Shown: piece by piece, positions 1 through 64,000 of the stretch
Layout of the letters: each line of letters opens with the position of its first letter
Position numbering within the stretch: position 1 is the first letter of the stretch
From: Gramella sp. Hel_I_59
Lineage (GTDB): Bacteria > Bacteroidota > Bacteroidia > Flavobacteriales > Flavobacteriaceae
Direction of reading: 5' to 3'
Length of the DNA: 64,000 nt
Assembly (NCBI RefSeq): GCF_006714895.1
Contig: NZ_VFME01000001.1
Location: 3,372,905-3,436,904 of the forward strand
Position numbers and translations under genes: made by a program
The notes under the pieces: generated by a model
The model's database searches: none
Told to the model about the DNA's origin: nothing
Seen by the model: only the letters and a program-made list of their open reading frames with translations

Positions 1-263
1 TCTTTAGAATCTTCCTTTAATTTCCCGGTCTTTTGCTTTAAAACATTCGCCTTCTGGTGTTCTCCATTCTTGAACATAAGCCCTATCTCCTTCGAAAGCT
101 TATTGGAAGTCGCCAGCGTATCGTCTAATTGTGCCTGCGTGGACCTTCTGGTCTCATCCAGTTCAAGGATCTTATCGAATACAGCTTCAGCCTCAAAATT
201 TCGCTTTTTGAGTGCCTGTATATATTCGTCTTTATGTTCTGCTATTTTGGAAACCTGTAACAT
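1..263 (-). CDS. serS: Seryl-tRNA synthetase, N-terminal part (runs off the window)
   Basis: The minus strand opens with ATG at 263 and stays open to the window edge, giving about 87 residues beginning MLQVSKIAEHKDEYIQAL. This is the long helical hairpin that binds the extra arm of tRNA-Ser in class II seryl-tRNA synthetases; the typical pattern of a charged coiled coil (ELDETRR, then LDDTLATSNKLSKEIG) is visible. The catalytic core lies outside the window. The enzyme charges tRNA-Ser in the cytoplasm. A short plus-strand reading frame over the same bases is a shadow. Confidence 0.85.
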   Translation of the reverse strand, partial: MLQVSKIAEHKDEYIQALKKRNFEAEAVFDKILELDETRRSTQAQLDDTLATSNKLSKEIGLMFKNGEHQKANVLKQKTGKLKEDSK

Positions 264-333
264 AAGGCCTGAAAATTTTAAATGAAGTTGAAATTTTTAT
301 GAGCTGCAAATGTAGCAAAAGCAGGCTAGAAAA

Positions 334-1653
334 TTAGTCTTCGGTAGAAGGTAAAATCCAGTCATGGTGACGAAAATGCTGCCATTCTTCAGCCGCCAGA
401 TCTACCTTTGGATCAATAAGAGTTTTATATGGACCACGATTCACCCTGATTTTCCCTTCAGTATAAACCTCTATGTCCATACCTTTTTCAGCATATTCCT
501 GCTCGAGTATTTGCGCAAATTGCCAGATCATGTCCGGTTTACTTGGAATAGCTCTTAATTGTTTTCGAGACAGGTAATCCTCTTTCTGAACAATGATGGT
601 GTCGCTGGTTCCTTTTTCCACTACTTTGAAAGTAATTCTACCACCTTTGCCTCGCAACATCATTCTCCAGCTTAAGCGATGTCCTTCTTCGGTCCAGAGT
701 ACATCATCCTGAAAAAACCAATGTCGTAATGGCAAGGCGACCTGTATAGCAAACCAAACGGCCAGAGCACCAATAAAGATCTTATTCCAGGAAGGAACAT
801 TGATCTCATTTCCAGTGTAAAATCTCTTCTTTCCACGCAGGAATATCTTATTGATAGTTTCCGAAGGGAAAAAGAAAATACAGAAGGCGAGCGACATATA
901 GGGAAAAATGCCGATATGGAAGATAAAACTGTTGAACAGATGAAAGAATATCGCAGCGATAAATGCCATTAATCTTGTTCTTTTCCAAAGTAGCAACGGA
1001 ATAATTAACAGGTCGAACAGGAGTCCGAACGAAGTGATCGCATAGCGAATCCAAGGCTGCTGAAGAAATTCTCCAACCAGCCAGTAATCTTTCTTGGAAG
1101 CCATAAGCATCGCAGGAAAACTTCCATCCAGCCAGTCCGGGTAAAATTTGGCTACCGAAGCATACGTATACACGATCCATAACTGAAGTACGATCACCAC
1201 CCAGACCCATCTGGGCATGGAAATTCTGCTAATTTCCGGTTTTCTCCAGGCATCTATTGAAAACCAGCGATGTGCCGGCAGAAAGCTCATGATAAAACAT
1301 AAGAGCATGAGTAGGTAATAATGATTGTTATAAGAGGATTTCTGCATTAAATAGACGCCAGCCCACATGATCCCGTAGAGCACCATGGACATTCTATACT
1401 TGAAGCCCAGCATAACAAAAATCCCGAAAACCCCCATGATCGCGTAATACCAGATCATCCCGTTTCCAGGTAGCGGTTGAAGAAATTCGAATCCTATAAA
1501 GTTGAAAGTGAATTCTGGTTCTATCATGGTTCGGCGAATCCAACCAGTGAAAATAGCCCCAAATGCTTCGATGGTGATCAATAATCCAAATAACGCACGA
1601 AATACAACCAGTGCTGAATTATCGACTTCTTTGAATAACCACCTATTGAGCAT
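334..1653 (-). CDS. HTTM / vitamin K-dependent gamma-carboxylase-like membrane protein
   Basis: A 439-residue protein with many hydrophobic segments in its first 280 residues, followed by a soluble C-terminal part of about 150 residues. The multi-helix membrane region with NHYYLL, YASVAKFYPDWLDG and LLIIPLLLWKRTR stretches matches the HTTM (horizontally transferred transmembrane) domain related to vitamin K-dependent gamma-carboxylase. Such proteins are common in flavobacteria next to ribF, but their reaction in bacteria is unknown. Its start overlaps the end of ribF by 11 bases, so the two genes are probably co-transcribed. Family call is firm; function is open. Confidence 0.8.
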   Translation of the reverse strand: MLNRWLFKEVDNSALVVFRALFGLLITIEAFGAIFTGWIRRTMIEPEFTFNFIGFEFLQPLPGNGMIWYYAIMGVFGIFVMLGFKYRMSMVLYGIMWAGVYLMQKSSYNNHYYLLMLLCFIMSFLPAHRWFSIDAWRKPEISRISMPRWVWVVIVLQLWIVYTYASVAKFYPDWLDGSFPAMLMASKKDYWLVGEFLQQPWIRYAITSFGLLFDLLIIPLLLWKRTRLMAFIAAIFFHLFNSFIFHIGIFPYMSLAFCIFFFPSETINKIFLRGKKRFYTGNEINVPSWNKIFIGALAVWFAIQVALPLRHWFFQDDVLWTEEGHRLSWRMMLRGKGGRITFKVVEKGTSDTIIVQKEDYLSRKQLRAIPSKPDMIWQFAQILEQEYAEKGMDIEVYTEGKIRVNRGPYKTLIDPKVDLAAEEWQHFRHHDWILPSTED

Positions 1654-2581
1654 AATTATCCTTGATATATTGACTTGAAAATGCCTGATCCTGCTTCATA
1701 GCGATCTTTAATTCTTCTACTGAATTAAATTTCTTTTCATCGCGGATCCTTACCAGCATTTCTATGGTAAATTCTTTTCCGTAGAGATCTTTATCAAGAT
1801 CAAAAAAGTACGTTTCGATCGTTTGCTCTTTTCCTCCAACAGTTGGATTTGTTCCGATATTCATCATTCCAAAAATGGTCTGTCCATCTAAAACAGATCT
1901 TACTACATAAACGCCATTCTTCGGTATTAGTTTATAATCTTCAGGAATTTCCATATTTGCAGTTGGATAGCCAAGATCTTTACCAATCCCTCTTCCCCTA
2001 ACCACAATACCCTTCAGACTAAATTCACTTTGAAGATAAATATTGGCCTGTTCCACTCTTCCGTCCAGAAGTGCTTTCCGAATTTTAGTAGAACTAACAG
2101 CTACCTGTTCTACATCCTGCTGGGAGATCTCTTCCACCTCGAAACCAAAATCTTTTCCAAATTGCTTGAGATCGTTAATATCAGCGGTGCGATTGCGCCC
2201 GAATCTATGATCGTATCCAATTATGATCTTTTTCGCCCTTAGTTTATTTACAAGGATATCGCGTACAAATTCCAGTGCAGTAAGCCTCGAAAATTGATGT
2301 GTGAAAGGATGAACCACAAGATGATCTATCCCGGTTTGATCTAATAATTGCTTGCGCTCCCCGATCGTATTGATAAGCTTGATATCACTTTCCTTCTGCA
2401 ACACCATTCTTGGATGTGGAAAAAAGGTGAGCACAACCGAGTTCAGGTTGTTCGCATGGGCAGAGTTAACAAGGCGGTCTATGATCCTGCGATGTCCTGC
2501 ATGAACACCATCAAAAGTCCCTATGGTCACTACAGTTTGACGTTCACTACTAAATGAGTTTGCACCTTTATGCTCTTCCAA
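1643..2581 (-). CDS. ribF: Bifunctional riboflavin kinase / FAD synthetase
   Basis: 312 residues, the normal length for the family. The N-terminal adenylyltransferase half shows TFDGVHAGHRRI (nucleotide-binding HxGH type) near residue 23 and SSTKIRKALL near 163. The C-terminal riboflavin kinase half shows GRGIGKDLGYPTAN near 197. The protein converts riboflavin to FMN and then FAD in the cytoplasm. It sits 6 bases downstream of pth and overlaps the HTTM gene, so pth-ribF-HTTM look like one leftward operon. Confidence 0.95.
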   Translation of the reverse strand: MEEHKGANSFSSERQTVVTIGTFDGVHAGHRRIIDRLVNSAHANNLNSVVLTFFPHPRMVLQKESDIKLINTIGERKQLLDQTGIDHLVVHPFTHQFSRLTALEFVRDILVNKLRAKKIIIGYDHRFGRNRTADINDLKQFGKDFGFEVEEISQQDVEQVAVSSTKIRKALLDGRVEQANIYLQSEFSLKGIVVRGRGIGKDLGYPTANMEIPEDYKLIPKNGVYVVRSVLDGQTIFGMMNIGTNPTVGGKEQTIETYFFDLDKDLYGKEFTIEMLVRIRDEKKFNSVEELKIAMKQDQAFSSQYIKDNYAQ

Positions 2582-2587
2582 ATCCTG

Positions 2588-3214
2588 TTATTTTCCGTTA
2601 TATGAATTCATGGTATTGGAAACTCCAGCTGTTCCAAAGCTCAATATCAATTCTGCGGAAGTTTTTAAACGTTCCGGCATCTTCTTAAGTTCATCACCTT
2701 CCCATTCTCCAAGTACATAGTCTATTTGTTGTCCTTTGGCGAACTCATCACTAATTCCGAATCTAAAGCGATTGTATTTTGTGGTATTTAATTGTGCCTG
2801 TATGTCTTTAAGCCCATTATGACCACCATCGCTACCTTTGGTTTTGAGTCTCAATGTTCCAAAAGACAGGTTGAGATCATCTGTCACTACCAATAAATTC
2901 TCCAGGTTGATCTTTTCCTTCTGCATCCAGTAATTCACTGCCTTCCCGCTAAGATTCATGTACGTGCTTGGCTTGAGAAGCACAAATGTTCTTCCTTTAA
3001 ATTTAAAGCTGGCAACGTCGCCCAGTTTCTGGGTTTCAAAGCTCACCTCTTTCTCTCTGGCAAGTTCGTCCAGGATCTTAAATCCTATATTATGCCTGGT
3101 ATTTTCGTATTTCGGGCCAATGTTTCCAAGGCCTACGATCAAAAATTTCTTCATGGGATCTATTTGCTTCCCGGTCTCTTTCTTACGTAATATCCTTCCG
3201 AAGAATGAAAGCAT
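2588..3214 (-). CDS. pth: Peptidyl-tRNA hydrolase
   Basis: 208 residues. The core begins [22 protein letters not shown], with the family Asn and His residues in GLGNIG and TRHN, and later DDLNLSFG and [12 protein letters not shown]. It cleaves peptidyl-tRNA released from stalled ribosomes. The reading frame has about 21 extra residues ([20 protein letters not shown]) before the usual start; this extension is frequent in flavobacteria, so the long start is kept, with ATG at about 3151 as the alternative. Confidence 0.95.
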
Positions 3215-3293
3215 CCAATTTAGTTTTCGTAAAGATAAAATTTATCAGCTACTTTGAAATTAGATTACTAAAAACCGAATGATAAAATTCTGC

Positions 3294-3327
3294 TAATAAA
3301 AAAAGCATTCCGAAGTGGAATGCTTTT
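3294..3327 (-). terminator. Intrinsic terminator after rplY
   Basis: An 11-base inverted repeat (AAAAGCATTCC at 3301-3311 and its complement at 3317-3327) with a 5-base loop is followed on the minus strand by a T run. It lies 23 bases after the rplY stop and separates rplY from pth. Confidence 0.85.
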
Positions 3328-3349
3328 CTATATGAATTAAAGAATAAGA

Positions 3350-4006
3350 CTAGTTGTCTTCTCCTTCTTTTACTGCTGCTACATCATCAGTCTCAGTAGC
3401 TGGTACTTCATCTGGAGCAACTTCATCTTCGTCCTCATCGTCCTCAAGAGCAACGATGTTACGAGATGTTCTTACCTGACAGATTACTGTGTTATCTGGA
3501 TGCTGGATCGCATAATCCTCACTAGCAACACCAGTTACGTAAAGCTTCTGACCAATTTTAAGTTTAGATACATCTGCAACGATGTAATCTGGAAGATCTC
3601 CAGGTAAACCTCTTACTTTAAGACGACGAAGGTTGTATCTTAGTACACCACCGTTCTTAACCCCTCTTGCAACACCTTCAGTGTGAACAGGAATTTCCAT
3701 TGTAATTGGCTTATCATCGAAGATCTGGTAGAAATCGATGTGAAGGATAGCATCATTCACTGGGTGAAATTGAATATCCTGAAGAATCGCATCAAAAGAT
3801 TTTCCATCTTTCAATTTAATTTTAACTGTATGTACATCTGGAGTGTACACAAGGTCTTTGAATGAGATTTCCTCTGCTGCAAAGTGTAGTGGATCACCTT
3901 CTACGCCGTACAATACGCAAGGAACCTGTCCAGCATTACGTAGTGCCTTCGTTGCCTTCTTGCCTACGCTTTCTCTTTTAGATCCGTTGATCGTAATTGA
4001 TTTCAT
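3350..4006 (-). CDS. rplY: 50S ribosomal protein L25 / general stress protein Ctc
   Basis: 218 residues: an N-terminal L25 domain that binds 5S rRNA ([25 protein letters not shown]), a C-terminal beta domain ([20 protein letters not shown]) and a very acidic tail ending in EDN. This two-domain CTC form is the usual one in Bacteroidota. It is followed by its own terminator. In flavobacteria rplY commonly sits near prs and pth, as it does here, although a Ppx-type gene intervenes. Confidence 0.95.
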
Positions 4007-4225
4007 TATTGTAATTTAAAGTTATAACAAATGTCGTCGGGTCCGCTTTGGACTGCCTTCATTTGCCAAAATTTTGAGGTTGCAAAAGTAAAGCTTTTTC
4101 TGAATCTATAAAACACTGACCCTTAAAAAGTTCAGATGAATTACAGGAGATGATCATTTTGAGATCTCTCGCTGGAAGTTCATCTATAATTTGTATAAAT
4201 TGAAGCTTAATTAATTCTGAAGCAA

Positions 4226-5815
4226 ATGGAGAACCCATCTGAAACTGTAAATGCCAATAAGCGAATCGCCGCGATCGATCTTGGTACAAATTCTTTTCAT
4301 GCCGTACTGGTAGATATTTATCCTGACGGAAGTTTTAGAACGGTAGATAAACTGAAGGAGATGGTCATTCTTGCCGAAAAAGGAATGGAGAATAAATTGA
4401 GTGAAGAAGCCATGCAACGTGGCCTCGATGCCATGAAAAGAATTAAATTTCTATGCGATAGCATGCACGTGGAAGAGATCATCGCCTTCGCCACTTCAGC
4501 CATACGGGAAGCCACCAATGGAGGAGATTTTATTCAGCGAATGAAAGCTGAATCTGGTATTAAAGTTAGAGCAATCTCTGGTAGTAAAGAAGCAGCATTG
4601 ATCGGGCTGGCGGTTCAGCATAGTATAGCACTTTCCGAAGAACTGGTTTTGATGGTGGATATTGGCGGAGGAAGCGTGGAATTTATTCTGGGTAATAATG
4701 AGGAGTTTCTCTATTCTCAGAGTTTGAAACTCGGCGTTGCCCGGATGGCGGCAAAATTTGTTTCTAATGATCCTATTAGTAAAGAGGAGATCAAAGCTTT
4801 AAAACAACATTATAAAAAAGAACTCGGGGAGCTTTCAGAAATACTCGCAAAGCATAAAGTCAGAACCATTATTGGAAGTTCCGGAACCATGGAAAATATA
4901 GGCGCGATGATCGCCAACAGGAATTCTCATACCGCCAACATGAGCCTGAACGAACTGGTTTTTGATGTTTCAGAATTTAAAAAACTTTACAAGGATTTTA
5001 TTCAGCTTGATCGGAAAGAAAGGGAAGATATTAGTGAGCTGGATGAAAAAAGAATAGATATCATCAATCCGGGAATGGTGCTGGTAAAATATCTTATCAA
5101 GGAATTTAATATCGAAGAAATCAAAATTTCTGAAGCTGCGCTTAGAGATGGGATGATCCTCGATTTTATCAAAAAAGAACGTCCAAAACTTGATCTGGTC
5201 GCTAATTATCCTGAACCGCGTAAGCGTAGTGTCCATGAGCTGCTACGGAAATGTCAATGGATGGAAGATCACTCCCGGCATGTGGCAGCGATGAGCCTGC
5301 AGTTATTTGATGGTTTTCAAAAAGATCTTAAACTGGAAGAAGCAGATCGCGAGCTACTGGAATATGCTGCTTTAATGCATGATATTGGTTATTATATCAA
5401 CTATCGCAAACATCATAAACATGCGCTGTATATAATAAGACATGCAGATCTTCGTGGTTTTACTGAAGATGAGATCAATATCATGGCACATACCGCTCGT
5501 TATCACCGAAGGACTGTTCCTAAAAAGAGACATTATCTATATAAGCAGTTATCAAAAAAACTACGCAAGAGGATCGAGAAATTAGCTGCTTTACTCCGAC
5601 TCGCAGATGGCCTGGATCGTAGTCACTACCAGAATGTTCAGGAACTGGAGATCATTAAATCTTCAGAAAAGATCAGGTTGCAAATAACAACACTCGGGGA
5701 TCCGGAACTGGAAGTCTGGGGAGGTTTACGCAAGGCAGATTTGCTGAAGGATATTACCGGAAAAGAGATCGAGATCATCACAATAGAAAATCAAAACAAT
5801 CAGAATCAAGCATAA
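4226..5815 (+). CDS. Ppx/GppA-family phosphatase with C-terminal HD domain
   Basis: 529 residues. The N-terminal actin-like fold shows the phosphate-binding loops AAIDLGTNSFHAVLVDI (near residue 14) and VDIGGGSVEFILG (near 150), plus GSSGTMENIGA. The C-terminal third is an HD domain with LMHDIGYYINYRKHHKHA and HTARYHRR. Members hydrolyse inorganic polyphosphate or the 5'-phosphate of pppGpp; the sequence cannot tell which. It is transcribed toward prs and ends in a shared bidirectional terminator. The 219-base region before it holds the promoters for this gene and for rplY. Confidence 0.9.
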   Translation: MENPSETVNANKRIAAIDLGTNSFHAVLVDIYPDGSFRTVDKLKEMVILAEKGMENKLSEEAMQRGLDAMKRIKFLCDSMHVEEIIAFATSAIREATNGGDFIQRMKAESGIKVRAISGSKEAALIGLAVQHSIALSEELVLMVDIGGGSVEFILGNNEEFLYSQSLKLGVARMAAKFVSNDPISKEEIKALKQHYKKELGELSEILAKHKVRTIIGSSGTMENIGAMIANRNSHTANMSLNELVFDVSEFKKLYKDFIQLDRKEREDISELDEKRIDIINPGMVLVKYLIKEFNIEEIKISEAALRDGMILDFIKKERPKLDLVANYPEPRKRSVHELLRKCQWMEDHSRHVAAMSLQLFDGFQKDLKLEEADRELLEYAALMHDIGYYINYRKHHKHALYIIRHADLRGFTEDEINIMAHTARYHRRTVPKKRHYLYKQLSKKLRKRIEKLAALLRLADGLDRSHYQNVQELEIIKSSEKIRLQITTLGDPELEVWGGLRKADLLKDITGKEIEIITIENQNNQNQA

Positions 5816-5844
5816 AAAAAGCCGGTATAGAACCGGCATTTTTT
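5814..5844. terminator. Bidirectional terminator between ppx-like gene and prs
   Basis: GCCGGT (5821-5826) pairs with ACCGGC (5832-5837) around a short loop, with an A run before and a T run after, so it can stop transcription from both sides of these convergent genes. Confidence 0.85.
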
Positions 5845-5865
5845 ATATTATATCAAATACTGAAG

Positions 5866-6801
5866 TTACATGATGAACTTTTCACTGATGGAGCGGTTAT
5901 CATTCACACTCTTCATCACATCTGCAAAAAGATTTGCACAGCTCACTACCTTAATTTTCTTGCTTTCCTGTCTTAATGGAATAGAATCGGTAACGATTAA
6001 TTCTTCAAGTTTAGATTTTTCAACGCGCTCATAAGCTTCACCAGAAAGTACAGGATGCGTACAGATTGCACGAACGCTTAATGCTCCGCGTTCCATCATA
6101 AGATCTGCGGCTTTGGTTAAAGTCCCTGCGGTGTCTACCATATCATCTACCAGGACAACATTCTTCCCGGTTACATCTCCAATGAGCTCCATATGTGAGA
6201 TCACATTTGCTTTTTCTCTTTGCTTGTAACAAATCACCACATCGGTTTCTAATGCTTTAGAATATGCATAAGCTCTTTTAGAACCGCCCATATCTGGAGA
6301 AGCGATGGTTAGGTTATCAAGTCCAAGGTTTTTTAAGTATGGAAGAAAAACAGTACTGGCGTATAGGTGATCCACAGGTTTTTCGAAAAATCCCTGGATC
6401 TGGTCGGCATGAAGGTCCATTGTAATGATCCTGGTTGCGCCTGCAGTTTCGAGAATACTTGCGATCATTTTAGCGGCAATAGGCACACGAGGTTTATCCT
6501 TACGATCCTGTCTTGCCCAGCCAAAATAAGGCATCACCGCAGTAATATGTCTTGCTGACGCACGTTTTGCAGCATCCAGCATTAGAAGCATTTCCATCAA
6601 ATGGTCACTACCGGGATGGGTAGAACCAATGATAAAAACCCTGCTCCCTCTTACAGACTCCTCGAATGATGGCTGAAATTCACCATCACTATACGTGGAA
6701 GTGATCACATTCCCAAGATGAGTACCGTAATGATCGGCGATTTTCTCGGCCAGCGCCTGGCTTTGTGTACAGTTAAAGATTTTAGCTTCCGTAGTCGGCA
6801 T
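5866..6801 (-). CDS. prs: Ribose-phosphate pyrophosphokinase (PRPP synthetase)
   Basis: 311 residues, normal length. Visible motifs: DGEFQPSFEESVRG (flexible loop and regulatory region), MPYFGWARQDRKDKPR, the ribose-5-phosphate/Mg site TMDLHADQIQGFF, and the PRPP loop VVLVDDMVDTAGTL. It makes PRPP from ribose 5-phosphate and ATP for purine, pyrimidine, NAD, His and Trp synthesis. It stands alone between convergent ppx-like gene and the HxlR gene. Confidence 0.96.
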   Translation of the reverse strand: MPTTEAKIFNCTQSQALAEKIADHYGTHLGNVITSTYSDGEFQPSFEESVRGSRVFIIGSTHPGSDHLMEMLLMLDAAKRASARHITAVMPYFGWARQDRKDKPRVPIAAKMIASILETAGATRIITMDLHADQIQGFFEKPVDHLYASTVFLPYLKNLGLDNLTIASPDMGGSKRAYAYSKALETDVVICYKQREKANVISHMELIGDVTGKNVVLVDDMVDTAGTLTKAADLMMERGALSVRAICTHPVLSGEAYERVEKSKLEELIVTDSIPLRQESKKIKVVSCANLFADVMKSVNDNRSISEKFIM

Positions 6802-6930
6802 TTGTTGTGTTGTTTAGTTGTGTTTGTTATTGTGCCGTAAATTTAGAAAAACTTCCGCGCGAACAGGTCATAATTTGCTAACGGAATTTCAAAAATTACA
6901 GTTCCCCTGTTTAATGATTTAGATCTACCA

Positions 6931-7242
6931 CTAAAGCTGCTTTCCCCATTCATCCAGTTCACGCAGAATATGCTCCAGTGACTTACCTTTTTCAGTAAGT
7001 TGGTATTCAACTTTGGGAGGAACGACCGGGTAAACCTTGCGTAAAACCAGTAAGTCTTTCTCCAATTCACGAACTGTTTGCGTGAACATTTTATTACTGA
7101 TCTCTGGAATCCTGGATTTCAGAATACCAGATCTTTCCGGACCGTCCAGTAAATGAAAGAGCACCAAAGGTTTCCATTTTGTACCAATAAGGTTCATGGT
7201 CGCATTTAAGGGACAAATATTCTTAGACATAGTTTTCGACAT
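6931..7242 (-). CDS. HxlR-family winged-helix transcriptional regulator
   Basis: 103 residues. The family signature is seen in order: CPLNATMNLIGTKWKPLVLFHL (conserved Cys near residue 10), GILKSRIPEISNKMFTQTVRELEKDLLVLR recognition helix region, and PPKVEYQLTEKG wing. It lacks a sensor domain, as usual; the N-terminal Cys often senses electrophiles or oxidants. It is divergent from the VOC-family gene and probably controls it from the shared intergenic region. An inner ATG at residue 5 is an alternative start. Confidence 0.9.
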   Translation of the reverse strand: MSKTMSKNICPLNATMNLIGTKWKPLVLFHLLDGPERSGILKSRIPEISNKMFTQTVRELEKDLLVLRKVYPVVPPKVEYQLTEKGKSLEHILRELDEWGKQL

Positions 7243-7353
7243 AAAGCTTTGGGAATGTACAATTTACTCTTATAGTAACCTATACCACTTTTGGGTAACT
7301 TATTGTTTACTAGGCGAATATACCTTAATTTTGAGATTCTAAAGAAGAATGTT
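7243..7353. promoter_or_regulatory. Divergent promoter/operator between HxlR and VOC genes
   Basis: GTAACC (7275-7280) and GGTAAC (7294-7299) form an inverted repeat with centres about 19 bases apart, and a further TTTACTA lies just right of it. Paired sites of this kind suit a dimeric HxlR regulator. Binding is inferred. Confidence 0.45.
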
Positions 7354-7866
7354 ATGAAAAAAGAAAACGCTTATCCAAGATCATTTTCACATATTGGAAT
7401 CACCGTTCCAGACCTTCAGAAAGCTGTAGATTTTTATTCTGTAGTAATGGGATGGTACACGATCATGCAGCCGGCGAAGGTAGAGAAAGACCCTGATACT
7501 GCTATTGGCCAGATGTGTATCGATGTATTTGGAAACGACTGGGAAGAATTTGAAATCGCACATATGTCTACCTCAGATGGTGTTGGAATCGAGTTATTTT
7601 CATTTTCTAAGGGCAAAAAAGAAGCGCCAGAATTCAACCCATTTAACACAGGATTGTTTCATTTCTGTGTACAGGATCCTGACATTGAAGGTCTAATTGA
7701 AAAAATTGTGGCCAATGGTGGTAAACAGCGAATGCCCATTAGAAAATATTATCCAGAAGAAAAACCTTTTAAAATGTGTTATGTCGAAGATCCTTTTGGG
7801 ATCGTATTCGAAATTTATACACACAGCTACGAGCTCACCTATTCTTCTGGTGCCTATTCAGAATAG
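7354..7866 (+). CDS. VOC-superfamily (glyoxalase/dioxygenase-like) protein
   Basis: 170 residues from the ATG at 7354; a longer frame from 7291 would run through the operator and is rejected. It has the paired beta-alpha-beta modules of the vicinal oxygen chelate fold: SHIGITVPDLQKAVDFYSVVMGW at the start with a metal-type His, GLFHFCVQDPDIEGL in the middle, and YVEDPFGIVFEIYTHSY with a likely metal-ligand Glu. The substrate is unknown; lyase, dioxygenase or antibiotic-binding roles are all possible. Control by the divergent HxlR regulator is likely. Confidence 0.85.
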   Translation: MKKENAYPRSFSHIGITVPDLQKAVDFYSVVMGWYTIMQPAKVEKDPDTAIGQMCIDVFGNDWEEFEIAHMSTSDGVGIELFSFSKGKKEAPEFNPFNTGLFHFCVQDPDIEGLIEKIVANGGKQRMPIRKYYPEEKPFKMCYVEDPFGIVFEIYTHSYELTYSSGAYSE

Positions 7867-7912
7867 TGAACTGAATTATATACCTTGAGAGCTATTCAAG
7901 CGTTATAATTTG

Positions 7913-8191
7913 ATGTTTAGTCAGGCTGTTTTCAGGTATTTCAAAGAGATCAACACATACAATGTTCCGCTGGCGATCATTATTGGGATCGCTGCCGGAC
8001 CCCTGTATGCCCTGCTTATTTTCAGCAGTTTTGGTATTTTTATAGGTATGCTTGCATTCGATTACTTTAAAAAGCACCAATACTATATGTATGAGAACCT
8101 GGGATTTAGCAAATCATTCCTGCTAAGTCGTGTTTTTCTTCTTAATATTCTGATTTCTGTTATGTGCGGAATAATCCTGTTGCTATTTTGA
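7913..8191 (+). CDS. Small membrane protein, partner of downstream ABC ATPase
   Basis: 92 residues from ATG 7913 (a TTG precedes it in frame). There are two or three hydrophobic helices (VPLAIIIGIAAGPLYALLIF, FGIFIGMLAFDYF, and a C-terminal LLNILISVMCGIILLLF). The stop overlaps the TTG start of the ABC ATPase gene, so the two are translationally coupled. It is too small for a normal ABC permease; it may be a minimal membrane subunit. No family recognised. Confidence 0.7.
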   Translation: MFSQAVFRYFKEINTYNVPLAIIIGIAAGPLYALLIFSSFGIFIGMLAFDYFKKHQYYMYENLGFSKSFLLSRVFLLNILISVMCGIILLLF

Positions 8192-8847
8192 GAATTCTTC
8201 AAGCCCGAAATATTCACAAAACCTATGCAGATAAAATTCTGAATGATTTGAATTTTCAATGTAAAACAGGTGAAATTATCGGAATCTTCGGTAGAAATGG
8301 TACTGGAAAATCTACCTTTTTAAAAATTCTCTTCGGAAAAATAAAACCTGATCAGGGCAGTATTTATCTTAATGAACGGGAACTGACATCATCCTCCATC
8401 ATTTCAGAAAAATTGATTGCTTATTTGCCGCAGGATAGTTTTCTTCCGAAGAATGCAAAAGTGCAGGATATTATTCCTTTTTTTCACCCAGACGGAGAGG
8501 CTCAGGATCGCATATTTTATGCTAAAGGAGTAGGGAATTTTGCTTCCAGAAAGATTAAAGAACTAGCCATTGGCCAGCGAAGGTATCTTGAATTACTTCT
8601 TTTGGGCAATCTTGACCATCCATTTTTACTACTGGATGAACCATTTTCTATGGTTGAACCTCTGTATAAAGAGCGCATTATAGAGTTTATTACAAACCTG
8701 AAAGCTAGAAAAGGTATTATCATCACAGATCACTATTATCAGGATGTTCTGAATGTCGCCTCTAAAAATTTTCTTCTGAAAAATGGGAATTTAGTCAGCA
8801 TTTCTTCTGAAGCCGATCTGCTTGCCGAGGGTTACCTGAAGGCGTAA
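8188..8847 (+). CDS. ABC transporter ATP-binding protein
   Basis: About 219 residues from the TTG at 8188, which overlaps the previous stop (TTGA); an ATG at 8164 is possible. Walker A is GIFGRNGTGKSTFLKIL, the Q-loop is in YLPQDSF, the signature is weak (ELAIGQRRYLELLLL instead of LSGGQ), Walker B is HPFLLLDEPFSMVEP and the switch His is in IITDHYY. It would hydrolyse ATP on the inner face of the membrane. With only a tiny membrane partner next to it, the substrate cannot be guessed. Confidence 0.88.
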   Translation: MRILQARNIHKTYADKILNDLNFQCKTGEIIGIFGRNGTGKSTFLKILFGKIKPDQGSIYLNERELTSSSIISEKLIAYLPQDSFLPKNAKVQDIIPFFHPDGEAQDRIFYAKGVGNFASRKIKELAIGQRRYLELLLLGNLDHPFLLLDEPFSMVEPLYKERIIEFITNLKARKGIIITDHYYQDVLNVASKNFLLKNGNLVSISSEADLLAEGYLKA

Positions 8848-8924
8848 AACGCACTGATTTTTTATATTTTGCAGACATAAACGTAAAAGAAGAGGTTTCT
8901 TCTACATGAAAATCGCAGATAGTT

Positions 8925-9164
8925 TTGAATCTACAAGAACGGCCATTTGGACACAATTTAATCTACAAACCTATAGGATGGGTGTATCTACACGCCCTGC
9001 ATTCAGAAAAAACAGCCAAATCTCTATTGAGTGAAAGGTTCGATAACAGGTACGATCTTGCAGGTAGCCGTATAGTGCTGAACCTGTTTAGTTTTATAAT
9101 TCTAGCTGTGCTTGTGATTTTTATAGTAAGCCTCCTTCTCAAATCTATAAAGAATTTCGTTTAA
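8925..9164 (+). CDS. Hypothetical protein with C-terminal membrane helix
   Basis: About 79 residues if read from TTG 8925; no good ATG lies near the start in this frame. The C-terminal half has one strong hydrophobic helix (VLNLFSFIILAVLVIFIVSLLL) and a basic end. A 42-residue frame from ATG 8906 overlaps the first half and is a rival, but the membrane helix makes the longer frame more convincing. It lies between the ABC cassette and the katG terminator. Function unknown and start uncertain. Confidence 0.5.
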   Translation: MNLQERPFGHNLIYKPIGWVYLHALHSEKTAKSLLSERFDNRYDLAGSRIVLNLFSFIILAVLVIFIVSLLLKSIKNFV

Positions 9165-9175
9165 TCCTATTAAAT

Positions 9176-9204
9176 AAAAAAGGGCAGCAAATTGCCACCC
9201 TTTT
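9176..9204. terminator. Terminator at the 3' end of katG and the upstream gene
   Basis: AAAAGGG and CCCTTTT flank an inner GCA/TGC stem; A and T runs on the two sides make it usable in both directions between convergent genes. Confidence 0.75.
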
Positions 9205-9223
9205 CTAATTTATTAGATAAATA

Positions 9224-11518
<2,295 letters not shown>

Positions 11519-11731
11519 TTACGAAAAGGTACTCGATAATTTTTATCTATAGTTTTTATATAATGATAGTTATATCAAATAGCTCGCTACCGAATTGCTG
11601 TAATTTATACAATTAAAGTTTTCAAACCTAACCGTGAAAAGTTTAATTTTTAATATTAATTTTAAGCCTTAATTTAATAAAAAACTGAATATTTAGAGGC
11701 CCTACACTGCACTGTATCTTATATAATAATA

Positions 11732-11857
11732 ATGATGAAGTTGCTCAAATCTATAGACTGGCTCCTGATCCTGTTTTTAATTGTACTTGCTATTATTGCG
11801 AGTGTTATTATTTCTGAATGGAATTCTATTGTAGATTTTTGTCATGACATCATTTAA
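11732..11857 (+). CDS. 41-residue single-helix membrane peptide
   Basis: ATG ATG AAG at 11732 opens a 41-residue frame with one hydrophobic helix (WLLILFLIVLAIIASVII) flanked by a basic start (MMKLLKS) and an acidic tail (EWNSIVDF). The composition is typical of real small membrane proteins. It is alone between katG and the next membrane gene. Function unknown. Confidence 0.45.
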   Translation: MMKLLKSIDWLLILFLIVLAIIASVIISEWNSIVDFCHDII

Positions 11858-11918
11858 ATTTGATAGATTGCTTTTTCTGAAATTCGATTTTGAATGATAA
11901 AAATTTTGCTGAACCTAT

Positions 11919-12362
11919 ATGACACACAGGTCTGAAAACCCCAATCCTGAAACAGATCATAACCACGATGAATTTGAAGACAATGAAATAACAGAACTCA
12001 TTCCTGCACTATATTCGAAAAGAGTTATTTTCATGTTCTGCCTGCTCTTCTCCACGATCTTTGGAGCAGTTATTCTTATGAGCAACCTGAACAACGTTAA
12101 GGAGAATAAAGGAAAATGGCAGGTACTGCTCTTTGCACTTTTATATACTGCTGGTCATGCCTATACCGTATTTAATTTCTCCACTACTTACATCGGCCTA
12201 ATGCTGAATTTAGGCGGCGCTTTGATCCTAACAGAATATTTCTGGAATAGGTATATCGGAATGGAAAGAGAATTTATTCGGAAAAGCTGGACCAAACCAG
12301 CGGTAGTATCAGCTTTAATTACAGTACCACTTATTGTAGCGGCTGTACTCACTACTCAATAA
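11919..12362 (+). CDS. Hypothetical membrane protein
   Basis: 147 residues. The first 30 are acidic and soluble (HNHDEFEDNEITELIP); then four hydrophobic helices follow (VIFMFCLLFSTIFGAVILM, WQVLLFALLYTAGHAYTV, YIGLMLNLGGALILTEYFW, AVVSALITVPLIVAAVL). No family recognised with certainty. It appears monocistronic. Confidence 0.7.
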   Translation: MTHRSENPNPETDHNHDEFEDNEITELIPALYSKRVIFMFCLLFSTIFGAVILMSNLNNVKENKGKWQVLLFALLYTAGHAYTVFNFSTTYIGLMLNLGGALILTEYFWNRYIGMEREFIRKSWTKPAVVSALITVPLIVAAVLTTQ

Positions 12363-12680
12363 ATTATTGAGCATGGAAACTGGCATTTTCTCTAGTTGGC
12401 TTCAGAAAAATAAAGCATTAAACTGTGGAAAGTTCTCATGAACGTATAACTGATAAATTTTTTAGTTTGGTATCTCCATCATTGAAATTGCAATAGATCT
12501 GGTTCTCCATACAAAAGATATATAGAAGATTCCGTGGAAATGATGTATCTGATCTACGGATATTTCTTGTTTACATTTTATGGAGATACTTGAATCAAAA
12601 TGTTAAACAAAACCGATAAGTCTGCTAAATGATCTGATTGACCTTTCATTTTTTGATATATTTAAATAAAAAGAACAATT
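12363..12680. other. 318-base intergenic region without a gene
   Basis: No open frame of interest. A 10-base inverted repeat is present (GTATCTCCAT at 12470-12479 and its complement at 12580-12589), separated by about 100 bases. The right end is AT-rich and should hold the promoter of the SRPBCC gene. Confidence 0.4.
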
Positions 12681-13103
12681 ATGGCTTCAGAAGGAAAGAT
12701 TGAAATTGAGAGTAAGATAAATGCAAAACTAGACCAGGTTTGGGAATATTGGACTAAACCCGAACATATTACCAAATGGAACAAAGCCAGTGAAGATTGG
12801 TTATGTCCCAATGCTGAAAATGACCTCAAGGAGGGCGGAAAATTCAAATACCGAATGGAATCTGAAGATGGAAAAGTAGGTTTTGATTTTGCCGGAACTT
12901 ACAAAGAGGTCAAAGAAAAAGAGAAACTTACCTATGAACTTGAGGATGGCAGGAATGCAGAAGTAAAATTTTCAGAAGAAGATGGGACCGTAATGATCAA
13001 AGAGACTCTGGATACAGAAGATGAGAATCCGGTAGAACAGCAAGAACAAGGTTGGAAATCTATTCTTGAAAGTTTTAAAGCTTATGCTGAAGAGCAATCA
13101 TAA
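12681..13103 (+). CDS. SRPBCC / AHSA1-type START-like domain protein
   Basis: 140 residues. The pattern IESKINAKLDQVWEYWTKPEHITKWNKAS at the start and QGWKSILESFKAYAEE at the end marks the AHSA1-like branch of the SRPBCC fold, a hydrophobic-cavity ligand binder. These small proteins are widespread stress or binding proteins with unproved ligands. It ends at a strong terminator. Confidence 0.85.
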   Translation: MASEGKIEIESKINAKLDQVWEYWTKPEHITKWNKASEDWLCPNAENDLKEGGKFKYRMESEDGKVGFDFAGTYKEVKEKEKLTYELEDGRNAEVKFSEEDGTVMIKETLDTEDENPVEQQEQGWKSILESFKAYAEEQS

Positions 13104-13138
13104 CAAAAAAAGGCTGGAATTTTTTCCGGCCTTTTTTA
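13104..13138. terminator. Terminator after the SRPBCC gene
   Basis: GGCTGGAA (13112-13119) pairs with TTCCGGCC (13124-13131) with one wobble pair; an A run precedes and a T run follows, so it may serve both converging genes. Confidence 0.85.
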
Positions 13139-13155
13139 TATTTATACGAGAAGGA

Positions 13156-13824
13156 CTATTGGTCATCCAATTGAACAGCATCGGTATCTGCTCCCATACT
13201 TTTCAAAGTTTTATTGATCTCTTCTGTCATTTCAGGTGGTCCGCACACATAAAATTGTTTACTTAGATCAGATACGTTGCTTTTAAGAAATTCTTCGTTC
13301 AAATAAGCATTTGTATGCTTTGTGTCTTCCTGATCTGTAATTACATATTTAGCATTTTCACCCAACATACTATCTAGCTCCTCTTTCAGAATAATATCCT
13401 TATCGGTCTTATTACTGAAGAATAAATTCATGCCTTCCAGTTTATCTTTCTTCTTAAGATCTCTTAGCATAGAAATATATGGTGTGATTCCGGCTCCTCC
13501 GGCAATGATATATCCGGGACCTTTATATTCGATTGCACCCCAGGTATCTCTTACAATCAATTCATCACCTTCCTTCAGTTTAGCTAATTGCTCCGTGACT
13601 CCGTCATGATCTGGATAGATCTTGATGGTAAACTCGAGATGATCATCTTCATTTAAACTGGTGAAAGTAAAAGGTCTTTTTTCATCCTTCCACTTTTCCT
13701 GATTGATCGAAATTTCTGTGGCATGTCCCGGCGTAAACTCATAGCCTTCGGGTTTTTCGACAATAAATTGCTTTACATCGTGCGTTATCTGCCCAATCGA
13801 TTTGATCTTCACTACCTTTTCCAT
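13156..13824 (-). CDS. FAD/NAD(P)H oxidoreductase, ferredoxin-reductase fold
   Basis: 222 residues from the ATG at 13824; the longer frame to 13902 adds an unlikely hydrophobic leader across the promoter. FAD-binding is shown by KRPFTFTSLNEDDHLEF, the NAD(P) domain by YIIAGGAGITPYISMLRDL, and the C-terminus by QFYVCGPPEMTEEINKTL. This is a reductase module without an iron-sulfur domain. It would pass electrons from NAD(P)H via flavin to an unknown acceptor. The next gene upstream is a flavin-dependent monooxygenase, but the spacing of about 110 bases leaves an operon uncertain. Confidence 0.88.
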   Translation of the reverse strand: MEKVVKIKSIGQITHDVKQFIVEKPEGYEFTPGHATEISINQEKWKDEKRPFTFTSLNEDDHLEFTIKIYPDHDGVTEQLAKLKEGDELIVRDTWGAIEYKGPGYIIAGGAGITPYISMLRDLKKKDKLEGMNLFFSNKTDKDIILKEELDSMLGENAKYVITDQEDTKHTNAYLNEEFLKSNVSDLSKQFYVCGPPEMTEEINKTLKSMGADTDAVQLDDQ

Positions 13825-13935
13825 AATCTTTTTTATTTCAAGATAATGGAAATGAATGCATGAGTCAAATATGGCAAGTACTGTAAGCAGTAATTTAACC
13901 ATACTTAACGAGTGTGCTTCTGCATTTAAGGAAGT

Positions 13936-14940
13936 TTAGGAATTGATCTCCTGCATCACTTCTGAAAAAATGCGGTACGACTTAAGTCTATCTTCCTGAT
14001 AGTAGATATGAGAAGCGACTATAACCTCATCAACCCCGGTATCCTTCAGAAATTCTTCAGTTTTTTGCTTGATGTGCTGTTTGTCCCCTACAAAAGAATA
14101 TTTCAGCATTCTTTGTAAAGCGGGATTGTCGCGAACTTCACGTAATTCAGCATCCATTTCAACCGGTTTTTGCAAATAGTCCAGATTCCCTGTAAGTACA
14201 CCTACCATCATTCTAAGCGAACTTGTAGAAAGTTTTTCGGCTTCTTCTTTGGTCTCTGCGGCGGTCACATTGATCCCTGCAATAGTATAAGGCTTTTCAA
14301 GATATGCTGAAGGCTGAAATTCCCTGTAATAAATTTCCATTGCCTCAAATAACTGTCCTGGTGCAAAATGACTGGCGAAAACATAGGGAAGTCCTTTTTC
14401 TGCTGCTACATGCGCACTATCTGTGCTCGAGCCTAAAATATACATGGGTACGTTAACCCCTTCGGCAACCGTCGCTCTCACTTTTGTAGATTTTAAGTTA
14501 TTCTTAAAGTATCGCTGAATTTCATCAATCTCATGCGGGAATTTAAAAACAGAATTCATGCGATCACTTCGAATCGCGTGCGCAGTTACCTGATCTGTTC
14601 CCGGAGCCCGGCCAAGTCCCATATCGATCCTGTCTGGATATAGCGACCCTAAAGTCCCAAACTGTTCAGCAACAATTAACGGAGAGTGATTTGGCAACAT
14701 AATTCCTCCACTTCCAATACGAATGCTCTCAGTTTTAGCCGCGACATGGCTCATAAGGACGGTTGTTGCAGAGCTCGCGATACTCACCATATTATGATGC
14801 TCAGCGAGCCAGAGTCTTTTATACCCCAGTTCTTCTCCCTGCTGAGCAAGGTCTACGGTATTTTTGAAAACCTGAGAATGTGAAATATCCTGGCCTACAA
14901 CTGCAAGATCCAGAATAGAGTAATTTATATGTTTGGTCAT
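13936..14940 (-). CDS. LLM-class (luciferase-like) flavin-dependent oxidoreductase
   Basis: 334 residues. Typical of the MsnO8/LuxA-like group: LGYKRLWLAEHHNM, GSGGIMLPNHSPLIVAEQFGTL, YPDRIDMGLGRAPGTD, and YILGSSTDSAHVAAEKGLPYVFASHF. It would use reduced flavin and oxygen (or F420-like cofactor in relatives) on an unknown substrate. It is the last chromosomal gene before the prophage. Confidence 0.9.
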   Translation of the reverse strand: MTKHINYSILDLAVVGQDISHSQVFKNTVDLAQQGEELGYKRLWLAEHHNMVSIASSATTVLMSHVAAKTESIRIGSGGIMLPNHSPLIVAEQFGTLGSLYPDRIDMGLGRAPGTDQVTAHAIRSDRMNSVFKFPHEIDEIQRYFKNNLKSTKVRATVAEGVNVPMYILGSSTDSAHVAAEKGLPYVFASHFAPGQLFEAMEIYYREFQPSAYLEKPYTIAGINVTAAETKEEAEKLSTSSLRMMVGVLTGNLDYLQKPVEMDAELREVRDNPALQRMLKYSFVGDKQHIKQKTEEFLKDTGVDEVIVASHIYYQEDRLKSYRIFSEVMQEINS

Positions 14941-15214
14941 AAATTTAAAGTTTGAAACCTGTATCTCTACAGGCCGGGATTTCGTCTGCTCTTTATCAAA
15001 AACCTTACAGTAATCGATCCCGAAGGTGAATCATTGTCTATCTTCTAATGTGAGTAATGCAGCTTATAAGTTAATGCAGAATATTGTAGAGAGCGAATCT
15101 AGATTGTAGGCATGATAAGAAGTGCATTTTTAGTGTATCCACAACACTCTTGTTTAAGAATACTGATAGCAGGAAGTGATCTGAATTTTAACATTTATAG
15201 CCGGATCATAGCAA

Positions 15215-15249
15215 AGAAAAACCCTCACAGAATTCTGTAAGGGTTTTTA
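15215..15249 (-). terminator. Chromosomal terminator of the tRNA-Leu gene
   Basis: AAAACCCT, ACAG, AATT, CTGT, AGGGTTTTT form a nested hairpin directly beyond the 3' end of the tRNA fragment; on the minus strand it ends in a T run. It must have served the tRNA-Leu gene before integration. Confidence 0.8.
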
Positions 15250-15305
15250 AGTACTCGAGGCGGGAATCGAACCCGCACTCCCGAAAGAACTGGATTTTGA
15301 ATCCT
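15250..15305 (-). tRNA. 3' half of tRNA-Leu (anticodon CAA): left attachment site attL
   Basis: Read on the minus strand, the segment has the anticodon loop TTCAAAA (anticodon CAA), 3' anticodon strand TCCAG, a long variable arm (TTCTTTCGGGAG), the T-arm GCGGGTTCGATTCCCGC and the acceptor strand ending CTCGAGTA. No matching 5' half (acceptor, D-arm) follows to the right; phage sequence starts there. So this is the chromosomal remnant left at one end of the prophage. Compared with the copy at 62102 it differs at 15280 and 15287, both in the variable arm. Confidence 0.85.
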
Positions 15306-15422
15306 GACCCTTGTGCTATTTTCGCTAACCTTTATTGATTATCAATGATTTAATATTTAAAATTCAAACTTCATTTTTAAAATCTGTGTACGAGTTTGTT
15401 TCCCGAATTTGTGTACTAATCC

Positions 15423-16481
15423 TTACGAACCTGTTCTTTCCAAATATTCATAAAAATCATTCTCTTTAATTATCTTGATATCATGACCTTTTTTTTGCCT
15501 AGATATAACATCCTCAACTTTTCGCCCATAAGATGCAAACGTCCAGGCAGGACTTCCAGCTCCACCAATTATTAAATAGTTTAATTTATTTGAAACATTG
15601 TTTTTTCGAACTCCACCATTACGCTCGACACGAGAATACAAAGTTTCCTTAGTGCCTTTATTGAGTTCTCCAGTAATGCAGACCCATTTCCCATGTATCG
15701 GTTCTTTTATTTCGATAGGATTGATCTTGCTGAAGGAAATGCCCGTTGTGTCTTCTTTTATTGTAGACATCAATTTCTTATCATTAAGCTCTACAAATTC
15801 TTGAAAAAAAGATTTTATAGATTTAATTTCTTCATCATCGATCACTCCATCATCCAAGATATCAGAAAGAAGTTTGTATAATTCGGCGTATGGATATATT
15901 TCCGAAAGGTGTTTATTCTTTTCAATCCATCCATACAATTCTATAACCTCAAGATCTTCTATAACTCCATCAGATATAATACCATGGCAAATACCTTGCA
16001 GTGTTTGCATATCTGAAGTAACAGCATTGTAATAAATATTATTCTCCTGGTATTGTTGTGAGAGCCAATAAATATCTTCCAGGGTATCTAATTTGTCCGA
16101 TTCGGTTAAAATACGATGTTGTATGGTGTGCAAGAAATCTTTAAAAGGATTCATGTGACCAAGACCCTGATTATGTACACACCATTTATTAAGCTCATTT
16201 ATTTCGCCTTTGGTCACCTTTTGGTCCATGAGTATACCCTCCAAAATTCCTCTCAGACTATTTACTGCTTTGTCCGCTTCTGCTCTTGATGTAAATTTTC
16301 GATGATCTTTCCTAGGAGATTGCTTGGTATAAATAATGTTTTTAGAACTATCATATTTTTTGGGCGAAACCGGCTTCTTAGATTTTTCTTTATAAGAATC
16401 ATTGTTAGCTGACTTCAGTAAAAAATAAATCCCAATAGCAGAAACCAATATAATAACGACAAGCGTCCCCAAGGAGTTCAT
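15423..16481 (-). CDS. Membrane-anchored BRCT-domain protein with helical repeats
   Basis: 352 residues. Residues 4-22 are one hydrophobic helix (VVIILVSAIGIYFLL), then a basic linker, then three similar helical units of the form GI..GI..D..I...E...L..W (LEGILMDQKVTKGEINELNKW, ICHGIISDGVIEDLEVIELYGW, LLSDILDDGVIDDEEIKSI), reminiscent of TerB. Residues about 262-350 are a BRCT domain (GKWVCITGELNKGT, GGVRKNNVSNKLNYLIIGGAG, VISRQKKG). It lies between attL and the repressor on the lysogenic strand, so it is probably expressed in the lysogen. A defence or exclusion role is only a guess. Confidence 0.75.
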   Translation of the reverse strand: MNSLGTLVVIILVSAIGIYFLLKSANNDSYKEKSKKPVSPKKYDSSKNIIYTKQSPRKDHRKFTSRAEADKAVNSLRGILEGILMDQKVTKGEINELNKWCVHNQGLGHMNPFKDFLHTIQHRILTESDKLDTLEDIYWLSQQYQENNIYYNAVTSDMQTLQGICHGIISDGVIEDLEVIELYGWIEKNKHLSEIYPYAELYKLLSDILDDGVIDDEEIKSIKSFFQEFVELNDKKLMSTIKEDTTGISFSKINPIEIKEPIHGKWVCITGELNKGTKETLYSRVERNGGVRKNNVSNKLNYLIIGGAGSPAWTFASYGRKVEDVISRQKKGHDIKIIKENDFYEYLERTGS

Positions 16482-16551
16482 ACGGTTTACTTTAAAAATT
16501 AGTTAGTATTACAAGACCCTACGATTCTTATTAACCAATAGTAACCTTGTT

Positions 16552-16683
16552 ATGAAAATCGATTATTTACAGAAGCTCGATATTTTTGAGCAACTTGATT
16601 ATTTTACCTCTTACCTGGAGAACCGTAAAAATTACCCTCCAGATGAACAAAAATTATTAGATCAATACTTCGAGGGCTTATAG
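16552..16683 (+). CDS. 43-residue hypothetical peptide in the lysogeny module
   Basis: ATG at 16552 opens a 43-codon frame (MKIDYLQKLDIFEQLDYF...), acidic and amphipathic, ending at TAG 16681. It lies between two minus-strand genes and converges on the repressor gene with 9 bases between stops. It is identical in the second phage copy. No family recognised; the good codon composition makes it plausible. Confidence 0.5.
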   Translation: MKIDYLQKLDIFEQLDYFTSYLENRKNYPPDEQKLLDQYFEGL

Positions 16684-16692
16684 TCCTCTTTT

Positions 16693-17175
16693 TTAATGCT
16701 CTCTTGCCTGGTATTCATTTAAGAAAGTTTCTAGATCTTCAGCTACTTTCAAAATTCGTTTGTTATCCACACTCTCTGTCCACCTAATTAATTTTAGATC
16801 ATTTTTGAGACCCTGCATCGCTGCGTTCGCCAAACTTTCCAGACTTTTAGTTATGCCTTCGTTTAAAGAAACAACATTGGCATTCACCTGTCGAACATCT
16901 TGTTGAAGCTTTTCCAATGTAATCGATGAAGTGCGTTCATACTTTAAGCCTTCTTCTTTTAAAATCGAGATGTTTTTATTCTCCTTGATTTTCTCACCCA
17001 ACAATTCAGATACAGAAACATTTAGAGCACTTGCAATATTCTGCAATTTTGAAATTGGAATATCAGTTTGACCATTTTCATAATTTACGTATGATCTTTT
17101 TGGAATACCAGTAAGGTCCACCACTCTATCCTGTGACACTCCTTTGTTTTCTCTGATCTCCTTTATTTTCAACAT
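16693..17175 (-). CDS. XRE-family phage repressor (CI-like)
   Basis: 160 residues. The N-terminal helix-turn-helix (residues about 3-60) shows IKEIRENKGVSQDRVVDLTGIPKRSYVNYENG and ISKLQNIASALNVSVSELLG. The rest is a helical, probably dimer-forming tail (ISLEKLQQDVRQVNANVVSLNEGITKSLESL type) without a LexA-like Ser-Lys protease. It faces the early operon across a 148-base region with five TTGCAA-like sites, the classic layout of a lysogeny switch. Without a protease domain, induction must work differently from lambda. Confidence 0.85.
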   Translation of the reverse strand: MLKIKEIRENKGVSQDRVVDLTGIPKRSYVNYENGQTDIPISKLQNIASALNVSVSELLGEKIKENKNISILKEEGLKYERTSSITLEKLQQDVRQVNANVVSLNEGITKSLESLANAAMQGLKNDLKLIRWTESVDNKRILKVAEDLETFLNEYQAREH

Positions 17176-17323
17176 ACCGCAGCTTATTGCAATAAATTAT
17201 TGCAGTTTTTTGCAATTTAACTTGCAATATCCTGCAATATTGTTTTATATTTGTTTCACGGGTAATTAACCAGCGATTAACAAATATAGCTAAGTAGGTT
17301 GATTTCCGCAATAAGACAATAGT
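17176..17323 (+). promoter_or_regulatory. Lysogeny switch: operators and early rightward promoter
   Basis: Five TTGCAA-like boxes begin at 17187, 17200, 17210, 17222 and 17232, spaced 10-13 bases apart, about one helical turn. The rightward -7 box TATATTTG (17246-17253) follows directly, with TTG 21 bases upstream as a -33 element inside the fourth box. Repressor bound here would cover the early promoter. The match to TAnnTTTG is exact; repressor binding is inferred. Confidence 0.6.
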
Positions 17324-17608
17324 ATGATTACGGAGCAAGAAGGAATATACATAAGAGAAATACTGGGACCAGCCTGCCTGAATAAGATTTCAGAACGCCT
17401 GGTAGAAAAGAATATCACCAACCAGAAAGGTGGAAAGCTTTCAAACCCATTTCTATGCATGTTGCTAAAGGAAGAGCGCAGACACGATGATGCAGAGACT
17501 GAAATTAGACTAATGGTTGAGGAGACCGTAACTGCTCGTGAGGAAGCAAAAGAACGATTAAAAGATGCTTACGACAGGCATGAAGCTTTGAAAACCCAGA
17601 AATCATGA
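17324..17608 (+). CDS. Early phage protein, hypothetical (first gene of early operon)
   Basis: 94 residues, mostly helical and highly charged; the second half (EEARERLKDAYDRHEAL type) should form a coiled coil. It is the first gene after the early promoter, the place of Cro-like or anti-repressor proteins, but no helix-turn-helix is obvious. It overlaps the next gene by 4 bases. Confidence 0.6.
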   Translation: MITEQEGIYIREILGPACLNKISERLVEKNITNQKGGKLSNPFLCMLLKEERRHDDAETEIRLMVEETVTAREEAKERLKDAYDRHEALKTQKS

Positions 17609-17790
17609 AAGATCAAGAAATTCAGGAAATAGATGCTTCACTTAGAAGAGAAGAAAGAACAGCTTTATGGCTCACTGCCATAGCACTTATAGTTTTTTTT
17701 ATATCACTTGTTTCTTATTCAAACGATCTTAAAAACCAGGACCCATTAAAAACAAAAAGCCCGAAGCGTGAACTTCAGGCGGTTACATAA
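17605..17790 (+). CDS. Small early membrane protein
   Basis: 61 residues with a charged N-terminus (DQEIQEIDASLRREERTA), one hydrophobic helix (LWLTAIALIVFFISLVSY) and a basic end. ATGA overlap with the previous stop shows coupling. Function unknown. Confidence 0.6.
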   Translation: MKDQEIQEIDASLRREERTALWLTAIALIVFFISLVSYSNDLKNQDPLKTKSPKRELQAVT

Positions 17791-17792
17791 TC

Positions 17793-17801
17793 CTTTAACG
17801 C
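17793..17801 (+). promoter_or_regulatory. CTTTAACGC early intergenic motif, copy 1
   Basis: CTTTAACGC followed by TAA, 13 bases before ATG 17815. First of five identical 9-base copies in the early operon, always between genes and on the coding strand. Confidence 0.6.
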
Positions 17802-17814
17802 TAATTATAAAATT

Positions 17815-18432
17815 ATGAATTACGAAACTACAACAACTACCGCAAACTCGCAAGAATTAATTGCAGGACTCTTAAAAACCGACAGTAACATCGAGTTCTT
17901 CTGTGTGGGAAATCTTAAAACGCACTGGATCCAGAATGGAAAAACACATACATGGAAAGATCTTCCGGTACCATTGTTCGCCGCTTGTATGACTCATTTT
18001 AATAAAAATGAAAAGGCAAGAACCGCTCTTGAAAATTATAAGGAGAATGGTGAGAAAGTTTCCCGTAACAGGCAGGTAGAAATTTACATAGCCCTGGGCT
18101 GGGGATCTGCAGATGGTCATCCAGATATGATCGATGGAATATTGCAGCCCATGGAAAACTACCGCCACAAGCGCGACTGCATTTCCCTGCGCTTTAAATC
18201 CCTAATTATAGACGGGAAGCCCTTAAAGCCAAGAGAGGTGTTCATGCTGGATGAAATGGGACAGGATGCAGATCCTTTAGACGAAACCATAGCGGTAGCC
18301 ATGAGTATTAAAAGGAGCACCTACAACTCTCACAGCCGTGAATTAAGAGATAAGGCTGGAGTCTCAAGTAAGCATGCATTGCTTATGAAGGCGACTAGGC
18401 AGGGAGTGGTGCGTGAATTTAACAATTTTTAG
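17815..18432 (+). CDS. Early phage protein with C-terminal helix-turn-helix-like region
   Basis: 205 residues. The C-terminal 70 residues (PREVFMLDEM, AVAMSIKRSTYNSHSRELRDKAGVSSKHALLMKATRQGVV) resemble a response-regulator or sigma-4 type helix-turn-helix in which 'IKRSTYNSHSRELRDKAG' would be the recognition part. The N-terminal part has no known fold. A DNA-binding regulator of the early operon, perhaps the activator of later promoters, is plausible but unproved. Confidence 0.6.
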   Translation: MNYETTTTTANSQELIAGLLKTDSNIEFFCVGNLKTHWIQNGKTHTWKDLPVPLFAACMTHFNKNEKARTALENYKENGEKVSRNRQVEIYIALGWGSADGHPDMIDGILQPMENYRHKRDCISLRFKSLIIDGKPLKPREVFMLDEMGQDADPLDETIAVAMSIKRSTYNSHSRELRDKAGVSSKHALLMKATRQGVVREFNNF

Positions 18433-18433
18433 T

Positions 18434-18622
18434 ATGGTTGTGATAGAAAGAGACGCCCGCTGGCTGAAGAAAGAAATCCACCGGATAAAGCAGAATATAA
18501 AAGTGGTTGGAAATTCACTGTATTCGGCGGAAGAGAAAGCTACGCTCTTACAAATTTATGTAAAGCAGCTACGGAAAAATGAACAGGAGCTGGCGTCCTT
18601 TTCAATAAACCAAAACCAATAG
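18434..18622 (+). CDS. Small charged early protein
   Basis: 62 residues from ATG 18434, two bases after the previous stop; an upstream TTG in frame is rejected. Helical and basic (RWLKKEIHRIKQNIKVVG, LLQIYVKQLRKNEQEL). No family recognised. Confidence 0.55.
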   Translation: MVVIERDARWLKKEIHRIKQNIKVVGNSLYSAEEKATLLQIYVKQLRKNEQELASFSINQNQ

Positions 18623-18634
18623 ATTTTTGAATTA

Positions 18635-18853
18635 ATGGCAAACGCTTCTCTAAATATGATCATGCTGGGCCTTCCTTCTCTGGGAGAGGAAGAGCTGCGA
18701 ACAGTACAGAAGTACTGCGATCAAAAAATAGGGAAACCAGAACCAAAGAAAAAAAGAAGATCTATCCTGGATGATGTGGCAGATCAACTAGGAGAAGAAT
18801 TTCGCCCGGGCAATGAAGGACTCATGCTCGCTAATATTTTAACCGGAAATTAA
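18635..18853 (+). CDS. Small early phage protein
   Basis: 72 residues (MANASLNMIMLGLPSLGEEELRTV...), with a basic middle (KPEPKKKRRSILDD) and a tail shared with other phage proteins in style (EFRPGNEGLMLANIL). Starts 12 bases after the previous stop and abuts the next gene. A weak late-type promoter match (cGTCCTTTT at 18594, 19 bases, GATTTTTG at 18622-18629) ends 5 bases before its ATG. Confidence 0.55.
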   Translation: MANASLNMIMLGLPSLGEEELRTVQKYCDQKIGKPEPKKKRRSILDDVADQLGEEFRPGNEGLMLANILTGN

Positions 18854-19309
18854 ATGACTTATGTAAACCTTGGATTATGGACAATCATAATTGCTCTGGG
18901 GATATATTCCTTAGCAAGTAAAAAAAGAAAATTGGGAACTATTCAATTTATTCTTACCGCCGCTTTTATAATGTATCAATTAGGATATCATATGGGCAAT
19001 CAAGAATATTTACTAGCTGGTATAAATTTTATCCTGGCTGGTATTATGGCGAAGCTATTTCACCAGTCTGTCAAATTCTCTTCAGATTTTCATAAAAAAA
19101 CCTACACCCGCAAAGATCTTATTCGCGCCCAGGAGATCTACCACGAAAATTACCAGGAAGAGCCAGATGTGTTCGCTCCAATTTTCACCAAAGCAGGTGC
19201 AACCTACCACATGAATTATATCCTGGGAATTATAGATAGCAAAAGTTACAAAATGAGAATGACGGTACCAGATCCTCCACTCCCAAGGAAGATCACCACG
19301 GAAGGCTAA
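18854..19309 (+). CDS. Early phage membrane protein
   Basis: 151 residues with three hydrophobic helices in the first 75 residues (LGLWTIIIALGIYSLA, IQFILTAAFIMYQLGYHM, LLAGINFILAGIMAKLF), then a soluble tail with RKDLIRAQEIYHENYQEEPD. It abuts the previous gene and ends the first part of the early operon before a structured RNA region. Function unknown. Confidence 0.6.
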   Translation: MTYVNLGLWTIIIALGIYSLASKKRKLGTIQFILTAAFIMYQLGYHMGNQEYLLAGINFILAGIMAKLFHQSVKFSSDFHKKTYTRKDLIRAQEIYHENYQEEPDVFAPIFTKAGATYHMNYILGIIDSKSYKMRMTVPDPPLPRKITTEG

Positions 19310-19317
19310 TTCTTATA

Positions 19318-19396
19318 AACCGACCCGAAGCGTTCTTTTTCACGAATCGATTAACGCATAGGTATCGTGACAGTCTTTTTAAGTACGGTCGGTTTT
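19318..19396 (+). terminator. Large nested terminator-like hairpin
   Basis: AACCGACC (19318-19325) pairs with GGTCGGTT (19387-19394), followed by a T run. Inside, GCGTT pairs with AACGC, or alternatively TCACGA with TCGTGA, so two inner folds compete. It closes the first early transcription block just upstream of the tRNA genes. Nothing else is seen between it and 19465. Confidence 0.6.
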
Positions 19397-19465
19397 TAAG
19401 AGCGTGCAGACCGCCAGATCATTACCTGGATTATTCGAGGTGCGGTGGCAGAAAGATGATCAACA

Positions 19466-19541
19466 GGACAATTAGCTCAGTTGGTAGAGCGACAGACTGA
19501 AAATCTGTGCGTCCCAGGTTCAATTCCTGGATTGTCCACCA
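19466..19541 (+). tRNA. tRNA-Phe (anticodon GAA), phage-borne
   Basis: 76 bases with every part of a standard cloverleaf: acceptor GGACAAT/ATTGTCC, D-arm GCTC...GAGC, anticodon arm CAGACTGAAAATCTG with GAA, T-arm CCAGGTTCAATTCCTGG and an encoded CCA end. It lies inside the early operon of the phage. It may compensate for codon-use differences or for tRNA damage during infection. Confidence 0.95.
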
Positions 19542-19685
19542 GGCGAGATGTTTTTTATGGGAAAGTTTTAAAAATGACCTGAGATATAAGGATAAACTGC
19601 CCTTGACCCCGGAATAGAGTGGTTCGCTATCGGCCTGTAGGTAGCGCAAGAATGACAGGAGGACAGCTCGGAGAGACGAGCAACC

Positions 19686-19827
19686 GGAGAGGTGGCAGAG
19701 TGGCTAAAAGCACTGAAGTGGTAGTAAGTCCATGCTGAGCGCAAATGTTGCAAGCGGCGGAGATCGACACTCCAACGCCCTATGATAAGAGGTAAGTATG
19801 GTGCAGGTTCGAATCCTGCCCTCTCCA
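19686..19827 (+). ncRNA. 142-nt tRNA-like element with an expanded middle
   Basis: The ends form a perfect 7-bp acceptor stem (GGAGAGG, CCTCTCC) followed by A, next to a perfect T-arm GCAGGTTCGAATCCTGC. The 5' side continues with a serine-tRNA-like D-arm (TGGCAGAGTGGCTA). Between D-arm and T-arm are about 85 bases instead of the usual 25-40. They hold their own hairpins (CCATGC with GTATGG; GGAG with CTCC inside GGCG/CGCC) and no clear anticodon arm. It could be a tRNA interrupted by an insert, a decayed tRNA or a tRNA-mimic RNA. The 144 bases between it and tRNA-Phe hold no gene I can support. Confidence 0.5.
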
Positions 19828-19934
19828 CTAGTTTAAAGGAACCGGGTCTGGCTTGTATGTTTCACCAGGCCTGGCATAAACTAAAACCTGCCTAATGGCG
19901 GGTAAGGGCAACTATGCCCTCATAATTAAACCTG

Positions 19935-19957
19935 GGGCAGCCCTACCTGCCCTTTTT
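19935..19957 (+). terminator. Intrinsic terminator/attenuator after the tRNA block
   Basis: GGGCAG (19935-19940), a 6-base loop, CTGCCC (19947-19952) and five Ts. It falls inside the longest possible frame of the next gene, which argues for that gene starting later, at 19973. Confidence 0.75.
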
Positions 19958-19972
19958 AAAAAGAAGAAAGTT

Positions 19973-20437
19973 ATGATGCATTACTACTTCAGAGATGATA
20001 CAAGCGATAGATTTCATGATCTAGAACTTGTAGCATGGAAGGAATCTAAAGACGTACTATATACCGATACTAACACCTATCATTCATCTTTCACTCAAGT
20101 AGAAGAAATAAGGCTACATGCTTCGAAAGGCAAAGATTATAAGGTTAGATCATTCAAATCTGATTTTGGGAAAAATAGCTGCATTGGTAGTCACGCTAGG
20201 AATGTAAAAGAACTTGATCGATCAGTCATAAAAGATTCTTCGATGTGGCGATCACCTTTCAAAAAAATATCAAGAGACGAGTACGAAAGTTTCAGGAACG
20301 AACTCATCGAGATCTATCAAAAGGAATTGTTTTTGGATCTAGACAACATGGAACCGAAAGAACAACCTATCCAGGAATTAGTTTCCGAAGCAAAAGAATA
20401 TATAAAAAATTCTAAAAACACCAAGAGCGAGGTATAA
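19973..20437 (+). CDS. Hypothetical early phage protein
   Basis: 154 residues from ATG 19973 (ATG 19976 also possible). A frame open from 19895 would include the terminator and a low-complexity start, so it is not used. The protein begins MMHYYFRDDTSDRFHDLELVAWKES; the C-terminal part is charged and ends in KNTKSEV. No family recognised. It directly precedes the large putative replication gene. Confidence 0.6.
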   Translation: MMHYYFRDDTSDRFHDLELVAWKESKDVLYTDTNTYHSSFTQVEEIRLHASKGKDYKVRSFKSDFGKNSCIGSHARNVKELDRSVIKDSSMWRSPFKKISRDEYESFRNELIEIYQKELFLDLDNMEPKEQPIQELVSEAKEYIKNSKNTKSEV

Positions 20438-20443
20438 CCTCCC

Positions 20444-20490
20444 TGCAACGCCGCCGGGACGGTGAAACCTACCCCGGCCTGCATTGCAGT
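20444..20490 (+). promoter_or_regulatory. GC-rich leader hairpin before the putative replication gene
   Basis: CTGCAA pairs with TTGCAG at the outside and GCCGGG with CCCGGC inside, in an otherwise AT-rich phage. It covers the GTG start at 20462 of the long frame and leaves ATG 20507 just downstream, so it may control translation. Confidence 0.45.
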
Positions 20491-20506
20491 TCTAAAAAAC
20501 CCCCGT

Positions 20507-22426
20507 ATGCAACCATCGTCAAGCCACGAAAACAGTATAGCCAATTTACTTCAGCAGAACCTGGAGCATTTAAAACCGGTTCCGCAGGAAATTCCGCAGA
20601 AAAAAGTATACAGATATCCTTATATCGATAAAGAGTCTATTCGGGATACTATTCAGAATGGCAAAAAAGCCGCCAGGGATTACAACAAGCGGCAGCAAGA
20701 AAAGAGTAAAGGCATTAATAAGATTAACCTGGAACTTCGCAGAGCCTTAAAACAAGATAAGCATACCACCCAGCAAAAAGCACTCTGGATAGATTTTAAG
20801 CAAAAACATAAGCTGGCCAGCAAAGAACCTATGGCCTACAATCAAAAAGTACTGGAGTTCAATAGAGCCAACGGCACGCACTTTCTCCTGCGCACCTACC
20901 ATCAACTCAAAAATGAAATGCTGGTAACGCTGCCGGTGCTCATTTGCTTCTACGCGGCACAGGTGAAAGCCATGAACGCGAAAAAATTAAATGCCGGAGT
21001 CACCACCATGGGAACGCTGCCCAGGTTACTTACCAATAGCGAAAACATTAAGCGCTACAAAGTAGAAGGCGTGCAACAAATTAACTTTCAGAACGACGCT
21101 ATCCTTGCGCACGTGCACAATCTTGTGGAAGCGGGTATCCTGATCAACTATAAATCGCACGGCCGTAATATGGGCTTTTCTGTGGATTTTAACCCTGAAA
21201 TTTTAGCCATAAAAGACCATAATCCTTCGAAAACTCAAAACCCTGAAAAACAGCCATTTATAAAATTTAAAACTGGAAAACCCACCTATAGTGATGATAC
21301 TACAGGATCATATAAAGATAAGAATGAAAATAAAGGGGATGCCCACGGATCCCCAGGAGAAAGGAACGATTCGCAAAAAGGCGAATCTACGGCAGCTACA
21401 GGAACACACAGGGTCACCAAAAGCGAAGAAAAACCCGGTGGAATTGCAAGTGCTGAATCGGAAAAAAGAGGTTTAAGCAAAATTTCAGAAAAAGAAATTT
21501 TGTGCGCTGAAAAACAGGATCAGGACCGCGTTGCTTCTTCGGCGGGGCTATGCCCCCCGAACCCCCCGCGGCCGGAACAGAATAAGCCGGGCGGCCGTGG
21601 TTCGACAGGCTCACCACAAGCTCCAAAGAATTGCAGCACTGAGCCTGTCGAAGTGCATCCTTCTAAAAATCTCGAAAACAGGATCCAGGATACCTGGGAA
21701 CTTTGCCTGGAACTGGAAGCCAACAAACATGTGCATCACATCCCGCCAATGAAAGAGCTGGAGCATGAGTCTGGCAACGGAATTCTAAGCCAGCCGGTAT
21801 TTGCCGAGCTACTCTACCAGGAATTCATGAAAGTAATTTCCAGGCTAAAAAAGAAAAACCAGAGTGCTGCAGGTGCATTTTACCGGGGATTTGAGGAGTT
21901 AGAAGATCAAAAACTGAAGAATTTCACTGGTAGGTACTACACAAAAACCGAGATGTACCGCGAATTCAAGAAGTGGATGTGGATGATCAACTGCGCTGAA
22001 CGCTGGGCGAAAAAACGAAAATGGCAATTTTTATACATCAACGATTACCTGGACACCCAGCGACGAGATGCCAAAGAAGTTGGCTTCTGGTATCTGGAAA
22101 AAGCCTGGAAGAAAAACGAGCAGGACAAAGCCAAGCGAAAAGAACGCCGGGCAGAGAAACGTGCTGCGCATACCTCCAGAAAAGCAGGAATAAAAACAGA
22201 CCGGGTAGAAAAATACGGCTACAAATCTATAAAACCCGGGACCAACTCCAGGTCGCTAAGCGACTATGAAAAGGTCCGCGCCAAGGTTAGAAAATATTTA
22301 TCCGGAGAAATTGACTTCCAGGAGCTGGAACGCTACTGCAGCCATAATTTGAACCAAACGATTGTGGAAGGTCTCGGCAATTTAATTGATGCCGAACGCG
22401 CCAACCTTAACCGATTTAAAGCATAG
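20507..22426 (+). CDS. Putative phage replication / DNA-binding protein
   Basis: 639 residues from ATG 20507; GTG 20462 would add 15. The N-terminal 250 residues contain a winged-helix-like stretch (TLPRLLTNSENIKRY, FQNDAILAHVHNLVEAGILINYKSHGRNMGF) as in phage replication organisers. A low-complexity middle follows (residues about 265-390), which contains an inserted palindromic repeat. A basic helical C-terminal part ends the protein (KRKERRAEKRAAHTS, KVRKYLSGEIDFQELERY). Size and position in the early operon fit a replication initiator, but no helicase or primase motif is seen. The role is inferred from context. Confidence 0.55.
   Translation: MQPSSSHENSIANLLQQNLEHLKPVPQEIPQKKVYRYPYIDKESIRDTIQNGKKAARDYNKRQQEKSKGINKINLELRRALKQDKHTTQQKALWIDFKQKHKLASKEPMAYNQKVLEFNRANGTHFLLRTYHQLKNEMLVTLPVLICFYAAQVKAMNAKKLNAGVTTMGTLPRLLTNSENIKRYKVEGVQQINFQNDAILAHVHNLVEAGILINYKSHGRNMGFSVDFNPEILAIKDHNPSKTQNPEKQPFIKFKTGKPTYSDDTTGSYKDKNENKGDAHGSPGERNDSQKGESTAATGTHRVTKSEEKPGGIASAESEKRGLSKISEKEILCAEKQDQDRVASSAGLCPPNPPRPEQNKPGGRGSTGSPQAPKNCSTEPVEVHPSKNLENRIQDTWELCLELEANKHVHHIPPMKELEHESGNGILSQPVFAELLYQEFMKVISRLKKKNQSAAGAFYRGFEELEDQKLKNFTGRYYTKTEMYREFKKWMWMINCAERWAKKRKWQFLYINDYLDTQRRDAKEVGFWYLEKAWKKNEQDKAKRKERRAEKRAAHTSRKAGIKTDRVEKYGYKSIKPGTNSRSLSDYEKVRAKVRKYLSGEIDFQELERYCSHNLNQTIVEGLGNLIDAERANLNRFKA
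21601..21652. repeat. Palindromic TTCGACAGGCTCA / TGAGCCTGTCGAA repeat inside a gene
   Basis: TTCGACAGGCTCA (21601-21613) and its exact complement TGAGCCTGTCGAA (21640-21652) flank 26 bases. The same half-unit occurs at 28203-28215. This is a dispersed repeat type well known from Bacteroidota intergenic regions; here it is read through in frame. Confidence 0.8.
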
Positions 22427-22431
22427 TAATC

Positions 22432-22440
22432 CTTTAACGC
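22432..22440 (+). promoter_or_regulatory. CTTTAACGC early intergenic motif, copy 2
   Basis: CTTTAACGC then TAA, 10 bases before ATG 22451 and 5 bases after the previous stop. Confidence 0.6.
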
Positions 22441-22450
22441 TAAAATTGAT

Positions 22451-22711
22451 ATGAGTTCACAACAACAATGCCCACACAAGAAAACCGCCAGCTGCACGCA
22501 CTGCAGCAAGGTAAAGATGCTGGCGTATTTGCACAACGATGATAGCATCGTCTGGTTTTCATTTTTTAAAGACGATAAGCGCTATGGTAGGCTGGAAATG
22601 ATTTCCGGAGAAATGGGATCCAGGCTTCAAAAGAAACACGGTGAAAATATTAAGAAGATGATGTTTTTCGATAATCATACGCCAGGCAAACCCATCATAG
22701 GAGAAAATTAA
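22451..22711 (+). CDS. Small cysteine/histidine-rich early protein
   Basis: 86 residues. The N-terminus QCPHKKTASCTHCSKVKM has three Cys and two His in a pattern that could bind zinc. The rest reads like a small folded domain (IVWFSFFKDDKRYGRLEMIS). No family recognised. Confidence 0.6.
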   Translation: MSSQQQCPHKKTASCTHCSKVKMLAYLHNDDSIVWFSFFKDDKRYGRLEMISGEMGSRLQKKHGENIKKMMFFDNHTPGKPIIGEN

Positions 22712-22716
22712 GAGCT

Positions 22717-23100
22717 ATGAATAATCAAAAAATTCCGCTGAAATCTTTAGACACTACAGATCTGGAAGTATTGAATGAAGCCACGCATTATTACGCTGCG
22801 CATTTAATAGAGTTGATCAATAATGATCAAAAAATACAGGCTTGTGTACACTACTCCATTCTCTCAAAATACGGGCATGAAGTCTTTAAAAAACTTTCTG
22901 CACCGCATAAACCTGAGAAAAGCAGCATGCAACTGGAAGTATTTATGGCTTATGTCGCCAGTGACAGTTTGCACTACTACCAGCAGGAAACCAGCAATTC
23001 CCTGCACCGCTCCAAATGCGCGGGACTTATAGAACAAATAGATCCTTTCCTGCCGCTTACCAGTAAAAAATTTGCGGTAGACAGTAACCTAAACAATTAA
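22717..23100 (+). CDS. Hypothetical early phage protein
   Basis: 127 residues, helical (LDTTDLEVLNEATHYYAAHLIELINN, YVASDSLHYYQQETSNSLHR). It starts 5 bases after the previous gene. The stop TAA directly precedes the third CTTTAACGC motif. No family recognised. Confidence 0.6.
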   Translation: MNNQKIPLKSLDTTDLEVLNEATHYYAAHLIELINNDQKIQACVHYSILSKYGHEVFKKLSAPHKPEKSSMQLEVFMAYVASDSLHYYQQETSNSLHRSKCAGLIEQIDPFLPLTSKKFAVDSNLNN

Positions 23101-23101
23101 T

Positions 23102-23110
23102 CTTTAACGC
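23102..23110 (+). promoter_or_regulatory. CTTTAACGC early intergenic motif, copy 3
   Basis: CTTTAACGC then TAG, 7 bases before ATG 23118. Confidence 0.6.
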
Positions 23111-23117
23111 TAGAATT

Positions 23118-23807
23118 ATGAGTATTAAACCAATTTTAATGGGAACGCCAATGGCTGAAGCTTTGGCCGCCGGAAGAAAAACACAAACCAGGAGAACAAA
23201 AGGTCTGGAAGAAATCAATAAAGATCCGGATAACTGGCAATTCAAAAACCAAGCTGGAAGTGAATTTTATTTTTATCAAAGAAATCTGAAACGAAATATT
23301 ATTTATTTAAGTCCAAAATATACTGAAGGTGATATCATCTGGGTTCGGGAAACTTGGAAAAAGTCTTTGGATATACATCACATGTTTCTTTATAGAGCTG
23401 ATTCAAAAAATAATCCAAATATCTATGGTTATCACAAATGGAAGCCTTCCATTTATATGCCGAAGGAAGCCTGCAGAAAATTTCTGGAAGTAACCGATGT
23501 AAGAGTAGAACGCCTTCAGGATATTTCCGAAGAAGATGCGATCGCGGAAGGAGTTTTATCTGCTGAATGTGAAAGTAATTCATCATGTATTTCTTCCTTA
23601 TGCAAATTGGGGTGTGTAGGAAAAGGAACCTATCACATATATCCTATTGGAGATCACTTCGAAGATTTTCCTGCTGAATCTCCAGAAGAATCTTTTCAAT
23701 CCCTTTGGCAATCAATAAACTCTAAAAAGCAGCCATGGGAATCAAATCCCTGGGTTTGGGTTTATGAATTTAAAGAAGTGGAACGCCCTATAAACTTCCT
23801 GGACTAA
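23118..23807 (+). CDS. ASCH-domain phage protein (morphogenetic-protein-like)
   Basis: 229 residues. The hallmark start PILMGTPMAEALAAGRKTQTRR, the middle YTEGDIIWVRETWKK and the end VTDVRVERLQDISEEDAIAEG plus FQSLWQSINSKKQPWESNPWVWVYEFK match the ASCH-like protein found in many tailed phages. ASCH domains share the PUA-like fold and are expected to bind RNA or modified nucleotides. It is AT-richer than its upstream neighbours and ends on the ATG of the next gene. Confidence 0.85.
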   Translation: MSIKPILMGTPMAEALAAGRKTQTRRTKGLEEINKDPDNWQFKNQAGSEFYFYQRNLKRNIIYLSPKYTEGDIIWVRETWKKSLDIHHMFLYRADSKNNPNIYGYHKWKPSIYMPKEACRKFLEVTDVRVERLQDISEEDAIAEGVLSAECESNSSCISSLCKLGCVGKGTYHIYPIGDHFEDFPAESPEESFQSLWQSINSKKQPWESNPWVWVYEFKEVERPINFLD

Positions 23808-24010
23808 TGGAAACCATCTTCCAGATTATCCAGGAGAATTCTAAAAAGACCGGCAACGGTTCAGGGATCTCGCTTTCAGAAATATGTGGGAAATCACCCG
23901 GGATTATTCTACCGCTTATCAAGCGGCATTTAAACAACCTGGTAAAGGAGAAGAAAATCTACTATCGCCAGGGCATAAATCAAACATTATTTTTTAGCAA
24001 TAACCTTTAA
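23807..24010 (+). CDS. Small winged-helix-like protein
   Basis: 67 residues: IFQIIQENSK, GISLSEICGKSPGIILPLIKRHLNNLVKEKKIYYRQG reads as helix, helix, recognition helix and a short wing (YYRQGINQTLFF). Likely a small DNA-binding regulator. The ATG overlaps the previous TAATG, and its TAA stop lies inside the fourth CTTTAACGC motif. Confidence 0.65.
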   Translation: METIFQIIQENSKKTGNGSGISLSEICGKSPGIILPLIKRHLNNLVKEKKIYYRQGINQTLFFSNNL

Positions 24011-24013
24011 CGC
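24005..24013 (+). promoter_or_regulatory. CTTTAACGC early intergenic motif, copy 4
   Basis: CTTTAACGC one base before ATG 24015; the TAA inside the motif is the stop codon of the gene upstream. Confidence 0.6.
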
Positions 24014-24014
24014 A

Positions 24015-24704
24015 ATGAATTATAAAGAATTAGAAAAAGAGGGAATTACCAAAGAGCTTGTTAAATCTATCAATATTAAAAGAAGCTTTTCTCCGGTACA
24101 ATTTAAAAAAGAAGAAGATCCCGTAAAATTAATGATCAACTCAAAAGGCTATTGGATAGTACTTGGTTTTGGAGAATTTCTTAAGGATGGTGATGATTTA
24201 GTGGTGATGCCTGCAGAAAAAGTACTGGTAGCAAGGGCAAGATATTTACTCAATTTCAAAGATGAAGTTATTGAAAATGAAATTCAGAAAGAGATTAGTG
24301 TTTTAAAGAAAAAAGTAGATGTGAAATACAAGGAGATTATTGATAAGCTTGAAAATATCTTGCTGCATGCTGGATTAATAGAGCCTTCAAATAGTCTGAT
24401 TATGGCGCTTATTGATGCTGAAAATACAGACAGATTAAAGAAAGCTGCAGAGAAAATTGCTTCAAAAGAAATGGTCGATTTCTATTATCGGTTAAAAGAG
24501 TTATACGAAAACAAAAAGTACGATTCTCTTTATTGCCTATTGATTCAAGACGGCCTTCCACAAATTGCTTCTCTTAAAATTAATTCCCCAACACTTAAGC
24601 ACTTCAGCAAAGATAACCTTGATAAGACTTTACAAAGTTTAGAAGGAAAATCTCATTTATACAACATAGCAAAATTCAAAGTATTAGAAAGAAATAACCT
24701 TTAA
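24015..24704 (+). CDS. Hypothetical early phage protein
   Basis: 229 residues, AT-rich codon use. An N-terminal globular part (YWIVLGFGEFLKDGDDLVVMPAEKVLVA) is followed by long helices (IENEIQKEISVLKKKVDVKYKEIIDKLENI). No family recognised. Its stop lies in the fifth motif copy. Confidence 0.6.
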   Translation: MNYKELEKEGITKELVKSINIKRSFSPVQFKKEEDPVKLMINSKGYWIVLGFGEFLKDGDDLVVMPAEKVLVARARYLLNFKDEVIENEIQKEISVLKKKVDVKYKEIIDKLENILLHAGLIEPSNSLIMALIDAENTDRLKKAAEKIASKEMVDFYYRLKELYENKKYDSLYCLLIQDGLPQIASLKINSPTLKHFSKDNLDKTLQSLEGKSHLYNIAKFKVLERNNL

Positions 24705-24707
24705 CGC
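24699..24707 (+). promoter_or_regulatory. CTTTAACGC early intergenic motif, copy 5
   Basis: CTTTAACGC, 14 bases before ATG 24722; its TAA is the stop codon of the previous gene. Confidence 0.6.
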
Positions 24708-24721
24708 AAACAAGTAAAATT

Positions 24722-25726
24722 ATGATCAATTTATTTAATGTAAACATCGAGCGCCTGTACATCCATAAAATTGGAAACAAGGCGCGACTGGAAGAACTGT
24801 TTATCTCTAGGGAACCTTTTGAACTTACCGATGAAATTAGGCCGGTGATCAAAGAATTTTTTCTGAAACCTTTCCGTGAAAAAGAAGAACGCTACTTCCA
24901 ATTTTCAGAAGATTCTGAACTTCAGGACTTCCTGGTACCCTTCAATATGGAAATGAGCCAGGATATCGCCCAGCATTTGTATGACCAGTCCATTCACCCG
25001 CATATTAAAAGCGGTGAGCTGTACGTATGTGATCTTCAGAATATAGAGATCAACAACGAAAAAGTAAGTGGCATCGGCATTTTTAAGTCTGAAATGAAAT
25101 ACGATTTTATCCAGTTTCAGAAAAAAGAAAGCCGCCTGGATGCCATTCTTCAGGAAGGCGTAAACCTTAATAAACTCGATAAAGGTGCTATTATCATTGC
25201 AACCGCAGAGCCAAAGGTGCTGTATATGGATTCTAACCGGTATGACACCAAGTACTGGGTAGAGAACTTCCTGGGACTGGAGGAGTTGAACGATTCCCGT
25301 GCGCAAACTAAGAACTACTTGAAATTTTGCCGCGATTTCGCTAAAGATGTGATACGCCCTGCTGAAGATCGTAAAGCCGAAATTTCCTTTGTAAACGATG
25401 CTTTCCAGTTTTTTGCTGCGACCGATGAGTTTGAGGAAGATGTATTTGTAGACCTGGTACCAGAAGAAATGCATAGCGAATTCGAGCGGTACCAATTCGA
25501 AAAAGCACCGGTGTATGGTTTTGATGTAAGCAATACTAAAAAATTCGCGATCGAGAATGATGCCGTAAGCGAAGCACTTAAAAAAGTAAAAGGAGATATA
25601 GAACTGGATACCGGCCTAACGATCAAGATCGATAAAGGAACCGGTGCAGCCAAACACCTGGAAAAAGGATGGGACGAAGAAAAGCAGATGTATTACTACC
25701 TCTCATATTTCAATACCGAAAACTAA
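24722..25726 (+). CDS. Nucleoid-associated protein, NdpA/YejK-like
   Basis: 334 residues, the family's usual length. Seen in order: an N-terminal domain (VNIERLYIHKIGNKARLEELFISREP), the central part KKESRLDAILQEGVNLNKLDKGAIIIA, then YWVENFLGLEELNDSRAQTKNYLKFCRDFA, which is the best-known block of the family, and a DNA-associated C-terminal part. Host NdpA proteins bind the nucleoid. A phage copy inside the replication operon may organise phage DNA or bind host DNA; this is inference. Confidence 0.8.
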   Translation: MINLFNVNIERLYIHKIGNKARLEELFISREPFELTDEIRPVIKEFFLKPFREKEERYFQFSEDSELQDFLVPFNMEMSQDIAQHLYDQSIHPHIKSGELYVCDLQNIEINNEKVSGIGIFKSEMKYDFIQFQKKESRLDAILQEGVNLNKLDKGAIIIATAEPKVLYMDSNRYDTKYWVENFLGLEELNDSRAQTKNYLKFCRDFAKDVIRPAEDRKAEISFVNDAFQFFAATDEFEEDVFVDLVPEEMHSEFERYQFEKAPVYGFDVSNTKKFAIENDAVSEALKKVKGDIELDTGLTIKIDKGTGAAKHLEKGWDEEKQMYYYLSYFNTEN

Positions 25727-25863
25727 AAAAATGTATCCATACACTTTTTTGCACTCATGGTTCTAAAACCACGGTGGTATTAGAGTCGGCAGTTGGCGTG
25801 GATCTCACTGCAGACATATGCCATAGCTGCGGAAAAGTGTTTAATAAACGATTTGAAGTATGA
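25669..25863 (+). CDS. Small zinc-ribbon-like phage protein (start uncertain)
   Basis: The convincing part is the last 45 residues, KKCIHTLFCTHGSKTTVVLESAVGVDLTADICHSCGKVFN, with Cys-His and Cys-x2-Cys pairs that could bind zinc. The only ATG in frame (25669) overlaps the previous gene by 58 bases; an unusual start near 25727 is possible. It overlaps the next ATG by 4 bases. Confidence 0.55.
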   Translation: MGRRKADVLLPLIFQYRKLKKCIHTLFCTHGSKTTVVLESAVGVDLTADICHSCGKVFNKRFEV

Positions 25864-26219
25864 TAGAAATTTTTATAGAAAACCATTGGTTAAGTAATAA
25901 AGTAAAGATAGTTGCGAGACTTCAGAGAGGTCAGGATTATTTTTTCCTTCATTTCAATGGTTCTGAAATTATTGAACAAAAGATTGAAAGAGAACCTTGT
26001 GAAGTACAAGAATTCAAACCTTTATTAGAATGCCCGCCGCAACTTTTTCAAATTTTAATGGAAGCATTTGTAAATGTTGCTAAAGAGAAAAACATAAAAA
26101 CAGAAGCTGAGAATCTTTTAAAAGGAAAACTGGAAGCAACACAATTTCATCTAGAAGATATGAGGGAGATATCTAAAAAACTTCTAGATACAGCTACTAA
26201 GCAAACTGATAAGTCATGA
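25860..26219 (+). CDS. Hypothetical early phage protein
   Basis: 119 residues, AT-rich. A beta-rich first half (IEIFIENHWLSNKVKIVARLQRG) and a helical second half (LLKGKLEATQFHLEDMREISKKLL). ATGA-type overlaps on both sides show that it is translated in the operon. No family recognised. Confidence 0.6.
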   Translation: MIEIFIENHWLSNKVKIVARLQRGQDYFFLHFNGSEIIEQKIEREPCEVQEFKPLLECPPQLFQILMEAFVNVAKEKNIKTEAENLLKGKLEATQFHLEDMREISKKLLDTATKQTDKS

Positions 26220-27091
26220 GCGGAAATTCAAAAAAGAAAATAGCCTTTAATTATTTCGGTGGAAAATTTTCCTACATCGATGAGATCTACCCGTATTTCC
26301 CCGCAGAGTTTGTGCACCTGGTAGAACTATTTGCAGGCAGCGCGGTGCTGTCTCTAAATTACGAAGGCAATTGCATTCGAACACTGAACGAAATAAATTC
26401 AGATGTCACCAATTTCTTTAAGGTGTTACGCGATGATCGAGACGAACTTTTAACCAGGTTACGCTTCACGCCGGTAAGCAAAAAAGAATATGACGATAGC
26501 TGGAACTGCCAGTCTCCAGATCACATAGAAAGAGCGCGTACTTTCTATGTGAGACTTCGCCAATCTTACATGGGATTAGGTTCCCAAAGAAAAAAAAAAG
26601 GTTGGCATCTCGCAAAGAACAAACTCAATTGTAAAGGTGGCGAAACTGTAAGCAGATGGAATAATTCATTTGAAAAGCTTTATGAAATCGCAGAGATCCT
26701 GGGTAGTAATTACCAGATCACGAATTACTCTTATGAAGAGTGTTTGGAAAGAATAGATTTTCCAGAAGCATTTTTTTATGCCGATCCGCCATATCCAAAC
26801 GAAAGCAGATCTGCTCACGACGATTACAAATTCGATTTTACCGATGCTGATCATTATGAGCTGGCAGAGAGACTGCACGACATCCAGGGGAAGGTCATGA
26901 TTAGTGGTTACAATTGCGACCTCATGAACGAGCTATATGCAGATTGGGAAAAAGTGGTGCTTTCTACTAAAAGAAACAACTACCGCAAAACTCCCGTGCA
27001 GGAATGCATCTGGTTTAATTATCCATTATCTCACACCAGAAAGGCACAACTAAGCCTGGACTTTTCAGAAATCTTAAACCCAACAACATGA
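26216..27091 (+). CDS. DNA adenine methylase (D12 class, Dam-like)
   Basis: 291 residues. The SAM-binding motif is NYFGGKFSYIDEIYPYFP with VELFAGSAVLSLNYEG, and the catalytic motif is FFYADPPYPNESR (DPPY). The family methylates N6 of adenine, with GATC as the common target. No restriction partner is nearby, so it is a solitary phage methylase, probably for protection from host restriction. A second, different member follows at 28453. Confidence 0.9.
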   Translation: MSGNSKKKIAFNYFGGKFSYIDEIYPYFPAEFVHLVELFAGSAVLSLNYEGNCIRTLNEINSDVTNFFKVLRDDRDELLTRLRFTPVSKKEYDDSWNCQSPDHIERARTFYVRLRQSYMGLGSQRKKKGWHLAKNKLNCKGGETVSRWNNSFEKLYEIAEILGSNYQITNYSYEECLERIDFPEAFFYADPPYPNESRSAHDDYKFDFTDADHYELAERLHDIQGKVMISGYNCDLMNELYADWEKVVLSTKRNNYRKTPVQECIWFNYPLSHTRKAQLSLDFSEILNPTT

Positions 27092-27450
27092 AAAAATCAC
27101 TTTGCTTAGTACTGCTTATGCTCCTATCCTGCTCCACCAATGATTTGGAGCAGGAAAATATGGAGATGATCGATGTATTTCTACATCAACCTGAGATCTA
27201 CTACTGGTTTGACGCTTCCAATCCCAGCCAGGGAAATGTGGAGTTCAACTGTAATGAAGGACCGTATACCGTAAGTGTGAACGATAAAACCATCAACGTA
27301 AACGCACACCGGCCAGTTAAAAAGGTGCTGCACCTAAGAGGAAGGTATGGCAACGATGCCGTAGAAATAGAATTATTAACCGAATCAAGTTTTCAAATAG
27401 AGATCACAGATCCAGATCCCTATGGCGAGACTTTTAGAATATTTTTTTAA
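27088..27450 (+). CDS. Small phage lipoprotein
   Basis: 120 residues. The first 20 form a type II signal peptide, MKKSLCLVLLMLLSC, with Cys at the lipobox end (LLSC) followed by STND. The mature part is beta-rich. It should be anchored in the host membrane. Expression from the early operon suggests an envelope effect such as superinfection exclusion; this is a guess. It overlaps the methylase stop by 4 bases. Confidence 0.7.
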   Translation: MKKSLCLVLLMLLSCSTNDLEQENMEMIDVFLHQPEIYYWFDASNPSQGNVEFNCNEGPYTVSVNDKTINVNAHRPVKKVLHLRGRYGNDAVEIELLTESSFQIEITDPDPYGETFRIFF

Positions 27451-27451
27451 G

Positions 27452-27691
27452 ATGAATATAAAGAGACACATGAGTACCAATATCGACGGACTCTTAAGAA
27501 ACTATAAAGGCCGGTCTATCGCCGGTCTTATGAACGACGAAAATGGCAAGGCCATGAGCGATCCTGCCGCCCGGAAATATATCGCCGATCGTAAAGCCGA
27601 AGGCTGGAAGCTGCTCCCAAGTTCAACCCAATGTGAAGGTTTTGATCCTTTTGGAGGTGGATGCCCTGGACATGAAATTAAGGAATCATGA
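27452..27691 (+). CDS. Conserved small phage protein with GFDPFGGGCPGHE motif
   Basis: 79 residues from ATG 27452 (27422 and 27470 also in frame). LLRNYKGRSIAGLMNDENGKAMSD and CEGFDPFGGGCPGHE have the look of a small conserved phage protein that I have seen without an assigned role; two Cys and one His may bind metal. It overlaps the next gene by 4 bases. Confidence 0.65.
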   Translation: MNIKRHMSTNIDGLLRNYKGRSIAGLMNDENGKAMSDPAARKYIADRKAEGWKLLPSSTQCEGFDPFGGGCPGHEIKES

Positions 27692-27864
27692 TAGTCTATC
27701 ACCACGAGCATAAAGATCGAGTAGTTCTGGAACTGGAAGAAAATGAACTAACTCTAATTTCCTTCTTACTCGAGAAAAGTGCCCAGAAACTTAAAGGAAA
27801 ATTAGATGAACCTTTATCCTTAAAAATGAGTCAGGATCTTCTTAAATTCTTTGAGGATGAATAA
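27688..27864 (+). CDS. 58-residue hypothetical protein
   Basis: ATG 27688 to TAA 27862, 58 residues, acidic with alternating Leu (VVLELEENELTLISFLLEKSAQKLKG). Overlaps on both sides (ATGA with the previous stop, and the next ATG at 27857) support it as a real operon member. Confidence 0.6.
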   Translation: MIVYHHEHKDRVVLELEENELTLISFLLEKSAQKLKGKLDEPLSLKMSQDLLKFFEDE

Positions 27865-28117
27865 AATCAAATTCAGAAATCAATGTGGGGGCCTGGAAGA
27901 GAGCATGAAAACCGTGCAGGAGTTTGACACGGAAGACCAGCTTAAAACATATTTAGAAAAATACCATCATGCAGTGATCAAAAAAATAAAGTTTAAACAC
28001 CAGGTATACGATCATAGAATTGGCTGGGACAGCTACTATGTTTCAGTATACATTCAATGGTTTTTAGGTCACTGGCATTGGCAATGCGTTGGAATCTCTA
28101 ACGGAAAATTTTATTGA
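27857..28117 (+). CDS. Hypothetical early phage protein
   Basis: 86 residues from ATG 27857, which overlaps the previous stop (ATGAATAA); a TTG two codons earlier is less likely. Aromatic C-terminus (YYVSVYIQWFLGHWHWQCVG). It is the last gene of the early operon before a terminator. Confidence 0.6.
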   Translation: MNKIKFRNQCGGLEESMKTVQEFDTEDQLKTYLEKYHHAVIKKIKFKHQVYDHRIGWDSYYVSVYIQWFLGHWHWQCVGISNGKFY

Positions 28118-28160
28118 ATATGGAACCTCCAAAAACAGTGTAGATTTACACTAAATCAAC

Positions 28161-28186
28161 AGCCTCGCACTTTCGGGGCTTTTTTA
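28161..28186 (+). terminator. Terminator of the early operon
   Basis: GCCTCG (28162-28167), six bases, CGGGGC (28174-28179), then six Ts. Confidence 0.75.
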
Positions 28187-28202
28187 TTGCCAAACTGAGT
28201 GC

Positions 28203-28239
28203 TGAGCCTGTCGAAGCATCGAAGTGTGAGCCTTTCGAA
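28203..28239. repeat. Two dispersed-repeat half units (TGAGCCTGTCGAA type)
   Basis: TGAGCCTGTCGAA at 28203-28215 and a diverged TGAGCCTTTCGAA at 28227-28239, in tandem. The first is identical to the unit inside the gene at 21640. Confidence 0.75.
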
Positions 28240-28242
28240 GCA

Positions 28243-28278
28243 TGTCTTTTTCTAAAATAACTGGTAGAACTATACTTG
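28243..28278 (+). promoter_or_regulatory. Late-type promoter facing the small-RNA locus
   Basis: TGTCTTTTT (28243-28251; one base off the consensus), 19 bases, TATACTTG (28271-28278). A start near 28283 would run rightward across the small RNA on the opposite strand and into the second methylase gene. Confidence 0.65.
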
Positions 28279-28301
28279 TATCACTTAAATCGGAAGCAGT
28301 T

Positions 28302-28418
28302 AAAAAAGGCCTCCGGCTCGTATAGATCTCTCAAAACCTAATACAAAAACAGCGCAAACGCACCACCGGAGGCCAAGGCCTTCAGGGTACGCTTGCGCTG
28401 TTCAAGGTTTTGAGAGGA
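28302..28418 (-). ncRNA. Candidate phage small RNA with long hairpin and own terminator
   Basis: On the minus strand, CTCTCAAAACCT (28416-28405) pairs over 12 bases with 28339-28328. Inside it, AACAGCGCAA (28402-28393) pairs over 10 bases with 28357-28348. The tip is AAGGCC/GGCCTT. Near the 3' end CCGGAGGCC (28316-28308) is followed by six Ts and can pair with GGCCTCCGG (28374-28366), making a terminator that competes with the tip of the long hairpin. A perfect -7 box lies just upstream. No open frame is present. Confidence 0.6.
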
Positions 28419-28420
28419 TA

Positions 28421-28428
28421 CAAATATA
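28421..28428 (-). promoter_or_regulatory. -7 box of the minus-strand small RNA
   Basis: Minus-strand TATATTTG matches TAnnTTTG exactly; a TTG lies 22 bases upstream. Transcription should start near 28416, at the base of the hairpin. Confidence 0.55.
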
Positions 28429-28452
28429 ACAGTTTAAATAAATCTATACCCA

Positions 28453-29283
28453 ATGTCTGCAGAACTTAAAACACCTATTTCTTACTACGGTGGAAAACAG
28501 AACCTTATCAATACCATTATTCCGTTATTTCCAGATCATACACTTTACGCTGAACCTTTTATAGGTGGCGGCGCTATTTACTGGGCCAAGAAACCTTCAG
28601 AAATTGAAGTGATTAACGATACCAATAAAGAACTCATCAACTTTTATGAAGTCTGCAAGAACGATTTTGTAGACCTGGAGAAGATGATCAGGATCTCATT
28701 ACACTCAAGATCCCTGCACAGCGATGCGAAGGTAGTGTATGACAATCCGCATTTATTTACCAGGATAAAAAGAGCCTGGGCGGTTTGGGTGCTGGCTTCG
28801 CAATCTTTTGCTTCCATGCTGGACGGTTCCTGGGGATATGATAAAAGCAAAGGAACCACTTCACAAAAAATAGCCCGAAGACGTGAAAGCTTTACCGAAG
28901 AATTCAGCATTCGTATGCAGAATACGCAGGTAGAATGCACCGATGCGTTGCGTATCATCAATTCCCGAGACAGTGAAAATTCCTTTTTCTACTGCGATCC
29001 ACCGTATTACAATTCAGATTGTGGCCATTACGACGGGTACAGCATCGATGATTTTGAAAACCTGCTAAAAACCTTATCAAAGATCAAAGGCAAGTTCTTA
29101 CTCAGTAGTTATCCCAGCGAGATCTTAAAGAAATACACCAAAGAATTCGGCTGGCAGCAAAAAACGGTAGAACAAACGGTGAGCGTTTCCAATAATACCG
29201 GGAAATCTGGAAAGAAGAAAACCGAATCGATGACTGCCAATTATGACCTGAGCAATCCAACGGAAAAGCTGAGTCTCTTTTAA
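28453..29283 (+). CDS. Second DNA adenine methylase (D12 class)
   Basis: 276 residues. SAM motif PISYYGGKQNLINTIIPLFP with AEPFIGGGAIYWAKKP, catalytic FFYCDPPYYNSD (DPPY), and FLLSSYPSE. It is clearly different in sequence from the methylase at 26216, so it is not a recent duplicate and probably has another target. It lies after the late-type promoter at 28243, so it may be made later than the first one. Confidence 0.9.
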   Translation: MSAELKTPISYYGGKQNLINTIIPLFPDHTLYAEPFIGGGAIYWAKKPSEIEVINDTNKELINFYEVCKNDFVDLEKMIRISLHSRSLHSDAKVVYDNPHLFTRIKRAWAVWVLASQSFASMLDGSWGYDKSKGTTSQKIARRRESFTEEFSIRMQNTQVECTDALRIINSRDSENSFFYCDPPYYNSDCGHYDGYSIDDFENLLKTLSKIKGKFLLSSYPSEILKKYTKEFGWQQKTVEQTVSVSNNTGKSGKKKTESMTANYDLSNPTEKLSLF

Positions 29284-29299
29284 AGTGCCGTTTAACGGC

Positions 29300-29335
29300 T
29301 GTCCTTTTATCACCAGTAACCGCATCTTATTATTG
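29300..29335 (+). promoter_or_regulatory. Late promoter before the tail-fibre block
   Basis: TGTCCTTTT (29300-29308), 19 bases, TATTATTG (29328-29335). ATG 29343 follows after 7 bases. Confidence 0.7.
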
Positions 29336-29342
29336 TACTTGT

Positions 29343-29789
29343 ATGCTGGCAAAGAATAACAATACCATAGAAGATATCTGCGAGGTATCGCTCAAAAGCG
29401 TTTGGGGAAATACCTTCCCAGATCTCGCGGCTATTTACACCACGCTCTCAAAAATACAATGGAAGAGCAGGTCCCGGCAAACTCCCAACGGCAGTATTTA
29501 CGATAATACACTGGAGCTTAGTTATCCCGGTTTAAACGATAAACAGTTCAAGGAACTCGATGATCTCATTCGCGGGATGTACCAGGTACGTGTAAGAACC
29601 GAAAAAGACCAGTATTACGATCTAGCCTGGGAAGATTGTCCCATGGCCGCATCTATAAGTTTTAACAACGGTAGGACTGAAATTACCTTCAGCCAGAAAG
29701 CAATAGAACCCATAAAATATATTGGGGCCGCTGCAGATCCTGTTGAAGAACTAGGATTCCCGTACACCTTAACCTTTACCCTCTCCTAA
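29343..29789 (+). CDS. Hypothetical phage structural protein
   Basis: 148 residues (DICEVSLKSVWGNTFPDLAAIYTTLSK, YPGLNDKQFKELDDLIRGMYQVRVRTEKDQYYDLAW), mixed alpha/beta. It heads the rightward late block and overlaps the next ATG by 1 base (TAATG). A tail or baseplate role is likely from position only. Confidence 0.6.
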   Translation: MLAKNNNTIEDICEVSLKSVWGNTFPDLAAIYTTLSKIQWKSRSRQTPNGSIYDNTLELSYPGLNDKQFKELDDLIRGMYQVRVRTEKDQYYDLAWEDCPMAASISFNNGRTEITFSQKAIEPIKYIGAAADPVEELGFPYTLTFTLS

Positions 29790-31531
29790 TGCCATATCCA
29801 GAAAAAATAGCGTTTCCAGATAAAAAGCAGCGCAGGCCGCTACTAGATCCCGAAGGTCAGGTATCTGCAGATGAAATAAATTTATTTCGTGATAAGCTTA
29901 ACGCCAACGCCCTATTTTATGATGTACATGACGATCTCGCTGCGCTACAGGCAAAGTTTTCGAATCCGCCAAAAGGCGCTTTTGCCTATTTGCTGGACGG
30001 TAGCTGTTATCGCTGTGTAAATCTTGGATGGACCACAGATCCTACTACGCCAGGCGGCGGTGGCGGAGCTACTTATTTTAAAGGATATTTTGTAGATACT
30101 GAAGGCGGACAGAGCGCCCTGGATAAATTAAGAATCGCCTATCCTAACGGAGAGCCAGGATGGCGTGCAGTATTGCGCGTAGTTGGCGGAAATGATAAAG
30201 AAGCCATCTGGGATGAAGATGATGCCGACTGGTTTACTTTTGAATTTTCCAGCAGCATAAGCCAGGCGTATGTAGACCAGAAAGCAGCCGAAACCCTCGA
30301 AGCTTCCAAAGCTTATGCCCGGAGTTTAACCGGCGGACAGGCTCTGGAGAAAAAAATTATTTCAGTTAGCAGGAATTACCAGGGCGGGATGGATTTTAAA
30401 TTTTCTGCACACTGGATTTTTTACGACCAGGAATTTGGAACCGAAACCGAACCGGTGGTGCAACCTATTACGCTAAATGCTGCCGATGCCACTCATGGAA
30501 GATTTGACGCGGTAGTACTAAATAACCAGGGCCAGATTGTAAAGATTACCGGAAATGCTTCTGCCACTCCGGAAAAACCAACTATAGATCCAGACACTCA
30601 AATAGAAGTCACCTTCTTTTTTATTCCTGCGAATGCCGCAGCTCCAGATAGAGTAAGCAATACGCCTATTTATAATGAAGGTGCCGCTCCCGGCTGGACG
30701 GTTACAGAAACTACCGGAGGTGCGCGCATCAATCTTGCCAGCGGAGTAGATCCACAAGATGGCACAATCTCTATTGAAGCAACCGGAATTAAAAGGTATG
30801 ATTCGGTCACTTTTACGGCAGATGTTCCTATAGATGCCGGGGAAATTAGAGAACTGCCCTTTTTCTTTAAGAATAAAGTAGCTTATGGAGGAACTAACCC
30901 TTTAAGTTTTACGATCTACGGAAAAACATCCAGCGGGGAAAGTGTAGGATATTTTCTAGGGAATTTACAGGCGTTTGGTTATGATCTGGATGATACGAGC
31001 ACGTACCAGGATCTTTCCATTCCCATAGATAAACCAACACTTATTTTTATAACTGGCTTTAAAATCCAGTATGTAGGCTTAGACAGTGCAAATTTTGGTT
31101 TCTTCCTGGATAATATTCGCTATACCAAGGGAGATTATATACGCGCTGAAGATTTTATCTCCAGGGAAGAATATGATCTAAAGGTAGCGGAGTTGGAGTC
31201 TGCACTTGCCAGTAATTTACAATCTGCAAAGGATCATGCAGATCAAAAAGATGCTCCAGTAATTGTGGATATCTCCAGAGAATTAACTGCGGCAGATATT
31301 GATAAAATATTATTTGTGATCGCATCTGTGACTTTAACCTGGCCATCTCCTGGAATTTCAAATTTTAGAGCGAATCTCGAATGCAACGCAGGAGGAGCTG
31401 CAGTGATCGCAGATCAGGCTCAAACTCCTGGAGAGGATCTGGATGCTCCAAACGGATCAGATATCGAGGCCGATGGATCTGCATATTTATTTATTGAGCC
31501 AGTGAATGGAAAATTAAGGATCTCGAAATAA
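29789..31531 (+). CDS. Putative tail fibre / receptor-binding protein
   Basis: 580 residues. The N-terminus (YPEKIAFPDKKQRRPLLDPEGQVSADEINLFRDKLN) looks like a phage-tail attachment segment. A Gly-rich hinge follows near residue 90 (PTTPGGGGGATYF), then a coiled-coil stretch and a beta-sandwich-like domain of carbohydrate-binding type (GAAPGWTVTETTGGARINLASG, FGFFLDNIRYTKGDYI). A second coiled coil precedes the C-terminal beta domain. Modular layout fits a fibre that contacts the host surface. Confidence 0.6.
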   Translation: MPYPEKIAFPDKKQRRPLLDPEGQVSADEINLFRDKLNANALFYDVHDDLAALQAKFSNPPKGAFAYLLDGSCYRCVNLGWTTDPTTPGGGGGATYFKGYFVDTEGGQSALDKLRIAYPNGEPGWRAVLRVVGGNDKEAIWDEDDADWFTFEFSSSISQAYVDQKAAETLEASKAYARSLTGGQALEKKIISVSRNYQGGMDFKFSAHWIFYDQEFGTETEPVVQPITLNAADATHGRFDAVVLNNQGQIVKITGNASATPEKPTIDPDTQIEVTFFFIPANAAAPDRVSNTPIYNEGAAPGWTVTETTGGARINLASGVDPQDGTISIEATGIKRYDSVTFTADVPIDAGEIRELPFFFKNKVAYGGTNPLSFTIYGKTSSGESVGYFLGNLQAFGYDLDDTSTYQDLSIPIDKPTLIFITGFKIQYVGLDSANFGFFLDNIRYTKGDYIRAEDFISREEYDLKVAELESALASNLQSAKDHADQKDAPVIVDISRELTAADIDKILFVIASVTLTWPSPGISNFRANLECNAGGAAVIADQAQTPGEDLDAPNGSDIEADGSAYLFIEPVNGKLRISK

Positions 31532-32313
31532 TGAGCAGGACAAATTTTAATTTTTCAAAAAGGCAGAAATTACAAGGAGAGCCAGTACAATTTATAGAAG
31601 AAAGTAAATTCTCTATCGGAGCAGTTTATTCTTTATTTATGCCTGATTCTGGGGATGCAATTTTCCATATACATTTAACCAATTATAATCTTTATAAAAA
31701 TACTCTTCCTAAGCCTTTTGATTTATCAAGCTCAATCACAAGCACGTCCGGATCACTCAGTCCTACTACTTTTCAGACTTCATTATTTTTTAAACCTGAT
31801 GGCACTAGATTTTTTTATGGCACAGATGCTCAAAAAAGGATATACAGCTGGGATCTAGCAACGCCCTGGGATGTTACAACTAGAACAGGCACAAGAAAAA
31901 ACAGCCCTATGACTTTTCCTTTTATTCATGGTTTATATTTTTCTCAGGATGGATTAAATTGCGTTATAGCAGATGGAAGTAATGGAATTAGAAAGTGCGA
32001 GCTTTCAACAGCTTGGGATATAACAAAAATAAATTCTGGAACTATAATTTACAATGCTCCCGACTACTTGGATGGAATTTCTTTTTATGATAGCGGTAAA
32101 AAGTTTATTTATTCCACTAGGGATGGCGCGAAATTAGAACTATTTGAAGTATCAAATCCTTACGATTTTACAACAATAGTCAAAAGCTACACATTTACAG
32201 ACGCTGTAAATTTTGCATCTGGAGGTCTTGGGATGTCAGCAACTAGCGATGGTAAAAAAATAATCTCCGGGAGAGGAACGTCAAAAATCGTATTACTGAA
32301 TAATAATTTTTAA
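31531..32313 (+). CDS. Beta-propeller-like virion or accessory protein
   Basis: 260 residues, AT-rich codon use unlike the gene before it. About four repeats of the form LFFKPDGTRFFYGTDAQKRIYSWDLATPWDV are seen (also GLYFSQDG...CELSTAWDI and GISFYDSGKK...EVSNPYDF), typical of propeller blades. It overlaps the previous stop by one base. It may be a fibre tip or a receptor-binding accessory. Confidence 0.6.
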   Translation: MSRTNFNFSKRQKLQGEPVQFIEESKFSIGAVYSLFMPDSGDAIFHIHLTNYNLYKNTLPKPFDLSSSITSTSGSLSPTTFQTSLFFKPDGTRFFYGTDAQKRIYSWDLATPWDVTTRTGTRKNSPMTFPFIHGLYFSQDGLNCVIADGSNGIRKCELSTAWDITKINSGTIIYNAPDYLDGISFYDSGKKFIYSTRDGAKLELFEVSNPYDFTTIVKSYTFTDAVNFASGGLGMSATSDGKKIISGRGTSKIVLLNNNF

Positions 32314-32316
32314 AAC

Positions 32317-32775
32317 ATGATAGTAAGAAGCAAAATACATCTTTTATACGATGCTTTAGAAAGCAAAAAAGGAATAATAAGCCCGGAGATCCAATCGATT
32401 AAAAGAAATATTAAATCTGGAAATTACGAGATCGAGATTTTTGATCGATTAAAAGTGGAGAGGCAAGATCCAGCTCCAGGATCTCCGATTTTTATTTATC
32501 AATTTTTGAGAAAGCGAGTTAAAACTTATAGTCCTGCACAGATCTCTCAGCTTTTCGATTTATTTGGATCCAATATTATCAAAGGAGAGAATGATTTCGA
32601 TCCTAAATTTATAGGCACTTTGCCAGAGGCTTTGTTATTCACCAGCAACACTACTTCCATATATGGCAGCCTGGCCAAAACTCCGGAGGAGATTTTAAAC
32701 GGAGCAGCTGGAGCTTTCGAGCTCATCGATGAAAGCCTGGAAATCCAGCCGGATCCAGATCCTGCGGTTCCGTAA
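32317..32775 (+). CDS. Hypothetical phage protein after the propeller protein
   Basis: 152 residues with a basic, helical N-terminus (MIVRSKIHLLYDALESKKG) and an acidic Pro-rich tail (IQPDPDPAVP). It starts 4 bases after the propeller gene and shares its AT-rich style at the start. Possibly a fibre assembly partner; unproved. Confidence 0.55.
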   Translation: MIVRSKIHLLYDALESKKGIISPEIQSIKRNIKSGNYEIEIFDRLKVERQDPAPGSPIFIYQFLRKRVKTYSPAQISQLFDLFGSNIIKGENDFDPKFIGTLPEALLFTSNTTSIYGSLAKTPEEILNGAAGAFELIDESLEIQPDPDPAVP

Positions 32776-32780
32776 TTTCC

Positions 32781-32816
32781 TGTCCTTTTCTACCCTACTC
32801 TAAAAAAGCACTTTTG
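32781..32816 (+). promoter_or_regulatory. Late promoter before the lysis block, overlapping a terminator hairpin
   Basis: TGTCCTTTT (32781-32789), 19 bases, CACTTTTG (32809-32816, a weaker -7 box). Confidence 0.6.
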
Positions 32817-32841
32817 TTAATACACTGAAAGTGCTTTTTTT
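32803..32841 (+). terminator. Terminator after the propeller block
   Basis: AAAAAGCACTTT pairs with AAAGTGCTTTTT around a 13-base loop, with a T run touching the next ATG. It shares bases with the -7 box of the promoter. Confidence 0.75.
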
Positions 32842-33459
32842 ATGAGATTGATTTCCTTCCTTAAAAACCTGTTTACCAGCACCAATGATTTCTTTATGCA
32901 GGATGATCATTTGATCTTCCAGGCTAAAAGAGATATGGATGTGATGCTGCAGCTCTGGCAATATGAGATTAGCGAACGCGGTCCCTATAACCAGGCTTTT
33001 GATTATTTCTTAAGAAACCCAAAACATTTTAACGGCGCCAGCATGACTGAAGAGTTATGTGATATTCCGTGGCTGGACCTGGACGCCATGCTGCACGATT
33101 ATTTATATGTAGGTCTCAACGCTTCAGCTAGCCTTAAAATGACGTGGCGCGCAGATAAATTACTGAGACAGGAAATGCGTAGACGTGGGAAAAGCAGCTG
33201 GAATACCGGGTATAGGTTTGCTATGCTTACCCTTAAAACCCCATTCTTCCTGGCGTGGGCATACCTGGTAAAAGGTAGAAGAATAAGCGATTCACAAAAA
33301 AGAGATCTTAAAATAATTTTTGCACTTCTGGAAAAGGAAGATTCCCGTAAATGGCACGAAAAATACAAAGGTGAAATTACCTGGGCGATCATTATCATAG
33401 CATTTATTTCCGGCTATCTCTACAGAACAGACTTTTTAAATCAACTGTTGCCATGGTAA
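32842..33459 (+). CDS. DUF1353-like phage protein with C-terminal membrane helix
   Basis: 205 residues. The block CDIPWLDLDAMLHDYLYVG followed by ADKLLRQEMRRRG matches the HDYLY...AD pattern of DUF1353-type phage proteins, found near lysis genes. The C-terminus carries one helix (ITWAIIIIAFISGYLY). Function unknown; the His-Asp pair suggests a hydrolase-like site. Overlaps the next gene by 7 bases. Confidence 0.6.
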   Translation: MRLISFLKNLFTSTNDFFMQDDHLIFQAKRDMDVMLQLWQYEISERGPYNQAFDYFLRNPKHFNGASMTEELCDIPWLDLDAMLHDYLYVGLNASASLKMTWRADKLLRQEMRRRGKSSWNTGYRFAMLTLKTPFFLAWAYLVKGRRISDSQKRDLKIIFALLEKEDSRKWHEKYKGEITWAIIIIAFISGYLYRTDFLNQLLPW

Positions 33460-33965
33460 AGTTCTTCCTGTCCATATTCCTGCTTTTAAGCCTAAGCGTT
33501 CATAGCCAGAAAACCGAGGGGTTAATTACCAATTACCCGGAGGTTGTACTTCCTGCCATTCTAGAATTTAACGATGATGCAAATCGTAACGGCTTCAATT
33601 CTAAATACTTTTTAGATAAAGACCTAAGAGGCATACTGATACTTCCTAAAAGCGAATTAAATAATTACTGTGAAAGCGACAATCCATATAGGGCTGCCAG
33701 CATCTGTACAGTATACAACCCACAAAAAAAACGGTATGAAGTAATCATCGTCTTTTCAGAAATAGTATTGAAGCATCCTTCAATTTTTAAAATGCTTTTA
33801 TACCATGAGCTTTTTCATTTTTTCGGTCTTGAGCATGAAACCTTAGGACTTATGAGTGGCGATCCTATTCGTATACAAGATTTCACTATTCAGGAAATAG
33901 ACTCAAATTTTAAAAAAGTAAAAACCATCCCACCTAAAAATTATTTCAAAACAATTCTAAAATGA
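33453..33965 (+). CDS. Secreted metzincin-like zinc metalloprotease
   Basis: 170 residues. Signal peptide at 1-19 (MVKFFLSIFLLLSLSVHSQ). The zinc site HELFHFFGLEH fits HExxHxxGxxH, and LGLMSGD about 7 residues later gives a Met-turn. This is far smaller than most matrixins or astacins. It lies in the lysis/envelope block, so an action on envelope proteins or in lysis is plausible. It is AT-rich, like a gene gained recently. Confidence 0.7.
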   Translation: MVKFFLSIFLLLSLSVHSQKTEGLITNYPEVVLPAILEFNDDANRNGFNSKYFLDKDLRGILILPKSELNNYCESDNPYRAASICTVYNPQKKRYEVIIVFSEIVLKHPSIFKMLLYHELFHFFGLEHETLGLMSGDPIRIQDFTIQEIDSNFKKVKTIPPKNYFKTILK

Positions 33966-34315
33966 AATTACTAATGCTATTAATGGCTGTATGCTTCAGC
34001 CTTCAAGTGGTAGGTCAGGAACGCTATCATAACATCGATTTGAGAGTCCGAAAAATATATGGTCAAGAAACTTACCTGGAAGGTTCTGGACGAAGCTATT
34101 TAGTTAAGACCGATGATAAGTTTATTGAGGGCAGAGAATACAGATTTATCCTAATTCTTAATTCAAAGCTAGTCGAAGAACTAGAATGTTCAGGTTGCAG
34201 TCCAACATACCCAGCACAAGTTTTTGGTTTTAGAGATAGTGATCGACAAAATAAGTTCGATCTGATACATCTCATGGAAGCCTTTGAAAATTATAAAAAA
34301 GAAAAAAACCAATGA
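33962..34315 (+). CDS. Small secreted protein
   Basis: 117 residues with a signal peptide (MKLLMLLMAVCFSLQVVGQ) and a beta-rich mature part with a Cys pair (ECSGCSP). It overlaps the protease stop by 4 bases, so it may be its inhibitor or partner. That idea rests on coupling only. Confidence 0.55.
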   Translation: MKLLMLLMAVCFSLQVVGQERYHNIDLRVRKIYGQETYLEGSGRSYLVKTDDKFIEGREYRFILILNSKLVEELECSGCSPTYPAQVFGFRDSDRQNKFDLIHLMEAFENYKKEKNQ

Positions 34316-34366
34316 TATCAACTCAATTGCCCTTAATGACGGTGCTGAAATTCAAAAACTCTAAGA

Positions 34367-34807
34367 ATGTTTAACGAAAAAATTCTGCAGGCACTGTATG
34401 CGGTATTCTTCTTAACCGGTACCATCATTACCTGGTTTTTAGGTTTAGATGATGGAACGCGAAAATTTCTCATTCTGGGAGTAGTAGGTCCTGTGATCTC
34501 TATGCTTATGAGAAACCTTTTTGATGCCAGCGTTACCAAAAAAGAAGTACTGGCCACCTACGTGCTTGCCTGCATCATGGTATGGTTTGGTTACGAAATT
34601 CACTTGCAATATCAATACGCCACCGTGTTATGCTTAATTGGCTCCTTTGCCTTTGGCATATTTAGCCTGGAGATCATTAAAAACCTGAGAAGAAACATTC
34701 CAAAACTTATAGATGGTATTACTGATAGTGCCGGGGGTGCTTTCAAGAAGTTCGCAGATAATCTCGCTGATTGGTTCTCTAATCGCTCTAAAAACAATAA
34801 GAAATGA
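34367..34807 (+). CDS. Holin-like membrane protein
   Basis: 146 residues with four hydrophobic helices in the first 100 residues (ALYAVFFLTGTIITWFLGL, FLILGVVGPVISMLM, VLATYVLACIMVWFGY, ATVLCLIGSFAFGIFSL) and a basic tail ending SNRSKNNKK. This is the layout of a phage holin. It is followed by two more envelope genes and a DUF5675 gene. Confidence 0.65.
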   Translation: MFNEKILQALYAVFFLTGTIITWFLGLDDGTRKFLILGVVGPVISMLMRNLFDASVTKKEVLATYVLACIMVWFGYEIHLQYQYATVLCLIGSFAFGIFSLEIIKNLRRNIPKLIDGITDSAGGAFKKFADNLADWFSNRSKNNKK

Positions 34808-35148
34808 GATTTTTCGAGTACAACAGCTGGTGGTGGGACCTGCCAAACTATTTTCATGATCTGGCCTTTACAATTCTTATGGCCGCATACATGCACATGA
34901 CCTACGGATTTTTCCTGTATTGGTCCCGTTTGAGATTCCCGGTCAAAGCATACTTCCTTCTTAGAACAGCAATTTACCTGTTTTATATCATGGCAAAATC
35001 TGAAGATTCTCAGTTAGGTATGATGGATCTCTTTTTTCCCATTTACATCCTGGCATACATCGACGGACTTATCATTTTAAACGGCGCAGGATTTTACCGC
35101 TGCAGAGAAATTATAAAAGCATTTATCAAAATATTTAAATTCAAATGA
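34804..35148 (+). CDS. Phage membrane protein in the lysis block
   Basis: 114 residues, three to four hydrophobic helices (LAFTILMAAYMHMTYGFFLYW, YFLLRTAIYLFYIM, LFFPIYILAYIDGLIIL), basic end. Overlaps its neighbours by 4 bases. A second holin or an antiholin is possible. Confidence 0.6.
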   Translation: MRFFEYNSWWWDLPNYFHDLAFTILMAAYMHMTYGFFLYWSRLRFPVKAYFLLRTAIYLFYIMAKSEDSQLGMMDLFFPIYILAYIDGLIILNGAGFYRCREIIKAFIKIFKFK

Positions 35149-35573
35149 AACGATTACTACTAGAAAGAATTAGCGATGACGGTGTGCAAACCCTGGGCCG
35201 GCTTTTCGTCCTGGACAATGACGATATGAGCGAATGGGATTGTGATACGCTGGAGCTGCCCTGGAAAAGAAATTTACAGAATGTTAGCTGTATTCCTCCG
35301 GGAACCTACACCGTAAAGAAAAGAACTTCAGCAAAATTTAAAAACCACTTTCACATTACAGGCGTTGAAGGCCGGGCGTATATTCTTATTCATGCCGGTA
35401 ATTACTATACAGAGATTCGTGGTTGCGTGATGGTAGGAATGGGATTAAAAGAGAAGAACGGCGATGGCAGGATGGATCTCCATGATTCCAGAACAGCTCT
35501 TGGAAAATTGTTGAAACAATGCCCAGATGAATTCGAGCTGGAGATCATTAATGGTTTTGCAATAAAAAATTGA
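35145..35573 (+). CDS. DUF5675-family phage protein
   Basis: 142 residues. The conserved blocks CIPPGTYTVKKRTSAKF, RAYILIHAGNYYTEIRGCVMVG and LHDSRTALGKLL match DUF5675. The HAGN...GC arrangement resembles a His/Cys active site. These proteins commonly replace the lysozyme in Bacteroidota phages, and a cell-wall role is suspected. Its stop overlaps a TTG start. Confidence 0.8.
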   Translation: MKRLLLERISDDGVQTLGRLFVLDNDDMSEWDCDTLELPWKRNLQNVSCIPPGTYTVKKRTSAKFKNHFHITGVEGRAYILIHAGNYYTEIRGCVMVGMGLKEKNGDGRMDLHDSRTALGKLLKQCPDEFELEIINGFAIKN

Positions 35574-36031
35574 GTAACGAACTCCGGAATATAGAAAGGC
35601 GCTTGAAGTTTTTCTGCTTTATGGTAGCGACTTCAACATTTGTGCTGCTTTTCTATCTCTGGGCAATGATTAAAATTATGAACCAATCTAAGTTTGAAAT
35701 CAAGGATCTGCTCTATCTCATCATCATTGCAGTGGCGGCCTTTTTTATTTACCAGTTGCATTCAGAATTAAGCGGAACCAATAAGGCACTAGAGACTCTG
35801 GATAAAAGCCTGGAAGAGCAAAAACTTAAAAATGAAGCCGAGATCCGGAAGATCGACAAAAGCGTGGATAGTTTAAGAGATGCTTCAGAAAAAGATATTC
35901 TTACCGCCGAGAAGTTTCAGCAGGAAAAAGAACAACTTAAAAACGATGCTTATGAAAATGCTCCTTATCACATTAATGATGCTGACAGCCTTGCCAGTCT
36001 TATCACAAGGCGCGCAAAAGAAAATAGATAG
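35570..36031 (+). CDS. Inner-membrane spanin-like protein
   Basis: 153 residues from TTG 35570 (TTGA overlap with the previous stop). Two N-terminal hydrophobic helices are followed by a long charged coiled coil (KALETLDKSLEEQKLKNEAEIRKIDKSVDSL). The next gene starts inside it in another frame. Position and shape recall Rz. Confidence 0.55.
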   Translation: MSNELRNIERRLKFFCFMVATSTFVLLFYLWAMIKIMNQSKFEIKDLLYLIIIAVAAFFIYQLHSELSGTNKALETLDKSLEEQKLKNEAEIRKIDKSVDSLRDASEKDILTAEKFQQEKEQLKNDAYENAPYHINDADSLASLITRRAKENR

Positions 36032-36332
36032 TTCCCGCCTGGATATGGAAACGCTACAGTACGTAGAATCTGAATTCAGGAAATGCGATCGCATTAAAGC
36101 GCAATCTATCAAAGATGGGTTAACCATGGCAAGCCAGTGGGCTGCGATCGATAAATTAAAGTCGGTCGTAAGCGAATTGGAACTAAAGGATTATCTACGC
36201 CAGAATAACGCCCAGATAGCCGCTGTAAGATTGGAAGCAGAAGAGAAAAAGAAACAACCCTGGTGGAAAACCGCGTTGTATATATTGACAGCGCTAATGA
36301 CGGGCTATGGTATTGGCTCAGCTGCTAATTAA
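35946..36332 (+). CDS. Overlapping secreted/anchored protein, possible outer spanin partner
   Basis: 128 residues from ATG 35946 (35952 also possible); a start at 35880 gives an implausible leader. Signal-like start MKMLLITLMMLTALPVLSQ, a helical middle, and a C-terminal helix (WWKTALYILTALMTGYGIG). No lipobox Cys is seen, unlike Rz1. It overlaps the preceding gene by 86 bases in another frame. Confidence 0.5.
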   Translation: MLMKMLLITLMMLTALPVLSQGAQKKIDSSRLDMETLQYVESEFRKCDRIKAQSIKDGLTMASQWAAIDKLKSVVSELELKDYLRQNNAQIAAVRLEAEEKKKQPWWKTALYILTALMTGYGIGSAAN

Positions 36333-36394
36333 GATTTTACTTGGATTACTTAACATAATATTATAATTTCGTTTAACCCTACTACTAACCCTCT

Positions 36395-36931
36395 GTGAGT
36401 AAACAACTAATCCCCTTCCCTTTTCCGAAATACTTAGCTGAATTTCTATTTTCTCAAATGAAATCTCAGCCTTTAGAGATAGCAGATAGTGGAGATAAAG
36501 TCAAAGCACTACACGTGAATCAAAAGAATAGTTTTGGTAAATTGATCTATAGTAGATTAAAAGAATCCAATAGACCCGCCTTTGAAAAGGATGGCTACAC
36601 GCTTTATATATCTGTTTCAGATCACGCACGCCGAAGAAATAAAACTGCATTAGACGGAAGATCCAGATTCTTGAGTTTAGATGAAGATGAAATAGAAGAA
36701 ATTATCGCTGTCTTTAAAGACTGGTTTTCGACAAATCTTTATCATTTTATTTTAGCTGCAGAAGTGACCCATAAAATGAATGGCAAAAACAAAGGGGCTA
36801 TTCACTTCGCAATCAACAAATTCATGGAATTATACAATATTTCCGACTCAAAAACTAAATTCGCCACCTTTGTCAAGTTCTATCAAAGAGAAACAGAGGC
36901 GAAACGCCAGCAATTACAACGCATGACGTAA
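36395..36931 (+). CDS. Hypothetical phage protein
   Basis: 178 residues from GTG 36395. SKQLIPFPFPKYLAEFLFSQMKSQPL then FLSLDEDEIEEIIAVFKDWFSTNLYHFILAAEV and a helical C-terminus. It looks like a DNA-binding or assembly protein but no family is recognised. It lies alone between the lysis block and the head genes. Confidence 0.6.
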   Translation: MSKQLIPFPFPKYLAEFLFSQMKSQPLEIADSGDKVKALHVNQKNSFGKLIYSRLKESNRPAFEKDGYTLYISVSDHARRRNKTALDGRSRFLSLDEDEIEEIIAVFKDWFSTNLYHFILAAEVTHKMNGKNKGAIHFAINKFMELYNISDSKTKFATFVKFYQRETEAKRQQLQRMT

Positions 36932-37023
36932 TTTTGAGACACTTTGTCCTGTTGTTTTCGACCTTTTTGAGATCAAAAATGGAATAATTTCCTAAATATT
37001 CTAAGAATACTTAGAAGTCTTTA

Positions 37024-37051
37024 AAACCCGCTATAACAGGCGGTTTTTTTG
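37024..37051 (+). terminator. Terminator before the head block
   Basis: CCGC, TATAACAG, GCGG, then seven Ts; it directly precedes the next late promoter. Confidence 0.65.
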
Positions 37052-37087
37052 TGTCCTTTTCTAAGCATCCCGCTGCTTCTATCATTG
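37052..37087 (+). promoter_or_regulatory. Late promoter of the head block
   Basis: TGTCCTTTT (37052-37060), 19 bases, TATCATTG (37080-37087); ATG 37107 follows after 19 bases, with TTGTACAATG at the start. Confidence 0.7.
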
Positions 37088-37106
37088 TACTTACCAAAAT
37101 TGTACA

Positions 37107-37985
37107 ATGTTCACAGACACAGAATCTGAAATTTTATCGAGCACTTGGGCGCTATCTGAGCAGCACGCACAGCCATGGCTATTAATGGTTGCACAGATCC
37201 TGCAGGGAAAACAAGTTTCCCAAGCCGATCCTAATTTTAAAAAGGAAGTCCGCGGATATATTATTGATCAGGACGGGCAGCCTATAGATCGAAATGAAAA
37301 TCCCAACACACCTATCAACAGTATTGGAGTCATTGAGATTTCCGGTCCTATGGTTAAAAAAGGAAGCTGGTATCGATGGGGCGCTGAAGAATTAGTGAGA
37401 ATCGCGGAATACTTTGAAAGAGATCCTAATATCATTGGTCACATCTGGTTACTGGATTCTGGCGGCGGCTCTGTAAACGCCATTGCTCCATTCAGAGAAT
37501 TTCAGAAGAAAAAAACAAAACCACTTATCGGCCTTGCCGATATGTGTGCCAGCGCAAACCTATATGCAGGCGTTGGATGTGACAAGTTAGTTGCCCGCAA
37601 TAACATCTCTTCCATGTTTGGAAGTATTGGTGTGATGGCAACCCTAATCGACTACACCGAATATTTAAAGGCAATGGGAATTAAAGAGCGATTAATCTAC
37701 GCTTCCCAGAGTTCCTTTAAACATAAAAGCTACAACGAAGCCCTAAAAGGTAAAGATGGAGCATTTAAGAAAGAGCACCTGAATCCGCTGGCGATTCAAT
37801 TCCAGGAGTTCGTCAAATCACAACGCCCAAAATTAAAGACAGACGTAGAGGGAATCCTCGAGGGTAAAATGTTCTATGCTGAAGAAGCACAGGAAATTGG
37901 TTTGATAGACGGGATCATGGATTTTGAAGAGGCTGTGGAAGAGGTCAAATTCCTCTCACAAGTGAGAACCTACATGAATAATTAA
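37107..37985 (+). CDS. S49-family prohead protease
   Basis: 292 residues. SppA-like fold: IGVIEISGPMVKKG, IWLLDSGGGSVNAIAPFREF, the nucleophile region LADMCASANLYAGVG (Ser in CASA), and SSMFGSIGVMATLIDYTEYLKAMG. It should trim the scaffold and capsid protein during head maturation, as lambda C does. It stands directly before the capsid gene, under a late promoter. Confidence 0.85.
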   Translation: MFTDTESEILSSTWALSEQHAQPWLLMVAQILQGKQVSQADPNFKKEVRGYIIDQDGQPIDRNENPNTPINSIGVIEISGPMVKKGSWYRWGAEELVRIAEYFERDPNIIGHIWLLDSGGGSVNAIAPFREFQKKKTKPLIGLADMCASANLYAGVGCDKLVARNNISSMFGSIGVMATLIDYTEYLKAMGIKERLIYASQSSFKHKSYNEALKGKDGAFKKEHLNPLAIQFQEFVKSQRPKLKTDVEGILEGKMFYAEEAQEIGLIDGIMDFEEAVEEVKFLSQVRTYMNN

Positions 37986-38000
37986 CCCAAAACAAGAAAA

Positions 38001-40208
38001 ATGAAAAATTTAAAAGTGTTTTTCCCTTTCCTGATGGCCTTCTTTAATATCGATGCGAAGACATTAATGGATAACAAGGAAAAACTTGAATTGAGTGACG
38101 AGCAGAAAGCCGAATTTGATGCGAAAGCAGGTAAAGAAGGATTTTCTGAAAAGTACCTGAAAGACTTTAACACCGAGATTGGTGCTGAAGAAGAGCAGGA
38201 AGAAGACGATGCAGAGATCCAGGCACTTGCTGCCAAGTATATGAGTGAAGACTCTGACGGTGGTGAAGGCGAGGAAGAGGAGGAAGAAGGAGCAGGTGCT
38301 CCAGACGAATCTAAGTCTGCAAAAGCCCCGGCAAAAACTGCTGGTGGACAATCAAAGAAATTATTAACCACCATGGATTCCAGAATTAAGAAACTGGAAG
38401 CCGAAAAGAAGATGCTGGCTGGAATTCCTGAAGGAGACGAGTCGGTTGAAACTATCAAAGCATCTCATATGAAGAACGCGAATATTAGACACAGCAAAAC
38501 GCATTTGTTTGCTCAGGACCATTCCTATAATGCCTTTGAAGGTCGCCCTTGGAACGAAGCTGCGAGACAGGCGCTTGGAGGACATCAAATCACTGCGGAA
38601 ACTAACTGGACTGAGACAGCGAATATTGATAAGCTGAACTCAGACATCCAGGCATATTTCCGTAAGGAAGATCAAAGAATTCACGATACCATGCTGGATG
38701 GTTTGGAAATGAAGAAATACGTAGAGTTAATCTCCGGAGTTTCTGATGAGTACATCCATACACAAATCGTAACCGGTGAGATCACGCAGTCTCTGAAATC
38801 TAAATTCTTACCGAAAAACAAAGTGAAATTTGTTGCTGAGAAAGGAAAAGTAAGAGACATCCAGATCGATATGCTTTTTAAAGGATACCAACTTAAGAAA
38901 CTGGAAAAATCCTACCTGAAGCACATAGCATCCCTTGGAATCACAGATTCAGATCCTCACAAAATGACGTATGTATACTACGTGGTTGGTAAGATCATGG
39001 AACGTGCGCGTAAAGAAGATAAGATCGTAATGGGTCGTGGAGTCTACTTCAAGGATGAAGAGAGAGATACACCTGCTAGCTTTATGAATAACTTTTCTGG
39101 ATTCTTGAAACTATATCTTGACGCTAGAGGAGTTAAGTTCCGTCCATTCAAAATGGGTAAACCTACGAAGCTAAACGTTCATGATTATGTAAAGAAAATG
39201 TGTGAGAACTTACCATATGATGTAAGTATTCTTCCAGATCTTCAATTCGTGTTATCTCCTTCCTGGAAAAGAGCTTACAATGATTCAAGAAGAACTATTT
39301 ACGGTGGAAATACCGATTATAAAGGTGATACAGATACTGTAGACGATTTCTCTAACATTGAACTGGTTACTTATGATCAGATGGAAGGTGAAGATTTTAT
39401 GTACATCACTACCAAGGATAATGAATATGCGTTAACTGATAAGCCTGACGAAGATGGATTTATCCAGTTTAGAAAAGGTGGATCAGATCCAAGAGATATC
39501 CAGGCTTATGGAGATTACAAACTTTCCGCTTATGTGGCCATGTTTGGGCGCAAGCAATACGACTTGCCAGAAAATAGCTATGAGAACCAGTTGGTATTTT
39601 CTAACGATGTGGAGCTTTTAACTAATACATATGTGCCGGTACCGGCTAACGAGTCTGTTCCATCACTTGCAGATCACCAGAGCATCGTAGTGGGCGCTAA
39701 TAACACCGAGGCTACAGATATTACCAATTTCGCAGATGCGACTCCAGGAGAGCGTATTTACATCTTAGGTAATGCAGATAACCTGAAGTCTACCGTGAAG
39801 AACAATGCGAACATCATCCTTGAGGCTGGTGACTTCGTAGCGAGCAATGGAAGCCTTTTAGTGCTTCAGGCACTTGATGGTGGAAAATTCATCGAGATTG
39901 AAAGAAAAATGGTTGGAGCTGAAGAAGAAGAGCAGCAAGTTGTATTAGCAGCAAATGCTACTACAGCTAATGCTGAAGAAGGTAACAGCTTTGTGACCAG
40001 TGCAAACACACAAGCTACTGCACTTACTACTATTGAAGGTGCAGTTCCAGGTGAACGATATACCATCACCGGTGGATCTAATGATAATGCGACTACAATT
40101 GCTAACGGAGGAAACTTCTTCCTTTCTGCAGACATCGCTCTTACTACAGGTAAATTCTTAACAGTAGAACTTATCGGTGGCAAATTCAGAGAGATTGCCC
40201 GAGGATAA
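38001..40208 (+). CDS. Major capsid protein with N-terminal scaffold region and C-terminal decoration repeats
   Basis: 735 residues. Residues 1-150 are acidic and helical (GEEEEEEGAGAP, AAKYMSEDSDGG) like a scaffold (delta) domain. Residues about 155-550 form the capsid core (ITAETNWTETANIDKLNSDIQAYFRKEDQRIHD, RRTIYGGNTDYKGD, LTDKPDEDGFIQFRKGG). The last about 170 residues are two related beta domains, each with ATxITxF...PGERIYILG and GGKFxEIxR. The protease upstream probably removes the N-terminal part. Confidence 0.75.
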   Translation: MKNLKVFFPFLMAFFNIDAKTLMDNKEKLELSDEQKAEFDAKAGKEGFSEKYLKDFNTEIGAEEEQEEDDAEIQALAAKYMSEDSDGGEGEEEEEEGAGAPDESKSAKAPAKTAGGQSKKLLTTMDSRIKKLEAEKKMLAGIPEGDESVETIKASHMKNANIRHSKTHLFAQDHSYNAFEGRPWNEAARQALGGHQITAETNWTETANIDKLNSDIQAYFRKEDQRIHDTMLDGLEMKKYVELISGVSDEYIHTQIVTGEITQSLKSKFLPKNKVKFVAEKGKVRDIQIDMLFKGYQLKKLEKSYLKHIASLGITDSDPHKMTYVYYVVGKIMERARKEDKIVMGRGVYFKDEERDTPASFMNNFSGFLKLYLDARGVKFRPFKMGKPTKLNVHDYVKKMCENLPYDVSILPDLQFVLSPSWKRAYNDSRRTIYGGNTDYKGDTDTVDDFSNIELVTYDQMEGEDFMYITTKDNEYALTDKPDEDGFIQFRKGGSDPRDIQAYGDYKLSAYVAMFGRKQYDLPENSYENQLVFSNDVELLTNTYVPVPANESVPSLADHQSIVVGANNTEATDITNFADATPGERIYILGNADNLKSTVKNNANIILEAGDFVASNGSLLVLQALDGGKFIEIERKMVGAEEEEQQVVLAANATTANAEEGNSFVTSANTQATALTTIEGAVPGERYTITGGSNDNATTIANGGNFFLSADIALTTGKFLTVELIGGKFREIARG

Positions 40209-40212
40209 TTTA

Positions 40213-40243
40213 ACAGCCGATCTCATACTCTGGGATCGGCTTT
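40213..40243 (+). terminator. Hairpin after the capsid gene
   Basis: GCCGATC and GATCGGC flank 10 bases; only three Ts follow, so it may attenuate rather than stop. Confidence 0.55.
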
Positions 40244-40268
40244 AATTCACTTAAATAAAACTTAGATT

Positions 40269-41105
40269 ATGAGTTATGTAAAAATAAATGTTCTTAAGTC
40301 AGCGCTTGGTGGAGCTATTGGTGCTTCCGAGGGTAAAGACAATCACATAGTAATATGGGATTGGGATGATGTAAAGAATGCTCCAGGTAGAGATTCCAAA
40401 AAAATCAAGATGCCGGGACAGTTTCTTTTCAAAGAAAATAAGTATGCAATTTTAATGTATGCTACTTCCACCACTATCGATCTTCCAAGGTCTAGTGATG
40501 GTGAGGAAGATAATATTAGTGTTACATCACTTCCACAATTTAGATACCCAGGATCTCCTTTAGAAATAGAAGAATTCTTCGCTAACTGGACCGGTAGATC
40601 AATAGGTGTGGCTGTAAAAGTAGGAAGCTGTGATGGTGGAGAAGCTTTTTACCGTGTATTCGGTACTAAGTGTAAACCATTATCACTGATGTTTGAAGGT
40701 CAAAACAACAACGACGGGACATCAGACCTGGTTAAATTTCAACAGTTTGGTAAATCTAACCTTCTACCAGGTAGATACTACGGAACCTTCACCTTTGACG
40801 AGGCAGAACTGGTTGATCAGGATACTGCGACTCCAGATGTATTGGCGGGAAGTGGTGAATACCAACTTCAGGCGAACACAGTGCCTACAGCGATTACAGC
40901 ATTGTCTAATCCTGTTCACGGTGGTGTTTATACACTTATTGGAAGCGGTGGAGCGAATGCTTCTACGATTGCTGCTGCAGAAGAGAAGATCTTCCTGCTT
41001 GGCGGAGTAGACTGGACAGCAGATGCAGGCGCCAGGATCACCCTTAAAGCTTACGAACATACCGAAGGCTCATTTATATTCTTAGAGCAAGCCAGAAGTA
41101 TCTAA
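40269..41105 (+). CDS. Virion protein sharing the capsid decoration domain
   Basis: 278 residues. The first 190 residues (LKSALGGAIGASEGKDNHIVIWDWDDVKNAPGRDSKKI) look like a head or tail tube-type protein. The C-terminal 80 residues repeat the beta domain of the capsid C-terminus (TAITALSNPVHGGVYTLIGSGG, ITLKAY...GSFIFLEQAR). A major tail or head-decoration protein is likely. Confidence 0.6.
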   Translation: MSYVKINVLKSALGGAIGASEGKDNHIVIWDWDDVKNAPGRDSKKIKMPGQFLFKENKYAILMYATSTTIDLPRSSDGEEDNISVTSLPQFRYPGSPLEIEEFFANWTGRSIGVAVKVGSCDGGEAFYRVFGTKCKPLSLMFEGQNNNDGTSDLVKFQQFGKSNLLPGRYYGTFTFDEAELVDQDTATPDVLAGSGEYQLQANTVPTAITALSNPVHGGVYTLIGSGGANASTIAAAEEKIFLLGGVDWTADAGARITLKAYEHTEGSFIFLEQARSI

Positions 41106-41130
41106 AATAGTTTGTTAGATTAGTTAGTTA

Positions 41131-41166
41131 GAAACCGCCCTGCATTTTGTAGGGCGGTTTTTTTTA
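41131..41166 (+). terminator. Strong terminator after the capsid pair
   Basis: AACCGCCCT and AGGGCGGTT flank 9 bases and are followed by a T run. Confidence 0.88.
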
Positions 41167-41172
41167 TATTTG
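41165..41172 (+). promoter_or_regulatory. -7 box overlapping the terminator T run
   Basis: TATATTTG matches TAnnTTTG exactly and ends 3 bases before ATG 41176; TTTG at 41146-41149 is a possible -33 element at a short distance. Not of the late TGTCCTTTT class. Confidence 0.4.
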
Positions 41173-41175
41173 GGT

Positions 41176-41862
41176 ATGAGTTTAGTTGCAAAATATATTG
41201 AAGAAATCGTGGATCATTGCAAAAAATATGGATATGATCCTGGACATTCATTCTCTATTCCTTCGAAACAGAAGAAAGAAATTATTGAAATACTAGATGC
41301 TAGAGGTTATCATTCTCAAATTTATTCTGAATGGAATGGCTTGTGTAAAATGTTTGTTGCCGATAAAAAGTTAATGAAAAAATTAAAAAAAACCGGCTGT
41401 GATTTTTATGCAGAAATTTCTGATTTTAAAATGGATCAATTTAATAACCCAATAGAAACATCTTTTCTCACAGATGAAATTATACAAAGACTAGCAACTA
41501 CTTCAAGAGCTGCCAGACGCAGAGAAACTTATCCGCAGGTAAATATAACTGGGAGCGCTTCTGGTATCAAGGGAGTGATAGATGCAAAGCGAAGTGAATG
41601 GTTACGTAAAGCTCAAAATGCACCATTGGTGGATGTGGATAAACTCACTACAGAAAATGCTGAAATCCTGGGGAATATTCAATTTATTTCTATGCATTTG
41701 GATTTTGAGGAACTTGAAAAAGCTTACTATAAACTTCCCGAAGATTTCAAACCCACTAAACTATTGCTCAACCCGGTTAATCGCGGAAAATTTGAAACTT
41801 ATAAAGGAATTGAGATAGAATATAAAGAAGCTATCAAAGAAAATAAATTCCTATTTGTGTAA
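41176..41862 (+). CDS. Hypothetical AT-rich phage protein (cargo-type gene)
   Basis: 228 residues from ATG 41176 (TTG 41170 also in frame). N-terminal IVDHCKKYGYDPGHSFSIPSKQKKEIIEILDARG, a middle with RLATTSRAARRRETYPQ, and a C-terminal part with ENKFLFV. No family recognised. It is clearly AT-richer than the head genes, has a terminator before it and a late promoter after it, and so looks like an added single-gene cassette. Confidence 0.6.
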   Translation: MSLVAKYIEEIVDHCKKYGYDPGHSFSIPSKQKKEIIEILDARGYHSQIYSEWNGLCKMFVADKKLMKKLKKTGCDFYAEISDFKMDQFNNPIETSFLTDEIIQRLATTSRAARRRETYPQVNITGSASGIKGVIDAKRSEWLRKAQNAPLVDVDKLTTENAEILGNIQFISMHLDFEELEKAYYKLPEDFKPTKLLLNPVNRGKFETYKGIEIEYKEAIKENKFLFV

Positions 41863-41876
41863 CAGCCGGTAACAGC

Positions 41877-41912
41877 TGTCCTTTTACCCCTTGTTACCTG
41901 TTCCTAAGTTTG
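41877..41912 (+). promoter_or_regulatory. Late promoter of the packaging block
   Basis: TGTCCTTTT (41877-41885), 19 bases, TAAGTTTG (41905-41912), a perfect TAnnTTTG box. ATG 41941 lies 28 bases on. Confidence 0.75.
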
Positions 41913-41940
41913 ATAAAATCAATAATTAAACTTTGGAACC

Positions 41941-42903
41941 ATGACTTCACAACAAAATGAAGTTGTAGATTTTATCAAGCACGACCGTACTTTAAGCGGC
42001 GCACGTAAAATTTACAACACGCTCCCTAACAGATCCAGATCTTTTCATCACCAGCTTAACGGGATGACCAGTACACCGGCAAACCTGGAACGAGCGATTT
42101 ATCAACTATGCAGAGCTGCAGGAATAGACCAGCGAAAAATGAACGCTTTACTGCAAAGCCCGGTAGTTAAAAAAGAAGAGACTCCAGAAAGAGGTGTTGT
42201 AATTTTAGGAGCTGGCAGTTCCGGAGTAGTTTCCCTGGCAGCACGCGTGATGACCTTTTCCGCAGATACTGCAGAGTGGCCAGATATCCAATCATTGGCT
42301 GCAGATATTGCCGAAGCTAAAGACAGAAAAGCAGAGGGCCGCGATAAACCTTCACTTATTGCTTTTATCCAGGAAGAACGTGCACAGTTAATTGCTGAAG
42401 AAGCCAAGGAAGTTCCCATCAACGTAAAAAAATCTATCAAGCTTAGAGAGCAATTTCCTTTCATTAAAAAGAAAGACTGCCCAGATGTATTAAAAGTGCT
42501 GGTAAACGATCTTATAAGCGCTTACGATGCCTATAAAGAAGGCCGTGAGAAGTTATGGGCGAGTATGAGCGAAGAGGAAGAAAAGATTCTGGCTCAGGAA
42601 ATCGTAGATAATTTTATCGAAAACAAACAGGCTTATGATGAGCTGGAGCATTTTCACAAAAACGGAACGCTGCTCGGCGAACATCCAATTTTTAGAGAAG
42701 CTGAGATCAAGGCCGAGCTGGAGAAACTGGACGGTGAAGAGCTTAGAAAAAGATACCAGGCACTACGCACCAACGTTTCCAGGAATGAATCTAAAGCTGA
42801 AAAGGCTGAAGACGTAGAAAAGAAAGCAGAATATACTGAAAAGGCTGCAGACTATGCGTGGCAGCGTGATTATGTTTCAGAACTTCTGAAATCTAAAAAA
42901 TAA
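41941..42903 (+). CDS. Hypothetical phage protein before terminase genes
   Basis: 320 residues, helical. VVDFIKHDRTLSGARKIYNTLPNRSRSFHHQLN and AIYQLCRAAGIDQRKMNALLQS at the start, a charged middle, and an acidic coiled-coil end (KAEKAEDVEKKAEYTEKAADYAW). It abuts the next ATG (TAATG). A role in packaging is inferred from its place. Confidence 0.6.
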   Translation: MTSQQNEVVDFIKHDRTLSGARKIYNTLPNRSRSFHHQLNGMTSTPANLERAIYQLCRAAGIDQRKMNALLQSPVVKKEETPERGVVILGAGSSGVVSLAARVMTFSADTAEWPDIQSLAADIAEAKDRKAEGRDKPSLIAFIQEERAQLIAEEAKEVPINVKKSIKLREQFPFIKKKDCPDVLKVLVNDLISAYDAYKEGREKLWASMSEEEEKILAQEIVDNFIENKQAYDELEHFHKNGTLLGEHPIFREAEIKAELEKLDGEELRKRYQALRTNVSRNESKAEKAEDVEKKAEYTEKAADYAWQRDYVSELLKSKK

Positions 42904-43229
42904 TGCCATCTAATGCTGAAATAATAGCAGCTCTTGATGAGCAGACGCTTATTCATATTGAGAAGCTTGCAGGCGGTAATATGGCCCCCAACATGATCGC
43001 CCGCAGGCTTTCTATTCCCATTAAAGACTTTATGCGCATTTGGCGCGAAGAAGATTCTGCCATACGTGAAGCTTATGAACGTGGCAGGTTAGAATTGGAT
43101 GAAATCAAAGCAGACAGTCTTAAGGTACAGATGGAAACTGGCAACGTGACAGCGGTACAAATTCACGATAACCAATCCCGAGTAGCCGAATTTGAGGCTG
43201 CCAAAAGAGACATTTTCGAGCTTGACTAA
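42903..43229 (+). CDS. Small helix-turn-helix protein, possible terminase small-subunit component
   Basis: 108 residues. AGGNMAPNMIARRLSIPIKDFMRIWREEDSAIREAYERG has the helix-turn-helix and RG motif of phage small terminase DNA-binding domains. It is short for a full small subunit and is followed by another packaging-type gene. Confidence 0.6.
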   Translation: MPSNAEIIAALDEQTLIHIEKLAGGNMAPNMIARRLSIPIKDFMRIWREEDSAIREAYERGRLELDEIKADSLKVQMETGNVTAVQIHDNQSRVAEFEAAKRDIFELD

Positions 43230-43233
43230 AAAA

Positions 43234-43896
43234 ATGGAACAGATCATTGAAACAATTGAGGAACTCGATAAAATCGAGGAAGGTGATCATTTTAGCCTTT
43301 TAGAAGAATGGATTGAAGGTGGTACCGATAAGCTGCCCGAAGAAATGCTCATCTACTTAAAGCAACTGGAATTAATTCGTGGGTTCTTTTATGCTGGCGA
43401 TATTAATCCCAGGAAGATCACTCGAAAGTTACAATTACATTATCCAGATCTAAGCATCAAGCAATGCAGAACCCGCATTGATGATGCCCGGGTTTACTTC
43501 TATTTGAATGAAGAAATAAAAAAAGATTTCTACAGGCGTATTCATTATGAACAGCAAATGCAAATGTACAAGGTGACTAAAACCACTGCCAAAACGCATG
43601 CTGAAATGAAGATTGCCAGTGATATACTTAAAGAAGCCGGAAAGCTTATTGAACTGGATAAGCCCGATAAAGAAACGCTACCGGAAGAATTCTTCATTAA
43701 ACCAAACCGCTTCTTCTCTCTTAAACCTTCAGATATTGGGCTGCCCGATGATATGAATCGTAACGAAGTAGGAAACTGGCTGGATAAGCTTCAAATAGCC
43801 GAAACAGAAAAATTCAGGCTTAAGCAGGATTTAGGTTCAGAACCAAGACAAATATTCGATTACGATGGCGAAGAGGACGATCACAGCGGAGAATGA
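43234..43896 (+). CDS. Putative terminase small subunit-like protein
   Basis: 220 residues from ATG 43234; an earlier in-frame start at 43192 would overlap the previous gene and is not preferred. DINPRKITRKLQLHYPDLSIKQCRTRIDDARVYF is helix-turn-helix-like; the C-terminal tail is acidic (DYDGEEDDHSGE). It overlaps the large terminase gene by 32 bases, which supports a packaging partner. Confidence 0.55.
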   Translation: MEQIIETIEELDKIEEGDHFSLLEEWIEGGTDKLPEEMLIYLKQLELIRGFFYAGDINPRKITRKLQLHYPDLSIKQCRTRIDDARVYFYLNEEIKKDFYRRIHYEQQMQMYKVTKTTAKTHAEMKIASDILKEAGKLIELDKPDKETLPEEFFIKPNRFFSLKPSDIGLPDDMNRNEVGNWLDKLQIAETEKFRLKQDLGSEPRQIFDYDGEEDDHSGE

Positions 43897-45568
43897 CCAG
43901 GTATCTGTAGCTTACATGAACTGGCTCCAGCAGCTGGTGCTTATGGTAGGTCCTAAAAATGCCGCTATCATCGCCGCTCGTGCGATGGGAAAAACCACGG
44001 GTATTCTCGCCCCCAGGATTCAGGATGTTAGTTATGATATGCCCGGCTGTTATATGGCTATTTCCGGGGATACTTTTATGAACCTTCGCAAGAATGTGGT
44101 TCCGTCGCTTATGGACGGTTGGAAGATTCACGGCTGGCATGAAGATCATCACTACGTGGTAAACAAAAGACCTCCAAAAACCTTTGGGAAACCGTACAAA
44201 GCTCCTATAGAATATAAACATAGTATTACAGATTTTCTGGGAACACACTATAAGATGATAAGCCAGGACCGCCCTTCGGGGGGTGCCGGGGACTCCTATC
44301 AGCATATTGTTGGGGATGAAGTAAAGTATCAATCTAAAAAGAAAATAAGTAAGCTTACTCCTGCGAAACGTGGTGGTGAGTTAAAGTTTAGAAAATCGGT
44401 TTATTATGGTGGTGTCACCTTCACTACCGATATGCCTAATGTGAATCACGGTGAACATGACTGGATCCTGGACATGGAAAAGAACATGGATAAGGCTCAA
44501 ATAAAGCGAATTATTTATGCCGCTTTTATTCTGAACGAAATACGCGCTGAAGTTTTCCATGCAGAGCAGGAAGGAAATCGTTCCAAGATTGAAAAAGCAA
44601 AACGAAAGTTTAAGCGTTGGGAAGATCGCTGGATCTCCCAGCGAAAAAACAGCACCTTCTTTTATATCGCATCCAGTTTAGTAAACCTCGATTTCTTAGG
44701 ATTTGAATATTTGTTAGAACAGTTTGATGAGCTTGATTTTTCAGAATTATGTTCTGCTATATTTTCCATTCAACCCAAAATGGAAAAATCTAAAATGTTC
44801 TACCCGGCTTTGTCCGAGAATTTATTTAATAAAGACGGCTGGGACTACAGCAAACTGGATAACGACACCGACTGGACGCAAGAATACCAGGAAAGTTCCT
44901 TAGATTTAAAATACATCGATCACCGTGCACCCATTGAAGCTGGAATGGATACAGGAGGAATGTGTTCGCTTGTAACAGGACAGGAACAGGGAAATAAGAT
45001 TAGAGCTTTAAAAGAATTTTATACCGTTGGAACAGACTTCTTGATTGAACTCGGAAAACAATTTCGTGATTTTTACAGGCATCATAAAGAAAAGCATTTG
45101 GAGTTGTGGCCAGATCGTGCAGCCTTCGCTTATAAAAAACAGGGAGAAGATCACGCCAGTAAGTTTAAGAAAGCGATTGAATATGATGAGTTTGGAAATT
45201 CTACCGGCTGGACAGTTACGATTATGAACGAAAATCAGGAAACGATTTACCACTGGCAGGAATATGAACTTGCTTTAGCATTTATGACCAGGTCGAATCC
45301 AGACCTTCCAGAGTTACTAATTGATGGGAATACCTGTAAATGTTTAAAATCATCGATGGAGCTGGCAGAGAAAATTATTAAAACCTCAAAAACTGGATCT
45401 AAGACAGTTCACAAAAATAAAAGTTCAGAAAAACTGCCGGAAAAAGACCTTCCAATGAAGTCTACCAACATGAGTGATGCCTTCAAGTATTTCATGTGCA
45501 GGCCGAAGTTTTTGGAAAAAATAGGTGGTAACACGGTAAGATTCACCGGAATGCCAGGTGCACACTAA
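43865..45568 (+). CDS. Terminase large subunit
   Basis: 567 residues. The ATPase part shows a Walker A variant NAAIIAARAMGKTTGIL (near residue 38), and Walker B YQHIVGDEVKY. The nuclease part begins at AGMDTGGMCSLVTG (RNase H-type first Asp) and ends with MSDAFKYFM. It pumps DNA into the head and cuts it. Whether packaging uses cos or pac sites cannot be told from the sequence. Confidence 0.85.
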   Translation: MAKRTITAENDQVSVAYMNWLQQLVLMVGPKNAAIIAARAMGKTTGILAPRIQDVSYDMPGCYMAISGDTFMNLRKNVVPSLMDGWKIHGWHEDHHYVVNKRPPKTFGKPYKAPIEYKHSITDFLGTHYKMISQDRPSGGAGDSYQHIVGDEVKYQSKKKISKLTPAKRGGELKFRKSVYYGGVTFTTDMPNVNHGEHDWILDMEKNMDKAQIKRIIYAAFILNEIRAEVFHAEQEGNRSKIEKAKRKFKRWEDRWISQRKNSTFFYIASSLVNLDFLGFEYLLEQFDELDFSELCSAIFSIQPKMEKSKMFYPALSENLFNKDGWDYSKLDNDTDWTQEYQESSLDLKYIDHRAPIEAGMDTGGMCSLVTGQEQGNKIRALKEFYTVGTDFLIELGKQFRDFYRHHKEKHLELWPDRAAFAYKKQGEDHASKFKKAIEYDEFGNSTGWTVTIMNENQETIYHWQEYELALAFMTRSNPDLPELLIDGNTCKCLKSSMELAEKIIKTSKTGSKTVHKNKSSEKLPEKDLPMKSTNMSDAFKYFMCRPKFLEKIGGNTVRFTGMPGAH

Positions 45569-45757
45569 CAAGTTTTCCCTTGAAAAGTTCAAGTTTTCGC
45601 AACTATTTCCCTGAGGCAAATGGTTAAATAGCTGAAAATCAGCGAATCGACCCTATGCCCTATTTTTAATTTTCAATTCGTCTCACAGTTCTGCCCGCCA
45701 CGCTCAGACCTCTAAACGTAATTACACTTTGTTACCTTTTTTAGAGATATGATTGGG
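45569..45757. other. Gene-free gap after terminase
   Basis: 189 bases; no open frame or clear terminator. It leads directly into the next late promoter and could hold a packaging site, but nothing specific is visible. Confidence 0.3.
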
Positions 45758-45793
45758 TGTCCTTTTGCTGCCGCTTTCGCTTCGGTAATATTG
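45758..45793 (+). promoter_or_regulatory. Late promoter of the portal/tail block
   Basis: TGTCCTTTT (45758-45766), 19 bases, TAATATTG (45786-45793); ATG 45799 after 5 bases. Confidence 0.72.
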
Positions 45794-45798
45794 AGACA

Positions 45799-46068
45799 AT
45801 GAATACAACTACCTACACACTTGAAGAGGCTATTACGCTAATGAGGAATTGCTCTAAGCTTAGTAAGCCATTCAGTATCTACTATGCTAAGCTTGGAGGT
45901 GGCAAGAAGCGCATCGTTAACGCAAGCCTTCGGCCCATGGCATCAACCAAAGATGATCGCAATGCGAAGTACAAACTTCAGCTAAGAGACAATGATAATC
46001 ATGTAAACAGGAGTTGTTACATCCCTTTGCTAATGGAGGTGAATGGGATAGAAGTCAAATTGAAATAA
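45799..46068 (+). CDS. Small hypothetical protein before portal
   Basis: 89 residues from ATG 45799 (the frame opens earlier but would include the promoter). TTTYTLEEAITLMRNCSKLSKPFSIYYAKLGGGKKR; basic, alpha/beta. No family recognised; it is the first gene of the portal block. Confidence 0.6.
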   Translation: MNTTTYTLEEAITLMRNCSKLSKPFSIYYAKLGGGKKRIVNASLRPMASTKDDRNAKYKLQLRDNDNHVNRSCYIPLLMEVNGIEVKLK

Positions 46069-46069
46069 G

Positions 46070-47461
46070 ATGGGACACAGATTACCTTCAGGAAAAGAAT
46101 ATTTAGGTGTAGCAGATGGCAAGGCTCATTACTTCGAGATAGCAGGCCGAGAGGCAACTGGATCTAACGCATCCAATTCTAAGGAAGAATTCAGCCGGTG
46201 GAATGAGAACCCATTAAGATTGGGAGACTACCAAGTAATACCCTTCGGCACCAACAATGATATACCAGATGAAGTCCAAGAAACTATATTCCCTAATCAC
46301 CTTGCTCCTACAATACTTGATCGTAAGTCTAACTTAGCCTTTGGTCAGGGGCCTTACCTGTACAGGTTCAAGCCGGACGGAAGCCAGGCAACCCGAGATC
46401 CAATAGAAGATGCGGCAATTACCCAATGGCTGGATGATATCGATGTAGAGATACTTTCCTTTCAACGGTCTGTGGAATATTATTACATAGATAACGTGTT
46501 TACGAAGATTCGTAATCTTAGAGGCTCCAGGCTTGGAATGAATAAGATGGCGCCGGTACTGGAAGAAATGACTTCCAAGAGATGCAGACTGGCTTATAGA
46601 AAAGGAGCGAGATCTAAGAAACCCACGCATGTGGTGGTGGGAGACTGGAAGAATTCCTCTAACCAGGCAGACTTTGAAGTATATCCACTTTGGGATCGTA
46701 AGAACCCCACTAAATATCCAATATCTATTCATTACACAAACTCCAAAAGTTTTGGAATGGAAGATTATGCGTTACCAAAAGCATATGGAACTCTCAACTG
46801 GATAAAGAGATCTACTGCAGCTCCACGTATTATTGAAGCTTTTACAAATAACTCTCTAAATATTCGCTTTCATATAACGTCACCTCAGAAATTCTGGTCT
46901 GATAAGGAACAGGAATTAAAAAATAAGTGTAAAAACACTCAGGGACTTACTTATAGCCCCAAAATGCTAGAGGATCTAGAAGAGCAAATCTTTGATAGCT
47001 TATCTCAGGTACTTTCCGGAATCGATAACGTGGGCAAGTTCTGGCACAACAAAACCGTAACCACAATGATAGGTAATACCCCAGTTGAAGAAGGCTGGAA
47101 AATCACACCTATTAAGCAGGAAGTAAAAGAATATGTAGAAGCCCAGATCAAGGTAGCAGATAAGTCCGATTTTGCCGTACAGGCCGGTCTATCGCTTCAT
47201 GCTTCCCTTGCTAATGTTGGTGCAGACGGAAAGTCCGATTCAGGCTCTGAACAGCTTTACGCTTACCAGATCCACCAGTTAACTGGAATACCTGTCGCAG
47301 AGCTTTTTATCTGCAAGGTCTTTAACGATGTGATCAAGGCATATTTTAAAACCGACATCAAACTTGGATTCTACCAGATTTCAGCACAAAGAGAACAGGA
47401 CACTTCAGAATCTAGCCGAACAAAAAACCAATCTGCCATTAAACCTAAAAAAGCCGAATGA
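46070..47461 (+). CDS. Portal protein
   Basis: 463 residues. Portal-like features are the N-terminal ENPLRLGDYQVIPFGTNNDIPD and HLAPTILDRKSNLAFGQGPYLYRF, a central stem with TYSPKMLEDLEEQIFDSLSQVL, and a C-terminal clip and crown with HASLANVGADGKSDSGSEQLYAYQIHQ. It forms the ring through which DNA enters. Position after terminase fits. It overlaps the next ATG by 4 bases. Confidence 0.75.
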   Translation: MGHRLPSGKEYLGVADGKAHYFEIAGREATGSNASNSKEEFSRWNENPLRLGDYQVIPFGTNNDIPDEVQETIFPNHLAPTILDRKSNLAFGQGPYLYRFKPDGSQATRDPIEDAAITQWLDDIDVEILSFQRSVEYYYIDNVFTKIRNLRGSRLGMNKMAPVLEEMTSKRCRLAYRKGARSKKPTHVVVGDWKNSSNQADFEVYPLWDRKNPTKYPISIHYTNSKSFGMEDYALPKAYGTLNWIKRSTAAPRIIEAFTNNSLNIRFHITSPQKFWSDKEQELKNKCKNTQGLTYSPKMLEDLEEQIFDSLSQVLSGIDNVGKFWHNKTVTTMIGNTPVEEGWKITPIKQEVKEYVEAQIKVADKSDFAVQAGLSLHASLANVGADGKSDSGSEQLYAYQIHQLTGIPVAELFICKVFNDVIKAYFKTDIKLGFYQISAQREQDTSESSRTKNQSAIKPKKAE

Positions 47462-48396
47462 AACTACTTTTTAATAAAGCAGACCAGGGACAGGAAGAAA
47501 TTAAGGAGCTTTTAGGCTTCATTAATAGAGATCTCAAATACAAAAATCTAGTTTCAGATATCGAGCTGCAAACGCCATTACTTATAGATTTTATAAGTAA
47601 GCCGGTGTACGATAAGATAGAAGAATTCTACCAGAGCGAACAAACTGGAGAGAATGCTGAAATCATGAAGGTAGCATTAAAAACTGCGCAGCTGTACATC
47701 TTATTACAAGCTTACTTGCAGTATGCTCCTAATGCAGATGTAATGCATACTACCTCCGGTAGAAATGTGCAAATGCCAAATAATTCCAAGATGGCTTGGG
47801 ACTGGATGCTGAAGAAGGATGAAGTAAATACCGAGCGTAGAAGCTACCGCGCCCTGGACGCTTTAATTCAGGCATTAGATGAAATGGAGCTGGCAGAATG
47901 GATCGCCAGCGAAGAATATAAAACCGCTCAGGGTTTATTTATTACCAGAACAAACCAGTTCCAGAAGATCTACCCTATAGAAAATAGCGGGCAATTGTAC
48001 TATCGTATGGTGCCTTTTATGAGCGATATCGAAGCAGAGACGCTTATCCCTATCCTGGGAGTAGATAAGATCGAGGAGCTAAAGATTGATCTAAATGCAG
48101 GCACTTTTACACCAGATGGCCAGCTTATTCTATACTGTCGCAAGATCGTTGGTTTTCATGCAATGTCACGAGCGTTGACTTTACTGCCAGATGAGATGCT
48201 GCCTTTCAAGTACAATGTGAAAATGAAAACTGAAGACTTGGAAGCGCTAAGGGAAAGCCGGTCTGCTAAATTCAAGGGAATGGCCGAGGATTTTGAAAAG
48301 CTTCTCGAGCAGATCTTTGCGGGGCAGAATGAAGTAGAGTACGAAACAGACCAGCTCTACGGAATAAAGGATGGAAAGAAACATGTAAATCTATGA
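47458..48396 (+). CDS. Phage head-tail connector-like protein (DUF6712-like)
   Basis: 312 residues. MKLLFNKADQGQEEIKELLGFINRDLKYKNLVSDIELQTP and later YYRMVPFMSDIEAETLIPILGVDKIEEL resemble the DUF6712-type structural proteins of Bacteroidota phages, often next to portal. A connector role is likely. Overlaps both neighbours by 4 bases. Confidence 0.6.
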   Translation: MKLLFNKADQGQEEIKELLGFINRDLKYKNLVSDIELQTPLLIDFISKPVYDKIEEFYQSEQTGENAEIMKVALKTAQLYILLQAYLQYAPNADVMHTTSGRNVQMPNNSKMAWDWMLKKDEVNTERRSYRALDALIQALDEMELAEWIASEEYKTAQGLFITRTNQFQKIYPIENSGQLYYRMVPFMSDIEAETLIPILGVDKIEELKIDLNAGTFTPDGQLILYCRKIVGFHAMSRALTLLPDEMLPFKYNVKMKTEDLEALRESRSAKFKGMAEDFEKLLEQIFAGQNEVEYETDQLYGIKDGKKHVNL

Positions 48397-48674
48397 AATA
48401 TTACAGTGAAAAGCAGAGAGGAAAACTTCACAATTTAATGCTGAAGCTCGCACTCAGGAAAGCTTTAAAAAGAAAGAGGAGATTTCGTGCATTAAGGAAA
48501 AATCCAGTAAGACATGCTGAATATCAAATTGGAGTAAATGTTTTGGGTCAACCAGTTTATGCAATCCATACTATTTGCGAAACACTAAGTAAATATCAAA
48601 AACCAGGAATACAAGTAACAAATCAAATTCTAACATCTTATGAACAAACTAAAACTAATTTTTCAAGCCATTAA
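48393..48674 (+). CDS. Small basic phage protein
   Basis: 93 residues with an extremely basic first third (KLALRKALKRKRRFRALRKNPVRHAEYQ). Overlaps the previous stop by 4 bases and the next gene by 35. Likely a connector or DNA-contacting protein; no family. Confidence 0.55.
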   Translation: MKYYSEKQRGKLHNLMLKLALRKALKRKRRFRALRKNPVRHAEYQIGVNVLGQPVYAIHTICETLSKYQKPGIQVTNQILTSYEQTKTNFSSH

Positions 48675-48954
48675 AGCATTCTTTTACAGTTTAACCCCGC
48701 AGGCCCGAAAGGAAAGGCGAGAAGAAAAATACTATGAGGAGGCACTTAAGAATATGCAGGGACCAGAAGCTCTGGAGCTATTTCAAAAAAGAATCCTGCA
48801 GCGCGATATCAATGATTTTCTGAATAGAGACAAGAAGATCAGGATTTTACCAGAAACGCAGAAAGTACTGCTGGTAAAAGATAAATTCCGCAAAGATTTA
48901 AAATTGCTTAAGCTTACCGTTTGCCCAGAAACTATAAAATTAATTAGCGCATGA
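48640..48954 (+). CDS. Hypothetical small phage protein
   Basis: 104 residues, basic and helical (FFYSLTPQARKERREEKYYEEALKNM, LLVKDKFRKDLKLLKLTV). Starts within the end of the preceding gene. No family recognised. Confidence 0.55.
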   Translation: MNKLKLIFQAIKAFFYSLTPQARKERREEKYYEEALKNMQGPEALELFQKRILQRDINDFLNRDKKIRILPETQKVLLVKDKFRKDLKLLKLTVCPETIKLISA

Positions 48955-49049
48955 TGCCATATATAGATTCATTATCTGTTTTTTGGATCTGCTTATGTAT
49001 TGGCTTTTGCTTTTTATGTATGGCCTTAGGCGGGAAATGGAATAAGTAA
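48951..49049 (+). CDS. 32-residue membrane peptide
   Basis: ATGATG at 48951 overlaps the previous TGA; TAA at 49047 touches the next ATG. The product is one hydrophobic helix (SVFWICLCIGFCFLCMALG) with four Cys and a KWNK end. The tight packing supports translation. Possible membrane partner of the SPFH protein. Confidence 0.55.
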   Translation: MMPYIDSLSVFWICLCIGFCFLCMALGGKWNK

Positions 49050-49592
49050 ATGGGACAGATTCAACAATTTATAGAATACATTTTTAATGCACTCAAGATA
49101 TGGGTGATCGTGCAACCATGGGAAGCCGGCATTCGGGTTCGTAACGGTAAAAAGATCAAAAAACTAGATAAAGGCATTCACTTTAAACTACCCTATTTTG
49201 ATAGTGTTTATGTCCAGGAGATCCGCCTTCGTGTAAGAGAATTGCCCATGCAAACACTTACTTCTAAAGATCTTAAAACCATCACACTTAACAGTTCGAT
49301 TGGTTATTCTATAAGAGATATCGAGAAGCTATACCAAACACTATACAGGCCAGAAATGACCCTTCAAAACATTGCGATGAGTGCCATTGCAGAAGTTGTT
49401 TATACAACGAATGCCAGGGACGTAAGTCCGGAGTTATTAGAGAAAAGTGTTTTATCAAAACTCTCTGCAGAAGATTACGGTCTCAACTACGAGTATTTTA
49501 AAGTAACAAATTTTGCAGTGGTTAGAACGTACAGGCTTATCCAGGATCAAAGCTGGGTAGATTCTGGATTTTCTTTAAATGAAAAGAAATAA
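49050..49592 (+). CDS. SPFH/band-7 (stomatin-like) phage protein
   Basis: 180 residues. An N-terminal amphipathic or membrane helix (YIFNALKIWVIVQPWEAGIRVRNGK) is followed by the band-7 core: KGIHFKLPYFDSVYVQEIRLRVRELPMQTLTSKDLKTITLNSSIGYSI, then the SAIAEVV helix. SPFH proteins form membrane rings and scaffolds. To find one in a phage tail gene block is unusual. It is preceded by a tiny membrane peptide without a gap. Confidence 0.75.
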   Translation: MGQIQQFIEYIFNALKIWVIVQPWEAGIRVRNGKKIKKLDKGIHFKLPYFDSVYVQEIRLRVRELPMQTLTSKDLKTITLNSSIGYSIRDIEKLYQTLYRPEMTLQNIAMSAIAEVVYTTNARDVSPELLEKSVLSKLSAEDYGLNYEYFKVTNFAVVRTYRLIQDQSWVDSGFSLNEKK

Positions 49593-50451
49593 CATGCACA
49601 GCATTCAATTCGGTAAAATAACCAAAGAATTTCCTGAAGGTATTGCAGAGATGAGCGATGCACAGTATCGCTATTTTTCATTCCTGGAGCTTAATCGCCA
49701 GCAAGGTCGTATGGATATGAAAACCCTGGAAACATTGTTTGTCTATTTTGTAATGGATATGGTTCATGCCAGCGAATCTCCAAAATCAGTAGAAAACATC
49801 ACTCGCCTTCGTGAGTTGGTACGCCCCTATTTTGTAGATCAGGAAAGCAAGAATAAAAAAGAGATCCGGAAAATTGTAGATCTTAATTTTGTGAAGAATC
49901 CCCTTCCAGAAATCATCATAGATAAGACTGTTTTATTGGGACCCGATGCTGCCCTGGCTAATTGCAGCTATGAAGAAGTATTTGTACACTGCCAGAATGC
50001 GATGATCGATTTTTGTAATACAAATGATCAGACATGCCTTGATGAAATGGTAGCCGTATTGTACAGGCCGGCACGCAAGAATAAACGCCCAAAATTTTCT
50101 TCGGAAGATTTAGAAGAAAGAATCCAGCTGGTAAGCAAATTACCACCAGAAGTGAAATTTGGAGTTTTTATGTTTTTCTCCAGCTGCCACAAATTCATTA
50201 CCACTGCAGATGCACTTACATTAAAAGGCGGAATTGAGGTAAACATTGCCCAGCTTTTCAAACCTTCTAAGAAAAAAGCAAAAGGCGTGGGACCTGTGGG
50301 TGTCATTTGGGACCTCGCAGAAAGTAATGTTTTCGGGAATGCAGAAGACACTGGAAAAGTAAATGTGTACGATGTACTCGTGCGCATGGTGCAGTTGCAT
50401 GAAAAAGCAGAAGAATTAAAGAAAAAAGATGATCACAGAAGCAAAACTTAG
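49579..50451 (+). CDS. Phage protein of the tail block, hypothetical
   Basis: 290 residues. MHSIQFGKITKEFPEGIAEMSDAQYRYFSFLELNRQQG at the start; helical; PSKKKAKGVGPVGVIWDLAESNVFGNAEDTGKVNVYDVLVRMVQLHEKA at the end resembles tail-assembly chaperone-type tails. Start at 49579 overlaps the SPFH gene; ATG 49594 is possible. It lies in the place of tail assembly proteins, upstream of the tape measure. Confidence 0.55.
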   Translation: MKRNNMHSIQFGKITKEFPEGIAEMSDAQYRYFSFLELNRQQGRMDMKTLETLFVYFVMDMVHASESPKSVENITRLRELVRPYFVDQESKNKKEIRKIVDLNFVKNPLPEIIIDKTVLLGPDAALANCSYEEVFVHCQNAMIDFCNTNDQTCLDEMVAVLYRPARKNKRPKFSSEDLEERIQLVSKLPPEVKFGVFMFFSSCHKFITTADALTLKGGIEVNIAQLFKPSKKKAKGVGPVGVIWDLAESNVFGNAEDTGKVNVYDVLVRMVQLHEKAEELKKKDDHRSKT

Positions 50452-50878
50452 CAGGATCCAGGAAATGGCAAAAGCCGATAATCCTGAAATTAAACATAAC
50501 ATCACTTTAGTAACAGATGAAGATGTTGCGATCTTCACCAGGGATATGCCTGGCGATGAATTAGTTCTTTTTGGAGTTTTACCGTCTTTTGGTTTAGACT
50601 TTAAGAACCTGGATGAGTTTAAGCATAAGAATAAAATGATTTTCTTCTTAATGTACAAACATGACATTAACGAGGGGTATGATGCATACCGCAAGCTTTA
50701 TAATGATACTGCAGCACACGTGCTCCGGTTCGAAAAGTGGTTGTTTGAACAAAGCGAAAAGTTTCAGGGTGATTGCCTTTTTAAGGATATAGATTTTAGA
50801 ACTTTTGATGCAGATCCCGTTAGTAACTACAAAGGCTTTTATGGGTATATGATGCATTTCGATTTAAAGACAAAATAA
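50429..50878 (+). CDS. Hypothetical phage protein of the tail block
   Basis: 149 residues (MITEAKLSRIQEMAKADNPEIKHNITLVTDEDVAIFTRDM, LRFEKWLFEQSEKFQGDCLF). Overlaps the previous gene by 23 bases, which recalls the paired chaperone genes before tape measure in other phages. No slippery site is obvious. Function unknown. Confidence 0.55.
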   Translation: MITEAKLSRIQEMAKADNPEIKHNITLVTDEDVAIFTRDMPGDELVLFGVLPSFGLDFKNLDEFKHKNKMIFFLMYKHDINEGYDAYRKLYNDTAAHVLRFEKWLFEQSEKFQGDCLFKDIDFRTFDADPVSNYKGFYGYMMHFDLKTK

Positions 50879-50879
50879 T

Positions 50880-51014
50880 ATGGGACCTAATAAAATAAAT
50901 GAAGATTCTTTTAAAGTTCATGAGTTTTATAGATATGAAAATACAGAACCAACCAGAGCTGAAAGAAGAAAACTCGAGAGACAAGAGAATAAAAATCGAT
51001 TCAAAAAACAATGA
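50880..51014 (+). CDS. 44-residue basic peptide
   Basis: ATG 50880 immediately after the previous TAA; 44 residues, very basic at the end (RAERRKLERQENKNRFKKQ). Followed by a terminator. No family recognised. Confidence 0.5.
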   Translation: MGPNKINEDSFKVHEFYRYENTEPTRAERRKLERQENKNRFKKQ

Positions 51015-51084
51015 AAATAATACACCTTAATACCAACATACAGATTCGTTCACCGGGTCCTACTTCCCCACGAACGTCTGTCAT

Positions 51085-51108
51085 ACGTCCCTTCGGGGAC
51101 GTTTTTTA
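51085..51108 (+). terminator. Terminator before the cassette gene
   Basis: ACGTCCC, TTC, GGGGACGT with a run of six Ts. Confidence 0.85.
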
Positions 51109-51140
51109 TTATATATTAGTAATTCAATTAATACTGTACT

Positions 51141-51602
51141 ATGGGAATATTCAACCGAAAATCTAAAATAAACAAAGGTTATCAGGAACTATTAATGGAA
51201 GCGCCAAGCATTCCAGACAGTACTTTTTTATTGGAAGATGAAGAAACAAATTCATCTAACCAGAAATTAAAAAATTACTTTAAAAAAACCGATGAACTAT
51301 ATTTCTGGTATTTCGATGAAATGGTATTAAAAGATTTTGAAGGCATACCAAATAAAAACTTCATCTTTCATAAAAGAAAAATTAATTCGGTGAAAAATCT
51401 GAAGGATATCGTCAACCAATTTTACAATCATTATGGTATTGATGATAATGGAGCCGGTATGTTTGATAAGCAGGATACAATTGATATCAAAGAAGGTTAT
51501 TGGAGCGGAAGAACTTACACAGATTCTAAACATAAACATCCGGCATTATTTTCATACGATAAAAACGAAGGATTGGATCTCACCATTTTCTATACTGGAT
51601 AA
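51141..51602 (+). CDS. Hypothetical AT-rich protein flanked by two terminators
   Basis: 153 residues (IFNRKSKINKGYQELLMEAPSIPDSTFLLEDEETN, ELYFWYFDEMVLKDFEGIPNKNFIFHKRKINSVKNLKDIVNQFYNHYG). No family recognised. AT-rich and placed between two intrinsic terminators, it is a self-contained unit. It probably has a promoter in the 32 bases upstream, where no late motif exists. Confidence 0.6.
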   Translation: MGIFNRKSKINKGYQELLMEAPSIPDSTFLLEDEETNSSNQKLKNYFKKTDELYFWYFDEMVLKDFEGIPNKNFIFHKRKINSVKNLKDIVNQFYNHYGIDDNGAGMFDKQDTIDIKEGYWSGRTYTDSKHKHPALFSYDKNEGLDLTIFYTG

Positions 51603-51623
51603 AATCTTCAACATTCCTAAGAA

Positions 51624-51648
51624 CCGCCAAAGTGCGGTTTTTTTTATG
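51624..51648 (+). terminator. Terminator after the cassette gene
   Basis: ACCGC, CAAAGT, GCGGT, then seven Ts. Confidence 0.85.
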
Positions 51649-51669
51649 TCTTCACTTAACCTTCTAGTG

Positions 51670-51705
51670 TGTCCTTTTAGGAGCGCATCCGCGTTCCTAA
51701 ACTTG
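51670..51705 (+). promoter_or_regulatory. Late promoter of the tape-measure block
   Basis: TGTCCTTTT (51670-51678), 19 bases, TAAACTTG (51698-51705); ATG 51710 after 4 bases. Confidence 0.72.
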
Positions 51706-51709
51706 TATT

Positions 51710-52099
51710 ATGAATGGCATAGAAACGCTTCAGTCGCGTAATGGCGACAACCTGATTAAAAAAGCATTTATAGAAAAGGTTCTCAACGAGGAAGCCGAAA
51801 ATATGAAAAATGCTCAGGATCGAATTTTATCAAATTTAACTTCCACCCAGAAGATAGATTTAATTGAGTTCTCCAGAAAATATACGGTCACAGACGCTAC
51901 ACTTCATCATGAACATCATATACAACAGCGTTTTATAGATATGAAACGTACCAGATACGGAAAGCAGAAGCCTGTTAAAATTCATAACTCCATTATCTAC
52001 GGCCATTTCAACAATATCATTTTCAAGTTAAAATATAACCTCACTGAACAAATTCGGGCACAGTTAGGTAAAGACCTAAATATTGAGCTTTATGGGTAA
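51710..52099 (+). CDS. Hypothetical phage tail-block protein
   Basis: 129 residues (IETLQSRNGDNLIKKAFIEKVLNEEAENMKNAQDRILSNLTS, FSRKYTVTDATLHHEHHIQQRFIDM). Helical. It overlaps the tape measure gene by 8 bases, so it is likely a tail assembly or head-tail joining protein. No family recognised. Confidence 0.6.
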   Translation: MNGIETLQSRNGDNLIKKAFIEKVLNEEAENMKNAQDRILSNLTSTQKIDLIEFSRKYTVTDATLHHEHHIQQRFIDMKRTRYGKQKPVKIHNSIIYGHFNNIIFKLKYNLTEQIRAQLGKDLNIELYG

Positions 52100-55000
52100 G
52101 AGAATTACAGATGAGAATTTAAATCTTAATATGACGATTAATGGAGGTGATAAGAGTATGAAAGCTCTTGGAGACCTTCAATCTTCCTACAGGAAATTAA
52201 AAAACGAAGAGGAGGATTTGCGAAAAGCAAAACAAAAATTAATTGCAGAAGGTAAGAAGGAATCTGATGCTTACGATCAAATCAGGAAGGATCTGGAAAA
52301 AGTAAAGGTCCAAATGAATGAGAATAAGGATAAGCAGGAAGATTACCGTAAAGAAATTGGCCTAGCTTCCCTGAGTGTTAATGAACTTACCAAAAGACAG
52401 AGAGCGCTCAATGCTCAAATGAATGCTGTCTCACCGAAAACAGAAGACTGGAATCAGTGGAATTCTAAATTAAAAGAAACTCAAAAACGTCTTAAAGATG
52501 TTCGAGATGAAATGGGATTAACCAAGGAAGAAATGATGGATTCTTCTGAAGCTGGAGAGCAGCTTATGGTTGCAACATCAGATATTTTTCAAGGTTTACG
52601 AGCGGGTAATCTTCAACAGGCGAATGCCGGCCTTGTGGTGATGCGAAGTAACATGAAAGCACTTACCGCTCAAGCATGGGCTTTTGTCACTACTCCTGTA
52701 GGTGCCACACTTGCAGCGATCGCCATTGCTGTAGGAATGTTTAAAGTATGGCATGATTATAACAAAAATGTACGTAAAGCTGCGATACTTACCGAGCGCC
52801 TAACCAATCTACAAGGCGATGCTGCAGATAAAGCTCGAACTCATGCAAAAGCTTTAGAAGAAACTTTTGGAACAGATTTTAAAGAGACCTTAAAATCAGC
52901 TAAAGCCATTTCAAAAGAGTTTGAAATAGAATTTTCTGAGGCTATGGACAAAATTGAAGCGGGTCTTATTAAAGGCGGTGCTGCTAATGATGAGTATTTT
53001 GATAGCATTCGAGAATATTCAACCTTTTTCGCTCAGGCTGGGTATAGTGCTGAAGAATTTATTAATATCGTTAATACCGGTTTTGATCTGGGGATCTACC
53101 AGGACAAACTTCCTGACGCACTTAAAGAAGCAGATCTCAGTTTAAAGGAGCAAACCAAGTCTACAAGAGATTCATTAGTAAATGCCTTTGGAGCTCCGTT
53201 TACAGATGAGATTTTAGAAAAAGTTCGCTCTGGTGAAATGACTACCAAGGATGCTTTAAAAGCGATCTCTGAGGAATCTGTTCGCACGAATATTAATGTC
53301 CAGCAAAACGCTCAACTTTCCGCTGATATTTTTCGCGGGGCAGGAGAGGACGCTGGGGGAGCTCTTAAGATATTCCAGGCAGTCAACAAATCTTATGAAG
53401 AACAAACAAAGGCTTTAACACCACTAGAACAACAAATTAAGAATGTTGCCGATGCCAACAGAGAACTTGAAGAAGCTCAGGATAGAGCGCTAAAATCTGA
53501 TAAATACATTGCATTTACTAATGAGATCGAAGTAAGCTGGATAAAGTTTAAAACCAGCTTTTTCAATGGTGTAGATGGATTACTTAACGGCTTGTTAGAT
53601 GCAGATACGGCAATAAGAAAATTTTTCTTTCAGACAGTTCAATATACTAAAACAGCATTTTCAGGCGAAGATGCAGACTGGGATAAAATTGGGGCACGAT
53701 TCGACGAAATTGAAAGACGTAGAAGAAAACTTGCAGAGCAGCAACAAAAAGAAGAACAGGAACGCCAAAAAAATGGATCTGGAGTTTCGGGAAATTCAGA
53801 TAGCGGAGATGAATACCAGGCCGAATTAGAAGCTGCTAAAAAAGCCGCTGAAAAACGTGCAGAAGATCTTCGAAAACTTGAAGATGATTTTTACAGGGAA
53901 AGAGAAAATAGGTTAGCAAAATCTAATGAGGCAATGGCAATCCTGGAAAGAGACCGCCAGATTCAGGAAGCTAAGAATGCAGGTGCTAGTCAGGAATTTT
54001 TAAAGCAGATACAGGAAGAGAACCAGATTAAGATTGATGAAGCAAAAAACAAAGATGAAGAAAAAGAACTGGAGAGAATCGCTGCATTTGAAGCGAGAAA
54101 GAAAGCCTTAAAAGATGAGATTGCTCTGAGTAATGCAGAAAGTGATAAAGAAAAAGATCTTTTAGCAGCTGAACAGAAATTTGAGGAAGAAGAGGCGAAG
54201 CTGGAAGCAGAAATAGAGCGTCTGGAACTCGAGGAAACTCAAAAGAATGAGCTCAAAAAAATACTGAAAGAAAAGCAAGAAGCCGAAATAGCAGAGATTG
54301 AAGCGAGATATGATGCCATTAGAGCGAAAGAAGATGAACAGAATAAAGCTGCCCAGCTAAAAAGGGAACAACATTTTGCCAGGGAATCTGCTCGAGCAAC
54401 AGAGACGCTAGAACGTGCAAAATCTGATGCACAGCGGGCAGGTTTACAAATGTTAATGAGTTTTGCCGGTCAAAAATCTGGTGTCTACAAGGCTTTATTT
54501 CTTTTAGAAAAAGGATTGGCAATTAGCGAAATTATAAATAACGGAGCAAAAGGTATTGCTATCGCTAAGGCTAACCACGCTGCAGTTCCAGCAGTAATTC
54601 CTGGAACAATTTTACCTAACCCAACCTGGATGGTTTCCCTTCAAAATATGCTTACCAATGTTGCTTCTGTAAAATTAAATACAGGATTACAGCTGGCAGA
54701 AGTTGGAATGACTACCCTAAAAGGTGTTACTGGATTTGAAAAAGGAAAATATCCAGACTACATGGATGTAACCAGGACAGATGGTAAACGTTTCCGTGCG
54801 AGGAACATGGGAAATGCCGGTACCAGAATTGTAAACGAACCAACTTACTTCCGGGATAATGATTATCTAACGGGTGAAAACGGTACCGAGATGATCATAG
54901 ATAATGCTGTATTCCGTCAACTGGATCCACGTCTTATTAATGAGATCTTATATACCAGGCAGCGAGTAAAAGGTTTTGAAGGTGGAATGTACAAAAATCC

Positions 55001-55193
55001 TGCAGCCGCCGGTATGGGGCAGCAAATGCCAACTTCAGATCCAGAACTAAAAGCCATGCTGCTCAAACTAATGCTAAGGCTGGATGAACCTATAGATGCC
55101 CGTGTAAATTGGGGATATGATGAAGCTGAAAAAGATGCAGAGCTTAAAGGTGAAATAGATAGCAGTAAAAACAACGGTAAAATTACCTCATGA
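52092..55193 (+). CDS. Tail tape measure protein
   Basis: 1,033 residues from ATG 52092 (TTG 52083 also in frame). Long coiled coils at both sides (QSSYRKLKNEEEDLRKAKQKL; AEQKFEEEEAKLEAEIERLELEETQKNELKK) flank a hydrophobic part near residues 195-220 (TPVGATLAAIAIAVGMF), with another apolar stretch late (KGIAIAKANHAAVPAVIPG). Length would set a tail of roughly 150 nm by the usual ratio. It should span the tail tube and help DNA entry. Confidence 0.8.
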   Translation: MGKRITDENLNLNMTINGGDKSMKALGDLQSSYRKLKNEEEDLRKAKQKLIAEGKKESDAYDQIRKDLEKVKVQMNENKDKQEDYRKEIGLASLSVNELTKRQRALNAQMNAVSPKTEDWNQWNSKLKETQKRLKDVRDEMGLTKEEMMDSSEAGEQLMVATSDIFQGLRAGNLQQANAGLVVMRSNMKALTAQAWAFVTTPVGATLAAIAIAVGMFKVWHDYNKNVRKAAILTERLTNLQGDAADKARTHAKALEETFGTDFKETLKSAKAISKEFEIEFSEAMDKIEAGLIKGGAANDEYFDSIREYSTFFAQAGYSAEEFINIVNTGFDLGIYQDKLPDALKEADLSLKEQTKSTRDSLVNAFGAPFTDEILEKVRSGEMTTKDALKAISEESVRTNINVQQNAQLSADIFRGAGEDAGGALKIFQAVNKSYEEQTKALTPLEQQIKNVADANRELEEAQDRALKSDKYIAFTNEIEVSWIKFKTSFFNGVDGLLNGLLDADTAIRKFFFQTVQYTKTAFSGEDADWDKIGARFDEIERRRRKLAEQQQKEEQERQKNGSGVSGNSDSGDEYQAELEAAKKAAEKRAEDLRKLEDDFYRERENRLAKSNEAMAILERDRQIQEAKNAGASQEFLKQIQEENQIKIDEAKNKDEEKELERIAAFEARKKALKDEIALSNAESDKEKDLLAAEQKFEEEEAKLEAEIERLELEETQKNELKKILKEKQEAEIAEIEARYDAIRAKEDEQNKAAQLKREQHFARESARATETLERAKSDAQRAGLQMLMSFAGQKSGVYKALFLLEKGLAISEIINNGAKGIAIAKANHAAVPAVIPGTILPNPTWMVSLQNMLTNVASVKLNTGLQLAEVGMTTLKGVTGFEKGKYPDYMDVTRTDGKRFRARNMGNAGTRIVNEPTYFRDNDYLTGENGTEMIIDNAVFRQLDPRLINEILYTRQRVKGFEGGMYKNPAAAGMGQQMPTSDPELKAMLLKLMLRLDEPIDARVNWGYDEAEKDAELKGEIDSSKNNGKITS

Positions 55194-57292
55194 TAGAATT
55201 ATTACAGTCTCCAGATAAAAACAGGGTCATTGCAGATGGGAATGATACCGAGATATTATTGCAAGCGCGACAGGATCCAGATTATTTTGTGCGCGTAAAA
55301 GTCTTTATAAACGATGCAGCAGAGCCGTTCCTGGAACAAGGTTGGAGTAAAGATGAAAATGGTTTTTGCGAATTCAATTTAAAACATCTGTACCATTCTT
55401 ATTTTATGAATGATACCGAGTGTACCTATACCACTGGATTCCATTCTAAAGAAGGTCTATTCAAGAAAGTCCAGGTAGTGGCAGAAGAGTACCAGATAGG
55501 AGCTTTGGTTCCAGTCGCTAGTCTTGAACTACCGCTATTCTATATTTTGAAAAATCACAGACCGGTACAGTTTAATGATGAATTGGAACTTCAGTTTCTT
55601 GGGCTTCCGCAGGAAAATATTAGCGTAGATAGAAATACCGGTTTTATTTTTCCCTTATACCTGCGCACCAATGAGCTATTAACGGTTTCTGTACGCAATG
55701 AACTCAATGAAGAAATTTATACCGAAGCCCTGGAAAACTTCCCGCTACAGCTCACGCAGTACGAAATCAATTTTCAAGATATAAACATCGCAGGTCTGGA
55801 ATTTATATACGTAAGATTCAGTACTTCTGCAGGTGCCATCCAGAAGAAACTGGTATTTACAGATAAGTCATTATACCCTCCAAAAACTATCTTCTATCTT
55901 AATAATTATGGTTTTTACCTTTCAGCATGCCTGTTTGGTCGCAAGGAAGATATCTCTACACTGTCTCCAAAATCGTATATGCAAAAAGATGGTACCAGGG
56001 TAACGTATGATGTAGAAGATACCAAAGAACTGGAGTTGTATTCTGGCTATGGCTATAAATCGGTAACAGCACTAATTCATGCGATCGCCACGAGCACAGA
56101 TGTAAGAATGCAACTGGAAAATAGCTGGGAACGCGTGGAGAGTACCACCAAGAAAGTAATTCACCAGGTAGACAACCAATATGTATATGGAGACGCTTTA
56201 AGGTTCGACAGGGTAAATATTCCAAGTTTCACCAACAGGAATACGTATGCGATGGTACCGGAAATAATAGATATTGTAGCTACAGGCGACGAGAACGAAT
56301 CTATAGAAATTAGCAAGGCAGCGTTTTTAACGGCCTACACCGCTATTCAACCGGCAACTGTCCTGCAAATTAGGGAAGTACCGGTAAATGGAAAAATAAG
56401 TTTTGTAGACGGTGCCGGCATTAAAGAACTATCAGATCTAGTGGCGAATAATCCGGATATTTTGCCATATAGTATTCCGCTATCAGATTTTGTGAAGTTT
56501 ATCTACGAACCAGACCAGAGAAAAGATGGGCTTCCACTCGACGAGATCGATTTTAAAATGGGAACAGAAGTAATATTGAGTAATACGGCTACCATTAACT
56601 ATAACGTAAATGATATTCCAGATACAGATCTCCCTCCAGAAATTGTAGTAAACACGATCAAATACATTGCCCTGGACAATTCTAATAATGGTACCGGGCA
56701 GATAGACGCGACAGTAAATGTAGCTGAAGGTCACACAGCTACAATACTTTGGGAAGTTTTGGGAGGTGCGCCAATAACTTTTAATGATTCCAGCCTGGAA
56801 GACCCAACGCTGAGTTTAAGCAATGCCCAGGCAGATACTACGTACCAGGTTAAAATTACAGCGACAGACAACGTAAACGGTTTATCCAGTAGCAAAACGG
56901 TAAATGTCAATACAAGTTCTTTCCAGGTAAAAGTGGAGAAAATCAACTATCCCGAACAATCACAAAGTGAACAGGTTGATTTTAAATTTACAGGAGGGCA
57001 GCCCGGCGGACAGATAACATTTAAATTCACGGTACTCATGTACATGATAGTTTTTGGAGGTGCCAGATACGTATTGTATAAATATGGGTTGCCAGATGAA
57101 GCCATAAAATATACGGGTTCTGAGGATATTACTATAGACCTGGATGGGAATGGTGAATACTTACTACCGTGCCAGATTGTAAATGGTGCATTTTCTGAAG
57201 TTTCGGTAGAAGTAGAAATTATCGATGCTGTAGACCCTCAAATTATCGATCCCAACCAATTCAAAGTAACCGAAAAATTCTCAGGAGCATAA
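55190..57292 (+). CDS. Large phage tail protein with Ig/PKD-like domain
   Basis: 700 residues, beta-rich. N-terminal part DKNRVIADGNDTEILLQARQDPDYFVRVKVFINDAAEPF; near residues 490-580 an Ig/PKD-like domain is seen (ATILWEVLGGAPITFNDSS, DTTYQVKITATDNVNGLSS). Likely a distal tail or baseplate protein that may touch the cell surface. Overlaps the tape measure stop by 4 bases. Confidence 0.65.
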   Translation: MIELLQSPDKNRVIADGNDTEILLQARQDPDYFVRVKVFINDAAEPFLEQGWSKDENGFCEFNLKHLYHSYFMNDTECTYTTGFHSKEGLFKKVQVVAEEYQIGALVPVASLELPLFYILKNHRPVQFNDELELQFLGLPQENISVDRNTGFIFPLYLRTNELLTVSVRNELNEEIYTEALENFPLQLTQYEINFQDINIAGLEFIYVRFSTSAGAIQKKLVFTDKSLYPPKTIFYLNNYGFYLSACLFGRKEDISTLSPKSYMQKDGTRVTYDVEDTKELELYSGYGYKSVTALIHAIATSTDVRMQLENSWERVESTTKKVIHQVDNQYVYGDALRFDRVNIPSFTNRNTYAMVPEIIDIVATGDENESIEISKAAFLTAYTAIQPATVLQIREVPVNGKISFVDGAGIKELSDLVANNPDILPYSIPLSDFVKFIYEPDQRKDGLPLDEIDFKMGTEVILSNTATINYNVNDIPDTDLPPEIVVNTIKYIALDNSNNGTGQIDATVNVAEGHTATILWEVLGGAPITFNDSSLEDPTLSLSNAQADTTYQVKITATDNVNGLSSSKTVNVNTSSFQVKVEKINYPEQSQSEQVDFKFTGGQPGGQITFKFTVLMYMIVFGGARYVLYKYGLPDEAIKYTGSEDITIDLDGNGEYLLPCQIVNGAFSEVSVEVEIIDAVDPQIIDPNQFKVTEKFSGA

Positions 57293-59173
57293 ATGAAGTC
57301 ATTCAGAATTATTACCAACGGAGTAGAATTAGATCACGTTCGTGAAGACGCAAAAATTCGCGAAGAAAACAGTTCCTTTTCCGGAGAAATTAAGGTGAAG
57401 CATAATACCAGGCCTTTAAGAATTATAGAGAATAGCAACACGCTTAAAGCGATGGGTGAGTTCGAAATTCATTCTGCAGGGAAACGAAAATATTTTAGAT
57501 CATTGGTGGTAATAGGAGCGATTCGTCAAAACGCTGTAATTACACAACTGGAGAAATTGAATGGATTCAGGAAGTGTGATTTAAAGTTTGGCTCTGAAGT
57601 GAATGAGATCATGGATAAACCGATTGCTTCTTTCTTTCCGAAATTTAGTGTGATTGGTTCACCATTCCCAGAAAATTATAAATCAGAAGCTTCCCAGGAA
57701 TATGGACATCAGCAAGCCTGGGTCAATCATGCAGAATTCATATCTAGAAAAATTTATCCTGAAGTAAAATGGCAACTTCCAGAAATTAGGTATCAGAATA
57801 AATTCGGTACAGATCTCAAAAGTGATGATCCACATTTTTTCTATCGTGGTCAAATTAACGGGCGGGACCTCGAAGGCTTAACGAAGAATTACCTTGTTTC
57901 AAACTCCAAGTATTTTACCGTACACAATAACAATGTCATTGCTCCGCATGTATTTTGGCTTGCTCCTATAGAATACGCTTTCGATTCGCTAGGATATAAA
58001 CTCACCGGTTCGGTTCCGTTTCATCCATTCTTCAAAAGGTTGCTAATGGTTCCAGAGAATGACAATATGGTGAAAATTCCTAGGAAGCCACCAGGTGAGC
58101 CACTGGACATTACTTCAGTTCCCTGGGAGCAGGACTTCGTAAATGGAGTGGTAGATGGTATTCCCTACAGAACCTATGTGAAGAAAATAGAATTTACACC
58201 TGTAAATGCCGGTGAGCATGTATTGCGCTACGATATGTTTATCCAGGGAAATAACTTTCATGGAGTACAAATAGAACAGGCTGGGTTTTTAATTGCAAAT
58301 GATTCTCGACTTTATGGTGGCACCTTAGAAGGAACTTTAAATTTTAACGTAGAAGAACCTGAACAAGATCAGCCGTTCCCAACATATACCTTCATATACC
58401 ACAGCTTTGATAAATTCATTCCTGCCGAATTTGAAATAGGCTGGTACCAGGATCTTAGTGAACTCGATTTCTATGACATGCATCCCACCGTAGATTTCAG
58501 CCGGTATATTCCAGATTGGAATGTAGCAGATTACCTGAATAAATTTGCAACACTGTTCAACCTAAAGATTGATATTGATGATATTGAGAAAAGTATAGCC
58601 ATTAATTTCAATGAAGAAGATTATTTAAAACACGGGAAAGTGGTGCCTATATTTAAAAGTCTTTATATAGCCCAACCTAAAAATATAGAAGCTGAAAGTT
58701 ATTTCCTGAAGTATGCAAATAATACAGACCTGGGAAAATTCCAGGCTAACCATGAGGATGTAGAAAATGATGAGAACACTCAAAAGATCGAAACCGCATT
58801 TAAATATATTCCATGGCGGGTTCGAACTTCTGAAATGTCACAGGAGATCGAAGATAGAGATGGTGTAGGATTAGTACTTTACGATCCCGCCTTTCATCCT
58901 GGTACCGTAATTAGTTTTGAAGGTACCAATTTAAGTATACCTGGAGAAGGAGGAATCTTTGAAAGCTTCCACAAGCGATGGATATTTTTTAAGCTGAACG
59001 CCGCAAATATCACCTTGAAAGGACCCTTCTCTAAAACCGAATTATACCAGATATCGAAATATAAAAAGATCATGGTAGACGGGCAGCTCTACCTGGTAAA
59101 AGCGATTGATTATTCAGAAAATAGCCTTTCCCTTTTTGAAACTGAGCTTGAAGTTGCTTCTGTGAGTTATTAG
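57293..59173 (+). CDS. Phage tail/baseplate protein
   Basis: 626 residues directly after the previous stop. MKSFRIITNGVELDHVREDAKIREENSSFSGEIKVKHNT at the start; the middle has HVFWLAPIEYAFDSLGYKLTGSVPFHPFFKRLLMVPEND and DYLNKFATLFNLKIDIDDIEKSIAINF, resembling phage hub-type proteins. It is the last late gene; the next genes are on the other strand. No terminator is clear in 59174-59298. Confidence 0.6.
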   Translation: MKSFRIITNGVELDHVREDAKIREENSSFSGEIKVKHNTRPLRIIENSNTLKAMGEFEIHSAGKRKYFRSLVVIGAIRQNAVITQLEKLNGFRKCDLKFGSEVNEIMDKPIASFFPKFSVIGSPFPENYKSEASQEYGHQQAWVNHAEFISRKIYPEVKWQLPEIRYQNKFGTDLKSDDPHFFYRGQINGRDLEGLTKNYLVSNSKYFTVHNNNVIAPHVFWLAPIEYAFDSLGYKLTGSVPFHPFFKRLLMVPENDNMVKIPRKPPGEPLDITSVPWEQDFVNGVVDGIPYRTYVKKIEFTPVNAGEHVLRYDMFIQGNNFHGVQIEQAGFLIANDSRLYGGTLEGTLNFNVEEPEQDQPFPTYTFIYHSFDKFIPAEFEIGWYQDLSELDFYDMHPTVDFSRYIPDWNVADYLNKFATLFNLKIDIDDIEKSIAINFNEEDYLKHGKVVPIFKSLYIAQPKNIEAESYFLKYANNTDLGKFQANHEDVENDENTQKIETAFKYIPWRVRTSEMSQEIEDRDGVGLVLYDPAFHPGTVISFEGTNLSIPGEGGIFESFHKRWIFFKLNAANITLKGPFSKTELYQISKYKKIMVDGQLYLVKAIDYSENSLSLFETELEVASVSY

Positions 59174-59298
59174 TATATAATTAATTCTGCCGTTGAAGGA
59201 AAGCTACTTATCGCGAATATTCACTTTCCTTCCAGACTTGCAGATTAACGCCTGTAAAGTCTATAGAGGTAAATTTACCTTTTATCGTCATCCTGAAC

Positions 59299-59445
59299 TT
59301 AATCAGGGTCTTGTTTTATAAAGTATTGGTTGATCAATTTGCCATCTTGAAATAAAAGAACATGAGAAAAAGATTCCTTCTTAGCAGGAAGAACACCTTC
59401 AGGAAGATTTAATGTGATGCCGTCATCATATTTAAATTTCGCCAT
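59299..59445 (-). CDS. 48-residue hypothetical protein
   Basis: ATG 59445 to TAA 59299; MAKFKYDDGITLNLPEGV then AKKESFSHVLLFQDGKLINQYF. It reads like a small folded protein, is preceded 2 bases upstream by the next minus gene, and therefore fits the leftward operon. Confidence 0.5.
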   Translation of the reverse strand: MAKFKYDDGITLNLPEGVLPAKKESFSHVLLFQDGKLINQYFIKQDPD

Positions 59446-59447
59446 AA

Positions 59448-59705
59448 TTAGCTATCTAGTTTTAAGATGACTGATTCTAACAATGGTATTATATCTCTCT
59501 TGTCAGTACCAACTAATGCAGATTTAATATGTTTTAATTGAGAGCATATTTCCCACATTTCTTTATTATCGAAAGCATGGATAGAACATTCTGCTCTAAA
59601 TTTTGGAGCATCAAGTAAAATCAAATCATCACCCACAATGGTGGATTCTATATTACGTAATTCTAATTTAGGATAAAATGCTTCAGCTAATTTTTCGTGA
59701 TGCAA
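59448..59705 (-). CDS. Hypothetical small phage protein
   Basis: 85 residues (MHHEKLAEAFYPKLELRNIESTIVGDDLILLDAPKFRAECSIHAF). Begins inside the end of the previous minus frame and stops 2 bases before the following ATG, so it is part of the leftward operon. No family. Confidence 0.55.
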   Translation of the reverse strand: MHHEKLAEAFYPKLELRNIESTIVGDDLILLDAPKFRAECSIHAFDNKEMWEICSQLKHIKSALVGTDKRDIIPLLESVILKLDS

Positions 59706-59775
59706 ATTCTTTTATTTTTTCTTCTCGTGGAATTTCTTCATGAAAATCTATGTTTAATTGAAAATTGTATTTCAT
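59683..59775 (-). CDS. Possible 30-residue peptide
   Basis: ATG 59775, 2 bases after the stop of the broken gene upstream, to TGA 59683; MKYNFQLNIDFHEEIPREEK. It overlaps the next start by 23 bases. Position is good, length is poor. Confidence 0.35.
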   Translation of the reverse strand: MKYNFQLNIDFHEEIPREEKIKEFASRKIS

Positions 59776-59777
59776 AG

Positions 59778-60408
59778 TTAATTCTTTTGAGTAAAATAAT
59801 ATTGATCACCGCCAATTTTTTCAGAAAATTCCAAAGTGATCCCTTTATACGAAGTCGTTCCCTTCGGGAAATAATACCTGGCGATTTCTGGTAAAATAGC
59901 TTTGAATTTTTCTTCTTTGCCGGGGAACTTTTGAAGGCATTCATCTAAAAACTGTGGCGCAGTTAGGGTCTTAGGAAAAACACCTGGGGGAGTTTTTTAG
60001 AAAACTATCCAGTTCATCCCGAACCTTCATCCAATCACCTGGCGCTTTGCTAGGTTCTATAATTTCAGGCTTTCCCTCTCCAGCTATACAGCCCTTGGTA
60101 ATCTCATCATGATCAAAAATTACGATATCATTTTTGAATGCTGGATAACTTACAACTTTTCCGGGTTCTGCCACCACTTGCTCTTCATCTAATTTAATGG
60201 GTTCCATAGCACCACCAGATAACTGAGAATCTTCAGGACTCAATGCTGTTACCTCAATTTTATCTGAAAGCTTGTAAATTTTTTTACAGTTTCCGCAGGC
60301 AATTTCATAGGCAAAATAACCATCATAGTGATTCGCTTCACCACATGAACACGTAAAGTCCAGGCAGATATCGGTATTTTTAAATTGCATGAATGCTTCC
60401 ATACCCAA
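59778..60408 (-). pseudogene. Zinc-ribbon phage protein split by a one-base frameshift (whole gene)
   Basis: The upper part (60408-59971, 145 residues) starts MGMEAFMQFKNTDICLDFTCSCGEANHYDGYFAYEIACGNCKKIY, a zinc ribbon with Cys pairs, and ends abruptly with SPRCFS. In the +1 frame from about 59996 the sequence stays open to TAA 59778 and reads KTPPGVFPKTLTAPQFLDECLQKFPG and ARYYFPKGTTSYKGITLEFSEKIGG, which is clearly protein-like. Both parts meet at a run of six As (minus strand, 59993-59998) next to five Cs. One base too many, a true mutation or a programmed shift all fit. Confidence 0.65.
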
Positions 60409-60434
60409 ATATAAAAAATTAACCTATAAGTTAA

Positions 60435-60740
60435 TTAACTGGGCTTTGCATGAATATCCTGCATCCTTTTACTCCAGTGCTCATTGGTTTTAAACTTTGT
60501 ATTATGATCATAGAAATAGCCTACACTCTCCCCTTGATCATAAGGTCCGTTGTAGTTCCATTGGATGCTTCTGGTAAGTTTATCCTGGTTTTCCAAAATA
60601 ACACAATCTTCCAGATCTTCCGGATACTTCAAAAAACGCAGTTCAAAAGCTTTCTTTATTTGATCTTCGGTTCCTTCAGGAATTTCCAGTTTCTTTACAA
60701 TGCTTCGGTTAAACCGGGTGCCTATATATGATTTCTCCAT
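60435..60740 (-). CDS. Hypothetical small phage protein next to integrase
   Basis: 101 residues (EKSYIGTRFNRSIVKKLEIPEGTEDQIKKAFELRFLKYPEDLEDC, SIQWNYNGPYDQGESVGYFYDHN). It starts 10 bases after the integrase stop and is probably co-transcribed. It has the position of an excisionase, but no helix-turn-helix is clear. Confidence 0.6.
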   Translation of the reverse strand: MEKSYIGTRFNRSIVKKLEIPEGTEDQIKKAFELRFLKYPEDLEDCVILENQDKLTRSIQWNYNGPYDQGESVGYFYDHNTKFKTNEHWSKRMQDIHAKPS

Positions 60741-60750
60741 CCTTCCTAAT

Positions 60751-62040
60751 TTAAATATCTATTGAGTAAACGTCAGAATGATCTGGAGGTAACGCATAAC
60801 TATATTGCCTGAGGTATTTTTTCACCCCTTCAATAGAACGGTGGCCAGTATGCCCCATTAATTTCGGATAGATTTCATGCTCGGCTAATCCGTCATTTAA
60901 ATAGCTCTGGTAAAGATCCATGATAGCGGTATGCCTGATGCTGTACAAACCGTACTCCCTCCCGAAACCTAGTTTGTTTTTCACTTCAGAAAACCTACGC
61001 CCCATCGTGTCTACTTTGGTCTTCAGCTTTTTCGGTTCCCAGACGCCCGGCTCATTCCAATAAGTGAATACATGGTAATGTCCAGGCTTCCCCTTAATAT
61101 CCAGAGCCTGTATCGCAGGTTTAATCTTTTCAATAATTCTTCTTCTGGACCTGCTTTCAGTTTTAGTTTTTACTTCCAGCAACCAGTCTTCAGTATTAAG
61201 ATCTTGGATGCGCAGTCGTAAAACTTCCCTTGGCCGCAGTAATGCATAAAATATGAGCTGTACAATGGGGATCATATAGGGATCGTCGCTGGACAGCGTC
61301 TTGATCACTTTCACTAATTCTTCCGGAGTAAACGCTTTATTGTTTTGCGGATCCTCATCTTCCAGCGGAATCCCAATAATGAAGTTATCATTAATGAGCC
61401 GCTCATTTTTCATAGTGCTGAAAAGTGCAGAAAGCGAACGTTTATGGTTGTTAATAGAAGTACCGCTTAACGGCTGCTTATCATCTTTGATATACTCAAA
61501 ACGCAGCCAGTCCCAAAACTCATAAAAATGATCGATCCCAAATTGCTTTACATCCATTCCCGAAATTCCGTTTGTAGAGCTCCACTCATTAAACCGGTCC
61601 AGGTGAAACTTATAGCCGTCCACGGTGGGCTGGCTCTTTCCCTTCTTCTTAATGTCGAAGGCATATTGTAGAGCATCTTTTAATGAAACAATTTTCTTTC
61701 GCCTACTACTACCTGAAATGCTTTTGGTTTCCGGGTTCCAGCCTTTCTTTAAAGCTTCGTGATATTGTTCTGCCATTAAATTCCCTGCAGCTTTCCGTTC
61801 TTTGACGGTTTTGAGGTAGTTCAGATTTCTCTTAAATCTAGGTTGGTAATCGAAAGGACCTTCAGGATTTTTACGCCACCAGAAGTAGACATACCAGTAC
61901 TGCCCAGGAGCTACAGAAGGTTTTCCATCTACTTTGGGTGTAAACAATTTTGGTTTAGAGTATCGTTTCTTTGCCACGAATATTTCTAAGCTACTGTGAT
62001 CGTTTCTGTGTACGACTTTTATTGGATCGCTTTTTTTCAT
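60751..62040 (-). CDS. int: Tyrosine recombinase (phage integrase)
   Basis: 429 residues from ATG 62040; the longer frame to 62130 crosses the terminator and the attachment site and is rejected. Arm/core-binding region (LKDALQYAFDIKKKGKSQPTVDGYKFHLDRFNEW, SINNHKRSLSALFSTMKNERLI), then the catalytic domain: first Arg in YALLRPREVLRLR, YSIRHTAIMD (Arg; Tyr instead of the usual first His), LMGHTGHRS, and the nucleophile Tyr in VKKYLRQY. It inserts the phage into tRNA-Leu and lies beside attP, as expected. Confidence 0.92.
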   Translation of the reverse strand: MKKSDPIKVVHRNDHSSLEIFVAKKRYSKPKLFTPKVDGKPSVAPGQYWYVYFWWRKNPEGPFDYQPRFKRNLNYLKTVKERKAAGNLMAEQYHEALKKGWNPETKSISGSSRRKKIVSLKDALQYAFDIKKKGKSQPTVDGYKFHLDRFNEWSSTNGISGMDVKQFGIDHFYEFWDWLRFEYIKDDKQPLSGTSINNHKRSLSALFSTMKNERLINDNFIIGIPLEDEDPQNNKAFTPEELVKVIKTLSSDDPYMIPIVQLIFYALLRPREVLRLRIQDLNTEDWLLEVKTKTESRSRRRIIEKIKPAIQALDIKGKPGHYHVFTYWNEPGVWEPKKLKTKVDTMGRRFSEVKNKLGFGREYGLYSIRHTAIMDLYQSYLNDGLAEHEIYPKLMGHTGHRSIEGVKKYLRQYSYALPPDHSDVYSIDI

Positions 62041-62064
62041 AATGAAAATGGCAGCGAAAAAAAC

Positions 62065-62094
62065 TAAAAAACCCCTGTGTTTGCAGGGGTTTTC
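62065..62094. terminator. Phage-borne terminator next to attP
   Basis: ACCCCTG and CAGGGGT flank 6 bases, with A and T runs on the two sides. It would replace the host terminator for the tRNA-Leu gene rebuilt at the right prophage end. Confidence 0.8.
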
Positions 62095-62101
62095 AAAGTC
62101 T

Positions 62102-62160
62102 AGTACTCGAGGCGGGAATCGAACCCGCACTTCCGAAAAAACTGGATTTTGAATCCTGAC
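62102..62160 (-). other. Internal attachment site (attP-like): phage copy of the tRNA-Leu 3' half
   Basis: Same tRNA 3' half as at 15250, but with T at 62132 and A at 62139 where attL has C and G. To the right comes phage left-end sequence, not a tRNA 5' half, and to the left comes the integrase end of the phage. So phage lies on both sides, as in attP or between tandem prophages. Confidence 0.8.
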
Positions 62161-62274
62161 CCTTGTGCTATTTTCGCTAACCTTTATTGATTATCAATGA
62201 TTTAATATTTAAAATTCAAACTTCATTTTTAAAATCTGTGTACGAGTTTGTTTCCCGAATTTGTGTACTAATCC

Positions 62275-63332
62275 TTACGAACCTGTTCTTTCCAAATATT
62301 CATAAAAATCATTCTCTTTAATTATCTTGATATCATGACCTTTTTTTTGCCTAGATATAACATCCTCAACTTTTCGCCCATAAGATGCAAACGTCCAGGC
62401 AGGACTTCCAGCTCCACCAATTATTAAATAGTTTAATTTATTTGAAACATTGTTTTTTCGAACTCCACCATTACGCTCGACACGAGAATACAAAGTTTCC
62501 TTAGTGCCTTTATTGAGTTCTCCAGTAATGCAGACCCATTTCCCATGTATCGGTTCTTTTATTTCGATAGGATTGATCTTGCTGAAGGAAATGCCCGTTG
62601 TGTCTTCTTTTATTGTAGACATCAATTTCTTATCATTAAGCTCTACAAATTCTTGAAAAAAAGATTTTATAGATTTAATTTCTTCATCATCGATCACTCC
62701 ATCATCCAAGATATCAGAAAGAAGTTTGTATAATTCGGCGTATGGATATATTTCCGAAAGGTGTTTATTCTTTTCAATCCATCCATACAATTCTATAACC
62801 TCAAGATCTTCTATAACTCCATCAGATATAATACCATGGCAAATACCTTGCAGTGTTTGCATATCTGAAGTAACAGCATTGTAATAAATATTATTCTCCT
62901 GGTATTGTTGTGAGAGCCAATAAATATCTTCCAGGGTATCTAATTTGTCCGATTCGGTTAAAATACGATGTTGTATGGTGTGCAAGAAATCTTTAAAAGG
63001 ATTCATGTGACCAAGACCCTGATTATGTACACACCATTTATTAAGCTCATTTATTTCGCCTTTGGTCACCTTTTGGTCCATGAGTATACCCTCCAAAATT
63101 CCTCTCAGACTATTTACTGCTTTGTCCGCTTCTGCTCTTGATGTAAATTTTCGATGATCTTTCCTAGGAGATTGCTTGGTATAAATAATGTTTTTAGAAC
63201 TATCATATTTTTGGGCGAAACCGGCTTCTTAGATTTTTCTTTATAAGAATCATTGTTAGCTGACTTCAGTAAAAAATAAATCCCAATAGCAGAAACCAAT
63301 ATAATAACGACAAGCGTCCCCAAGGAGTTCAT
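62275..63332 (-). pseudogene. BRCT-domain gene, second copy, frameshifted
   Basis: Identical to the gene at 15423-16481 except that the run of six Ts after codon 41 has five here. The N-terminal frame leaves the protein and stops after 72 residues; the TerB-like and BRCT parts remain open from an inner Met (273 residues). The membrane anchor is therefore uncoupled from the BRCT domain in this copy. Confidence 0.85.
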
Positions 63333-63402
63333 ACGGTTTACTTTAAAAATTAGTTAGTATTACAAGACCCTACGATTCTTATTAACCAATAGTAACCTTG
63401 TT

Positions 63403-63534
63403 ATGAAAATCGATTATTTACAGAAGCTCGATATTTTTGAGCAACTTGATTATTTTACCTCTTACCTGGAGAACCGTAAAAATTACCCTCCAGATGAACA
63501 AAAATTATTAGATCAATACTTCGAGGGCTTATAG
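63403..63534 (+). CDS. 43-residue peptide, second copy
   Basis: Base-for-base the same as 16552-16683. Confidence 0.5.
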   Translation: MKIDYLQKLDIFEQLDYFTSYLENRKNYPPDEQKLLDQYFEGL

Positions 63535-63543
63535 TCCTCTTTT

Positions 63544-64000
63544 TTAATGCTCTCTTGCCTGGTATTCATTTAAGAAAGTTTCTAGATCTTCAGCTACTTT
63601 CAAAATTCGTTTGTTATCCACACTCTCTGTCCACCTAATTAATTTTAGATCATTTTTGAGACCCTGCATCGCTGCGTTCGCCAAACTTTCCAGACTTTTA
63701 GTTATGCCTTCGTTTAAAGAAACAACATTGGCATTCACCTGTCGAACATCTTGTTGAAGCTTTTCCAATGTAATCGATGAAGTGCGTTCATACTTTAAGC
63801 CTTCTTCTTTTAAAATCGAGATGTTTTTATTCTCCTTGATTTTCTCACCCAACAATTCAGATACAGAAACATTTAGAGCACTTGCAATATTCTGCAATTT
63901 TGAAATTGGAATATCAGTTTGACCATTTTCATAATTTACGTATGATCTTTTTGGAATACCAGTAAGGTCCACCACTCTATCCTGTGACACTCCTTTGTTT
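63544..64000 (-). CDS. XRE-family repressor, second copy (cut by window end)
   Basis: Same sequence as 16693-17149; 148 visible codons plus the missing first residues beyond 64000. The start is outside the window, so it is partial only because the window ends. Confidence 0.85.
   Translation of the reverse strand, partial: NKGVSQDRVVDLTGIPKRSYVNYENGQTDIPISKLQNIASALNVSVSELLGEKIKENKNISILKEEGLKYERTSSITLEKLQQDVRQVNANVVSLNEGITKSLESLANAAMQGLKNDLKLIRWTESVDNKRILKVAEDLETFLNEYQAREH

Follow-up and report, generated by a model that had tools for sequence, protein, structure and literature searches.

How does a temperate phage of the Bacteroidota switch on its late genes? The prophage carried by the 64,000-nt stretch of DNA analysed here (the window) raises this question with a short conserved motif that recurs in front of its late operons. 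Bacteroidota are one of the leading phyla in both the human gut and the sea, and no description of late-gene activation in their temperate phages, or of this element, was found among the matches listed in the open-licence section of PubMed Central, and the word 'promoter' is absent from PMC8776804. The reading that we favour, and hold to be probable, is that the sites are phage late promoters combining a host −7 box with a phage box for a phage-encoded activator, most likely the product of a gene designated fam15.

Results

Seven sites with a fixed spacing

A preliminary description had proposed seven sites of identical architecture, and all seven were recovered (7/7) at the coordinates given there, on the + strand and with a spacer of exactly 19 bases. 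The motif TGTC[CT]TTTT occurs seven times on the two strands of the 64-kb window; 7/7 occurrences are these sites, each lying 19 bases ahead of a Bacteroidota-like −7 box. The strict pattern was thereby observed 7 times in the window, against a mean of 0.01 and a maximum of 1 in 300 sequences simulated with an order-2 Markov model, and the full pattern was found 0 times at spacers of 14–18 and 20–25. With up to two mismatches allowed, 12 matches were observed versus 4.16 expected, and therefore the strict sites alone stand out. The −7 half is a degenerate match to the TAnnTTTG box that it had been said to resemble: TTG is present at 7/7 sites and the TA start at 6/7 (the site at 32781 has CA), but the full TTTG at 2/7 only, the base before TTG being different in 5/7. 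Replacement of the −33 half was borne out, since the TTTG element of the host is absent and TTTT inside TGTC[CT]TTTT is found at 7/7 sites. Going by the published Flavobacterium spacing, the phage box would extend from about −40 to −32 relative to the transcription start.

A conserved operator would leave the same footprint, and the prophage does encode a Cro/CI-type helix–turn–helix (HTH) protein, so a phage repressor or host regulator that silences late genes in the lysogen could in principle bind the box. However, a fixed 19-bp gap to the −7 box, with nothing at neighbouring spacings in the window, is typical of polymerase contact, and Cro/CI operators are palindromic. We regard silencing as very unlikely.

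Placement in front of late genes

As had been claimed, the sites lie in front of late blocks or the methylase. Site 1 (TGTCTTTTT-N19-TATACTTG, 28243..28278) is located 174 nt ahead of the ATG (28453) of a D12 methylase, and its box is preserved in G003 and G024, which carry the same or a near-identical phage and are not independent. Site 2 (TGTCCTTTT-N19-TATTATTG, 29300..29335) is 7 nt ahead of the ATG at 29343, in front of a probable tail block, and site 3 (TGTCCTTTT-N19-CACTTTTG, 32781..32816) is 25 nt ahead of the ATG at 32842. The −7 box of site 3 overlaps a terminator-like hairpin, lying in its left arm. Site 4 (TGTCCTTTT-N19-TATCATTG, 37052..37087) is found 19 nt ahead of the head maturation protease (37107..37985, + strand; phrog_53), and site 5 (TGTCCTTTT-N19-TAAGTTTG, 41877..41912) 28 nt ahead of the ATG at 41941, the opening gene of the block that runs up to the large terminase (43865..45568, + strand), which falls into one cluster with proteins of BT-TP2 and Pg019 that carry a terminase annotation. 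Site 6 (TGTCCTTTT-N19-TAATATTG, 45758..45793) precedes by 5 nt the ATG at 45799 of the portal operon, which opens with the gene of a small protein without a Pfam match (cluster 5; 45799..46068, + strand), followed by that of the portal protein (46070..47461, + strand). Site 7 (TGTCCTTTT-N19-TAAACTTG, 51670..51705) is 4 nt ahead of the ATG at 51710 in the operon of the tail tape measure protein (52083..55193, + strand).

The early operon, by contrast, contains 0 strict sites, in agreement with the preliminary description. Its presumed promoter has a host-type −7 box (TATATTTG, 17246..17253, + strand) with no TGTC box ahead, and the Cro/CI-type HTH protein (16693..17175, − strand; HTH_3 match), presumably the repressor, is encoded divergently from it. 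The weak match noted at 18594 was rejected as an early copy, as it belongs to the 3′-terminal coding sequence of an early gene; at the apparent equivalent in G003 (L020:5474, equivalence inferred from gene order) the sequence is CGTCCTTTT, without a −7 box behind it. The alternative idea of a modified RNA polymerase gained no support, as the window proteins scanned, a subset of the ORFs, gave no Pfam match to a sigma factor or RNA polymerase family.

A Mu-like phage, suspected from the layout, was dropped: the 654-aa early protein had no match to a transposase family, and structural genes are common to this phage, whose integrase is encoded at 60751–62130, and Duneviridae. Homologues of the portal, adaptor, terminase and tape measure proteins are shared with that family, the portal being 49.2% identical to that of Ingeline_1 and 38.5% to that of laban6-1, both filed as Duneviridae. 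On gene homology the window phage may belong to Duneviridae, but the same structural clusters are also found in Leef (Helgolandviridae) and Porphyromonas phages. For these comparisons ORFs were taken from a simple caller and clustered by single linkage, with G024 and G026 represented by the first 40,000 of 44,456 and 44,897 bases, respectively.

A probable phage rather than host element

Equal frequency in host chromosomes had been set beforehand as the outcome that would speak against a phage element; this was checked and did not occur. Of the 7 strict matches in the own genome, 6 fall within this prophage and the remaining one within a second prophage. A 'host' match at 2926922 was rejected as a counter-example, since it sits between fam15 and the head protease of the second prophage. 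Within the genus, the 22 other genomes gave no match except for G003, which carries a related phage. In 394 other genomes of the order the pattern was matched 29 times, and its reversed version, searched alongside as a control, 55 times (the latter a hand count of the result table). A host regulon was rejected, as related host chromosomes show no enrichment of the pattern.

In related phages of Flavobacteriales and Bacteroidales, on the other hand, the pattern recurs ahead of homologous late operons, as had been anticipated. The box changes between lineages, the variants being TGTCCTTTT, TGTCGTTTG, and, in laban6-1 and 6H, TGTCACAA and TGTCTTAA. Many Bacteroidota viruses appear to carry the same late-gene tag at a fixed distance from a host promoter signal. 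One could argue that these are simply strong host-type promoters in which the host sigma factor reads TGTCCTTTT as an extended −33 element and no phage factor takes part; the TTTT of the box does sit at the position of the host −33 TTTG, and scaffold MT835559, with TGTCCTTTG-N19-TACCTTTG present twice, counts toward such a reading. We nevertheless think it quite improbable, because host chromosomes show no enrichment of the strict pattern, because laban6-1 and 6H, phages of one host genus, use different boxes, and because a −33 motif stands out far less at 241 probable promoters of F. johnsoniae, as reported in PMC6847099.

fam15 as candidate activator

For the phage activator that had been postulated, a concrete candidate gene can now be named. 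fam15 (36395..36931, + strand; 178 aa, GTG start), a member of a family for which Pfam has no model, lies directly upstream of the head operon, and at most of the other loci compared the box is likewise found downstream of it. From 100 fam15 loci, 84 distinct ones were kept after removal of those in which fewer than 750 nt followed the gene or the C-terminus of fam15 duplicated that of another locus; under a relaxed rule, set post hoc after the misses had been inspected, the box-N19-(−7) arrangement was present within 760 nt downstream in 75/84, versus 1/84 on the reverse strand and 0/76 upstream. The strict rule gave 47/98 downstream versus 0/98 on the reverse strand and 0/88 upstream, and a rule allowing spacers of 18–20 gave 59/98 versus 0/98 and 3/88, respectively. 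Boxes were compiled for 82 of the 84 loci (the 2 without a box were omitted, the boxes at 7 loci were assigned by hand, and at loci with two matches the last one was used). A de novo repeat search per locus was noisy: repeated 6-mers numbered 60 and 64 on the plus strand (offsets 26 and 27) against up to 65 on the minus strand (offset 24), with no overall enrichment per offset across the fam15 loci, although GTCCTT was recurrent at offset 27 in many of them. Two related prophages, both of the same type, also have a box with a spacer of 20 ahead of fam15 itself, which suggests that fam15 may exert positive feedback on its own gene. Alignment-based genome searches missed the fam15 of G518, later found otherwise, and their negatives are therefore soft.

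The proposed function of fam15 is deduced from this co-occurrence. In a Pfam scan of 108 members, each family had matches to at most 4 of them; PF06857 matched one odd protein (4.7e-11), and the phage late-transcription coactivator family PF16805 gave a non-significant match (0.027) to a single member. PF27273, a precomputed tag on one homologue, was not reproduced when that homologue was scanned. The C-terminus is predicted to be three-helical, which is compatible with DNA binding. A fold search gave no significant match among solved structures, and one match with E <0.001 in a viral library, a Leef_1 homologue.

Two other proteins deserve consideration as activator of the same late promoters. 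The early LuxR/GerE-like regulator (17815..18432, + strand; 205 aa) would have a typical DNA-binding fold, judging from a weak C-terminal GerE match (PF00196, below cut-off), and would be expressed ahead of the late genes; its cluster is present in 8/14 phages of the first set as well as in the second prophage (G000_p2), G518 and G702. Yet a profile of the cluster found none of its members in BT-TP2 or in either of the two Porphyromonas phages, all of which carry box and fam15, and the box is non-palindromic whereas LuxR sites are usually palindromic, making this protein an unlikely choice. Still slimmer is the chance that the activator is some other small, conserved protein of the phage, for example that of cluster 5, which is as widely conserved as fam15 (12/14 phages) and is encoded directly behind a late site: opening a late operon, its gene would already need the late switch for its own expression.

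Discussion

Under the mechanism that we propose, with fam15 as the likeliest activator, the TAnnTTTG-type −7 box read by the host primary sigma factor would be retained, and the −33 region would be swapped for a phage box (consensus NGTCCTTYN, TGTCCTTTT in the window) at a fixed 19 bp. This box would be bound by the activator, which would replace or supplement the contact of sigma region 4 with DNA, and host RNA polymerase would start the late operons only once the activator, whose gene stops shortly before the head promoter, has been made. More tentatively, and at rather under even chances, fam15 could represent a phylum-wide activator family with its own fold that takes the −33 role of the unusual Bacteroidota primary sigma factor and co-evolves with lineage-specific NGTC boxes, a sigma appropriation independent of that of T4, with part of the late messages starting at or next to the AUG and hence leaderless.

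With a box at a fixed address and a candidate gene, the late-switch question becomes directly testable. Together, box and fam15 could serve as an annotation marker that points out late operons and their regulator across many prophages, and box and activator could yield an inducible promoter, orthogonal to the host, for use in Bacteroidota genetics. The box variants listed above are natural material on joint change of activator and site.

Compared with host sigma-ABfr promoters (−33 TTTG / −7 TAnnTTTG), the window sites have the −7 half in common, whereas the −33 half is replaced by NGTCCTTYN with phage-specific variants. Firmicutes late regulators of the RinA/ArpU/Ltr type are encoded by a small gene just ahead of the packaging or structural block. 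This is the same placement as that of fam15, in another phylum and with another promoter code; none of these families was among the PHROGs and Pfam matches listed for fam15. For C and Mor, the late and middle activators of Mu, the position of the activator gene also enters the comparison, and the difference counted is the non-palindromic box of the window phage; no Mor/C family was among 25 of the 27 Pfam families listed for fam15. Mu resembles the window phage in being temperate, with a dedicated activator and several dispersed late promoters (PMC4461284). In T4 middle promoters a −10-type host element is likewise kept, and a phage box recognised by a phage activator takes the place of the host −35 element (MotA box; sigma appropriation by AsiA/MotA), according to PMC2988021. 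No MotA family was among 25 of the 27 Pfam families listed for the 108-row fam15 alignment. The MotA box has its centre at −30 and is separated from the −10 element by 12 ± 1 bp (PMC2988021), versus 19 bp at 7/7 window sites, and the host sigma factor and promoter code of the two phages differ.

Placement and conservation of the late sites

The window is the terminal part of a 3.44-Mb contig, and the prophage within it has an early operon starting at 17324, with a Cro/CI-type HTH gene lying divergently (16693-17175), followed by + strand late blocks as far as 59173 and an integrase at 60751-62130. The seven sites named in the preliminary description, each a TGTC[CT]TTTT box set 19 bases before a -7 box, were all exact. 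Site 28243 precedes the D12 methylase, 29300 a probable tail block, 32781 a block encoding a DUF5675 protein and fam15 (a 178-aa candidate late activator family; 36395-36931, + strand), 37052 the head protease (phrog_53), 41877 the genes ahead of the terminase, 45758 the portal operon and 51670 the tape-measure operon. Their reported restriction to late blocks and the methylase was borne out, the early operon being without any strict site. The weak match claimed within that operon at 18594 does exist, at two mismatches, and the sequence there is coding; the first early gene has a TATATTTG box upstream, without TGTC. Two proteins bearing BRCT domains (15423-16481 and 62275-63096; Pfam scores slightly under the cut-off) flank the prophage on the same strand and are possibly linked to the integration site, and an SPFH/Band 7 domain protein is encoded inside the late tail block (49050-49592).

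The box sequence occurs seven times over the two strands of the window together, always at these sites, and in all seven cases [TC]AnnnTTG follows at exactly 19 bases; neighbouring spacings gave no match in the window, and the mean over 300 simulated order-2 Markov sequences was 0.01 matches (maximum 1). When this prophage is compared with the relative carried by genome G003, 63/63 bases of the seven boxes agree, as do 55/56 of the -7 boxes, whereas the spacers keep 82/133 bases and the 40-nt flanks 152/280 upstream and 204/280 downstream, which at the sequence level is the putative footprint of a bound element whose distance is constrained. At site 32781 a strong terminator-like hairpin (32800-32842; -14 kcal/mol, z -5.0) has the -7 box in its left arm and ends directly before the ATG, an arrangement found also in G003. 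Such a hairpin would terminate upstream messages, while those initiated at 32781 would escape. The methylase ATG lies 174 nt past its late site (28278-28453; 176 nt in G003), and the stretch between is possibly a leader or a small RNA; the folding of its initial 63 nt was unremarkable.

Occurrence in other phages

Among relatives gathered via the portal protein from IMG/VR and INPHARED, five of the seven IMG/VR records have the architecture under a pattern demanding TTG but not TA (seven sites in G024, four in G027 and three each in G026, G029 and G030), and the two that lack it are a 5.7-kb and an 18-kb contig. Ingeline_1 has four sites, the Bacteroides phage BT-TP2 three (TA in one), Leef_1 one at spacing 19 plus five further copies of TGTCCTTTT in different contexts, and the two Porphyromonas phages, 019b and 032a, one each, both without TA. 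No TGTCCTTTT sites were found in laban6-1 and 6H; there, TGTCACAA (five times) and TGTCTTAA (four times), respectively, stand before genes that are boxed in other phages, all copies on the coding strand and none on the opposite one. By themselves these counts are suggestive (Markov means 0.82 and 1.11, maxima 4 and 4 in 100), and it is the gene placement that counts. In 6H, a spacer of 18 fits better at three of the four sites. Separately, the gut phage scaffold MT835559, without a fam15 match, carries two TGTCCTTTG-N19-TACCTTTG sites in which the box is merged with a host-like -33 TTTG.

Association with fam15

With fam15 as the only query, and without use of the motif, loci were fetched from bacterial genomes and viral contigs alike. 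Across 78 such loci, near-copies included, TGTC is followed by TA...TTG at exactly 24 bases in 51 cases, against a mean of 3.25 per other spacing (5-45) and 3 on the other strand; a lesser, unexplained peak of 15 cases was seen at spacing 12. In a set of 86 loci (L054-L139), NGTC-N24-[TC]AnnnTTG occurs 115 times on the + strand and 41 times on the - strand, and 74 and 2 of these sites, respectively, lie no more than 60 nt ahead of the start of an ORF. Counted by locus, the first rule placed a site at most 1 kb downstream of fam15 in 47/98 loci, and spacers 18-20 did so in 59/98 (reverse strand 0/98 for both; upstream 0/88 and 3/88). Most of 19 inspected misses had AGTCCTTYN-N19 with a -7 box of different form, and a relaxed rule set after that inspection (NGTCnTT, N19, at least four of the six letters of TAnnTTTG) was positive in 75/84 distinct loci, with 1/84 on the reverse strand and 0/76 upstream. 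In the phages annotated here in which a head protease was found, it is preceded by a site. Box class tracks the fam15 tree much more closely than shuffled labels do (21 changes, compared with 41.9), a result to which linkage and near-copies contribute. In one locus, L080, TGTCCTTTT and GGTC-TT units are clustered in short steps ~120-200 nt after fam15.

Host chromosomes

The strict pattern, which requires TA and therefore misses site 32781 (CA), matches seven times in the bacterium's own genome: six in the window prophage and one at 2926922, between the fam15 and head-protease genes of a second, different prophage (G000:C1:2908000-2960000; L045-L047). The latter also has LuxR-like, head, portal, terminase and integrase genes; its terminase is on the strand opposite its neighbours, likewise in genome G702. 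A search of 24 genomes of the genus found matches only in the own genome and in G003, which carries the related phage. Across 395 genomes of the order, 27 had a match, and the 394 besides the own genome gave 29 matches. Equal frequency in host chromosomes had been named as the outcome that would speak against a phage element; since a reversed control pattern gave 55 matches (hand count), host chromosomes are not enriched. At least two matches on one strand were found only in the own genome and in G518. One member of the G518 pair separates the frames for fam15 and the head protease in a same-kind prophage, and the other precedes the portal operon of that prophage. In G702 a plus-strand match lies ~0.6 kb after a fam15 gene. 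The remaining single matches look like chance, because no fam15 was found in the other 24 match-bearing genomes, nor in 14 match-free ones, by a search that is soft in that it missed the fam15 of G518. An earlier search across the phylum had found fam15 in four of the 395 genomes sampled.

Predicted transcript starts

The -7 box of Flavobacterium johnsoniae is described as running from T-12 to G-5, with many starts 4-5 nt past it; a -33 motif is much less evident among 241 probable promoters, and 87% of predicted transcripts have leaders >10 nt (PMC6847099). By this ruler the phage box would span about -40 to -32. Of the seven operons in the window, three (29300-29343, 45758-45799 and 51670-51710) have TTG-to-ATG distances of 7, 5 and 4 nt, and in G003, G026, G027 and Ingeline the portal and tape-measure operons show 4-6 nt. 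By analogy, transcription is predicted to start at or a few nt from the AUG at the three window operons, and likewise at or near it in the relatives, so that late mRNA from these operons is predicted to be leaderless or nearly so.

Proposed mechanism and comparison with T4 middle promoters

That the sites act as promoters, where transcripts start, what binds the box and which protein is the activator are all inferred from these patterns. In the simplest reading, the host sigma factor would keep its -7 contact, and the upstream contact would pass to a phage protein sitting on the NGTCCTT box at its constant spacing. The main rival to fam15 as that protein is the early LuxR/GerE-like protein (17815-18432), a kind of gene that accompanies fam15 in the second prophage; a lesser one is the small protein of cluster 5 (45799-46068), which heads the portal operon behind site 45758. 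With fam15 as the candidate, the protein may also boost its own expression, a possibility raised by the second prophage and G702, relatives of one type, where a TGTCCTTTT box with spacer 20 lies directly before fam15. In T4 middle promoters, the -35 element is replaced by a MotA box at -30 (PMC2988021). On this reading the late sites would work in a similar way, with a phage box standing in for an upstream host element, but as members of the T4 type they are at most candidates: their spacing is different, and MotA is not among the Pfam families listed for fam15.
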